Assembly (NCBI GenBank): GCA_017560095.1
Contig: JAFYOU010000005.1
Span: forward strand, 1-39,753
Origin: Candidatus Gastranaerophilales bacterium
GTDB lineage: Bacteria > Cyanobacteriota > Vampirovibrionia > Gastranaerophilales > Gastranaerophilaceae
Reading direction: 5' to 3'
Length of the DNA stretch: 39,753 nucleotides
Of the stretch, positions 1-39,753 are shown in pieces (the stretch's first letter is position 1; each line of letters opens with the position of its first letter). The translations under genes and the position numbers were made by a program. The notes beneath the pieces are model-generated. The model worked only from the letters and a program-made list of their open reading frames with translations. It was not told where the DNA came from and ran no database searches.

Positions 1-65
1 GTTTAACGAGCATTAGAGTCACAGTATGCGGAACGCGAAGCGTGAAGCTGAGACTTTAGTCTCGA
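1..65 (-). repeat. Possible dispersed extragenic element downstream of tRNA-Met
   Basis: A non-coding stretch just beyond the terminator that follows tRNA-Met. Read on the minus strand it runs TCGAG...CTCAGC...AATGCTC...TTAA, and the same ordered blocks occur at 23236-23297 beyond the terminator of tRNA-Val. The middle parts differ, so this is a weak by-eye similarity rather than a proven repeat. The element may continue beyond the left window edge. Confidence 0.35.
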
Positions 66-69
66 CCTT

Positions 70-104
70 AAAAAAAAGACAGGCTTGTGACCTGTCCTTT
101 TTAT
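70..104 (-). terminator. Bidirectional intrinsic terminator after tRNA-Met
   Basis: A six-base-pair stem (GACAGG, 78-83, with CCTGTC, 91-96) has a seven-base loop. It is flanked by an A run at 70-77 and a T run at 98-102, so it can act in both directions. It lies directly after the 3' end of the minus-strand tRNA. Confidence 0.8.
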
Positions 105-178
105 TAGCTGGGGAGAGACTTGAACTCTCGACCTCTCGGGTATGAGCCGAACGCTCTAGCCAGCTGAGCTACCCAGCC
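105..178 (-). tRNA. tRNA-Met (CAT), elongator type
   Basis: The minus strand folds into a full cloverleaf: acceptor GGCTGGG with CCCAGCT, D stem GCTC/GAGC, anticodon stem TTCGG/CCGAG with loop CTCATAC (anticodon CAT), T stem GAGAG/CTCTC with loop TTCAAGT, and discriminator A. The anticodon stem lacks the three G-C pairs of an initiator, and the acceptor starts with G rather than an unpaired C, so this looks like elongator tRNA-Met. A lysidine-modified tRNA-Ile with a CAT anticodon cannot be fully excluded by eye. CCA is not encoded. Confidence 0.93.
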
Positions 179-230
179 ATATTCAACTGTATAATTATCT
201 TCTCATAAAAATTTTAAATTTCAAGCATTA

Positions 231-256
231 AAAAAGCTCCATCAAGGAGCTTTTTT
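231..256 (-). terminator. Intrinsic terminator for the 257-571 gene
   Basis: A hairpin AAAAAGCTCC-ATCAA-GGAGCTTTTT ends immediately at the stop codon of the minus-strand gene at 257-571. A/T runs on both sides let it work in both directions, so it also insulates the tRNA-Met gene. Confidence 0.85.
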
Positions 257-571
257 TTATTCCTTATCCCCTAATTCTTTTTTTTCTTTTAATTCCTTAT
301 AAAACTCTGCTTTTTTTTCAAAATGTTTTTTCATCATTTTTTTATGACATGGACAGTTGTATTTGTGGTGATTATGCATCATGTGATGAAATCCAGCTTT
401 TGGCATCATCATTGGAGTCATAGGCATCATTGGGGGTTTGTTTAAAGCTGCAAATAGTGAAATTGCACAAAATCCACCAACAAATGTTCCCAAGGCTATA
501 GCGCTAAATTTTTTAAAAAATGGATTTTGGCAAAAACATGCATTTTCTTTTATTTTTGTTTCTTCTGTCAT
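257..571 (-). CDS. Small Met/His/Cys-rich single-pass membrane protein
   Basis: This 104-residue protein has a short polar N-terminus with two cysteines (12 and 14), one hydrophobic span at about 23-43, and then a Met- and Pro-rich stretch at about 47-57. A His/Met cluster (HHMMHNHH, 62-69) and a CPC pair (73-75) follow, with a charged Lys/Glu tail after that. Clusters of Met, His and Cys outside a membrane span are typical of copper or other soft-metal ligands, so metal binding is a reasonable inference, but I do not recognise a named family. The start is supported by AAGGAG six bases upstream. It stands alone between a weak upstream hairpin and its own terminator. Confidence 0.8.
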   Translation of the reverse strand: MTEETKIKENACFCQNPFFKKFSAIALGTFVGGFCAISLFAALNKPPMMPMTPMMMPKAGFHHMMHNHHKYNCPCHKKMMKKHFEKKAEFYKELKEKKELGDKE

Positions 572-691
572 TTTATTCTCCTTTTTGAGCTGTACGTTAA
601 ATTAAACGAAATGATTTTTAAAAAGTTCATTTCTTTTTAAATTAAGTGCAAAGTTTATTGAAAACATTATCCTGTTGTTGTTTGTTGGAGT

Positions 692-2050
692 TTAAAAATT
701 TTCAATATTAATTGTTTTACTTGTAATGTAATTAATTCCAAGATGTTTATAATTATTTATCACTGTTTGTTGGTTTGAATCAATGGGGACTATTCCAATG
801 GTTTCTAAGTTAGCCATATTGGCTTTTATTATATTGTTAACATCTGCACTAAAAAACTTTATTGTGTTGTACGGTATTTTATTTAGATATTTTGATATTT
901 CAATATTTTTACTTGAATGAATGCTGTAAAAATATTTTTGTATTTTGTATGTTTCAAGTTGTTCAAAGTTTATATCACTTGAATAAATTACTAAATCGTA
1001 TCTTTTAGATAATTCATTTAATGTGTCAGCGGAAATTAATAATTCTTTTTCATTGAATAAAACATTAGTTGTATCAAAAATAATTACATTCTTTTTATTT
1101 AATAATTCTCCAATAAATTTTACGCCGCCAAGAGTTGGAATAGTTATTCTTAAATAATTTTCATAGTTGGATTTACTTGAATATTTTTTTGTTATGACGC
1201 TTTGTTTTTTAAATTTTTCATAATAGAAATCGCAATAATTTTTAAAATTGCATAAAATAAAATTGGCTTCGCTTTTGTAAAATTCTATATTGTTTTTTTG
1301 TAAAATTTCTTCAAAAAGAATTTTTGCGCTATTATTCCATTCTTTTATTTCTTCCATTCTCTTATTGTCATTTAAAATCATTAGTGCGCATTGTACTGCA
1401 ATTGAATTTACGCTATAAGGTGAAATTATTTTTTTTATATTGTCTATGATTGTGTTATTTGCAATTATTATAGCGAATCTTAATCCTGCAATTGCAAAAT
1501 CGTTAGAGTAAGATTTAATAATTGCGATATTGTCATGTTTTTTTATCAAATCTATGTAATCTTCAAGGGTAATTAAATTTGAATAACTGATATATGAGCA
1601 ATTAATAACAAAAAGTTTGTCATTGTATTTGTTTAGCATATATTCAATATCTGATGCTTTAATTATTTCTCCTGTCTGAGTGCTTGGGCTTTCAATATAA
1701 ATTATTTTATTATTTTTGTTAATGTTTTCTTTTGAATTTAAAAAATAATAAATTGTTTCATTTGATTCTAAGTAAGTCTCGGTTATGTTTTTTAAAGCAT
1801 CATTTGTGCCATTTGTGATAAGGAAATTTGTTTTATTTAATTTGTATTTTTCACTTAATTTTTTAAATAAATTTTCATATATTGGATAATTTGATATTTC
1901 TTTTGATGAAATATTTTTAATTGCGCTTAAAATATTGTTTGCACATCCATAAATGTTTTCATTTTTGTCCAATTTTAGGCGCCATTGGTAGTTTTGGTTT
2001 TCAAATTCTTGTGGAGAAATTTTTTCAAGAGCTTTTTTTGCTTTAATCAT
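692..2050 (-). CDS. HisC-like aminotransferase fold fused to a HAD-like domain; PLP lysine absent
   Basis: The first 320 residues follow the histidinol-phosphate aminotransferase fold: LDKNENIYG (27-35), TNGTNDAL (79-86), a degenerate NPNNPTG motif (SPSTQTG, 121-127), SYSNDFAIAGLR (180-191), SPYSVNS (210-216) and the carboxylate-binding Arg in LRIT (300-303). The lysine that should hold PLP, in the family motif S-K-x-F-x-x-A-G-L-R, is Asn183. The PLP-ring Asp of the DEAY motif is Asn150. Residues from about 320 look like a small HAD domain, with FDTTNV (325-330), YSSD (356-359) and a motif-IV-like FFSADVNNII (399-408). Aminotransferase activity therefore seems unlikely. The protein may be a regulator or a repurposed phosphatase or binding protein. 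A TATAAT box lies six bases before ATG, with no Shine-Dalgarno sequence, just behind the secreted protein gene at 2071-2868. Confidence 0.85.
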   Translation of the reverse strand: MIKAKKALEKISPQEFENQNYQWRLKLDKNENIYGCANNILSAIKNISSKEISNYPIYENLFKKLSEKYKLNKTNFLITNGTNDALKNITETYLESNETIYYFLNSKENINKNNKIIYIESPSTQTGEIIKASDIEYMLNKYNDKLFVINCSYISYSNLITLEDYIDLIKKHDNIAIIKSYSNDFAIAGLRFAIIIANNTIIDNIKKIISPYSVNSIAVQCALMILNDNKRMEEIKEWNNSAKILFEEILQKNNIEFYKSEANFILCNFKNYCDFYYEKFKKQSVITKKYSSKSNYENYLRITIPTLGGVKFIGELLNKKNVIIFDTTNVLFNEKELLISADTLNELSKRYDLVIYSSDINFEQLETYKIQKYFYSIHSSKNIEISKYLNKIPYNTIKFFSADVNNIIKANMANLETIGIVPIDSNQQTVINNYKHLGINYITSKTINIENF

Positions 2051-2056
2051 ATTAAG

Positions 2057-2062
2057 ATTATA
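2057..2062 (-). promoter_or_regulatory. TATAAT box six bases from the start codon (leaderless-type)
   Basis: On the minus strand TATAAT is followed by six bases and then the ATG of the HisC-like/HAD gene. No Shine-Dalgarno sequence and no convincing -35 box are seen. Transcription would start at or next to the A of ATG. Confidence 0.55.
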
Positions 2063-2070
2063 CTATGATT

Positions 2071-2868
2071 TTATTTCCGGGCATAGTAGCTTTTTTCCTT
2101 TACTTCAATTCTTAAATTTGCAAGCTCTATATCATCAAAATCCGTATATGCGGTTTGAAATAGATTTTTTCCTGTTTTAATCATTAATTCGTTTGTTTCT
2201 TTTAATAGATTTTTAGGAATTATAAATTCGAGGTTATCCCCATTTAGCTCTAGTTTTGCAATTTTATGACCATTTACAAAAATTTCACTCGGAGCAGAAT
2301 ATACTTTTGCAATTTTGTTTTGTCCGTATTCTTTTGCTTTTTTGGTGTCGAGTCCAATAATTGTTCCAACTTTAATTATAATCTCTTGTTTTGAATTTGT
2401 TTGAGGTCTTTTAAAGGTTTTAATTAAATAATGGGAGTTTGCGCTTAATCTAAAATCGGAACTATTTGCTGAATTAGAGCTATACATGTTGTCTCCAAGG
2501 TGAATAACTCCTTGACTAATTTGCATATCAAAAGGGCTTGATTGTTCTATTCCAAGTTTTAATGGGGAATTGAATACACTATTGTCAACGGTTAATGAAA
2601 AAATTTTATATCCATCTTTTTCAACAAACATAACAGTTTGATTGTTTATGTCTGCATTTAATTTAAAAGTTCCATCAGGATTCGTATATGTGGTGAAATT
2701 TATTTCAGGGATTGTAATTTTTGCATTGTCGATAGGCTGATTTGTTTGTGAATCTATAATTTTGTTTTTGTAATTCATGTCGTTATGATTAATTTTGCCT
2801 GATATTACATTAGCTTGGGCTGTATTTAATAATATGGCGCATAAGAATAGTAATAAAAATTTTTTCAT
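2071..2868 (-). CDS. Secreted protein with carboxypeptidase-regulatory-like domain
   Basis: A 265-residue exported protein. Residues 1-19 form a classic signal peptide (MKK, hydrophobic core, AQA-N cleavage region). Residues about 36-95 look like a carboxypeptidase regulatory-like beta-sandwich: an IDSQTNQPIDNAKI-type opening, a YTNPDGTFKL turn and a VEKDGYK strand. The rest is beta-rich with no motif I recognise, and may be a second sandwich or carbohydrate-binding-like domain. The start has GAGGT seven bases upstream. The HisC-like/HAD gene follows 20 bases later, but that gene has its own candidate promoter. The extracytoplasmic role is unknown. Confidence 0.8.
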   Translation of the reverse strand: MKKFLLLFLCAILLNTAQANVISGKINHNDMNYKNKIIDSQTNQPIDNAKITIPEINFTTYTNPDGTFKLNADINNQTVMFVEKDGYKIFSLTVDNSVFNSPLKLGIEQSSPFDMQISQGVIHLGDNMYSSNSANSSDFRLSANSHYLIKTFKRPQTNSKQEIIIKVGTIIGLDTKKAKEYGQNKIAKVYSAPSEIFVNGHKIAKLELNGDNLEFIIPKNLLKETNELMIKTGKNLFQTAYTDFDDIELANLRIEVKEKSYYARK

Positions 2869-2956
2869 TTAAACCTCGTTATTTACATGGTTTAAACTAT
2901 TTATTTTTTTTAAACAATAATAAAAAAGCTAATTGGTTATAGTAAAAAAGTGCAAT

Positions 2957-2990
2957 AAAAAAACCACCTTAAATTAGGTGGTTTTTTTAT
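2957..2990 (-). terminator. Intrinsic terminator after the LysM gene
   Basis: A strong hairpin (AAACCACCT with AGGTGGTTT, loop TAAATT) is flanked by A and T runs. It lies 13 bases past the LysM gene stop on the minus strand, and its symmetry suggests it works in both directions. Confidence 0.85.
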
Positions 2991-3002
2991 CTGTTTTTTT
3001 AT

Positions 3003-3581
3003 CTATCTTTCTTGAGAAACCGGAACAAGTATTTCTTGTCCAATTCTGATTGCTGCTGGGTTAACAATGTTGTTTATTCTTTGGATTTCAAGAATTTTTG
3101 CTTCATCATATTTTCCATAGAATCTATATGCTATACCATTTAAGGTATCACCTTTTTTAACAACATATTTTTCTTTTGAAACTACAACATCTATTGCATC
3201 ATCTAAAATATTTTCTGCACCAATTACTGCAACATTTGTTTTTGTTGTTTTTATTTCGGATTTTGTTTTTGGATGCATTGAAACAACTGAAACAATTAAT
3301 GTTATTAAGCACATGAAAAGTACGCCAGCAATAAAACCTATTGTTAAGTATACGATAGGTGATTTTTGTTTTGCTGATTTTGTAACATTATGTACTTTTT
3401 GAATACCTTTTTGAACATTGCCCCATAATAAATCCAATTCTTGCGCTTTTGTTGCTCTGTAATATTGGTTTAATTGAGCTTTTGTGTTTTGTTTTTTGTT
3501 ATCAGCTATTTGTGAAATATTGGCTAAAACTCCCATTTTTTCACGAGTTAAACCTGATCTATGTAGTGTTGATCCTCTCAT
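3003..3581 (-). CDS. Single-pass membrane protein with C-terminal LysM domain
   Basis: A 192-residue protein with a cytoplasmic-looking, Lys/Gln-rich N-terminal 70 residues, one membrane span at about 76-101 and a linker. A C-terminal LysM domain covers about 139-188 (YVVKKGDTLNGIAYRFYG... RIGQEILVPV). LysM domains bind N-acetylglucosamine polymers such as peptidoglycan, so this protein probably ties the inner membrane to the cell wall. The start is supported by AAGGTGA just upstream. It has its own terminator and is monocistronic. The partner of the N-terminal region is unknown. Confidence 0.9.
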   Translation of the reverse strand: MRGSTLHRSGLTREKMGVLANISQIADNKKQNTKAQLNQYYRATKAQELDLLWGNVQKGIQKVHNVTKSAKQKSPIVYLTIGFIAGVLFMCLITLIVSVVSMHPKTKSEIKTTKTNVAVIGAENILDDAIDVVVSKEKYVVKKGDTLNGIAYRFYGKYDEAKILEIQRINNIVNPAAIRIGQEILVPVSQER

Positions 3582-3666
3582 TTGTCACCTTATTAAAATA
3601 ACCTAAAGACATGTTATAAAGAGTGAAAAACAAAGTCAAGTAAGTCTAAATTTCTGTAAAGTTTTA

Positions 3667-4227
3667 TTAATCCAATGAGGAAACTGCATTGCTTGCGCAT
3701 TTAAACATTGCTTCAATTAGTTTCTTATTTTTTTCTATATTAAAGCCACCTTCTTTTAAATATTCAATCATTCGTGATTTCCATAATAAGAACAGTTCGT
3801 TGTCATTCATGTTAAGAGTGTCTGCAATTTTTTTAAGTTCAAGAAAATCAATTTGAATTGGTTTTGCTCCTCTTAAAATATCTACGAGTTCCAATCTTTT
3901 TTTGCGTTCAAATATTTTTAAAAAATCAAGCGTACTAAGTTTGTTATGTTTAATTAAATCTTTTAGTAAAAGCAAATTTTCACTAAAAGCAACTGCGTCT
4001 GACGGAATTTGATATTCGATAAAATCTTCGGGATTTATATCCATGACGGTTGCTATTCGTTCAAGTGTTATTGAGCGAGTTGAAAAAGGAATGTTATCGT
4101 CTATTAGATTATATACATAAGATAAAGTAACTCCTATCATTTGGGCAAACTCTTTTTTATGTAGATTATTTTTTTCCAAGAAAGCACTAACCATTTTTGA
4201 ACTTTTTATATTTGTATCGTTTTTCAT
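3667..4227 (-). CDS. XRE-family helix-turn-helix regulator
   Basis: A 186-residue protein. Residues about 10-70 fit a Cro/C1-type helix-turn-helix: LHKKEFAQMIGVTLSYVYNL followed by ITLERIATVMDINPEDF. A second, more degenerate helix-turn-helix-like block at about 102-160 (LSTLDFLKIF ... LKKIADTLNMNDNELFLLW) suggests tandem DNA-binding units or an internal duplication. It is probably a small transcriptional regulator. It is divergent from pth with about 130 bases between them, so it could control itself or pth, but no operator is obvious. The start codon is preceded by AGGAGT at a rather long distance. Confidence 0.85.
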   Translation of the reverse strand: MKNDTNIKSSKMVSAFLEKNNLHKKEFAQMIGVTLSYVYNLIDDNIPFSTRSITLERIATVMDINPEDFIEYQIPSDAVAFSENLLLLKDLIKHNKLSTLDFLKIFERKKRLELVDILRGAKPIQIDFLELKKIADTLNMNDNELFLLWKSRMIEYLKEGGFNIEKNKKLIEAMFKCASNAVSSLD

Positions 4228-4358
4228 TTATATTGATTTTACTCCTGCGTGTATGCTATTTTACAAATAACCCTTTTTATTTATTTTTAAATTACCAATT
4301 GAGATAAATATTAAAGTACAATTCAAATTTAACTTAAAAAAAGAAAGAACATTAAAAA

Positions 4359-4913
4359 ATGAAGGCAATAATAGGCTTGGGAAATCCAGAAGAAAAATAT
4401 CGTTATACTCGTCATAATACGGGTTTTTTGATGATGGATGAAATATTAAAAGCTCATAGCGTTACATTGAATGATAAATTTAATTCTTTTTTTGGAAAAA
4501 AAGGTGATGTTTTGTATCTTTTGCCTAAAACATACATGAATCTTTCGGGAAATGCAGTTTTAGAATTAATGAATTTTTATAAGCTAAAAAATACTGATAT
4601 TTTAGTTATTTATGACGATGCAACAATCGAGTTTGGAACTTTTCGTTTAAAGAAAAACGGCTCTTTTGGTGGTCATAATGGTATTAAGTCAATTATTAAT
4701 CGATTAGGGACAGATAAGTTTGATAGATTAAAAGTTGGGGTTGGCCCTGTACCTGAAAGAATCCCTATTGATAGCTATGTTTTGGGAAATTTTACAAATG
4801 AAGAGCTTTTAGATATTTCTAAAATGGCAATAAAATCAGTTGAAGTTATCGATTTTTGGATTAACAAAGGTATTGAAGCAACTCAAAATAGATTTAATGG
4901 TAAAGTTATTTAA
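4359..4913 (+). CDS. pth: Peptidyl-tRNA hydrolase
   Basis: Pth hydrolyses the ester bond of peptidyl-tRNAs released from stalled ribosomes. The 184-residue length is normal. Family landmarks are all present: GLGNP (6-10, Asn10), RHNTGF with catalytic His19, PKTYMNLSG (57-64) with Asn61, the YDDA acid pair (86-87) and GGHNG with Asn107. The gene is preceded only by a weak AAAGAAAG sequence. Its last eight bases overlap the end of the convergent nuclease gene. Essential in most bacteria, and the call is secure. Confidence 0.97.
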   Translation: MKAIIGLGNPEEKYRYTRHNTGFLMMDEILKAHSVTLNDKFNSFFGKKGDVLYLLPKTYMNLSGNAVLELMNFYKLKNTDILVIYDDATIEFGTFRLKKNGSFGGHNGIKSIINRLGTDKFDRLKVGVGPVPERIPIDSYVLGNFTNEELLDISKMAIKSVEVIDFWINKGIEATQNRFNGKVI

Positions 4914-5310
4914 AGGTTTTGCAATAGTTTGTTTTCAGCATTTCAGAATTAATGTTTTTGTTATCAGCATATAGTATTCCGAGTGCTCTATTGTATTTAT
5001 CTATTCCTTTAAACTCAAAAAAGACTTCTTTGTTTTTTAATTTTTCTTTTAAAATTTGGCCTGCAATGTTTCCACCTTGAACAATTTCATCTAAGGAAAG
5101 TTTATATTTTTTTGCTTGCCATTTTGCTCGTGAGCTTGCAGTTCCTTCAAAGCAATCAATATCAATCAATCTAATTCTAAAAATATTGTCGTCAATTTGA
5201 GCTAATATAGAATCACCGTCATACACTTTAATGACATTGATTTTGCTATTTGCAAAAACAGGAAATCTGATAGTTGCAAATAATACAAGAAGCAAAAGAA
5301 TTTTTTTCAT
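4906..5310 (-). CDS. Secreted thermonuclease-like (SNase family) protein
   Basis: A 134-residue protein with a signal peptide (1-20, ending FANS) and a staphylococcal nuclease OB-fold domain. Catalytic positions map as Asp31/Asp33 (VYDGDS), Arg47, Asp52, Glu55 and Arg108 (KYNRALGIL), matching Arg35, Asp40, Glu43 and Arg87 of the Staphylococcus aureus enzyme. The Thr-Pro between the acidic residues is Cys-Phe here. It is likely a calcium-dependent exported nuclease for nucleic acid turnover. It runs convergent to pth with an eight-base overlap. The SFKG protein gene ends three bases upstream of its start, so the two may be co-transcribed. Confidence 0.88.
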   Translation of the reverse strand: MKKILLLLVLFATIRFPVFANSKINVIKVYDGDSILAQIDDNIFRIRLIDIDCFEGTASSRAKWQAKKYKLSLDEIVQGGNIAGQILKEKLKNKEVFFEFKGIDKYNRALGILYADNKNINSEMLKTNYCKTFK

Positions 5311-5313
5311 AAA

Positions 5314-6078
5314 CTATACTTCTTGTGCATCAATTGAATCAAAATGTGCACGTGCTTGAGATTGTATTAATTTGCCTTTAATGAAATTGCTTTTAGTTTT
5401 TTCTTCAATATCTTTTGCTAAACTATCAGCAAGCTTAAGTTGCGCCAAGGATGAAGCTCCAATTATACCTAATGGAGCAAAGGCGCCAAATGTATCAATT
5501 GCTTTGGCATGCTTTGTTGTAAAAGGCAATACTTTTTCTTCAACAAGTTTACCTAAGCTTGTTGAGTTGATTTCTTTTGCCAATTGGCCTGCTTCTTTTT
5601 TAAGGAAGTTTGAAGCTTTTGAATTTTTGAGCGCTACTGCACCAAGTGCTATTGCACCAGCTCCAAGAGCAATTTTTGCTATAGTTTTTAAAACTTTTTT
5701 TGAAGCATTTTCATCATCTTGTTTTTTATTGCTTTCAATAATTTTATCACCAACAACATTAACTACTTTTGATAGAGCTAAAAAACCCAACCCTGCTGCA
5801 GCTTTTGCCGCTAACTTCCCAGGTTGGGTTAATGCTATTGTAGTTCCTATTAATGCTGTAGTTATTTCAGGCACTGCCTTAAATAATCGCATTTTATTGC
5901 TTTCTTGCACTTCCTCATGCGCTTTTAAAACGCTTCGCAGGGCTAAAAGCTCGTCACTCATCTGCTCATAATGCTTGTATCGCACTTTTCTTTCTGGAGA
6001 GTTATTTTTTTCTTCCCCTTTAAATGAAATATATCGGTTCGGTTTGCAACAATTAATTGTTGTTTCGCTGATTTTCAT
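5314..6078 (-). CDS. Unknown protein with N-terminal SFKG motif and Ala/Gly-rich hydrophobic helices
   Basis: The likely start is the ATG at 6078, which has AAGAGGA five bases upstream; an in-frame ATG 27 bases further out has no such site. The 254-residue product begins MKISETT and has ISFKG at about residues 19-23, then a charged helix. Hydrophobic Ala/Gly-rich segments follow at about 70-95, 130-155 and 200-220, with Lys-rich linkers between them. They could be membrane-associating or packing helices. No family is recognised. It lies directly upstream of the secreted nuclease gene and shares the SFKG-type N-terminus with other accessory proteins in the window. Confidence 0.8.
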   Translation of the reverse strand: MKISETTINCCKPNRYISFKGEEKNNSPERKVRYKHYEQMSDELLALRSVLKAHEEVQESNKMRLFKAVPEITTALIGTTIALTQPGKLAAKAAAGLGFLALSKVVNVVGDKIIESNKKQDDENASKKVLKTIAKIALGAGAIALGAVALKNSKASNFLKKEAGQLAKEINSTSLGKLVEEKVLPFTTKHAKAIDTFGAFAPLGIIGASSLAQLKLADSLAKDIEEKTKSNFIKGKLIQSQARAHFDSIDAQEV

Positions 6079-6208
6079 TTTTCCTCTTGAGAACTTTGTT
6101 CCCATTCTGTTATCTTATAAGTTTATTTTATATCACTTTTTTATTAAAGCAATAGATTGTAAAGAAAAGTTCATATATTAATATTATAAAACACATATTG
6201 AATCATTA

Positions 6209-6217
6209 TGATATAAT
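6209..6217 (+). promoter_or_regulatory. Extended -10 promoter of the homocitrate synthase-like/miaB operon
   Basis: TGaTATAAT is a perfect extended -10 element. It would place the transcript start near 6224, about 20 bases before the ribosome binding site and ATG at 6246. This argues against an upstream in-frame start at 6198, which would lie before the promoter. Confidence 0.65.
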
Positions 6218-6245
6218 ACTTATACTAGTTAATTTTAGAGGCATT

Positions 6246-7550
6246 ATGAACTATATTAAATTTGTTGATGTTACTAACAGAGATGGTGTACAAACTTCAA
6301 GACTTGGTCTTGCAAAACTTCAAAAAACAATTATTAATTTAATGTTAAATGAAATGGGTATAACTCAAAGCGAGTTTGGTTTTCCAACTACAAAGCATGA
6401 ATTAAATTATTTAAATGGAAATTTAGAGCTTGTTGAGCGTGGTGTTATTAATAAAACACGTCTTTCTGGTTGGATGAGAGCAATCAAGAGTGATGTTGTT
6501 GAATCATTTAAAAATGTTCCCAAATTGCAATATATCAACATGTCTCAATCAACTTCAGATCAAATGATTAATGGAAAATACCAAGGTAAAAAAGATAGAG
6601 CTGGAGTTTTAGAAGATACCCTTGAAGCAATAAATGAAGCAATTAATCAAAACGCAAAAGATATTGGGGTAAATGCTGAAGATGCATCTCGTTCTGATCT
6701 TGATTATTTAATTGAATACGCTAAAAAATGTAAACAATATGGTGCAACTCGTTTTAGATATTGTGATACTTTAGGTTATGATGATCCTCAAACTGCGTAT
6801 GATAGAATTTATGCAATAGCAAAAGAATCAGGAATGCAAATGGAAATGCATTTTCATAATGACCTTGGAATGGCTACAGCTTGTTCTGTTATGGGTGCAA
6901 AAGCTGCAATTGATGCTGGAGTTGACGCTTGGATTAACACTGCAATTAACGGCATGGGAGAACGTGCTGGTAATGCTGATTTAGTTTCTTGTATACTTGC
7001 AATTCTTAAATCAAGTGGATTTAAAGATAAATATCAAATCGATCCTCAAATTGATATATCAAAAGCTTGGAAATTGGCTAAATATACAGCTTATGCTTTT
7101 GGTGTTCCAATTCCAATGAATCAAGTGGCGGTTGGCGCTAATGCATTTGCCCATGAGTCAGGAATTCATGCTGATGGCGCTTTAAAAGATAGAAGAAATT
7201 ATGAGCTTTATGATTTTGAAGAATTAGGAAGAGGTGAACCGGAAATCATTGAAACCGGTCGTATGATAACAGTTGGTGAATACGCTGGAATTAAAGGTTT
7301 TAGAAACGTATTTAATAGCTTAGAGCTTGAATTCCATGATGATAATGAAGCAAGAAATATTCTTGAACTTGCTCGCTACGCTAACGTTCATACTCAAAAA
7401 CCGCTAACTGATAGTGAATTAAAGTTTATTTATTATTATCCAAATATTGCAGCAAAAATTATGACTGTAAATCCATACTATATGCCACAAGGAGCACTGA
7501 AAGAGCGTATGGAAAGATATGAAAATGTTGCTGGAAGTGCAATAATCTAA
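6246..7550 (+). CDS. Homocitrate synthase / isopropylmalate synthase family (NifV-like)
   Basis: A 434-residue enzyme of the DRE-TIM metallolyase family, which condenses acetyl-CoA with a 2-oxoacid. Visible motifs are VTNRDGVQ (9-16), AEDASRSD, RYCDTLGY, the metal-binding HFHNDLGMA (202-210), NGMGERAGNADL, and HESGIHADG with RRNYE and LGR, which are typical of NifV/homocitrate synthase. No nif genes are nearby, so the true substrate (2-oxoglutarate, or another 2-oxoacid for lysine, leucine or cofactor synthesis) is open. The start at 6246 has AGAGG just upstream. miaB follows after nine bases, so the two form an operon. Confidence 0.87.
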   Translation: MNYIKFVDVTNRDGVQTSRLGLAKLQKTIINLMLNEMGITQSEFGFPTTKHELNYLNGNLELVERGVINKTRLSGWMRAIKSDVVESFKNVPKLQYINMSQSTSDQMINGKYQGKKDRAGVLEDTLEAINEAINQNAKDIGVNAEDASRSDLDYLIEYAKKCKQYGATRFRYCDTLGYDDPQTAYDRIYAIAKESGMQMEMHFHNDLGMATACSVMGAKAAIDAGVDAWINTAINGMGERAGNADLVSCILAILKSSGFKDKYQIDPQIDISKAWKLAKYTAYAFGVPIPMNQVAVGANAFAHESGIHADGALKDRRNYELYDFEELGRGEPEIIETGRMITVGEYAGIKGFRNVFNSLELEFHDDNEARNILELARYANVHTQKPLTDSELKFIYYYPNIAAKIMTVNPYYMPQGALKERMERYENVAGSAII

Positions 7551-7559
7551 GGAAGAGAT

Positions 7560-8867
7560 ATGAAAAAATTATTTATAGATACACTAGGTTGCCAAATGAA
7601 TAAATCAGATACCGAAAGGATAATCGGTATGTTATCTCATTTTGGATATGAAACAACTCAAGATGAATATGAAGCTGATTTGTTTATAGTAAATACTTGT
7701 GCAATTCGTCAGTTATCTGTAGATAAAGCATATTCTCGACTTGGCTATTGGGGAAAAATCAAGCGAGAAAAAAAAGAAGAACGAGATATCAAAATTGCAA
7801 TTTGCGGTTGTGTTTCAAACTTAGAAAAAGAGCAACTTCTTAAAAAGTTTCCTTATTTAGATTTGGTTTTTGGAACAAGGAACATATATGAGCTTCCAAA
7901 ATTGTTAGGGCAAATTGAAGAAAAAAGACTTTGTGCTTTAGATGATATGCCGATTAATGAGAACGATTATAGAATTGAGCGTGATAAATCGACTAATGCA
8001 TGGCTACCTATTATGGAAGGATGTAATAATTTTTGTTCATATTGTGTTGTTCCATACACAAGAGGTAGAGAACGTTCAAGAAGCATTGAAGCAATTTTGG
8101 CCGAAGCAAAAAATATTTTAAAAGAAGGTTTTAAAGAAATTACGCTTTTAGGACAAAATGTAGATAGTTACGGTAAAAATCTTGAAGGTAAACCGAATTT
8201 TGCTCAACTTTTAAAAGCATTAGATAAATTAGATGGTGAATTTAGAATCAGATTTACTTCTTCTTATCCGACTGATATTACAGATGAAGTTATTGAGGTT
8301 GTAAAAAACTCGCGCCATATTTGCGAATGTTTTCATATTCCAATGCAATCTGGAAATGATAGAATTCTTCGTGCGATGAATAGAAGATATAATGTTGAGC
8401 AATATCGAGAAATTGTAACTAAAATTAGAAATAATATTAAAGATGTTACAATAACATCTGATTTTATTGCAGGTTTTCCCTCAGAAACAAGCGAAGAATT
8501 TTTAGATACAATTAAAGCGATAGATGAATTAGGTCTAGATTATTCAAATACAGCAGCATATTCTCCTCGTCCATTAACAAAAGCAGGCAAGATGGTTGAT
8601 GATTTTATTGACGAAGATGAAAAGAAAAAACGTCTTGCGATTTTGAATGACAAAGTAAAAGAAGCACATTTAAAATCTAATGAAAAATATATTGGAAGAA
8701 CTCTTGAAATTTTAATTGATGAAGTTAAAGATGGGGTTTTCCAAGGAAGAACAAGAAACAATAAAGTGGTGCACTTAGAAGATAACAAAGAATATCAAAT
8801 TGGCCAATTTGTTAATGTTGAAATTAAAAGAGTAACAACTTGGTGTATGTTTGGGGAAAGTGTTTAG
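7560..8867 (+). CDS. miaB: tRNA-2-methylthio-N6-dimethylallyladenosine synthase
   Basis: A radical SAM methylthiotransferase that adds the 2-methylthio group at position 37 of tRNAs reading U-starting codons. The N-terminal UPF0004 domain supplies the auxiliary cluster cysteines Cys11, Cys47 and Cys84. The radical SAM motif is MEGCNNFCSYC (Cys155, 159, 162). A TRAM domain closes the C-terminus (about 370-435). The 435-residue length and GRERSR motif are typical. It starts nine bases after the homocitrate synthase-like gene with AAGGAAGAG as ribosome binding site. MiaB rather than MtaB or RimO is favoured by the CQMNKSDTER opening. Confidence 0.95.
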   Translation: MKKLFIDTLGCQMNKSDTERIIGMLSHFGYETTQDEYEADLFIVNTCAIRQLSVDKAYSRLGYWGKIKREKKEERDIKIAICGCVSNLEKEQLLKKFPYLDLVFGTRNIYELPKLLGQIEEKRLCALDDMPINENDYRIERDKSTNAWLPIMEGCNNFCSYCVVPYTRGRERSRSIEAILAEAKNILKEGFKEITLLGQNVDSYGKNLEGKPNFAQLLKALDKLDGEFRIRFTSSYPTDITDEVIEVVKNSRHICECFHIPMQSGNDRILRAMNRRYNVEQYREIVTKIRNNIKDVTITSDFIAGFPSETSEEFLDTIKAIDELGLDYSNTAAYSPRPLTKAGKMVDDFIDEDEKKKRLAILNDKVKEAHLKSNEKYIGRTLEILIDEVKDGVFQGRTRNNKVVHLEDNKEYQIGQFVNVEIKRVTTWCMFGESV

Positions 8868-8883
8868 CTTTTAATAATATTTA

Positions 8884-9531
8884 TTAGAAACCAAAACCAG
8901 TCTTATCATTGTTTTGTTTATGAAATTCTCCACCAGCACAAACAATTTCAATAACTTTTAAAAGAAATTCCCTTGAAGCGTCTAATTGGCTAATGAGTAT
9001 TTCTTGATTTCCTTTATGGCGAATTGTCATAATTGTATTTTGATTTTTTTCGGCGGGTACATATAAAGATGCTATTTCGTTTTCTAGTAAAATATCCATT
9101 TGTTTTTCATAATCATCTTTTTCTTTGATTAATTTTGTAAAATCGCCGTTTATTGCAAAAATTCTCCCACAAAACAACGGGGTCCCATTTTTTTGAGGAA
9201 AGGCTTTTGGAGAGTTATTAAATCTACAAGTAAAACTAATTTTGTGCCATAAGACATCAACAATTGCCAAAGTTTTTGTTGAATCAAAAGTGCATTTAAC
9301 ATTTTGAACGGGTATATTTCTTACATTCAATGATTGTTTAAGGTAATCCAAGACGGTTGCCAAATTATCAAGAATTTTTGAAAACATATCGTTAGTGTTA
9401 ACAGTTGCTTGATGAAACTCGATAAATTGCTTGTACATATATACAGCAACCAACCCTGCTCTTTGCTGAACAACGGATGATTTTTGTACTTGTAACTCTA
9501 AATTATCAAGGCTATTGAAATTGTTTTGCAA
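8884..9531 (-). CDS. Protein of unknown function, 215 residues
   Basis: The start is probably the TTG at 9531 with AAGGA about 11 bases upstream, as no nearby ATG fits. The sequence is mostly soluble, with no signal peptide or membrane span. The N-terminal 85 residues look helical. A mixed middle part (VKCTFDSTKTLAIVDVLW; NGTPLFCGRIFAING) is followed by a helical end. No family is recognised. It converges on miaB with a 16-base gap and no evident terminator. About 130 bases of AT-rich DNA separate it from the deaminase gene upstream; I see no site there. Confidence 0.7.
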   Translation of the reverse strand: MQNNFNSLDNLELQVQKSSVVQQRAGLVAVYMYKQFIEFHQATVNTNDMFSKILDNLATVLDYLKQSLNVRNIPVQNVKCTFDSTKTLAIVDVLWHKISFTCRFNNSPKAFPQKNGTPLFCGRIFAINGDFTKLIKEKDDYEKQMDILLENEIASLYVPAEKNQNTIMTIRHKGNQEILISQLDASREFLLKVIEIVCAGGEFHKQNNDKTGFGF

Positions 9532-9662
9532 CTTAAACTAATTCCTTATATTGGGGATATCCATCAAAATAATATAATAAAGCGAGAGTATTTTATATAA
9601 TAATATAACTTTTTGTTACATTTTTAAATACATGTTTTAAATTATATTTCTACTATATAATT

Positions 9663-10766
9663 TTAAGTGATTTTATAACCTTGTTCGAATTTTTTAGGAA
9701 GATATTCGCCTATTGTTGTAATTAGAATATAGTTTTTAAAGTTTAAAACCAACAAAGAGTCATTTGAAGCATATTTTTGACGAATTCTGCCCAAGCTTTT
9801 AATTGATACAACGCCATCGTTGTGTATTTCGTTACTATTTGATGATATTTCATCTCCAAAATATGCAATAGCTTTTATATTTGTTTCTTTTTTGTGTTTT
9901 TCAATTGCGCAAGAAGCGGCAGATTCCAATGGTTCCACATACCATCTTTTTGTCCAATCAATTTTGCTAGAAGAGAAGACTTCGTTATTTGAAATAATTG
10001 AAGCTGCAACCTTTTGATTTGAAACATTAGTGTATTCGTTTGTTTGATATTTTTTATAAGCTTCATTTAATAATTCAAGCGCATCTTTTGGTTCTAGTTT
10101 AAATTTAACAAATGAAATTTGAGAATTTTTTGAAAATCTGATTTCTTTGTTAAAATCAAATTCATTTGAAGTAGCATATGTTTTATATGGTAAAAAACTA
10201 GCCAGTCTGGAAGCTCTTACAACTAATTCTCCTTGTGTTCTTTCGAACGAAAAAACTAAAGTATTGAAATTGAAATAACGATTTGTGTTGAGCCAGCTCA
10301 TGCAATCTTCGCAAGGTGCGATCATTTCTGTAATTTCATTTAGATCAATATTGGAAGCCATACAAAGATATTTGACTTTGAAATCAAATTTTCCTCTTGG
10401 TCGTCTAGAGTATCTAATGAGAGCTTCATTGTATGCGGTTAAAATCGCACTTCTTTCGCCACAGATAGAAGAGATATCGTTTCTTGTATTGTTAAAGTTT
10501 GTGCCCATTGACCAAGCTCGATCAACCGTGCAAACATTTGTTGCAAATCCTCTGCCTGTAATGTTTCCAGCTAAAACATTAATTTTAGCAAACTCATGAG
10601 CTTCTAAAAGTTTTTCAACAATAATATACCTTTCTCCTAGTCCCAACTGTATATTGTCATCTGACACAAATGGTGTATTTAAGATATTCATTCCATATTT
10701 AACTAATAGGGAGTTTTCTGTGTTTGTTGAAAAATCAGAATTGTTGTTAATCGAATTTGTGCTCAT
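9663..10766 (-). CDS. Tandem cytidine deaminase-fold protein with degenerate second domain
   Basis: A 367-residue protein with two cytidine deaminase-like halves. The first has a complete active site: CGERSA (Cys102 zinc ligand, Glu104 proton shuttle) and PCEDC (Cys152, Cys155). The second half (about 225-345) keeps the outline, with EPLESAAS at 278-285 in place of CGE and SLGRIRQ (324-330) in place of PCGxCRQ. All three zinc ligands are lost (Pro, Leu, Ile). Escherichia coli Cdd has the same plan of active plus inactive domain. The sequence is divergent, so the substrate may be cytidine, a modified nucleoside or something else. No clear ribosome binding site is seen. A hairpin at 10819-10843 separates it from upstream minus-strand elements. 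Confidence 0.82.
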   Translation of the reverse strand: MSTNSINNNSDFSTNTENSLLVKYGMNILNTPFVSDDNIQLGLGERYIIVEKLLEAHEFAKINVLAGNITGRGFATNVCTVDRAWSMGTNFNNTRNDISSICGERSAILTAYNEALIRYSRRPRGKFDFKVKYLCMASNIDLNEITEMIAPCEDCMSWLNTNRYFNFNTLVFSFERTQGELVVRASRLASFLPYKTYATSNEFDFNKEIRFSKNSQISFVKFKLEPKDALELLNEAYKKYQTNEYTNVSNQKVAASIISNNEVFSSSKIDWTKRWYVEPLESAASCAIEKHKKETNIKAIAYFGDEISSNSNEIHNDGVVSIKSLGRIRQKYASNDSLLVLNFKNYILITTIGEYLPKKFEQGYKIT

Positions 10767-10818
10767 ACCAATATAAAACCACTGAAAAAATAATTTGTCA
10801 TGTAAATAGATAAAAATT

Positions 10819-10843
10819 AATCCACTTGTGAATCAAGTGGATT
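10819..10843 (-). terminator. Terminator-like hairpin upstream of the deaminase gene
   Basis: A perfect ten-base-pair stem (AATCCACTTG with CAAGTGGATT) has a five-base loop. On the minus strand it is followed by TTAATTTTTA, so it could end a transcript coming from the small elements upstream. Confidence 0.65.
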
Positions 10844-10869
10844 TTCCCAAATCTAGTAGTTAACCTAAT

Positions 10870-11034
10870 TTAAACTTTTTTCGTTAATAATCTTAAAAAA
10901 ATTAATCTAATCATTCCTAAATACGTTAATGTGTATTTTAAGCCATCACTCCTTCCGTAAAACGTTACGTTGTTTGCTTCTTGACTATATTTATATTTTA
11001 GCCTTTTAGGTTTTACATGCAAGAAATATGTATG
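10870..11034 (-). other. Orphan open frame with protein-like C-terminus
   Basis: A frame of 54 sense codons, open between two stops on the minus strand. No ATG starts it; TTG at 11022 would give 50 residues. The translation is well ordered: a basic start, then SQEANNVTFYGRSDG, then a hydrophobic/basic tail (LIFLRLLTKKV). GGAAGGAG lies inside it at about 10960, followed by an ATG in another frame that stops after two codons. It may be a gene remnant, a small protein with a TTG start, or a transcribed leader. I do not recognise it. Confidence 0.35.
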
Positions 11035-11127
11035 TTAAAAAAGTTTTACAATGCCCGTGTGATAGTTATGTTGCAGTCAAATTCGAATTTACAAACTTAA
11101 TATATTGACTTTTTCTTGACAAACTAG

Positions 11128-11168
11128 AAGACAAGAGCACGCTTGTTTTTTCAGCATGCTCTTGTCTT
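11128..11168 (-). other. 15-bp stem-loop, RNA-like on the minus strand
   Basis: A 15-base-pair stem (11128-11142 with 11154-11168) has an 11-base loop. One position is C/A on the plus strand but G-U on the minus strand, so the structure is complete only in a minus-strand RNA. It lies 20 bases after the stop of the 39-codon ORF. No clear U-tract follows, so it is either a poor terminator or a structured small RNA element. Confidence 0.5.
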
Positions 11169-11188
11169 TCATCCAGATATACCTTTAT

Positions 11189-11308
11189 TTAAAAACTTAA
11201 TTCTTTTAAATATAAATCAAAATTGATTTCTTCACTAAAACCTAATTCTCCATTTCCTTGGATTTCAGTTGGTTTAATTTCATTTAATTCTAAAAGTTCA
11301 TTATTCAT
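11189..11308 (-). CDS. 39-residue acidic peptide gene with strong ribosome binding site
   Basis: An ATG at 11308 is preceded by AAGAGGT at ideal spacing and opens a 39-codon frame ending TAA at 11189. The peptide starts MNNELLELNEI, has an NGELGF centre and ends LYLKELSF. It is strongly acidic, with no Cys, no signal peptide and no membrane span. Codon usage matches neighbouring genes. The clear site and clean frame make translation likely. A regulatory or leader peptide, or a precursor of a modified peptide, are possible roles, but no modification enzyme is adjacent. It stands upstream of the hairpin at 11128-11168 and divides the deaminase gene from the chromate transporter operon. Confidence 0.5.
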   Translation of the reverse strand: MNNELLELNEIKPTEIQGNGELGFSEEINFDLYLKELSF

Positions 11309-11379
11309 TTTTACCTCTTGAGTTACGTTGCTATTTATATAAAGTATATATTCCTTATATAATTGCCACTTATTGCTTT

Positions 11380-11937
11380 TTATTTAACAAAGCTTAATAA
11401 TGCGCCGATAAAAGCAGAGATAATAATATAAATAATAGGATTTCTTTTTAATTTAAATGTTAAAATAAAGAGAAATAAAATTAACACAAACGCAAAATAA
11501 TCTATATTTTTTAGTGTTATATCATGTTTAAAAATTAAATCATAGAACAAGTGTATTCCTACAGAGGCTATTAGTGCACAGGATGTTGGCCTTAAAATAT
11601 ATAAAATTGACTTTACAATTTTATTTTCGCTAAATTTCAAGTAAGCTTTAAAAATTTGAGTTGTTATGATTATCATAGGTAAAATTAAAGCAATGCTTGA
11701 TATAGATGCTCCAAAAAAACCTAGGGCTTTAAAGCCTGCATATGTTGCCATATTTAAACCAACAGGGCCGGGTGTGATTCCTGAAATTGCTATCATTTGG
11801 GTTAATTCATTTAATGAAAACCAATGATGTGTGTCAATCATTTCATATAAAAATGGCAAAGATGCATATCCGCCACCAAAGGTGAACAAGCCAACTTTTA
11901 CGAATTCAAAAAATAGTAAAATATATGCATTAAGCAT
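11380..11937 (-). CDS. Chromate transporter family half-protein (second subunit)
   Basis: A 185-residue CHR-domain protein with five or six membrane spans. Family marks are FTFGGGYASLPFL (18-30) and ITPGPVGLNMATYAGFK. Long ChrA proteins contain two such domains in one chain; here they are split into two genes that overlap by eight bases, as in short-chain CHR pairs that work as hetero-oligomers. The family exports chromate in some bacteria, but the physiological substrate here is unknown and may be another anion. It is last in an operon of three genes (12475-13092, 11930-12475, this gene). Confidence 0.92.
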   Translation of the reverse strand: MLNAYILLFFEFVKVGLFTFGGGYASLPFLYEMIDTHHWFSLNELTQMIAISGITPGPVGLNMATYAGFKALGFFGASISSIALILPMIIITTQIFKAYLKFSENKIVKSILYILRPTSCALIASVGIHLFYDLIFKHDITLKNIDYFAFVLILFLFILTFKLKRNPIIYIIISAFIGALLSFVK

Positions 11938-12475
11938 CTTTTTGCTCCTTTAAAAAATGGTATATTATACCAAGGGCAATAGACGATAAAATTAAAACGA
12001 CTGAACTAACTTTGAATATGGATAAAATTAATATTAAAAGAAACCAAATTAAACTAAAGTTATCGGTTATACTTTTTTGCCACATTTCTTTTAGTGCTAA
12101 ATAAATTAAAATGATTACAGATAAATTAACTCCCCAAAATATTCCATCAATAAAAGAAATATGCAAAATTTGATTTAAAATATTTGCGATTAGCAATATT
12201 GTTATAAAAGGAGATAAAATCATGCCTAAAATTGAAGCTATTACTCCTTTAAATTTTAATAATTTATATCCAACTAAAATAGATATGTTTATTGCGATAA
12301 TTCCAGGCAAGCATTGGCTAACGCAGTAATAGTCACAAAGTTCTTGCTCATCTATCCAGCCTCTTTTTTTAATGAGCTCATCTTGCATTATTGGAATAAT
12401 TACATATCCGCCACCAAGTAAAATTGCTCCAATTTTAAAAAATATTTTAAAAATATTTAAAAAAGTTACATTCAT
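11930..12475 (-). CDS. Chromate transporter family half-protein (first subunit)
   Basis: A 181-residue CHR-domain membrane protein and partner of the gene at 11380-11937. It carries the family motif ILLGGGYVIIPIMQDEL (18-34), then GWIDEQEL and SQCLPGIIAINIS. The last two correspond to the loop and re-entrant motif seen as ITPGP in the other half. Five or six hydrophobic spans follow. Its ATG overlaps the TAA of the upstream gene by one base (TAATG), and its end overlaps the second half by eight bases, which indicates translational coupling. Confidence 0.92.
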   Translation of the reverse strand: MNVTFLNIFKIFFKIGAILLGGGYVIIPIMQDELIKKRGWIDEQELCDYYCVSQCLPGIIAINISILVGYKLLKFKGVIASILGMILSPFITILLIANILNQILHISFIDGIFWGVNLSVIILIYLALKEMWQKSITDNFSLIWFLLILILSIFKVSSVVLILSSIALGIIYHFLKEQKDA

Positions 12476-13092
12476 TATTCAAACCTTAGTGAATCAGCAA
12501 AGTTTTTTACAATAACTGGATTATATGCTTTGTCGTCTACAATTGAAAAGATAAGTTTGCTTGAAGATTCTTGGTTTTCATCTTTTGTCGAGTAAACTCC
12601 AAGAGTGCCTATAACATCTTTAAATGGAATATTTTTTACGCTTGCTTTGTAAACTAAATATGGGATTTCTTTTTTGTTGGCATAAAATTTATCTTTTTTT
12701 ATTATTTCAAAATTTTCATACGTAATTAGTGAATCTTTGGTTTTGTTTAATATTTGGTTTATTTTTTCATCAATTTCACCTGTTGTAAAATCTGATGTTG
12801 AAATTAGGTTTTCGTCTTTTAAATCAAAAATTGTAATCTTTTGTCCTGTTGGCAAATATTTGGCGTTGATTTTTTTATATCCAAAAAGGTTGAAGCTACG
12901 GTAGAGCTGATAATCGCCAGAAACGTTTGAAAAGTCTGCGTATTTTTTTTCAGATTCAACAAAATTTTCTCTTGTTGGATATTGATATTGTTTGATTTTA
13001 TCTTTCACAAAAGCATATCCACCAAATGCAAAAAATGCAAAAATTAAAGCAATAAATAATATTTTTTTAAGAATGCTTTTTAAACAACCCAT
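12475..13092 (-). CDS. Membrane-anchored protein of unknown function
   Basis: The start is taken at the ATG at 13092, which has GGAGG about eight bases upstream; an in-frame ATG at 13107 would put that site inside the coding region. The 205-residue product has a basic N-terminus, one hydrophobic span at about 11-29 (signal anchor), and a mainly beta-stranded extracytoplasmic domain with no cysteines. No family is recognised. It shares a TAATG overlap with the first chromate transporter half-gene, so it is probably made with the transporter, but a functional link is only suggested by the operon. Confidence 0.75.
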   Translation of the reverse strand: MGCLKSILKKILFIALIFAFFAFGGYAFVKDKIKQYQYPTRENFVESEKKYADFSNVSGDYQLYRSFNLFGYKKINAKYLPTGQKITIFDLKDENLISTSDFTTGEIDEKINQILNKTKDSLITYENFEIIKKDKFYANKKEIPYLVYKASVKNIPFKDVIGTLGVYSTKDENQESSSKLIFSIVDDKAYNPVIVKNFADSLRFE

Positions 13093-13151
13093 TATAATTC
13101 CTCCCAATAAAATAAAGATACAATAAAATTTAGAATTGGCAAAATTGTAAA

Positions 13152-14042
13152 TTATTTATATGGATGTGATGTTTCATAAACATCTTTTAATCTTTGAATT
13201 GAAACGTGAGTATAAATTTGAGTATTTTTAATGCTCGAATGACCTAATAATTCTTGAACTATTCTTAAATCAGCACCACATTCAAGCATTCTTGTTGCAA
13301 AACTGTGGCGAAAGACATGAGGGGTGACACGCTTAGTGAAATTAATATTTTTGAGACATTCTTTTAATGCTTTTCTAATGCTTTGATTTTGCAAACGATA
13401 TCCGTTATAGTTTATAAATAATGGAGAGGTTGAGTTTTGAGAAGTTTTGCAAATTAAAGGTGAAACATTTTCTATGTAATCAGTTAAACCCTTTTTTGTT
13501 TTATCGGGAATTAAAACAATTCTTTCTTTTGCGCCTTTACCAAAAACTCTAATTTCATTTTGTTCAAGATTTAAATTTTCATAATTTAGGGAAGATAATT
13601 CTGAAATTCGCATGCCTGTAACCCAAAGAAGTTCAAGAATTATTCTGTTTCTGTATCCTGCAGGGGTGTCGATTTTGATTCCTCTTAAAATATTTTCAAC
13701 TTCTTCTTCGTGTAAGAAATTTGGCAATGTTTTATTTTGTTTTGGTATAGGTATTGAATCGATTGGATTGTATTCAATTAATTCTTCTTGATATAGGAAT
13801 TTATAAAAAGCCCTTATTGAAGCGATTTTTCTTGCTATTGTTGTTTTTGTGTAATTAATTTGTGAAATAAAGCGGATATATTCGCTGAATTTTTCCGGCT
13901 CAATTTCTAGGGGATTAAGTTCTCCTATCCATAATAGAAATGTGTATACATCTGCACAATATGCCCTTATTGTGTGGGTTGAAAAATTCTTTTCACTTTT
14001 TAAGTGTATTTTAAAATCTTCTAAAAATTCATTTTTAGGCAT
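13152..14042 (-). CDS. xerC: Tyrosine recombinase, XerC/XerD type
   Basis: A 296-residue site-specific recombinase with the usual core-binding N-terminal domain (about 1-90) and catalytic domain. The catalytic set is complete: Arg in GMRISEL, Lys in GKGAKER, His-x-x-Arg in HVFRHSF, His in LGHSS, and the nucleophile Tyr in IYTHVS. Size and motifs match chromosome-dimer resolution Xer proteins rather than phage integrases. XerC is my preferred label from the DVYETSHP end, but XerD is possible; a second Xer gene lies at 26792-27667. A TATAAT box lies exactly six bases before its ATG, behind the immunity-like gene. Confidence 0.88.
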   Translation of the reverse strand: MPKNEFLEDFKIHLKSEKNFSTHTIRAYCADVYTFLLWIGELNPLEIEPEKFSEYIRFISQINYTKTTIARKIASIRAFYKFLYQEELIEYNPIDSIPIPKQNKTLPNFLHEEEVENILRGIKIDTPAGYRNRIILELLWVTGMRISELSSLNYENLNLEQNEIRVFGKGAKERIVLIPDKTKKGLTDYIENVSPLICKTSQNSTSPLFINYNGYRLQNQSIRKALKECLKNINFTKRVTPHVFRHSFATRMLECGADLRIVQELLGHSSIKNTQIYTHVSIQRLKDVYETSHPYK

Positions 14043-14048
14043 AAATTA

Positions 14049-14054
14049 ATTATA
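14049..14054 (-). promoter_or_regulatory. TATAAT box six bases from the Xer start codon
   Basis: On the minus strand TATAAT plus six bases leads into ATG, with no Shine-Dalgarno sequence. The box sits between the stop of the immunity-like gene (14057) and the Xer start (14042). It predicts a leaderless transcript for the recombinase. Confidence 0.55.
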
Positions 14055-14056
14055 CA

Positions 14057-14284
14057 CTATTTATCGTCTTCTTGAACATCTGAATTTAAAGACCATAACA
14101 ATGCAGCTAGCCAACCAAAGAATGTCCAACCGATAAAGATTGTTAAAAGTGCAATTGGTAAAATATTGTTGTGTTTTCTGACGTATGCAATAACAACAGG
14201 GATAAAGTAAATTGCGAGCGATAAAAATAACCATACCGCACAAAAGAATAAAATTGAAAATATTAAAATAAAACCAAAATCCAT
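14057..14284 (-). CDS. Superinfection immunity-like small membrane protein
   Basis: A 75-residue protein with two hydrophobic spans (about 5-33 and 42-65). It carries the hallmark YFIPVVIAYVRKHNN ... IFIGWTFFGWLAALLWSL, which fits the superinfection immunity protein family named after phage T4 Imm. In T4 the protein blocks DNA injection by a second phage. Chromosomal members are widespread and mostly untested. The start is the ATG at 14284 with GAGGTGA upstream; a GTG two codons earlier is less likely. It is followed after 14 bases by the Xer gene. No other phage gene is nearby. Confidence 0.82.
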   Translation of the reverse strand: MDFGFILIFSILFFCAVWLFLSLAIYFIPVVIAYVRKHNNILPIALLTIFIGWTFFGWLAALLWSLNSDVQEDDK

Positions 14285-14333
14285 ATTCACCTCATTATTT
14301 TATTATAAAGAAAATAATTATATTTTAATTAGC

Positions 14334-15338
14334 CTATATTCCTATTTCTCCCATAACAGCTCCGCCAATTAATCCCATTCCATCCATTGGTTTTGATATC
14401 ATAGAAAAACATTTATATCCTTTTTTGTTACCATCTTGCAAGGTGACTTTATTATTTTCTGCTAGTATATTGCAGTTAGATTCTGTACCGCCATTAGGAC
14501 AAGTTCCATTTTCTTCGCAATCTGTACAAGTTGACTCATGCGCGCATTTTTCATGTAGATAATAACCTTTATTTGCACATATTTGATAATTATAAAAACC
14601 TTTTCCGCCAGAAGTTAAGCAATCTATTTCAATTGCTGATTTTCCTGCAAATATCATAGAAGCTGTTTTGGGTTTATTTCCATCGGTTACCTTGAAAGCA
14701 CTATATGAGATAAGTTCGTTACTTGAAGCAATATTTGATGTGCCTGTGCAATATGAATGATATAAAGTAACGAGATTTTTGTCTTTATCGTATAAAATAT
14801 CTTTTCCATTTTGGCAATCAACTGGTAAAACTATTCCATCCGTTGAGTCCCCATTTGCATTGCTTCCTTTGAAAACCCTTAAGGGAAATCTATCTATTCC
14901 AAGTTTGTTTATTCCGTTTGTATTATCGATATCAATTAATAAGTCTTTGTAATATAGATTGTCGTATGCTTGAACCCAATTAGATGATACACCTTTAATT
15001 GACACCCCGTTTGCGAGTATAAAGTTATCAGTTTGTGCTGGGAGATTTTTATTGCAATTTGTTGAACCATCTTTTGCAAATACATCTGCTAAATTTAAAC
15101 AATACCAATCGGTTGTTTCTGTGCTGTCATGCTCTAATGCGGTTTTGGGATAAAAATCTGTATATTTTTCTCTTATAGCAATGTTACCCATTGTAAGATT
15201 TTTCATAGTTATATATGTATAAATTCTTGCTTTGTTGATGTTAATATTTTTAACCACAGACATTGAAGCTTTGGTTAAAATAAGAATTATTATAACAATT
15301 ACTGTTAATTCCGCTAATGTCCAGCCTTTTTTGTTCAT
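14334..15338 (-). CDS. Type IV pilin-like protein with large Cys-containing ectodomain
   Basis: The N-terminus is a type III prepilin signal: KKG then WTLAELTVIVIIILIL, with cleavage after Gly5 and the conserved Glu at mature position 5, followed by the pilin helix. The 334-residue length is long for a major pilin and suggests a minor pilin or pseudopilin. The ectodomain has an IDIDNTNGINKLGIDRFPLRVF block (136-156), a PVDC motif and a Cys-rich end. The same block and Cys/His pattern occur in the neighbouring gene at 15351-16190, 12 bases upstream, so the two are paralogous and co-transcribed. No pilus assembly ATPase or platform gene is in the window. Confidence 0.85.
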   Translation of the reverse strand: MNKKGWTLAELTVIVIIILILTKASMSVVKNININKARIYTYITMKNLTMGNIAIREKYTDFYPKTALEHDSTETTDWYCLNLADVFAKDGSTNCNKNLPAQTDNFILANGVSIKGVSSNWVQAYDNLYYKDLLIDIDNTNGINKLGIDRFPLRVFKGSNANGDSTDGIVLPVDCQNGKDILYDKDKNLVTLYHSYCTGTSNIASSNELISYSAFKVTDGNKPKTASMIFAGKSAIEIDCLTSGGKGFYNYQICANKGYYLHEKCAHESTCTDCEENGTCPNGGTESNCNILAENNKVTLQDGNKKGYKCFSMISKPMDGMGLIGGAVMGEIGI

Positions 15339-15350
15339 TATTGCCTTTCT

Positions 15351-16190
15351 TTATTTCTTTTCATGGAATTGTGTTGCGCAAAAATATTCGTGATAACAAG
15401 CAGTAAGCCAATGATATCCTCTTTTTTCGCAATATTCTGATGCGCCAAGAATTTCCGAACCAAAAGCAATGCAATCAGCTCTTAAAAATGAAATATTTTG
15501 ACCTAAACGTTTTGATTTGCCATTTTTTCCGCCAATTTGGTAAACGTCATAGCTGAAAGGAATTTTACTATCCATAAAATTAAAATCAAAACCAGCAGGA
15601 CAGATTGGAGAATATGAAATTCCATAGTCTTCTGTGTCTTCTTTTTTGCAATTAACAGGAGATAACATCCCTCCCATTCTGCCTGTTGAATAAATTCTAA
15701 TAGGCACTTGATCTACTCCAAAAGTATTTTCACCTTTTGTGCCGTTTACATCGATAATTATATCTTTAACTAATGTACCATCTGAAGGAAAATGTTTTTT
15801 TTCAAAGCCGTATATATGTATGCCTTTGTTTTTAAATATTATATTTGGCTCATTAGAAATTTTTTCTTCAATATTACAATTGCCGTATATGGGTGAATAT
15901 TTATTTCTTAAAACTTCGCAAAATTCATCTACTGCAGAATCTTCGTCTTTGTTGTATACGTAGCCTTTTTTTCTGTAATATTTTGTTAATTCTGTTTGGA
16001 TAATTTTGTATGCATATCTTGAATTCTTGATATATCTTTTTTCTTCTGGTTTATATACATCAAAATAGGCCCATTTTATAAACCATATAACTCCAATTCC
16101 TAGCAACAGAAGAACTGTTTTATTGAAAATCTCAAAAAAATCTAATTCTCCGTTTTTTTTATTTTTGTTTAAATTATTGATGTAAGACAT
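15351..16190 (-). CDS. Pilin-related membrane-anchored protein, non-canonical N-terminus
   Basis: A 279-residue protein with one hydrophobic segment at about 24-40 and a large ectodomain that parallels the downstream pilin-like protein: IIIDVNGTKGENTFGVDQVP (145-164), a SPVNC motif and a final Cys/His pattern ending with CYHEYFC. The prepilin cleavage motif is degraded: KNG is followed by ELDFFE, and the Glu is not at position 5. It may be processed unusually or simply stay membrane-anchored. Its start overlaps the end of the DUF3326 gene by 22 bases. It probably acts with the adjacent pilin-like protein at the surface. Confidence 0.75.
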   Translation of the reverse strand: MSYINNLNKNKKNGELDFFEIFNKTVLLLLGIGVIWFIKWAYFDVYKPEEKRYIKNSRYAYKIIQTELTKYYRKKGYVYNKDEDSAVDEFCEVLRNKYSPIYGNCNIEEKISNEPNIIFKNKGIHIYGFEKKHFPSDGTLVKDIIIDVNGTKGENTFGVDQVPIRIYSTGRMGGMLSPVNCKKEDTEDYGISYSPICPAGFDFNFMDSKIPFSYDVYQIGGKNGKSKRLGQNISFLRADCIAFGSEILGASEYCEKRGYHWLTACYHEYFCATQFHEKK

Positions 16191-17128
16191 TCTTTATAAC
16201 TTTCAAAATGCATATGTGGGGTAAAATTTAATTTCTTATTGTTTATATCAAGAATAGTTTTATTCTTAATAGTGATAATTTTTATTTTATTTTTAATTGA
16301 TGATAACACAGCACTTGAACCCAAGGAATCATCCGGAACTATTAAATATTTAATGTCTTTATTTGTAATTTCACCTTTCTTGGATATTGCAGGTGCAATA
16401 GATAAGCCCTGCATAACACATGGAAGATAGGTAGAGCTTATTAATTCAGAACTTACTTTAGGATTTTCTATTTTTCGTGATATGTCGATATTACTAAATG
16501 CTGGTGCGTGCGCTGTTGGAATATTAAATTCTTTTGCTATAAGGTGGGAAATTACTGCTTCAATTCCGCCTATTGGATCAATTCCATTTCCACAAGCATA
16601 ATTTTCATCTTCTGAATCTTCATTAAAAAAACAAATTACAGCCACGGCTTGAGCGCCTTTTTGTATTAATTTTTTGGCGGACTTTAAAAGAGTGTTTGGA
16701 TTTTTTAATTTTCCTGTTGAAATGCCATTTTGCACTTCTAATTCAACTCCGACTGGTTTTTCGGTATATTCGATTGCAATTGTTTCAATGCCTTGAACCA
16801 TTTTTAGAGCAGAAATTGTATTTAAATGAACATTTAAAATATTTTCTGGAATTGCACAGTCAAATATTACCCCAATTTTATTGGTTTCATATGGTTTTTT
16901 AGGAGTTATTGAAATTGAACCTTTAAAAAATTCATCAAACAAATAACCTTCTAAATAACTCATATCGTAATTAACTGCACTTAAAATACCGCCATTAACG
17001 GCATTTGGGTTTATTACAACATGAAAATATTTGCTGAATTCTCGAGCAACATGACCAAAATCTCCAGCATAGCCTCCAATATTAGCACCAATTCCAGTAG
17101 GAATAGATATTGCTATAATAGGTTTCAT
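16169..17128 (-). CDS. DUF3326 family protein
   Basis: A 319-residue protein that matches DUF3326, a family I know mainly from cyanobacteria and plastid-bearing lineages. Recognisable segments are SIPTGIGANIGGYAGDFGHVAREFS (8-32), the GVELEVQNGISTGKLKNPNTLLKSA region, GNGIDPIGGIEAVISHLIAKEFNIPTAHAPAF and STYLPCVMQGLS. The function is not established. The glycine-rich opening suggests nucleotide or cofactor binding, which is only a guess. It sits three bases after holB and overlaps the next gene, so it belongs to a long minus-strand operon starting at glcK or holA. Confidence 0.88.
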   Translation of the reverse strand: MKPIIAISIPTGIGANIGGYAGDFGHVAREFSKYFHVVINPNAVNGGILSAVNYDMSYLEGYLFDEFFKGSISITPKKPYETNKIGVIFDCAIPENILNVHLNTISALKMVQGIETIAIEYTEKPVGVELEVQNGISTGKLKNPNTLLKSAKKLIQKGAQAVAVICFFNEDSEDENYACGNGIDPIGGIEAVISHLIAKEFNIPTAHAPAFSNIDISRKIENPKVSSELISSTYLPCVMQGLSIAPAISKKGEITNKDIKYLIVPDDSLGSSAVLSSIKNKIKIITIKNKTILDINNKKLNFTPHMHFESYKECLTSII

Positions 17129-17130
17129 TA

Positions 17131-18066
17131 TTAATACCCTCTTGCTAATCTTAAAAACATTGTGTCTAAAACAATTTTATCGGACATATTTGTCCTGCTT
17201 TGTTTAATGGCTTCATTAATTGTTTTGATATCTTTATTGATTTTTATGTTCGTTTGAGGATTTTGCTTTAATAAATCTTTTAAATATTCAAGAATCTTAT
17301 TTAAAATTATTTCTATATCTATATTATTTTCTTTAATGTATTTTTGAAGATTATCTGAAATTTCGAAAGCGTTTTTATAATCAATATTTGGATAAGATGA
17401 AATTATGGTTAAAATATCATTGTAATTTAACTTTTCTTTTAAACCACTTAATTTAAACACTTGGCATCTAGATACAATTGTTGGTAAAATATCTTCTTTT
17501 GATTTTGTTAAAAAAATAAAAGTTGTTCTTTTTGGTGGTTCTTCAATTGATTTTAAAAGAGCATTTGGTGTCGTCGAATGAAATGTGTTAAAGGTTAGTG
17601 GTTTAATACTAAAATCAATATTTGTTGCATAATTTAAATTTTGAAAATCTGCTAGCTCAAATGGGTCATATTTTTTTTCATTTGAGGAAAAGAATATGAA
17701 AAATCTATGGTAATCTGAAGAAAGTGTCAAACTTTTTTCAATTTCTCGAGCTTGTTTTGCTGAAATTACAGTTTTAGATTCATCACCTTCACCTTTAAAA
17801 TGTCTTTCGCTAACATTGTTTATTGCGGGATGAGAATGAGTTTTGATCCATTTGCAATTTACACAATCACAAGAGTTTGTTTTGTTTCCTTGACAATTTA
17901 GAATTCTTGCTAATTCAAGTGCAAAAAGATATTGTGTTTTGGTATCTGCTCCTTCGAAAATAAGTGCTTGAGGAAAATTTCTTTTATTTTCGAAAACCAG
18001 ATTTAAAAGCTCTGAAAAATAATTATACGCAAAAGGGAATTTTTTGTTAAAAATATGATTTAACAT
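17131..18066 (-). CDS. holB: DNA polymerase III delta' subunit
   Basis: A clamp-loader subunit of the AAA+ fold, 311 residues. The zinc-binding cysteines are Cys58, Cys66, Cys68 and Cys71. The P-loop position reads EGADTKTQ (38-45) and is degenerate, as expected for delta', which does not hydrolyse ATP. LLKSIEEPP and the SRC motif (IVSRCQ), the arginine-finger region, are present. Its start overlaps the end of holA by seven bases and has GGAGGAG upstream. Adjacency to holA confirms the assignment. Confidence 0.93.
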   Translation of the reverse strand: MLNHIFNKKFPFAYNYFSELLNLVFENKRNFPQALIFEGADTKTQYLFALELARILNCQGNKTNSCDCVNCKWIKTHSHPAINNVSERHFKGEGDESKTVISAKQAREIEKSLTLSSDYHRFFIFFSSNEKKYDPFELADFQNLNYATNIDFSIKPLTFNTFHSTTPNALLKSIEEPPKRTTFIFLTKSKEDILPTIVSRCQVFKLSGLKEKLNYNDILTIISSYPNIDYKNAFEISDNLQKYIKENNIDIEIILNKILEYLKDLLKQNPQTNIKINKDIKTINEAIKQSRTNMSDKIVLDTMFLRLARGY

Positions 18067-19049
18067 AAATCTCCTCCAAAAAAGGCTAATTCATATGCTG
18101 TTAAAGGGTCTTTGATTAAGCCTGATTTTAAATTGTATTCAGCGTTGGTCAGATTAATTTTTAAATTAACTAAATTATCGAGGCTAACATTAGCTAGTTT
18201 TTCAATATTTTTCTTTAAGACAAACTCATTTTGATTTAGTTTTATAGCCAAATCAAAAGTTGACATACTTCCAGCATAAAGCTTTATTTTAAGCATATTA
18301 GTGATTGTTGTTTGCAGAAATGCTAAAGAAGGCAAAAAATGTTCTTTTTGCAAGATTTCATTTAATAAGTTCATTGTTTTGGTCCAATCTTTAGCTAGAA
18401 TAAAGTCTATTAAAGAAAAAATATCGCTATTTGAACTAACAACATTTCTAATCATTTGAAGTGTTACAAGTTTTTCAGGATATGCATATAGTTTTAATTT
18501 TTCAAGCTGTATTGATAAGTCTCTTAAAGAAGAACCTACTGTTTGAATTAATAAAGAGGCTTCGCTATCATTAATTTTAAGTTCAATTTCAGATGCCATT
18601 TTTTTAATTATTGGAATTAATTTGTATTCTTCATAGCTTCTGTAACTTGGAAATTCTTGAGGTTTTGTTAGCTTAATTAATTCTTTGTATAATTTTTTTC
18701 TTGAATCAGGTTTTTTCTTTTCACCTCTTGGTGTTTCGCAAATTAAAATTAAATGCACTCTATCCGATATGTTATTTAATCCGTTAATAAGTTCAGTTAC
18801 TTGTTTTTCGTCAAGTTTTTCCTTGGATTTGGTTTCTAGAAAATATTTCTGACATTTAATCTGAATAACTATATCGCCAAACATCATTGCATTTGTTCTA
18901 ATTAATTCAGAAAAAGTGGAGAAATTAGGATTGTCAACAGCTCTATAATTGAGCTCGTTGACATTTTCCCCTAATATTTCTTTTTTTATCTTGTTTGAGG
19001 CTTTTTCAATTAAAAAATCTTCATCACCCCATAAAAAATGTATTGGCAA
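18060..19049 (-). CDS. holA: DNA polymerase III delta subunit
   Basis: Delta opens the sliding clamp during loading. The 329-residue protein has the HolA-type opening IHFLWGDEDFLIEKASNKI, a helical middle part (LIQTVGSSLRDLSIQLEKLKLYA) and the C-terminal collar domain ending LTAYELAFFGG. No Walker motifs are present, which is normal for delta. The start appears to be TTG, 12 bases after the ROK kinase gene. holB follows with a seven-base overlap, and this pairing supports both calls. Confidence 0.93.
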   Translation of the reverse strand: MPIHFLWGDEDFLIEKASNKIKKEILGENVNELNYRAVDNPNFSTFSELIRTNAMMFGDIVIQIKCQKYFLETKSKEKLDEKQVTELINGLNNISDRVHLILICETPRGEKKKPDSRKKLYKELIKLTKPQEFPSYRSYEEYKLIPIIKKMASEIELKINDSEASLLIQTVGSSLRDLSIQLEKLKLYAYPEKLVTLQMIRNVVSSNSDIFSLIDFILAKDWTKTMNLLNEILQKEHFLPSLAFLQTTITNMLKIKLYAGSMSTFDLAIKLNQNEFVLKKNIEKLANVSLDNLVNLKINLTNAEYNLKSGLIKDPLTAYELAFFGGDLC

Positions 19050-19061
19050 TATTTATTCTTT

Positions 19062-20015
19062 CTAGCTATTTATTAATAGGCTTGCGCCAATTACTCCTGC
19101 AGTATTTGCTAATTGAGCAGGAACTACTTGAACAGCATTTGCTTGAATTGGCATGGCTCTATCGGCTATAGTTGCTTTGATTGGGTCTAATAAAATTGAA
19201 CCAGCGTCTGCAACTCCTCCACCAATAATGATTTTTTCTGGGTTTAAAAGATTGATAACAGACGCTAAGCCGGTGCCAATTATTTTACCCATTTGCTTAA
19301 ATATTTGGATTGAAACAGCATCTCCTTGAAGTGCGGCTTGAGCTACAATATAGGGAGTGATTATTCCATCGGTTGCCATTTCTTTATATTTTGCAGATTT
19401 TCCACCACTAATATATTCTTTTGCCATTGTTACAATTGCTGGGCCTGATGCGTAAGCTTCAAAGCAACCATAATCGCCACAGCCACACAACGGGCCTTCA
19501 GTCATATGCATTTTTATATGGCCAATTTCACCAGCAGCATTTGATGCACCACGAACTAATTTACCATTTAAAATAATGCCTGAACCAATTCCTGTGCCAA
19601 CGGTAATGCAAATTAAATTTTCGCAACCTTTTCCAGCGCCAAAATTCAATTCACCTAGCGCAGCACATCTAACGTCATTATCTAATCTTGTTGGAATAGA
19701 AAATTCATCTTCAATAATTTTGGCTAGAGGAATATTTACCCAGCCAGGAATATTTGGAAGATTTTTAACAATTCCATTTTTATAATCAATTTGTCCAGGT
19801 AAACCAAAGCCAATTGCTTCAATGGTTTTAGCTGATTCACCAGTTTCTTGCATTAATTCTTTAATAGCTTGTTTTATATTATTAACACCAGCCTCATAAC
19901 CCATTTCAGCACGAGTTGGAACTGTGTTTGAATAAATAATTTTTCCATCAAAATCAACTAATGCTATTTTTACATTAGTTCCACCTATATCTACCCCAAT
20001 TCTATGCTTTTTCAT
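19062..20015 (-). CDS. glcK: ROK-family glucokinase
   Basis: A sugar kinase of 317 residues with the ATP-binding DIGGTN (9-14), GLPGQID, the catalytic DNDVRCAALGE, GTGIGSGI, and the ROK zinc motif CGCGDYGCFE. GEIGH just before the zinc motif carries the His ligand and the sugar-binding Glu. It most likely phosphorylates glucose as the entry step of glycolysis; N-acetylmannosamine or another hexose is possible in this family. GGAGGAAG lies just upstream of its ATG. It is the first gene of the run leading to holA, holB and DUF3326. Confidence 0.92.
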   Translation of the reverse strand: MKKHRIGVDIGGTNVKIALVDFDGKIIYSNTVPTRAEMGYEAGVNNIKQAIKELMQETGESAKTIEAIGFGLPGQIDYKNGIVKNLPNIPGWVNIPLAKIIEDEFSIPTRLDNDVRCAALGELNFGAGKGCENLICITVGTGIGSGIILNGKLVRGASNAAGEIGHIKMHMTEGPLCGCGDYGCFEAYASGPAIVTMAKEYISGGKSAKYKEMATDGIITPYIVAQAALQGDAVSIQIFKQMGKIIGTGLASVINLLNPEKIIIGGGVADAGSILLDPIKATIADRAMPIQANAVQVVPAQLANTAGVIGASLLINS

Positions 20016-20110
20016 TCTTCCTCCTTTATTTATAGATATAGTTAAATTTTAACATGAATAAAAAACATGGAAAAAGCGATTTTAAAACCATCTATCTATT
20101 GTTTTATCGT

Positions 20111-22141
20111 CTAAATTTCTTCATCTTGCCTTGAATCAGCTAAATACAGCAATTCCAGCTTCTTGCTACTTTTACTAGAATCAAAAACTCCTTCACTCCA
20201 GCCATTAAATGCATCAAGATATGTCATCTTGTAGTTCATATCCCCTAAAATCCTAAGGTAATCCATTTCAATTACGCTTATTTCTTTATCATTAACATCA
20301 TTAAAGTTTGTGCCTATTAAAATTGGTATATTTTCATTAGACAAGGTTTTTAAAAGATTAATGCAATATCTTATTACTTCATTTAAAAACTTATCGCTCG
20401 CATCGTCAGACATTTTATATTTATTTGCTATTTCAATGTTATCAATTATAAATTTGGGCTCGTTCATCTCATCAAATGCAAAATAACAAAGTGCATTTCC
20501 AATTGTTTCACCTGTCGAATTATCAACAAATTCAATCATATTAAACATTGTACTTAATAAATAAGTTGGCATTGCAATGCCATTTGTTTCACCCAAGCCA
20601 ATACAACAGGTTGAATAATTCCCCTGAAATAAATCGTGAATTGGGTTTCTGTCCCACATTTTAATTGTTAAATCAATAGTCTTTTCTTTCTTTTTAGTTT
20701 CACATTTAGAAATGTCTTTCAATCTTTGTTCTAGATGATTTTTAATAGTTAAAGATAACTGCGCATTTTTATTTTTATCCGGATTATCTAAATTCATTTG
20801 AGCTCTAGAGAAAACATTTCTATCCAAAAGCTCAAACACGCCTTTTGTAAATACCTCCAAAGTTTGCTTATCTTTTTTATATTTATCGGCAATTTTAAAT
20901 TTTCCATCTATAATGCAGTCGCTAAAATGTTTATCGATAAAATTTTTAGCAGGAGTTTTTCTTAAAGCTTCAATATCTTCTTCGATTTGACCAACAATTT
21001 GAGCTAACATTGTTTGGTTTATATCAATATATTTAAATTGAACTTCGCAATCTTTAGGAGGGTTTAGCCAATTTTCATAATTTAAACCATATTGTTCAAA
21101 CTTTTCTTTTGTGGCAAAGTTTGTTGTTTCAAAATAATTTTCGCCTTGAATATAAGTTTTAAAATCTTTACCAAAATTTATAGCCCTGATAATATAACTC
21201 AACGAATTGTCGCCATCATCAAAAAATGTTCGTTTTTGCAAAGCTAAAAGATGCGCATAATTAATATCCCATTTTGAAATTATTTCTTTTGGAATCGAAT
21301 CAATTTCTTTATCTTCCATTCCACAAAATTTGAAAACTTGTTTTAATAAATCTTTTTCTAAGGCTTCAATATCGATTTTATCTGTTGGTTTAATTTCGCC
21401 TATATTGACATTGCAAGCTTCATATCCTGCAATGATATTTAATAGCGCAAGTTTTTCTTTTGGTGAAAGTTCCTTTCCTTGCGCATTTTTACAATTAAAC
21501 ATTTCTTTTAGAAGTTTTTTTGAAGAATCTTTTAAATCTATAAATCTTTCAAAAATGCCTGCAGCATTATCTATTCTTTTTCTGAAAATAAATTCCATAG
21601 TATTTTTGTCAAAAGTATTTGCAACTTCAGCTAAAATATCTTGATATGTAAAAACATAATCATATATCTCTTTTTTTGCTTCTTGAGTATCTTTAGCCTC
21701 TCCATTAATATATAATTCAGGATTAAGTATAATCATTTGATAGACTTCATTGAATTTTTTTATGCCAGAATAAAAGTTTTCATCTTCGCAATATTCGCAT
21801 TCGGAAATTACATCAATAAAAAATCTATCTCTAAAATCTATTGGAAAATCTGGGTGTTTTCTGAAATATTCTAAAGCTTTTTGTATTTTTTCAAGGTATT
21901 CTTCTCTTATGTAATCTTTAACAGCATCTATATTAATCCGTTGTGCTAAAAGTTCTTTTTCTAGTTTTTGCCTCAAAAGTTCTTCATCAGTTTTACCCCT
22001 AAAAGAAAGATTTAAACATTTTATAGCAGAACAATAAGAACTTGAAAAATTATCAAATTGAACATAAGGGTTTCTTTGTTCTTTATGGTTTTCAAATATT
22101 TTTGGGGAGTTGTTAGCAAAATTTATATTGCGAATTTTCAT
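20111..22141 (-). CDS. Large unknown protein with N-terminal SFRG motif
   Basis: A 676-residue, soluble-looking protein. It starts MKIRNINFANN and has LSFRG at 45-49, matching the N-terminal signature seen in other accessory proteins here. Residues 52-480 are mostly charged helices. A more conserved-looking C-terminal domain (about 495-650) holds MWDRNP, LFQGNYSTCC (504-513) with a Cys-Cys pair, FVDNSTGETIGNALCYF, FIIDNIEIANKY and LIGTNFNDV. Its strand and helix order recalls an acetyltransferase-like (GNAT) fold, but I cannot confirm this and name no function. No Shine-Dalgarno sequence is evident. About 95 bases separate it from glcK, with no terminator seen. Confidence 0.75.
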   Translation of the reverse strand: MKIRNINFANNSPKIFENHKEQRNPYVQFDNFSSSYCSAIKCLNLSFRGKTDEELLRQKLEKELLAQRINIDAVKDYIREEYLEKIQKALEYFRKHPDFPIDFRDRFFIDVISECEYCEDENFYSGIKKFNEVYQMIILNPELYINGEAKDTQEAKKEIYDYVFTYQDILAEVANTFDKNTMEFIFRKRIDNAAGIFERFIDLKDSSKKLLKEMFNCKNAQGKELSPKEKLALLNIIAGYEACNVNIGEIKPTDKIDIEALEKDLLKQVFKFCGMEDKEIDSIPKEIISKWDINYAHLLALQKRTFFDDGDNSLSYIIRAINFGKDFKTYIQGENYFETTNFATKEKFEQYGLNYENWLNPPKDCEVQFKYIDINQTMLAQIVGQIEEDIEALRKTPAKNFIDKHFSDCIIDGKFKIADKYKKDKQTLEVFTKGVFELLDRNVFSRAQMNLDNPDKNKNAQLSLTIKNHLEQRLKDISKCETKKKEKTIDLTIKMWDRNPIHDLFQGNYSTCCIGLGETNGIAMPTYLLSTMFNMIEFVDNSTGETIGNALCYFAFDEMNEPKFIIDNIEIANKYKMSDDASDKFLNEVIRYCINLLKTLSNENIPILIGTNFNDVNDKEISVIEMDYLRILGDMNYKMTYLDAFNGWSEGVFDSSKSSKKLELLYLADSRQDEEI

Positions 22142-22171
22142 AAGTTATTTTTATAAAACTTGTAAAATATA

Positions 22172-23032
22172 TTAATTGCGCAAATCCTTTAAATAAGGTT
22201 TAATATCTACGATTTTGTTTAATAATTCATTGTTTTTTATTTCATATTTTTTGTTTGATGAAATCATAATCAAGTTTGTTATATCAAAAACAACTTCGTC
22301 TAAATCGAAGAATGTTTTATAAAAAATTTTATTTGAAGTTTCACCATTATATATATTGGTAAAAACAAAATTTGATCGGTAAAGCTCGATTAACTCAAGC
22401 GCAAATTTGTTTTTTTTATTAAAAATATCTCGACTTGATGGCATATTAGATACAAAAATTCCATTTTTTGTAAGGCATTTTTTTATTAAATTTAAATATT
22501 CTTGGTTGCAAAATCTTTCGTCTATTCCTTCATTTCCCGCAACATCAACAATAATTAAATCATATCTTTTTTTTGTTGTTTTAAGGTAAATTAATGCATC
22601 TTGAAGATAAAAGTTTTGCTTGTTGGATTCTTTGAAGTTAAAATAGTTTTTTGCAATTGAAAAAATATTTTCTTCAATATCAACAATATCAATATTTTTA
22701 ATAGGCAAAAGTTGTTCCAATTGATTGACCAAAATACCAGAACCAAAACCTACAAGTAAAATATTTTTAATTTCAGGATTCATTAAAGTGGGAATTAAAA
22801 AATAATTAATATATGGCAAATTACCTTTATAGAAAGGTGTATCTATAAAACCTGCTTGATAAGTGTCGTCATATTTCAAAAATCGACCAATTGTACTTTC
22901 AACAATTGAAATTGCGTGAAAATCTGAATCAAATTCACCTAAAACATTTTCTTTAACTTCATTTTTTTCCATTAAATCAATAAGTGATTTTTTGGGTTTA
23001 TGTATAGCTAAATCTGCTGGAATTATAGTCAT
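22172..23032 (-). CDS. Spermidine synthase-like methyltransferase-fold protein
   Basis: The start is placed at the ATG at 23032, where TATAAT stands six bases upstream; an in-frame ATG at 23065 lies before that box and has no ribosome binding site. The 286-residue product has the spermidine-synthase Rossmann core: a GRFLKYDD substrate-side strand, ILLVGFGSG in place of the usual GGGDG, DIVDIEE (the acidic end of strand 2), and DLIIVDVAGNEG. A polyamine aminopropyltransferase normally has a DxxDP-type active site; here DVAGNEG differs, so it may be a methyltransferase-like relative. Glycine and acid positions support cofactor binding. It stands alone between the SFRG gene and tRNA-Val. Confidence 0.78.
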   Translation of the reverse strand: MTIIPADLAIHKPKKSLIDLMEKNEVKENVLGEFDSDFHAISIVESTIGRFLKYDDTYQAGFIDTPFYKGNLPYINYFLIPTLMNPEIKNILLVGFGSGILVNQLEQLLPIKNIDIVDIEENIFSIAKNYFNFKESNKQNFYLQDALIYLKTTKKRYDLIIVDVAGNEGIDERFCNQEYLNLIKKCLTKNGIFVSNMPSSRDIFNKKNKFALELIELYRSNFVFTNIYNGETSNKIFYKTFFDLDEVVFDITNLIMISSNKKYEIKNNELLNKIVDIKPYLKDLRN

Positions 23033-23038
23033 AACTAA

Positions 23039-23044
23039 ATTATA
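23039..23044 (-). promoter_or_regulatory. TATAAT box six bases from the start codon (leaderless-type)
   Basis: TATAAT, then six bases, then the ATG of the spermidine-synthase-like gene on the minus strand. No Shine-Dalgarno sequence is present. It fixes the start at 23032. Confidence 0.6.
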
Positions 23045-23172
23045 ACAATAAAAAAAATAATACATGTTAATTGCTAGTGTTTTTTGAATATAAGTGTAAA
23101 AATATTTATTTTTAGTTTTGTATTTAAAAAAGAATACTTCAAAATAGAATTATCTTTATTTGAGATTTAATT

Positions 23173-23226
23173 AAACGCTAATAAAAAAACCACCCATTTC
23201 TGAGTGGTTTTTATGGTGGGCGTTGA
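23173..23226 (-). repeat. Direct repeat copy A: tRNA-Val 3' end plus terminator
   Basis: 54 bases identical to 23297-23350, at a 124-base period. The copy contains the terminator hairpin and the last 13 bases of tRNA-Val including CCA, but no tRNA body follows. It looks like a duplicated tRNA 3' end. Confidence 0.9.
23184..23211 (-). terminator. Second copy of the tRNA-Val terminator
   Basis: A hairpin of AAAACCAC(C) with GTGGTTTT around CATTTCTGA, flanked by A and T runs, identical to the one next to the real tRNA-Val. Confidence 0.75.
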
Positions 23227-23235
23227 ATGCTTTAG

Positions 23236-23297
23236 TTCTTAAGTGAGCATTGGCGAACTTTAGAAATAAAGTAGTGCCGTAGGCTGAGGTTCCTCGA
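23236..23297 (-). repeat. Possible dispersed extragenic element downstream of tRNA-Val
   Basis: Lies between the two 54-base repeats. On the minus strand it reads TCGAG, CTCAGC, AATGCTC and TTAA in that order, like the stretch at 1-65 behind tRNA-Met. No coding function is apparent. Confidence 0.35.
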
Positions 23298-23350
23298 AAC
23301 GCTAATAAAAAAACCACCCATTTCTGAGTGGTTTTTATGGTGGGCGTTGA
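23297..23350 (-). repeat. Direct repeat copy B: tRNA-Val 3' end plus terminator
   Basis: The copy attached to the intact tRNA-Val gene. It covers the tRNA 3' end with CCA and the adjoining terminator, and is identical over 54 bases to 23173-23226. Confidence 0.9.
23309..23336 (-). terminator. Terminator of tRNA-Val
   Basis: The same hairpin as at 23184-23211, starting one base after the encoded CCA of tRNA-Val, with A and T runs on both sides. Confidence 0.85.
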
Positions 23351-23413
23351 GAGGCTCGAACTCCCGACATCTTCCTTGTAAGGGAAGCGCTCTACCAACT
23401 GAGCTAAACGCCC
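23338..23413 (-). tRNA. tRNA-Val (TAC), CCA encoded
   Basis: A full cloverleaf on the minus strand: acceptor GGGCGTT with AACGCCC, D arm with TTAGCTCAGTTGGTAGAG, anticodon stem CTTCC/GGAAG with loop CTTACAA (anticodon TAC), T arm CGGGAGTTCGAGCCT, discriminator A and an encoded CCA. tRNA-Met in the same window has no encoded CCA. The stem and anticodon loop match the bacterial tRNA-Val pattern. Confidence 0.95.
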
Positions 23414-23463
23414 TTGCGTAATATCTATATTACACTATCAAGTTTTGTTGTCAAGTATTTTTA

Positions 23464-25281
23464 TTAAACATTTTCTAAAATTTCTTCTTGATTTTTGAAT
23501 TGCATATTATATAGGTTTCTGTATTTCCCATCGGAAATGTTTATTAATTCTTCATGTGTGCCCATTTCAACAATTTGTCCGTTATCAACAACAATGATTT
23601 TATCTGCATTAAATATTGTTGAAAGTCTATGTGCAATTACAAAAACTGTTCTATCTTGCATTAAGTTGTCTAAGGCTTTTTGAACAACTTTTTCTGATTT
23701 GTTGTCGAGAGCTGATGTTGCCTCATCTAAAACAACAATTGGAGCATTTTTAATCATGGCTCTAGCGATTGCAATTCTTTGTTGTTGCCCTCCAGATAAT
23801 GAAACGCCGTTTTCTGCAACATCTGTATCTATTCCATTCTTCAAAGTTGAAATAAATTCATCCAAGTGTGCTGCTTTTAAGACTTTATCAAGTTCTTCTT
23901 GTGTTGCATTTTTGTTACCTATTAAGATATTTTCTTTAATTGTTCCTGAGAATAAAAAGTTGTTTTGAAAAACTTGCGAAATAGAATTTCGTAATGAATT
24001 CAAGCTAAAATCTTTTATATTTATGCAATCAAAAAATATTCCACCTTCATTAACATCGTAGAATCTTGGTAATAAATTAACTATGGTAGATTTTCCGCCA
24101 CCAGAATTACCTACTATTGCTATAGTTTGACCACGACGAGCGCTAAAAGAAATTCCTTTTAGTATTTCTTTTGAATTATCATAAGAGAATTTAATGTTTT
24201 TAAATTCAATATTTTGAGGAATAAAGTTTAGCTCTTTTTGTCCTTTATCTTCAATTCTTGAATTAAAATCAAATAAGTCAAATACTCTATTGATTGCAAC
24301 AAATACGTTTTGTATGTTTGTTAAATCGTTACCTAAAGTTTTAACAGGTTTATATAAAAGCAATAATGAAGTAATGAAGCTTGCAAAGCTTCCAGTTGTT
24401 AGTCTGTCTGTTGCAATTAACTCATTGCCTACAAACATAACTACAGCAATCCCACAACTTGCAATAATATACATTATTGGGGATAACCAACCTGTTCTTT
24501 TTGTTAAAGACATATGTAGATCGAAAGTTTCCCTAATTAAGGTTTTGATTTTTATATATGTGGATTCTTGTAAATTATAACCAGAAATTACTTTGTTCCC
24601 TTTATAGGTTTCATTAAATGATGTTGTAATGTTGCCACCAACAACAGTTGTTTTATTTGAAACTTGCTTTATTTTTTTTCTTAATAATGCCATTGGAACA
24701 AAAGCGCAAATTAAAACAATTACTCCAACAAAAGCCAATTCCCATGAATTGTAAAGTAAGACAAAAATTAAGCCTAAGGCACTTGTAAATGAAGTTATTA
24801 AAGTTTTTATTGAATGAATTAATGATCTGCTTGCATTATCTGGGTCAGATAAAAACCTTGAAATAACAAGACCTGAAGAGTTATCATCGTAAAATTTAGA
24901 ATCTAAATAAACTAATTTTTTAAATAAGTCTATTTTTACACTATTTACAATAGTTAAGCTAATCCAATCGGATAAATATGTGTTTAGGTATCTTAAAATA
25001 CCTTGAACGCCTGCAAAAATTACGATTCCAGGAGGAATGATTTTTGCTAACAAATCTCTTGTTAGTATGTAGCCATGCCAATCAATAGTCTGGCCATTAA
25101 CAACAACGTCTATATAGGGCTTAAGCACAAAAGCGGTTACGCCATCTAATAAACCCAAAGGAATTGCTAAAGCAAAAGTTATTGCAATTCTAAATAATAA
25201 AGGCTTAATGTATGGGAAAATTCTTTTTAATAAGTAGCCATAGTTAAAAGCATCATTTGTTTTGATTTCATTTAATTTCAT
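23464..25281 (-). CDS. msbA: ABC exporter, MsbA/lipid A type
   Basis: A 605-residue half-transporter with an N-terminal six-helix exporter domain (about 1-340) and a C-terminal ATPase. The ATPase has Walker A GNSGGGKST, a Q-loop (ISQVFQNNFLFSG), signature LSGGQQQR, Walker B IVVLDEATSA and switch AHRLS. Size and layout match homodimeric MsbA-type exporters that flip lipid A-core or other lipids across the inner membrane. No lipopolysaccharide genes adjoin it, so another lipid or drug substrate is possible. The start has AAGAGA eight bases upstream. It is divergent from the TPR gene. Confidence 0.88.
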   Translation of the reverse strand: MKLNEIKTNDAFNYGYLLKRIFPYIKPLLFRIAITFALAIPLGLLDGVTAFVLKPYIDVVVNGQTIDWHGYILTRDLLAKIIPPGIVIFAGVQGILRYLNTYLSDWISLTIVNSVKIDLFKKLVYLDSKFYDDNSSGLVISRFLSDPDNASRSLIHSIKTLITSFTSALGLIFVLLYNSWELAFVGVIVLICAFVPMALLRKKIKQVSNKTTVVGGNITTSFNETYKGNKVISGYNLQESTYIKIKTLIRETFDLHMSLTKRTGWLSPIMYIIASCGIAVVMFVGNELIATDRLTTGSFASFITSLLLLYKPVKTLGNDLTNIQNVFVAINRVFDLFDFNSRIEDKGQKELNFIPQNIEFKNIKFSYDNSKEILKGISFSARRGQTIAIVGNSGGGKSTIVNLLPRFYDVNEGGIFFDCINIKDFSLNSLRNSISQVFQNNFLFSGTIKENILIGNKNATQEELDKVLKAAHLDEFISTLKNGIDTDVAENGVSLSGGQQQRIAIARAMIKNAPIVVLDEATSALDNKSEKVVQKALDNLMQDRTVFVIAHRLSTIFNADKIIVVDNGQIVEMGTHEELINISDGKYRNLYNMQFKNQEEILENV

Positions 25282-25389
25282 CTATAAATCTCTTTTTTCT
25301 TGCCATCTTTAGATATTATTACATAAAAAATTTTATAAGGCTTTTTGTAACTTAATTTGTAAAGATTTTATTAATTTTATTTTTTAAAA

Positions 25390-25395
25390 TATAAT
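25390..25395 (+). promoter_or_regulatory. TATAAT box upstream of the TPR gene
   Basis: TATAAT lies 14 bases before the ATG at 25410, so the predicted leader is only about eight bases and has no good Shine-Dalgarno sequence. No clear -35 box is seen. Confidence 0.5.
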
Positions 25396-25409
25396 GTTTG
25401 TGATGGGTT

Positions 25410-25802
25410 ATGAAGCAAAAGATACTTAGAGAATATTATCAAATAATTAAAAGTAAAATTAGTCAGTCGCATTTTGAAACAGCAATGATTAACATAGACA
25501 AGCTTCTTTATAATTTCCCTAAAGATGAACATGGGTATTATTATAAGGGTGTTTGCGAATTTGCAACAAATAATCATAAAAATGCAATAAAATATTATAA
25601 TGCTGCGATTAAGATAAATCCTGCTTATGCTAAGGCTTATTTTAATCTTGGCGTTGTTTATTATATTTATAGACAATATGATTTAGCTTTGATTAATATT
25701 GGCAAAGCTCTTGTTATTTTTTCAAAGCAAAAAGAATTAGATAAAAAACAAAGATGTATTGATGCGCTAAAATTAATAGAAAAAGAAAGAGGCGCTATTT
25801 AA
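25410..25802 (+). CDS. TPR repeat protein
   Basis: A 130-residue protein built of tetratricopeptide repeats. Helix pairs are visible at about 8-36, 41-68 (GYYYKGVCEFATNNHKNAIKYYNAAIKINP) and 74-103 (AKAYFNLGVVYYIYRQYDLALINIGKAL). It has no signal peptide and is probably a cytoplasmic scaffold. Its stop codon overlaps the start of the histidine kinase (TAATG), so it may tune or localise that kinase. The link rests on gene order only. Confidence 0.85.
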   Translation: MKQKILREYYQIIKSKISQSHFETAMINIDKLLYNFPKDEHGYYYKGVCEFATNNHKNAIKYYNAAIKINPAYAKAYFNLGVVYYIYRQYDLALINIGKALVIFSKQKELDKKQRCIDALKLIEKERGAI

Positions 25803-26779
25803 TGAATATTATAGTTGTGCTGATAAGTTTACTATTTATTTTAATTGTTATTTTGCTGGCTTTGGTGTTGATTGTTAAACATGCTAATTTGTGTGTAAAA
25901 TACAATCGTCTGTCGAGATATTTATATAATTATTTAAATGTTATTATTTCGGCTCGTTATGGAAATTTAAATTCTAAATGCGAAGATGGCATTGATGCTT
26001 TAACTATTCAATTATCAAAAAATACAAATGCATTATTGGAAAGTGTATTTGACAGAGATTCAATGATAAATGAATATATTGAAAAGGAAAAACAAACCCA
26101 AAGTATCAAACAAGATTTTATTTCAAGTTTAGCGCATGATTTAAAAGTTCCAATTATAGCTCAAGATAATACATATGATTTGTTTTTGAATGGGAATTTT
26201 GGTGAATTATCAGAAGTTCAATATTCTGCAATTAAAAATCTTAAAATTTCAAATAATGATTTAAAAAATTTAGTTTTAGATTTATTGGATGTTTATAAAT
26301 TAGATAGGCAAGAACTTAATCCAAAAGTAAAAGAAGTTAACTTAAATAAGATTATTGGTGAAATTATTGAGCAAAACAAAAGTATATTAACTATACAAAA
26401 CAAAGAAATTGTATTTAAGCAAGAATGTGAAATAAATTATCCGCTTGATTCTTTTTTGTTTAAGCGAGTGTTAAATAATTTAATATCTAATGCTATTTTT
26501 TATGGCAAAAATACAAAGTATATAACCTTATCTTTAGAGAGAAAGCAAAATAATGTCGTAATCTCTGTTTCTGATGAAGGGGAAGGTATTAAAGAAAAAG
26601 ATATTAATAAAATTTTTAAAAAATATTATACATCTGCAAAAAAATATTCAAACATTGGTGTTGGGCTAGGTTTATATATTGCAAATAAGATTGTTCTGGC
26701 TCACAATGGAGAAATTATTGCAAAAAATAATAAAGAAAAAGGTGCAACTTTTAGTATTGTTTTGCCTTTTAAAAATTGA
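25802..26779 (+). CDS. Sensor histidine kinase, single N-terminal membrane span
   Basis: A 325-residue kinase. One hydrophobic span at 3-25 is followed by a short cytoplasmic linker, so there is no large sensor domain outside the cell. The HisKA phosphoacceptor is His112 in SSLAHDLKVPI. The ATPase domain has the N box NLISNAIFYG, G1 SDEGEGI and G2 GVGLGLYIANKI. No response regulator is adjacent; the window's only one is at 34637. Translation is coupled to the TPR gene by TAATG, and the Xer gene follows 12 bases later. Confidence 0.9.
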   Translation: MNIIVVLISLLFILIVILLALVLIVKHANLCVKYNRLSRYLYNYLNVIISARYGNLNSKCEDGIDALTIQLSKNTNALLESVFDRDSMINEYIEKEKQTQSIKQDFISSLAHDLKVPIIAQDNTYDLFLNGNFGELSEVQYSAIKNLKISNNDLKNLVLDLLDVYKLDRQELNPKVKEVNLNKIIGEIIEQNKSILTIQNKEIVFKQECEINYPLDSFLFKRVLNNLISNAIFYGKNTKYITLSLERKQNNVVISVSDEGEGIKEKDINKIFKKYYTSAKKYSNIGVGLGLYIANKIVLAHNGEIIAKNNKEKGATFSIVLPFKN

Positions 26780-26785
26780 TAAAAT
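26777..26785 (+). promoter_or_regulatory. Extended -10 box six bases from the Xer GTG start
   Basis: TGaTAAAAT begins at the kinase stop codon and ends six bases before GTG at 26792. No Shine-Dalgarno sequence is present. It predicts a leaderless transcript for this recombinase, in addition to any readthrough from the kinase. Confidence 0.55.
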
Positions 26786-26791
26786 TGATTT

Positions 26792-27667
26792 GTGAGCAAT
26801 ATAGAAGGAACAATTTCACAGCATATTTCAGATTATCTTGCTTATCTTGAATTAGAGCGAGGTTTATCGCAAAATACAATTTTGGCTTATCAAAGTGATT
26901 TAATTGCTTTTTTTGATTATATTGAAAAAGACGTAGAATTGAATGAATTAAAAAGAAAAGATTTCTCATCGTATACAAAATATTTGGCAAGAAATGAAAT
27001 AAATCCATCTACAATCACAAGAAAAATCGCTTCAATTAAAGGTTTTTTTAAATATCTTTGTTATAAAAGAATTATTAAAGCAAATCCTTCAAGTTCTATT
27101 ACTCCGCCAAAGCTGCCTAGAAGATTGCCTAAGATTTTAACTATATCAGAGCTTGATAAAATTTTAAAAGAAAAACTTGATTTAGTTGATTTTGCAATGG
27201 TTGAACTATTATATAGCGCAGGAATAAGAGTCAGTGAATTAACAGAGCTTGAGCTTAAAAATTTAGACTTAGCTCAAAATATGATAAAAGTTTTTGGTAA
27301 AGGCTCAAAAGAGCGTCTTGTTCCAATAGGAAAAAAATGTAGTGCTACATTAAAAGAATATCTTAAAAAAAGAGAATTGATTGCATTAAGATATAATTCA
27401 AAACCGTATTTGTTTTTAAATTCAAATGGTACGAAAATTACTCGTCAAAAGGTTTATAAGATAGTTCATTCTTTGGGTAATATTGTTGGAAAAAATATTT
27501 CTCCACATACAATTCGTCATTCTTTTGCAACACATTTGCTTGAAAATGGTGCTGATTTAAGAGTTGTTCAAGAACTTTTGGGCCATTCTAGTATTGTTAC
27601 AACTCAATTATATACACATATTTCAAAGAAAACTTTAAGAGAAGTTTATTTTAAGATTAATGGGTAA
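26792..27667 (+). CDS. xerD: Tyrosine recombinase, XerD/XerC type
   Basis: A 291-residue Xer recombinase with a GTG start. The core-binding domain spans about 5-92. Catalytic residues are Arg in AGIRVSEL, Lys in GKGSKER, His-x-x-Arg in HTIRHSF, His in LGHSS and Tyr in LYTHIS. The HLLENGADLRVVQELLGH stretch is XerD-like. Together with the gene at 13152-14042 it gives the window a plausible XerC/XerD pair for dif recombination; which is which is uncertain. No dif-like site was identified. The end converges with the NUMOD1-like gene, with six bases between the stops. Confidence 0.88.
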   Translation: MSNIEGTISQHISDYLAYLELERGLSQNTILAYQSDLIAFFDYIEKDVELNELKRKDFSSYTKYLARNEINPSTITRKIASIKGFFKYLCYKRIIKANPSSSITPPKLPRRLPKILTISELDKILKEKLDLVDFAMVELLYSAGIRVSELTELELKNLDLAQNMIKVFGKGSKERLVPIGKKCSATLKEYLKKRELIALRYNSKPYLFLNSNGTKITRQKVYKIVHSLGNIVGKNISPHTIRHSFATHLLENGADLRVVQELLGHSSIVTTQLYTHISKKTLREVYFKING

Positions 27668-27673
27668 AGGGTT

Positions 27674-28582
27674 TTATTTTCTAAATCTAGATTTTACAAA
27701 TTCTTGAATTTTGTTGTCGTCAATTGCAAAATTGTTATTTTCATCAAACACAACATCGTTATTTGCATCTAGTGCAACAATATCGCTAAGGCGAACAAAA
27801 AAGAAATTTTCGCTAATTATTCTTCCGGTATTTAGTGAACTATAAATATCTCTTCTTTTGCGGTTTGTATCTAGGGCAGCTTCTTGTGCATTTGCATATT
27901 GTTTAATATTACCTTTTGAATCAATTTTGGCTATTGGAAAATTTTTTGCATAAAGGAAATTCTCTCTTAATTTATTTATTTTTTTTCTATCTATCATTTG
28001 TCGCCCATTTTTATCTTTTAGCAGAGCTCCAGACTCATCTCTTAAGTCAACGTCAAAAGCTCGGATTGCAACATAGCCTTTTACTGTGCCTTTGTTTTGA
28101 TTTAAAAGCTCTGAAATTTGTGATTGGCTTATATTTAATTTTTTTATAGCTTGAGTTAGTTTATCAAATCTATGCATTGTTCCATGGATGTCTATTATAT
28201 ATATTGGTTGGTTACTTGCAACTTTGAAGCCTAAAAGCAGTTTTTTTAAAGCTTGGGGATTGATTGTACCATCCTTTTCTTCTAAAGTATCTGCATAAGC
28301 AAATACTGTGCCATTAGAAGCACTAGTTATTCCATTTAATGTGTTATTGATGTTGCTAATGTTGAATGCGTTACAAGCATCTTTTACACTTTCGAATTTT
28401 TGATAGCTCCCGTCATATTTCATTGCATATACAGCTCTTTTGCCAAAAGCTAAATTGTAACTTGCAATACAATTTAATCCATTTAAAGATACGAAATTTT
28501 GCTTTTTTTGTACAGTTGTATTTGGTTTATCTGATTTTTTTGTTGGTTGATACGAGTATATTTTGCTAAAGTTAATTTTCAT
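27674..28582 (-). CDS. Protein with three NUMOD1-like repeats and no nuclease domain
   Basis: A 302-residue protein. It starts MKINFSKIYS, with VSLNG (31-35) and LAFGKRA (44-50) resembling the SFKG signature of neighbouring accessory proteins. Three repeats of about 50 residues follow (50-99, 126-176, 216-268). Each has a short beta hairpin, as in PIYIIDIHGTMHRF, then two helices, as in KLTQAIKKLNISQSQISELLN, and a final strand. This is the layout of NUMOD1, a DNA-binding module normally attached to homing endonucleases. No GIY-YIG or HNH motif is present, so sequence-specific binding without cutting is a plausible but unproven role. It converges on the Xer gene. Confidence 0.75.
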   Translation of the reverse strand: MKINFSKIYSYQPTKKSDKPNTTVQKKQNFVSLNGLNCIASYNLAFGKRAVYAMKYDGSYQKFESVKDACNAFNISNINNTLNGITSASNGTVFAYADTLEEKDGTINPQALKKLLLGFKVASNQPIYIIDIHGTMHRFDKLTQAIKKLNISQSQISELLNQNKGTVKGYVAIRAFDVDLRDESGALLKDKNGRQMIDRKKINKLRENFLYAKNFPIAKIDSKGNIKQYANAQEAALDTNRKRRDIYSSLNTGRIISENFFFVRLSDIVALDANNDVVFDENNNFAIDDNKIQEFVKSRFRK

Positions 28583-28728
28583 ATTTTTATAAAAAACGTG
28601 AAAATATTTTGTGTTGAAACTTTTGAGTTTGCAAACTAAATTATTAACAAATGTTAAAAAAAATGATTATGTGCGAATTTTTTTATTTACAAGTATTATA
28701 AGAATACAAACATTAAAAGGAATTAAAA

Positions 28729-29326
28729 ATGAAATTATCCCCAGTATCATTTAATTTAAATAAACAAGTTAAAAATAATAAAACCCAAAATCAACCAAGC
28801 TTTAAAGCAGTTTGGAGCAAAGAAACCATTGAAAATGCAAGACAGGTTAGCAAGGAAACCGAAGTTGATGTTTTGGCAAAATTAAAGTTTTTTAGATAGT
28901 AATCCGAAATTAAAGGAATTTGGTGGGGATAGAGTAGAATTATCTATAGGAGCAAAAGAATATAAACGTTCTAATCATATAGCTTGTTTTGCAAGTGTAA
29001 CCATGCCTGATGGTAGTGATAAACGCAAAGCAAAATATACTTTAGAATATCCAGGATGTAGTACTAATGGATTTGCTAGGTTTCCAAGTGAAAGAGAGAT
29101 TTTAATGCACATTGCAAAAGGTGATTGCGCGATAGAAAATGAAGTAAAGGATATTATTAATAAATTTCAGCCTTTTGATGATATGTTAGAAAAATTCTCT
29201 CAACAAATTGAAAGTGATAAAAAGAGTTTAATTGAAAAAGAATGCGCTGCAGAATTAAAAAGAAGGTTAAAAACTGAAGTACCAGCTATGCGTGAAAAAC
29301 TGAGTAAATATCTTGGTGAATCATAA
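28729..29326 (+). pseudogene. Frameshifted accessory gene with N-terminal SFKA motif
   Basis: An ATG at 28729 with AAAAGGA upstream opens a frame (MKLSPVSFNLN ... PSFKAVW) that ends at TAG (28897-28899), just after a run of six T at 28888-28893. The sense frame continues one base out of step as LDSNPKLKEFGGDRVELS and runs to TAA at 29326. Removing one T restores a single 198-residue protein. The later part has a glycine- and lysine-rich middle (MPDGSDKRKAKYTLEYPG) and a helical C-terminus with a coiled-coil look. No family is recognised. The break may be a real mutation, slippage or an assembly error. Taking only the ATG at 29003 as a start would miss the true N-terminus. Confidence 0.75.
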
Positions 29327-29344
29327 CCAATTCTTATGATTTTA

Positions 29345-29353
29345 TGTTAAGAT
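29345..29353 (+). promoter_or_regulatory. Extended -10 box six bases from the bioA start
   Basis: TGtTAAGAT is followed by six bases and the ATG at 29360. No Shine-Dalgarno sequence is present. This favours the ATG at 29360 over the TTG at 29354. Confidence 0.5.
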
Positions 29354-29359
29354 TTGTTT

Positions 29360-30709
29360 ATGACAATAGATTGGCAAAAAGAAGATTTAGCTCACATTTG
29401 GCATCCTTGTTCTCAAATGAAAGATTATGAAGAGCTTCCACCAATTGTAATTGAGCGTGGTGATGGGGTTAATCTTTATGATATTAATGGAAAATGCTAT
29501 AAAGACGTAGTTTCTTCATGGTGGTGTAATTTATTAGGCCATTGTAATCCTGTTATTTCAAATCGCTTAAAAGAGCAAGCAGATAATCTTGAACATGTTA
29601 TCTTTGCTAATTTTTCTAATAAGCCTGTAATTGAACTTTGTATGAGATTAAAAAAACTTTTGCCAAATGGATTAAGTAAGTTTAATTTTGCAGATAATGG
29701 TTCAAGCTCAATTGAAATGGCTATGAAAATAAGTTTTCAATATTTTCAACAAGTAGGCTTGCCTCAAAAAAAGAGATTTATGGCATTGACTGATGCTTAT
29801 CATGGTGAAACTATAAGTGCATTATCTGTTGGCGATTGTGATTTATATACAAAAATTTATAAACCGATTTTAATGGATGTAATTAGAATCAAAGCTCCTG
29901 ATTGTTATCGTTGTCCTTATGGAGAATGTCGAGATAATTGCCAATGCGAATGTTTTTGTGATTGCGAAGAGCAATTTGAAAAGTATGGAGCTGAAACTTG
30001 TGCAATTTTAGTTGAGCCATTGCTTCAAGGAAGTGCTGGCATGAAAATATACCCTGCTTTATATCTTAAAAAATTAAGAGAAATTTGTGATAAATATAAT
30101 GTTCATTTAATTTTAGATGAAATTGCAACAGGTTTTTTAAGAACTGGTAAAATGTTTGCTTGCAATCATGCGAATATTGCCCCTGATATTATGTGTGTTT
30201 CAAAGGGTTTAACAGGAGGCTATATGCCAATGGCAATTGCTATAACAACTGATAAAATTTATAACGCATTTTATGATGATTATAATACTTATAAAGCTTT
30301 TATGCATTCGCATACATATAGTGGAAATCCTTTAGGGGCAAGTTGCGCTTTGGGAGTATTAGATATTTTGGAAACTGGCAAAATTCAAGAGCAGCTTAAA
30401 GAAACAACTCTATATTTCAATGAAATAATAAAAGAAAAATTTTTAAATCATAAAAACGTGGGCGAAGTTCGCTCTATTGGCTTAATTAATGCAATTGAAC
30501 TTGTTAAAGACAAAAAAACAAAAGAAACGTTTGAACCCAGCTTAAGAATTGGATATCAAATTTATAAAAAAGCTCTTCAAAAAGGAGTCTTGTTAAGACC
30601 TTTGGGAAATGTGATTTATTTTAATCCGCCATTGATAATCGATAAGCCTGATATGGATTTTGTGGTTGATGTTGCTTATCAAAGTATGAGCGAAGTTTTA
30701 TCCTATTAA
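29360..30709 (+). CDS. bioA: Adenosylmethionine-8-amino-7-oxononanoate aminotransferase
   Basis: BioA converts 7-keto-8-aminopelargonate to 7,8-diaminopelargonate in biotin synthesis, using S-adenosylmethionine as amino donor in most versions. Family marks are HIWHPCSQMKDYE near the start, SSWWCNLLGHCNP, DNGSSSIEMAMK, DAYHGETISA, LDEIATGF and the PLP lysine in CVSKGLTGGY. About 449 residues from the ATG at 29360. Unusual is an eight-cysteine cluster in 21 residues (nucleotides about 29903-29965). No other biotin gene lies nearby, so the pathway is scattered or the cell salvages precursors. Confidence 0.93.
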   Translation: MTIDWQKEDLAHIWHPCSQMKDYEELPPIVIERGDGVNLYDINGKCYKDVVSSWWCNLLGHCNPVISNRLKEQADNLEHVIFANFSNKPVIELCMRLKKLLPNGLSKFNFADNGSSSIEMAMKISFQYFQQVGLPQKKRFMALTDAYHGETISALSVGDCDLYTKIYKPILMDVIRIKAPDCYRCPYGECRDNCQCECFCDCEEQFEKYGAETCAILVEPLLQGSAGMKIYPALYLKKLREICDKYNVHLILDEIATGFLRTGKMFACNHANIAPDIMCVSKGLTGGYMPMAIAITTDKIYNAFYDDYNTYKAFMHSHTYSGNPLGASCALGVLDILETGKIQEQLKETTLYFNEIIKEKFLNHKNVGEVRSIGLINAIELVKDKKTKETFEPSLRIGYQIYKKALQKGVLLRPLGNVIYFNPPLIIDKPDMDFVVDVAYQSMSEVLSY

Positions 30710-31295
30710 TTCTATTTTATTTCCTGTGTGCTTTTCGTTATTCGAAATTAAATTACCAAGACGATTATGACTTAATATTGCGCTATCTTTGCCACGGTTT
30801 CTGAAACCGCATTGCTGATAAAAAGTTTTTGTTTTTTCTTTGTCTGCAATATCTGTTATTATTAGGTCTTTGTTTTCGCTTTGTGCTAATGTTGCCAAAA
30901 AAGATAATAAGGTTTCACCAATATATTTTGTTTTTCGATTTGGATTATATAAAGAATGAGCAGGTGCAACTTCAAGTAAAAAAAACTTCTATATTATCTT
31001 CTTTTCTTTCAATTTCAACGCAACCAAGTACTTCTTTGTCATTTTCAAGTGTGTATAGCGAATAGTTTGTGTCATCTAAAGCTTCGGGGCAGAAAGTGAT
31101 AAAATTTTCACTGTAGAAATTTCCATCCCAGTTTCTTGTGTGCAGTGCGTCTTCAAAAGTGTCCATATCTTTGTTTTTATCAAGATGATATATTTGAACG
31201 GGGAATTTTCTTCCATCTTTTTTAATGGAGGCTTTTGCTTTTAAGGTTTTTTGAAAGCTTATGTTGTAAATGTTTTGTTTTAAGGAAATATTCAT
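30698..31295 (-). pseudogene. Frameshifted GNAT-like protein gene (copy 1)
   Basis: A start at 31295 opens MNISLKQNIYNISFQK, with an SFQK variant of the accessory N-terminal motif. It runs to a TGA just after a run of eight T (minus strand) near 30980. One base out of step the frame continues as LLEVAPAHSLYNPNRKTKYIGETLLSFLATLAQ and on to FYQQCGFRNRG, a GNAT acetyltransferase-like end. Removing one T joins the two halves into about 198 residues. The neighbour at 31334-31929 is a paralogue with the same KYIGETL and NEKHTG[NS]KIE segments. The gene is either inactivated, switchable by slippage, or affected by assembly error. Confidence 0.75.
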
Positions 31296-31333
31296 AACTT
31301 AATAAGTTATCTAAATGAAAAAAATTGCTAAGA

Positions 31334-31929
31334 TTATAATAGATATTCTATTTTGGATCCTGTGTGTTTCTCGTTTTGCGAGAGCAATTGTTTTACTGCT
31401 TCTTTTGGAAGAATGTAGTCTGGAGCAATTATTTTTTCTGCTTTTATCATATGGCAATTTCTAGAATAAAAAATTTCTGCTTCACCCAATGCGTTTTCAA
31501 CATGAAGCGCTTTGTTTGCTTTTTGATAATGTAGCGCCAAAAAAGCAATTAAAGTTTCTCCAATGTATTTAGTTTTTCTTTTTTGTTTCCTTCTGCTATA
31601 TTTTGGAACAGTTTCTATTGCTTGTAAGCGTGCCTCAAAAGGCTTAGTGTTGGGATCTACTTCGCAAAAGCTTATACACCTTTGTTTTTCGTCTTCTATT
31701 ACAAAATGGTCTCTGTGGATTAAGTTGCCTTGAGGGCGAGGCTTATCTCCAAAAGAAAAAAAGGAGTTTTTCCAAGCAAGAGTTTTGAGTTTTTTACAAT
31801 AGTAATCTTCATCTCCTTCTTCTAATTTATATATTTTACAGGGAGAGGGTTTGTTGTTCTTTATGATAGTGCAATTTGCAACATGTTTTTTTTTTCAAAA
31901 GTTATATGATTAAAATTATTAAGTTTCAT
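31334..31929 (-). pseudogene. Frameshifted GNAT-like protein gene (copy 2)
   Basis: An ATG at 31929 opens MKLNNFNHITFEKK (TFEK variant of the motif) and runs into ten A (minus strand; T run at 31886-31895), after which this frame stops. With one more A the reading continues unbroken as HVANCTIIKNNKPSPCKIYK through SFCEVDPNTKPFEARL, KYIGETLIAFLALHY and NEKHTGSKIEYLL. That gives a protein of just under 200 residues paralogous to the gene at 30698-31295. The long A run close to the start is the classic layout of a phase-variable gene. GNAT-type N-acetyltransferase activity is inferred from fold-like order, not from a full motif. Confidence 0.75.
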
Positions 31930-31965
31930 ATAATATATAAAGTTTGTAAAAAAAATATTTGCTCG

Positions 31966-33216
31966 TTAAAATTCAGTTAGTTCTTTATAAATTTTAATAG
32001 CGTAATTATCGCTCATGCCTGAAATATAGTCTATTATTGCTTGTTTATAATCCATAATATTTTCTATATCATATATTATAATATTTCTGTATTTGCGAAG
32101 ACGGTGAGTTTTTTCATCAATATTTGAATATTTAATCAACCAATCTGTAAAATCCAATGTTGCAGTTGGATAAAATTTTGAATATTTTTGAAGTCTATGA
32201 ATCGTATTTTTGCCATCATAATGGGCTTCTAAAAAGTCAAAAATATCATTAATAACTAATTTTGCATATTTCATAAATGGGTTAAAACGAGGGTTTGAAT
32301 ATATTTTTTGATAATTGAATTTTTTGATTTTATTCATCATATCGTAATGTTCTTTGGAAAAAGTTAAACCTATTTCAGGATTGGAGTTTTTGCAAAGATT
32401 AACTATGAATTCGTGAATTAAAGACGAAGTATTCACGTCTTTAAACTTTATTTTTTTCTTCATTACTTCTTGTGCTAATTGTTTTAAGGTCATCATGTCT
32501 TCTTTATCAAAGAATTTATAGTTATAAGCGTCCTCTATGTCGCGCCCTAAGTAAGCAATTTTATCTGAAATTTTGACAACGCAACCTTCAAAAGTGTAAG
32601 GCATATATTTACCTTTTTCAATTAAATTAAGGTCGATGAACTCATTTCTTGGTTTAAGTGAATTTTCATTTACTTCTCCGCAATGACAGACGATTCCATC
32701 TCTTACCGCGTAGGTTAAATTCAAATTTTCTTTAAATCCGCTATAGTTTGGAAGTGTTTCAATGTAATCAATAAATCTTAATGAGTTTTTTTCGTGCCAA
32801 AATTTTTTATCAAAACCATGTTTATCCATGATTTTTTCAATTATGCGTTCGCCATGATGACCAAAGGGACTGTGTCCTAAATCATGACCAAGCGCAATAG
32901 CTTCAGCTAAAGCAACATTTAAACCTAGCGCCTTTGAAATGGTTTTAGAAATGCTTGCAACATGATTTACATGTTCAATTCTTGTACATACGTGGTCATT
33001 GTTGGTTGCAAAAAAAACTTGGGTTTTGTGTTTTAATCTTCGATATGCGCTTGAGTGTAGGATACGAGTATTGTCTCTGTCGAATTCTGAGCGAATATCA
33101 TTTGGTTTATGGGATAAGGGTGAAATTCTAGTTATGGAATTTTCCCATTTTGAATTGTTTTCATTTATTGCATATTCAAAAAATAAGTTTTTTTGTATTT
33201 CATTTGTATTGTTCAT
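31966..33216 (-). CDS. dgt: Deoxyguanosinetriphosphate triphosphohydrolase-like HD protein
   Basis: A 416-residue HD-domain dNTPase that would release triphosphate from dGTP or other dNTPs and balance nucleotide pools. The opening FDRDNTRILHSSAYRRLKHKTQVF is the family signature. Metal ligands are His82 in RIEHVNHV and His111-Asp112 in ALGHDLGHSPFGHHGE, with a further Asp later in KISDKIAYLGRDIEDA. The start has AAGGAAAA upstream. It stands alone, divergent from the metallophosphoesterase gene. It belongs to the dGTPase type 2-like group by length. Confidence 0.93.
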   Translation of the reverse strand: MNNTNEIQKNLFFEYAINENNSKWENSITRISPLSHKPNDIRSEFDRDNTRILHSSAYRRLKHKTQVFFATNNDHVCTRIEHVNHVASISKTISKALGLNVALAEAIALGHDLGHSPFGHHGERIIEKIMDKHGFDKKFWHEKNSLRFIDYIETLPNYSGFKENLNLTYAVRDGIVCHCGEVNENSLKPRNEFIDLNLIEKGKYMPYTFEGCVVKISDKIAYLGRDIEDAYNYKFFDKEDMMTLKQLAQEVMKKKIKFKDVNTSSLIHEFIVNLCKNSNPEIGLTFSKEHYDMMNKIKKFNYQKIYSNPRFNPFMKYAKLVINDIFDFLEAHYDGKNTIHRLQKYSKFYPTATLDFTDWLIKYSNIDEKTHRLRKYRNIIIYDIENIMDYKQAIIDYISGMSDNYAIKIYKELTEF

Positions 33217-33298
33217 AGATTTTCCTTGGAATTATTCTTGATTATTATACGTAATATTATGGATTTTTAAATCATATATGTATTTTATTTTGACTAAG

Positions 33299-33307
33299 TG
33301 ATAAAAT
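33299..33307 (+). promoter_or_regulatory. Extended -10 box six bases from the phosphoesterase start
   Basis: TGaTAAAAT, six bases, then ATG at 33314. No Shine-Dalgarno sequence is present. It predicts a leaderless transcript. Confidence 0.6.
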
Positions 33308-33313
33308 GGTTCT

Positions 33314-34144
33314 ATGACTAAAGAAATGCTGGTATTGATAGCGTTTTTTGTCTTTGTTTTGATAAGAAGCGTTTTCATTGAGCCAAATTCATTAGAAATT
33401 AAAAGATATGCGATAGAAGATAAACAGCTCCAAGGAATTAGAGTTGCATTTTTGAGTGATTTTCATTTAAAAAGGCGCGATTATAAAAGATTAGACAAAA
33501 TTGTAAAGCTAACAAATCAGGAAAAACCAAATATTGTTTTTTTGGGTGGTGATTATGTAGCGGGACACAATATTAAAAAAACAATGTCGCCTGATATTAT
33601 GGCTTCGAAGTTGAGTTTATTAAATACTCAGACTTACGCTGTTCTTGGAGAACATGATTGGTGGGTTGATGGCAAATTGATTACCTCTGCTTTAAGAAGC
33701 AATGGGATAAGGGTTCTTGAAAATACCAATATGAGAATTATAAGTAAAAATCGTTATATAGATATCATTGGTCTTTCGGATGCAACGACTAAACAAGTAA
33801 ATATAAGTCAAGCTTTTCGAAGAACAGGTACTCCAAGAATTGTTCTGACTCATAATCCTGATGTTTATTATGATATAATAGAAAATACAAATTTAGTTTT
33901 AGCAGGACACACTCATGGCGGGCAATTTGTGATTCCATTTACAAAACCTGTATTTGTTTCTTCAAGGTATGGCTCTAAATTGGCAAGTGGTTTAATTAAA
34001 GAAACAAGAAATAGGATGATTGTTTCTAAAGGACTAGGTATGACAGGATTTCCTTTAAGGCTGAATTGTAAACCTGAAATAACTATAATCGATTTTGTTG
34101 GTACATATACGCCTGCAAAGAAAAAGAAATTTTATTTTCATTAA
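33314..34144 (+). CDS. Membrane-anchored calcineurin-like metallophosphoesterase
   Basis: A 276-residue protein with an N-terminal membrane anchor (5-20) and a metallophosphoesterase domain like YkuE/YaeI. Metal-binding motifs are SDFH (48-51), GGD (78-80), LTHNPD and GHTHGG. The usual GNHD motif reads GEHD (112-115), so the metal-bridging Asn is Glu here. Members of this group include UDP-2,3-diacylglucosamine hydrolases and other lipid phosphoesterases; the substrate here is not known. It is followed 56 bases later by the NfeD-like gene and its two-component operon. Confidence 0.87.
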   Translation: MTKEMLVLIAFFVFVLIRSVFIEPNSLEIKRYAIEDKQLQGIRVAFLSDFHLKRRDYKRLDKIVKLTNQEKPNIVFLGGDYVAGHNIKKTMSPDIMASKLSLLNTQTYAVLGEHDWWVDGKLITSALRSNGIRVLENTNMRIISKNRYIDIIGLSDATTKQVNISQAFRRTGTPRIVLTHNPDVYYDIIENTNLVLAGHTHGGQFVIPFTKPVFVSSRYGSKLASGLIKETRNRMIVSKGLGMTGFPLRLNCKPEITIIDFVGTYTPAKKKKFYFH

Positions 34145-34200
34145 TTGACACTATATTTTTAAATATTTATAATTTTGTTACAGGTGATGAGGTTGAGGAA

Positions 34201-34650
34201 ATGTATGTTATTTGGGCAATATTAGGTATAGTTTTTTTGTATTTAGATTTTAAAAAAACAAGTACTATAAAGTTGACTTTGGCAGCTACTTTTTTGTTTT
34301 GCTCAATTATTGCATTTAAGTTTGAGCAAAATTATTTATATCAAGCTTTTTCATTGCCGAGTTTTGGAATGCTTTTTTATTTTTTAATTAAAAGCACACT
34401 CAGAAAAGAGCAAAAAGATGCTCAAAAAGAAAAAGATTTAGATGATTTTATAGGCAAAAGTGCAGTTGTAAAAAAGGATATTGGTAAAACTTTGTCGATT
34501 GACGGTTTGGGATATATTGAATATAACAATCAGCTTTGGAGTGCTAAAAGCATAAACGATAAATTAATTAAGGCGGGCAATCGAGTTGAAATTGTTTCAA
34601 AAGAAAACAAAATCATGAACGTTAAGGTGATAGAAAATGCAAAAGAATAA
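34201..34650 (+). CDS. NfeD-like membrane protein
   Basis: A 149-residue protein with three or so membrane spans in the first 70 residues and a cytoplasmic C-terminal OB-like domain (about 84-145). The C-terminal part shows the NfeD pattern: FIGKSAVVKKDIG, LGYIEYNNQLWSA and AGNRVEIVSKENKIMNVKVI. NfeD proteins usually work with stomatin-like or SPFH partners, but none is encoded nearby. TGAGGAA precedes the ATG. The gene overlaps the response regulator gene by 14 bases, so it belongs to that operon and may be linked to envelope sensing. Confidence 0.82.
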   Translation: MYVIWAILGIVFLYLDFKKTSTIKLTLAATFLFCSIIAFKFEQNYLYQAFSLPSFGMLFYFLIKSTLRKEQKDAQKEKDLDDFIGKSAVVKKDIGKTLSIDGLGYIEYNNQLWSAKSINDKLIKAGNRVEIVSKENKIMNVKVIENAKE

Positions 34651-35353
34651 TAAGAGATTATTAATTGTAGATGACGATAAGCAAATTAGAGAACTTTTAG
34701 TTTTTGATATTGCGCAAAGTGGTTACTTGGTTGATTGTGCTATTGATGGACAAGAAGGCTTAAAAAAAGCGCTAGAAAACAATTATGATTTAATATTACT
34801 AGATGTAATGATGCCTAAAATGAATGGCTATGATGTGTGTAAAAACATCAGGATTGCAAAGCCAAATATTCCGATTTTAATGCTTACTGCCAAAGGAACA
34901 ATTGAAGATAAAACTCAAGGTTTTGATTGTGGTGCCGATGATTATTTAATTAAACCTTTTGAAATCCAAGAGGTATTGCTAAGAATAAGAGCTTTATTAA
35001 GAAGAGGAGAATCAAGTCAAGAACAGGACGTAAAAGAAGTTTTAAGAGCGGGTGATATTGAGATTTTACCTGATAGCTTAGAGGCTTTAATTTTAGATAA
35101 AAAGGTTAAATTAACTCCAACGGAATTTGAAATTTTGTATTGTTTGATGCAGCATGTTAATTCTCCTGTAACTTTGGCAACTTTATTAGACGAAGTGTGG
35201 GGATATGGAAGCGATGAAGACGTTCGAATGGTAAGAGTTCATGTTGGTGGCTTGAGACAAAAAATTGAAATAAACACAAGAGAGCCAAAGTATTTACATA
35301 CAATCGTAAATGTTGGCTATAAATTAACTCCATTTGGACCATTGGAAGAATAA
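34637..35353 (+). CDS. OmpR/PhoB-family response regulator
   Basis: A 238-residue regulator. The receiver domain has the acidic pair Asp12/Asp13, the phosphorylation site Asp56 (LILLDVMMP), Thr in MLTAKG and Lys in LIKPFE. The C-terminal winged helix carries KLTPTEFEILYCLM, LLDEVWGY and VRVHVGGLRQKIE. It resembles RpaB-like regulators of cyanobacteria, but such regulators are widespread. Its stop overlaps the start of the kinase (TAATG), and that kinase is its likely partner. The start lies inside the nfeD-like gene. Confidence 0.93.
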   Translation: MQKNNKRLLIVDDDKQIRELLVFDIAQSGYLVDCAIDGQEGLKKALENNYDLILLDVMMPKMNGYDVCKNIRIAKPNIPILMLTAKGTIEDKTQGFDCGADDYLIKPFEIQEVLLRIRALLRRGESSQEQDVKEVLRAGDIEILPDSLEALILDKKVKLTPTEFEILYCLMQHVNSPVTLATLLDEVWGYGSDEDVRMVRVHVGGLRQKIEINTREPKYLHTIVNVGYKLTPFGPLEE

Positions 35354-36990
35354 TGAGAAGATTAAAGATAGTTGAACAAATAATTATAGTGCTTGTTTTT
35401 GCGGTATTGATACCGTTTATTACAATGGGGTTTATTATTAATAATGTTTCACAGCAAAGTATTAGAAACGAGCTTGCAAATAATGCAATTTTAATGGCAA
35501 GATTTATTGGAAATGCTGTAGAAAACTATGTTAATTTTAGCCAATCTCAATTAAATCAAATGGCTTCTGGATTTAATTATATCCCCAATACCATGGCAAA
35601 AGTGCAATATTTTGATGAAATCGAGGCTAAGACAAGATTATTTAAAAATTTAGACGTAATTGAAAAAAATAAATTAGAAAAACAGGTTCATGGATTAGAA
35701 AATAAATATTTGACACTTTTTTCTCAAATAGATAAAGAAGGAAAATATTATTTAACTGCACAAATTGAAATAAACATAATTGATAAATTGTTTTCAAATG
35801 AACTTTTAAGGCATATTTATATTTTTGATTCAAAAACAAATAATTTGCTTGCAACTAATGCAACAATAGAAAGTGCACAAATTGTTTTAGATGAGCTAAA
35901 TATTAAGGAAGGATCTTTAGAGGGAATATTTGGAAAAAGAAAAAATACCCCAAAGGCCTACTATAAAATAAGTAATCCAGATTGGTTAATAATAGTAGAT
36001 ACTACGAAGAAAATTACAACAAAAACAATTACAAAAGCTCGTTTTAGAATTATTTTAGCATTATCTTTATCAATGTTGTTTATTTTTGTAATGGTTGGTT
36101 TGTATACTATTTATTTATATATAAATGTAAAACAATTATTTAAGGGAATTACAGCAATTTCAAAAGGTAATTATGACAAAAAAATTCATCTTTTGAAATC
36201 TGTTTTTACGCCATATGAGCTTGTATTTTTAGCTAAAGAATTCAACTACATGGCAAATAAAATCAAACTTTCTTATAAAGATTTGCGAACTAAAAATGTT
36301 GAACTGGAAAAATTAAATGAATTTAGAGAACATTTAGTTAATGCAACAAGCCATGAATTTAGAACCCCGTTGACAAGTATAATTGGCTATACTTCAAGAT
36401 TATTGCGCCGAGATGTTGTGGTTGATGATGAGACAAAAGTTAAATCCCTTCAAACAATAAAGCAACAAGCTCAAAGATTATCAAAAATGGTTGAAGATTT
36501 ACTTGTTATACCTGAATTGGAAAGCTATAGTTTAAAATTTAATATTGAAGAAGTTGATTTGATTGAATCAATCAATCAAGTTTTAGAGTGTTTGAAAAAT
36601 GAAAATATTGAATTTGATGTTAATATTTCAAAAGATTTAAATTATGTTTATGCAGATGTTTATAGGCTTGAGCAAATTTTAGTTAATTTGATAGATAATG
36701 CTATTAAATATAATATTGATAATGCTCCAATTAAAATTGAAGCTTTTAATCAAGGAAATAAGCCTGTATTAAAAATTTCAAATAAATGCGAGAAAATTTC
36801 TCAAGAAATGAAAGACAGATTATTTGATAAATTCACCCGTGTTGATTCGGATTTAACAAGAACCACAAGGGGTACAGGTTTGGGTTTGTATATTGTGAAA
36901 GGTTTAGCTGCTGCATTAAAAATTGATTTATCTTTAGATTGCGATGAATATTTTACAATAGTTTTGGAATTTGACGATTATGTTGAATAA
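35353..36990 (+). CDS. Sensor histidine kinase with two membrane spans and HAMP
   Basis: A 545-residue kinase and probable partner of the adjacent response regulator. Spans at about 8-30 and 232-256 enclose a 200-residue periplasmic sensor. A HAMP linker follows (about 258-310), then HisKA with His334 in ATSHEFRTPLTS. The ATPase domain keeps the N box (NLIDNAIKYN) and G2 (TRGTGLGLYIVKG). The G1 box normally reads DxGxG, but here the sequence is ISNKCEKIS, so that motif is missing. It may still bind ATP weakly or rely on other residues. Coupled to the regulator by TAATG; the end overlaps tadA by 11 bases. Confidence 0.9.
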   Translation: MRRLKIVEQIIIVLVFAVLIPFITMGFIINNVSQQSIRNELANNAILMARFIGNAVENYVNFSQSQLNQMASGFNYIPNTMAKVQYFDEIEAKTRLFKNLDVIEKNKLEKQVHGLENKYLTLFSQIDKEGKYYLTAQIEINIIDKLFSNELLRHIYIFDSKTNNLLATNATIESAQIVLDELNIKEGSLEGIFGKRKNTPKAYYKISNPDWLIIVDTTKKITTKTITKARFRIILALSLSMLFIFVMVGLYTIYLYINVKQLFKGITAISKGNYDKKIHLLKSVFTPYELVFLAKEFNYMANKIKLSYKDLRTKNVELEKLNEFREHLVNATSHEFRTPLTSIIGYTSRLLRRDVVVDDETKVKSLQTIKQQAQRLSKMVEDLLVIPELESYSLKFNIEEVDLIESINQVLECLKNENIEFDVNISKDLNYVYADVYRLEQILVNLIDNAIKYNIDNAPIKIEAFNQGNKPVLKISNKCEKISQEMKDRLFDKFTRVDSDLTRTTRGTGLGLYIVKGLAAALKIDLSLDCDEYFTIVLEFDDYVE

Positions 36991-37420
36991 ATATATGACC
37001 ATGGCTTTAGGTGAAGCTAGAAAAAGCAAAAAAGATATACCAGTGGCAGCGCTTATTGTAAAAAATGGTGAAATTGTTTCACTTCAAATAAATAAAAGAG
37101 AAGAAGATAATCAAACAATCGCCCATGCTGAAATTTTAGCAATTATTGAAGCTAACAAGAAATTAAATAATTGGAGACTAGACGATTGCGATATGTATGT
37201 TACCCTTGAGCCTTGCCCTATGTGTGCTTGGGCGATATTAAATGCAAGAATTAAAAATCTTTATTTTGGAAGTGTTGATTTAAAATATGGTGCATTCGGC
37301 AGCGCGATTGACTTATCGAAATTAGCTAATTCTAAAATAAATGTCAAAGGTGGTATTTTGGAAGATGACTGTAATCAATTAATTAAAGATTATTTTGAGA
37401 ATTTAAGAAATGAAAAATAA
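36980..37420 (+). CDS. tadA: tRNA-specific adenosine deaminase
   Basis: TadA converts A34 to inosine in tRNA-Arg(ACG). The 146-residue product has the zinc site HAE (His and catalytic Glu in TIAHAEILAI) and PCPMC (EPCPMCAWAI), plus YGAFGSAID near the C-terminus. The ATG at 36980 lies inside the kinase gene; an ATG at 36995 or a TTG at 36971 are alternatives. Its end overlaps the DUF2400 gene by 11 bases. It is translationally coupled in a compact operon with the two-component system, which is an unusual companion for a housekeeping gene. Confidence 0.93.
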   Translation: MLNKYMTMALGEARKSKKDIPVAALIVKNGEIVSLQINKREEDNQTIAHAEILAIIEANKKLNNWRLDDCDMYVTLEPCPMCAWAILNARIKNLYFGSVDLKYGAFGSAIDLSKLANSKINVKGGILEDDCNQLIKDYFENLRNEK

Positions 37421-38129
37421 ATTAGATAGTCTTGTTTTAAAATATGAAACCGAAGAATTTATTAAATCGGATCCTATTCAATTTCCACACAAATGGAAAA
37501 ACAAAGAAGATATAGAAATAAGTGCCTTTATTTCTTCATTGTTTGCCTTTGGAAAAAGAGAATTGTTTATTAAAAAATTAGAATATCTTTTTAATTTAAG
37601 CGAAGCACCACATCAGTTAATAGCTGATTATAAAAAATTTAATTTATCGGAATTTGTTTATCGTTTTATTAAAAGTCAGGATTTACTTGAACTTTTGAGG
37701 CTTTTAAATAAATTATATATCCAAGACAAGTCTTCATTAGAAGAGCTTTTTAATCTAAAAAATCCTTTTGAAAAAGTTACAAATTATTTTTATTCAAATT
37801 CAAATTGTCCTGACAATCAAGGTTTTTGCTTTATGTTTGCAAAACCTGAAAATAATTCAGCACTAAAAAGATTAAATATGTTTTTAAGGTGGATGGTTCG
37901 AGATGGGGTTGTTGATTTTGGAATATGGAAATCAATTAAAAAATCTCAGCTTTTAATTCCTTTAGATACTCATGTTGCAAGATTATCTCGCGAATTTGGG
38001 CTATTGAAACGTTCTTCTAATGATTTTAAGGCAGTGCTAGAGCTTACAAGTAAACTAAAAGAATTTGATGAAAATGATCCAGTAAAATATGATTTTGCAT
38101 TATTTGGGTTGGGCATAGAGAGCATATAG
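37410..38129 (+). CDS. DUF2400 (TIGR02757) family protein
   Basis: A 239-residue member of a conserved bacterial family of unknown function. Diagnostic segments are DPIQFPHKWKNKEDIEISAFISS, FAFGKRELF, LKRLNMFLRWMVRDGVVDFG, LIPLDTHVARLSREFGLLKR and FDENDPVKYDFALFGLG. The family has a helix-hairpin-helix/DNA glycosylase-like feel, but its biochemical role is not established to my knowledge. It ends the operon nfeD-like, regulator, kinase, tadA, DUF2400. The overlap with tadA suggests coupled translation. Confidence 0.92.
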   Translation: MKNKLDSLVLKYETEEFIKSDPIQFPHKWKNKEDIEISAFISSLFAFGKRELFIKKLEYLFNLSEAPHQLIADYKKFNLSEFVYRFIKSQDLLELLRLLNKLYIQDKSSLEELFNLKNPFEKVTNYFYSNSNCPDNQGFCFMFAKPENNSALKRLNMFLRWMVRDGVVDFGIWKSIKKSQLLIPLDTHVARLSREFGLLKRSSNDFKAVLELTSKLKEFDENDPVKYDFALFGLGIESI

Positions 38130-38156
38130 TTTAATGAAGTTTTTTAATTTTTGTAA

Positions 38157-39347
38157 ATTCTTAGCGAAAAAATTATTTTTGTATTAGATGCAGCAATGAT
38201 ATTTATTAAAAATTTTGATAATTTTGGCTCAAATCCATTGTATGGAATTTCTTCAATTTATGAACAAAAAGTTTTTAAACAGTTGCAAGATGAAACGGAT
38301 ACAATAAGAGCGGAGGGAAAATATAATATCGTTGTTGTGGGTTCAATGAATATACATGAAGCAATTGATGAAAATATTCAAAAACCAACAGAGTTTCTTG
38401 ATGAATTAATCATTTATCAGCCAAAGGATAGCGAACAATGAAGGGAAATTGTTGATTATTATATTGAAAAAAATGGTTATAAAATTCTGGATGTTCCAAG
38501 TGGTTAAAGAAAGAGGATTTTAAGAAATATTTTTGAAACTACTCAATATTTTAACGTTGTTAATTTGATTCAATTATTAAATAAAGCAAGTATTATTTCA
38601 AAAGAAAGAGAAAAGAAGCAATTGATGGGGAGGATTTTACTGAAGCATACTTGCAAGTTATATCAGGTAGAACAAATGCAGCCCATATTTCTGAACATCG
38701 TAAAAAAATTGTAACTTCACATGAGGCAGGACATGCTTTAAATCTTTATTTAATGTATAAAATATTAGAAAAAAAGTAAACCTTGGTACTTGCCTGGAAA
38801 AGTTGATTTTATAACACTTGATCCAAGAGGTGATTTTGGTGGCGCTATGTTTTTTAAAGAGTCACAAAATGAAGAATATTCTTTTGAAAAACTTATAAGT
38901 GAAATTGTTTGTGATTATGGTGGACATAGTGCTTAAAATACTATATATGGAATAAATAGCTCTTGGGGAATTACTGATGATATGAGACAAACTACTTCAA
39001 GTGCCGAAACTGCAGTTGTATATATGAGCATGGGGCAACTTACTGGTGTTCGAAATTTAACAGGTGCAAAGTATCTGACTGAAGAACAGCGTAAAATGGC
39101 TGGCGTTGATGTTGCCGTAATTTTAGAAATGGCCAAAGAAATCTCAGATGAAATTATCAAGGAATACAAAGGCTTTATTGAAGAATTTACTGAGGCTCAT
39201 TATTCAAAAGTATCAACGGGTGAATGCATAATACCCGCAAAACAGTTCGAAGAAGAATTAAACGCTTGGATAGAAAAGCAAGACAAGCGTATAAAAAGGA
39301 AGCTTGAAAAACTAGAAAGTGATATTTATAAAAAAATTGAGAAATAA
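38157..39347 (+). pseudogene. Broken FtsH-like AAA protease gene (5' truncated)
   Basis: Reading frames resemble an FtsH-type AAA plus M41 protease from the Walker B region onward: MIFIKNFDNFG, VVVGSMNIHEAIDENI, then NVVNLIQLLNKASIISKERE, then zinc motif SHEAGHA (HEAGH at 38720-38734) and GGAMFF, GITDDMRQ, MSMGQLTG. Lesions are TGA at 38439, TAA at 38505, a frame change near 38615, another in the A run near 38775 and TAA at 38934. The Walker A part and N-terminus are missing. Walker B itself has lost its acidic end. The gene is clearly dead; a last open stretch (38982-39347) keeps a helical C-terminus. Function is lost, and it sits just before rpmI. Confidence 0.85.
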
Positions 39348-39374
39348 AAAAATAAAATATTTCTTAATGAATTC

Positions 39375-39403
39375 TTGCAAATGAGTCATGTTTAAAATAA
39401 TAT
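39375..39403 (+). promoter_or_regulatory. Promoter of rpmI-rplT
   Basis: TTGCAA (39375-39380) and TAATAT (39398-39403) are spaced by 17 bases. The start site would fall near 39410, giving a leader of about 55 bases. Confidence 0.6.
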
Positions 39404-39417
39404 ATTAATTACCTAAA

Positions 39418-39435
39418 GTGGCTTTGGTATGCCAC
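39418..39435 (+). promoter_or_regulatory. Leader hairpin upstream of rpmI
   Basis: A GTGGC/GCCAC stem of five base pairs with an eight-base loop lies in the predicted leader, 30 bases before the rpmI start. It could be part of an L20-type autoregulatory structure, but only this small stem is visible. Confidence 0.35.
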
Positions 39436-39464
39436 AAGGGATGAAAATAAAAAGGAGAAATAAA

Positions 39465-39677
39465 ATGCCTAAAATGAAAACACACAGATCTGCAGCTAAA
39501 CGCTACAAAATTACAGGATCTGGCAAAGTTTTAAGACAAAAAGCTGGTAAAGGTCACTTATTAGCTCACAAAAGTCCTGCTAGAAAAGGAAGACTTTCTG
39601 GAACAACAGAAGTTTTCGAAGGAAACTTAGCAATGATTGCTAAAGAATTACCGTATGCAAAGAAATACACTAGATAA
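39465..39677 (+). CDS. rpmI: 50S ribosomal protein L35
   Basis: A 70-residue basic ribosomal protein. The start is the ATG at 39465 behind AAAGGAGA; an in-frame ATG at 39429 would add 12 unusual residues. The KMKTHRSAAKRYKITGSGKV opening and LLAHKSPARKGRLSG are diagnostic. rplT follows 15 bases later. infC, which precedes rpmI in many bacteria, is not upstream here; the upstream gene is a dead FtsH-like remnant. Confidence 0.97.
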   Translation: MPKMKTHRSAAKRYKITGSGKVLRQKAGKGHLLAHKSPARKGRLSGTTEVFEGNLAMIAKELPYAKKYTR

Positions 39678-39692
39678 GGAAGGTTGTGAACT

Positions 39693-39753
39693 ATGAGAGT
39701 TAAACGTGGTAACGTATTAAGAAAAAGACATAAAAAAATCTTAAAATTAGCTA
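39693..39753 (+). CDS. rplT: 50S ribosomal protein L20 (5' part, cut by window edge)
   Basis: The ATG at 39693 follows AAGGAAGG and opens MRVKRGNVLRKRHKKILKLA, the typical L20 N-terminus. Only 20 codons are inside the window. L20 binds 23S rRNA early in assembly and in many bacteria represses its own operon. Confidence 0.93.
   Translation, partial: MRVKRGNVLRKRHKKILKLA

Follow-up and report, generated by a model that had tools for sequence, protein, structure and literature searches.

Do unrelated accessory proteins of the Gastranaerophilales, a common and uncultured gut order related to the cyanobacteria, share a recognisable element at their N-termini? The question is raised by a contig from a Candidatus Gastranaerophilales genome (the window, by which we mean the whole stretch of 39,753 nucleotides analysed), for which a first-pass annotation had described a common N-terminal signature in five accessory proteins. 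If such an element is an address, part of the accessory genes that lack annotation would form one definable group for which a single receptor could be sought, and the element would reveal a possible way in which these relatives of cyanobacteria, which do not photosynthesise, affect hosts or neighbouring organisms. The analysis described here supports a recurring, N-terminal and lineage-specific tag on unrelated protein bodies, which we read as a docking tag; it has the look of a docking or export address not described before.

Tagged proteins in the window

The segments reported in the five proteins (ISFKG, LSFRG, PSFKA, ISFQK and ITFEK), as well as the looser LAFGK, all exist in the window, but only two of the five proteins correspond to intact frames (Table 1). 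We took the other three to be broken genes or errors of assembly, and used them as they stand, without repair; the next listed frame downstream of the one carrying PSFKA is 29003-29326. The best instance of the tag is carried by a protein that matches no Pfam family above its cut-off and has counterparts in 18 of 30 genomes (its own included), all within this genus, while the larger intact protein is matched in 10 of 30 genomes (again with its own), several of the matches covering only part of the body. The loosely tagged protein matches PF22083 in two stretches (E 2.6e-10). An additional short frame, likewise with no Pfam family above its cut-off, is a possible small tagged protein, in which NFGS may be a chance occurrence.

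Table 1. Positions of tagged proteins and tag elements in the window
Feature	Position	Strand	Basis
Tagged protein, 254 aa, function not assigned; best instance	5314..6078	-	open frame
Box B ISFKG, residues 17-21 of the 254-aa protein	6016..6030	-	sequence
Tagged protein, 676 aa, function not assigned	20111..22141	-	open frame
Box A MKIRNINF, residues 1-8 of the 676-aa protein	22118..22141	-	sequence
Box B LSFRG, residues 45-49 of the 676-aa protein	21995..22009	-	sequence
NUMOD-like-repeat protein, 302 aa, loose tag (MKIN start; LAFGK at 28439-28453)	27674..28582	-	frame
Broken tagged gene, start (MKLSPVSF start; PSFKA at 28795-28809)	28729..28899	+	frame
Broken tagged gene, start (MNIS start; ISFQK at 31248-31262)	30972..31295	-	frame
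Broken tagged gene, start (MKLN start; ITFEK at 31891-31905)	31861..31929	-	frame
81-aa frame, NFGS at residues 9-12	38196..38441	+	frame

Enrichment of a near neighbour of the proposed motif

Open reading frames were taken from a simple caller with its own start choice, and some of them are not genes; to be counted, a frame had to have both its start and its stop within the stretch and to reach 90 aa (70 aa in the own-genome count of the literal motif). From the unbiased scan onward, any protein with a hydrophobic segment among its first 60 residues was also left out, and these exclusions overlook tagged proteins that are small or lead with a membrane segment. Taken literally, the motif of the first-pass annotation, [ST]F[KRQE][GAK], is no commoner in N-termini (5/468 proteins) than in internal windows (21/1900) of the own-genome sample. 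A de novo motif search with comparison to shuffled sequences had also been suggested there: expectation-maximisation on all N-termini returned only hydrophobic and charged composition and was therefore replaced by pattern enumeration on soluble N-termini. This unbiased scan, which made no use of the earlier pattern, ranked [STN]F[KGR][GAS] first among ~650,000 four-residue patterns (49 observed against 12.6 expected; p ~10^-14, uncorrected for the number of patterns), so that the signature as written was wrong in detail but has an enriched near neighbour. C-termini and shuffled N-termini, put through the same scan, gave top patterns at ~10^-10, of other kinds.

The 49 matches fall in 44 clusters and, when homologues are collapsed, the tag occurs in 41 of 896 soluble N-termini, compared with 15.0 +/- 3.8 in shuffled sequences (maximum 29 in 1000 shuffles) and 16 for the reversed motif in the same non-redundant set, which bears out the idea of a recurrent tag on unrelated bodies. 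The pattern is found in 9/741 of the next 63-residue windows and in 6/688 of the last 63 residues, and its frequency is at background beyond residue 66. On the small held-out set of stretches fetched after discovery, enrichment of the strict pattern was not significant (7/227 against 4.1 shuffled, with 124 of 1000 shuffles reaching the observed 7); a broader pattern, written after part of the sequences had been seen, gave 12/227 against 4.9 on the same stretches (2 of 1000 shuffles). Evident chance matches among the 41, named by eye, are a glycosyltransferase, the carbamoyl-phosphate synthase-like L055 and the ribosomal protein-like L097_15106, and loose forms of the tag are abundant. DNA patterns intended for genome-wide counts gave too little signal above reversed and scrambled controls.

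Architecture and lineage range of the tag

As a sequence pattern, a loosely conserved two-part tag is established, in which Box A, a spacer and Box B follow one another at the N-terminus. Box A is the start M-[KQN]-[IVL], in many cases with a further hydrophobic residue about three positions later; the spacer comprises ~0-45 residues and is poor in acidic residues and rich in N and S; Box B opens with one residue, in most cases I, L, V or M and in others T or P, followed by [STN]-F-[KGR]-[GAS], G being as frequent as K after F and N being common before it. The position of Box B is loose (residues 4-60). The two boxes co-occur, since an M-[KQN]-[IVL] start is present in 16/41 tagged proteins, a minority, compared with 68/855 others. 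The low acidic charge ascribed to the segment before the motif was confirmed (D+E 1.10 in residues 2-20 of tagged proteins against 2.26), and N and S are raised in tagged N-termini, with no rise of T, Q, I or P in residues 2-20. The codons that encode the tag differ among tagged genes, which indicates that constraint acts on the protein. Pfam and NCBIfam searches returned no family matching the tag itself.

Orthologues mostly retain the tag while the spacer diverges. For the 254-aa protein, F-[KTLG]-[GANS] is retained, as judged by eye, in 15 of 17 N-termini from a set of 19 loci (L266 and L268 were omitted because a neighbour was shown instead of the protein). Four orthologues of the 676-aa protein (L022, L023, L024 and L025) have MKI starts, and Box B follows a diverged spacer as ISFKG in L022 and ISFKE in L023. 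With regard to lineage, a search of samples from two genomes of other orders did not detect the tag, which is carried by 0/32 proteins with a homologue in the two other-order samples as against 41/864 without, these samples being small. Genome G047, from another order, has no detectable tag (2/82 N-termini against 5/261), and in G051, from the same family, the tag is not enriched (1/90 against 5/336), with three loose forms visible by eye.

Bodies and neighbours of tagged proteins

The bodies that follow the tag include helicases, AAA, HTH and NUMOD proteins and, more patchily, CheR-like, ankyrin and MORN proteins. Membrane segments further in are not in excess among tagged proteins (5/40 against 87/855), and in one tagged family a Sec- or lipoprotein-like signal lies downstream of the tag. 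Tandem paralogy is seen at L112, where four tagged copies occur. A tagged CheR-like protein was considered as a sign of a housekeeping role and set aside: CheR-like matches are patchy, with 0-7 per genome, and families f2-f4 match CheR far more strongly. Among neighbouring genes, a small, acidic and chaperone-like product reached nominal enrichment (6/40 against 38/855, one-sided p 0.011); by eye the six form a mixed set, with a further tagged paralogue, a TPR-like and a FlgD-like member among them, and this candidate was therefore dropped.

Comparison with known N-terminal signals

Type III secretion effector signals are N-terminal, uncharged or basic and rich in N and S, and are not known to share a motif; the tag resembles them in position, in its uncharged or basic character and in N and S content and differs in that the tagged set has a shared motif. 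Sec and lipoprotein signal peptides and the YSIRK and ESPR extensions are like the tag in having a conserved element in an N-terminal extension, and in the one family described above a Sec- or lipoprotein-like signal lies further in, whereas the counted set lacks a hydrophobic core by construction, having no hydrophobic segment in residues 1-60. With respect to type IV secretion substrates, a VirB4-type ATPase (PF03135) was found in 0/30 genomes.

Early flagellar subunits have a two-part export signal, consisting of a hydrophobic N-terminus and, beyond an unfolded spacer, a docking motif (the gate recognition motif); for FlgD variants the minimum separation of the two elements is given as 19 residues, with 30 being better (PMC8983047). 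The tag is like this signal in being N-terminal, with small hydrophobic residues near the start (at the extreme N-terminus, though only in the minority that have Box A), a variable, unfolded-looking spacer and a motif with a key F. It is unlike that signal in having no FxxxPhi (a hydrophobic residue is at F+4 in 14/41 Box B motifs), and Box B starts no more than 20 residues from the first Met in 17/41, unlike the separation of at least 19 in the flagellar signal (PMC8983047); the tag also sits on non-flagellar proteins. Cargo of extracellular contractile injection systems has N-terminal loading signals on unrelated proteins (PMC11495950), and the tag is similarly an N-terminal address on unrelated proteins, but a contractile sheath (PF04984) was found in none of the genomes of this genus and in 4/30 genomes overall, all relatives of other families.

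A candidate export route and its alternatives

A second full FlhA is present in 29/30 relatives, a free-standing soluble FlhA_C-like protein in 30/30 genomes searched, and in other genera of the family 37/37 sampled genomes have one FliP and rod/hook proteins and no flagellin. Judging from sequence, we tentatively favour, with a probability of roughly 0.35, the reading in which the tag is a docking and export signal and accessory proteins are exported by the second flagellum-type secretion machine of the order. A cytosolic receptor would bind the tag, with Box A in the role of the hydrophobic signal at the extreme N-terminus and Box B providing the docking site, and the proteins would then leave through this machine, which persists in members without flagellin. 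We counted in support of export the position-specific enrichment on unrelated bodies, the association of the boxes, the low acidity and raised N and S, the retention of the tag in orthologues with diverging spacers and the variation of its codons, together with the second FlhA, the flagellin-less genomes keeping FliP and rod/hook proteins, the absence of VirB4 from the 30 genomes and of the sheath from this genus, and the comparable layout of the early flagellar signal. Counted against it were the proximity of Box B to the first Met in many proteins and the lack of FxxxPhi, both unlike the flagellar docking motif; the one family whose tag is followed by a Sec- or lipoprotein-like signal; tagged helicases, AAA and HTH proteins, which are kinds usually staying inside; the presence of FliP in G047, which has no detectable tag; the absence of enrichment in G051; and the strict held-out result.

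Almost as likely is an intracellular docking or turnover tag: in the cytosol a scaffold, a chaperone or an adaptor for a protease would bind both boxes and place, hold or degrade lineage-specific proteins without export. The helicase, AAA, HTH and NUMOD bodies, the loose spacing between the start and Box B and the lack of a membrane-segment excess point this way, and the family in which tag and Sec-like signal stand together fits a cytosolic reader; this explanation leaves aside why accessory, fast-diverging proteins should bear the tag, and the patchy CheR-like, ankyrin and MORN bodies in our view resemble exported effectors more. It is unlikely that the tag is an inherited leader with little or no present function, its 5' ends having spread by recombination from a few ancestral leaders: the tandem paralogues and abundant loose forms would agree with this, but the matches represent 44 clusters, codons vary when 5' ends are compared by eye, and Box B is retained beside a diverging spacer in two orthologue sets. 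That a short, degenerate motif recurs by chance in AT-rich, N- and K-rich N-termini is very improbable. The literal motif is not enriched, the strict core missed significance in the small held-out test and chance evidently accounts for some of the 41, but this explanation is already contradicted by the unbiased scan, which ranks the motif first, and by the non-redundant count, with shuffles, reversed motif, most internal windows and C-termini all well below half the count or rate.

An extended form of the export reading, which we consider improbable, is a dedicated, filament-less flagellum-type machine serving tens of tagged effectors per genome through a soluble FlhA_C-like receptor, which would be an undescribed form of type III secretion. 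Extrapolation from the excess in the own-genome sample gives ~40 tagged proteins per genome.

A position-specific N-terminal tag on lineage-specific proteins

The window corresponds to contig C30, one of the 58 that make up a 2.07-Mb draft genome. The RpoB of this genome shares 88% identity in the best segment with the RpoB of a Candidatus Gastranaerophilales MAG. It was compared with 29 further genomes of the same order, 18 from the same genus and the others from six further families. The first-pass annotation had proposed that at least five accessory proteins share the N-terminal motif [ST]F[KRQE][GAK]. All of its quoted segments are present in the window sequence and two of the five proteins listed are encoded by intact frames, as is a looser case with NUMOD-like repeats, but the remaining three genes are not intact (Table). 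N-termini show no enrichment of the literal motif, which occurs in 5/468 compared with 21/1900 internal windows in a sample of this genome.

De novo discovery nevertheless recovered a near neighbour of it. Stretches sampled from eight Gastranaerophilales genomes (the window's own, G001, G003, G008, G010, G023, G024 and G029) supplied 1510 ORFs of at least 90 aa, 1104 of them without a hydrophobic segment in residues 1-60. When about 650,000 four-position class patterns were enumerated in residues 5-62, with the remainder of each protein as the reference, [STN]F[KGR][GAS] (the strict core) ranked first, with 49 observed and 12.6 expected, and the next-ranked patterns mostly overlap it. The 49 proteins carrying this core in residues 4-66 fall into 44 blastp clusters. 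After addition of further stretches and genome G051 (1945 ORFs, 1232 clusters), 41 of 896 soluble cluster representatives carried the core in residues 4-66, compared with 15.0 ± 3.8 (maximum 29) in 1000 shuffles of the N-termini and 16 for the reversed motif. Frequencies in successive next windows were 9/741, 6/585 and 12/444, and 6/688 in the last 63 residues. About 26 of the 41 are therefore excess, and single cases, including those in the window, are not separable from chance by the core alone. Stretches added after discovery gave 7/227 against 4.1 shuffled for the strict core, which is not significant; a broader pattern, written after these sequences had partly been seen, gave 12/227 against 4.9, a value reached in 2 of 1000 shuffles.

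Alignment of 40 of the 41 proteins on F reveals I, L, V or M two residues earlier in 24, then S (23), N (13) or T (4) before F, and G (18), K (16) or R (6) followed by S (16), G (15) or A (9) after it. An M-[KQN]-[IVL] start is found in 16/41 tagged proteins compared with 68/855 others. Ahead of the core, N, Q, S and T are abundant and D and E scarce; within residues 2-20, mean D+E is 1.10 versus 2.26 in others, and N and S are raised, with no rise in T, Q, I, K or P. Codon usage at S, F and G is variable, which places the constraint on the protein.

The tag is mostly retained in orthologues. The 5314 protein is matched in 18/30 genomes (own included), all of its genus, and by eye F followed by [KTLG] and [GANS] is kept in 15/17 N-termini, with C or Y replacing F in two. 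Relatives of the 20111 protein at two loci (L022, L023) retain the MKI start and ISFKG or ISFKE beyond a diverged spacer. For a patchily distributed Hel308-like helicase (NCBIfam; 13 loci), several starts resemble M-[IL]-x-PI-x-N-[IN]-[ST]-F and, by eye, F-[KTG]-[GS] follows an unalignable spacer in 8/13, with changed forms in three and an unclear start in two. When homologues of tagged proteins were selected by body first, a broad form was present in 8/31 soluble ones versus a background of 97/1129 (p 0.005); among the 23 without it are relatives of glycosyltransferases and other evident chance hits. All three CheR-like proteins of G023 start with the tag or a loose form (TSFGS, PVFGS, PSFSG).

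Among 40 tagged or loosely tagged proteins chosen by eye, 11 exceeded a Pfam cut-off: helicase, AAA and MORN matches account for two each, and ankyrin, HTH, metallophosphoesterase/5′-nucleotidase, CheR-like and GH77-like for one each. One tagged family has a Sec- or lipoprotein-like signal located after the tag.

Per-genome counts of the strict core (N-terminal versus internal) make the tag clear in two families, that of the window's own genus (own genome 16/343 versus 13/1120, p 0.0002) and that of G029 (19/356 versus 15/1143, p 0.00005), and not significant in a third (G023, 5/218 versus 9/729, p about 0.2). G008 had 9/306 versus 12/1014 (p 0.035), and G001 and G003 together 2/41 versus 0/159 (p 0.04); G010 (2/33 versus 2/130) and G024 (3/34 versus 5/133) each gave p about 0.2. 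G051, from another genus of the window's family and without flagellin, had 1/90 versus 5/336, with three loose forms noticed by eye. The tag was not detected outside the order in samples of two other-order genomes (G047, 2/82 versus 5/261; G054, 1/61 versus 4/232). All genomes counted lie outside the flagellin-bearing families f9, f10, f14 and f15 of the class.

Candidate routes for tagged proteins

What the sequences establish is a protein-level pattern tied to N-terminal position on lineage-specific proteins; it is presumably read by a receptor. FHIPEP (FlhA-family) proteins are present in 30/30 genomes. A stronger type (26/30) lies, by eye, within a fliP-fliQ-fliR-flhB-flhA cluster (L197, L200, L202). 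A second full type (29/30, some interrupted by contig ends) adjoins flhB, fliE and fliF (Pfam-confirmed in L078) and, in L201, rod/hook-like genes; fliH was named by eye, and the fliG-like neighbour has no Pfam match. In a third, soluble type (30/30; about 480-540 aa), similarity to FHIPEP is limited to the cytoplasmic half and follows about 130 N-terminal residues without a Pfam family.

Across 117 genomes of the class, flagellin accompanies two FliP in 25/25, one FliP in 3/53 and no FliP in 0/39. Each of the 37 sampled genomes from other genera of the window's family lacks flagellin and encodes a single FliP together with one to three rod/hook proteins. The second flagellum-type export machine (seen at L078, L198 and L201) is retained in flagellin-less members of the family. 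Judged by scores and lengths rather than a tree, the single FliP is probably that of this machine.

The second machine is a candidate export route, and we put the chance that tagged proteins leave through it at about one in three. VirB4 was found in 0/30 genomes and a contractile sheath in none of the genus; if exit occurs in one step, the second machine would be the sole specialised route found among the secretion types searched. Tagged proteins might instead stay inside the cell, the tag serving docking or turnover, a reading we hold equally tentatively. The flagellar two-part export signal differs from the tag in spacing and in its FxxxPhi element, so we do not assign the tag to that kind. 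In searches limited to openly licensed PMC papers, no description of such a tag was found.

Features of the window and of compared loci
Feature	Location	Strand	Remark
5314 protein, intact	5314-6078	-	ISFKG
20111 protein, intact	20111-22141	-	LSFRG
Looser case, intact	27674-28582		
Frame with quoted segment	28729-28899		gene not intact
Frame with quoted segment	30972-31295		gene not intact
Frame with quoted segment	31861-31929		gene not intact
Adjoining broken genes	30698-31295 and 31334-31929	-	similar ends NEKHTG-x-KIE; look like tandem paralogues
Soluble FlhA_C-like protein	L199:9072-10523	-	
Soluble FlhA_C-like protein	L097:13538-15019	-	
Homologue, tag before signal	L107:9848-12346	+	
Homologue, tag before signal	L107:12487	+	
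Homologue, tag before signal	L047:4289-6178	-	
CheR-like protein	G012:C25:34607-36844		
CheR-like protein	G006:C9:29342-31517		
Tandem tag-started proteins	L112:14026-15887	-	G029
Second-machine FliE	L198:14614-14937	-	SFKD
Second-machine FliE	L078:9175-9489	+	SFKD

Minor observations

In three homologues the tag lies some 20-50 residues before the Sec- or lipoprotein-like signal, which is an atypical arrangement. CheR-like proteins (G012, G006, G023) are patchy, with several on one contig, and four tandem related proteins of G029 all start with the tag (MLNSINN..SPSFGA or LSFGA). The second-machine FliE is loosely tag-like, with SFKD some 35 residues past an MN-x-IN start; TFKD of the FliE in PDB entry 12du aligns to this SFKD.
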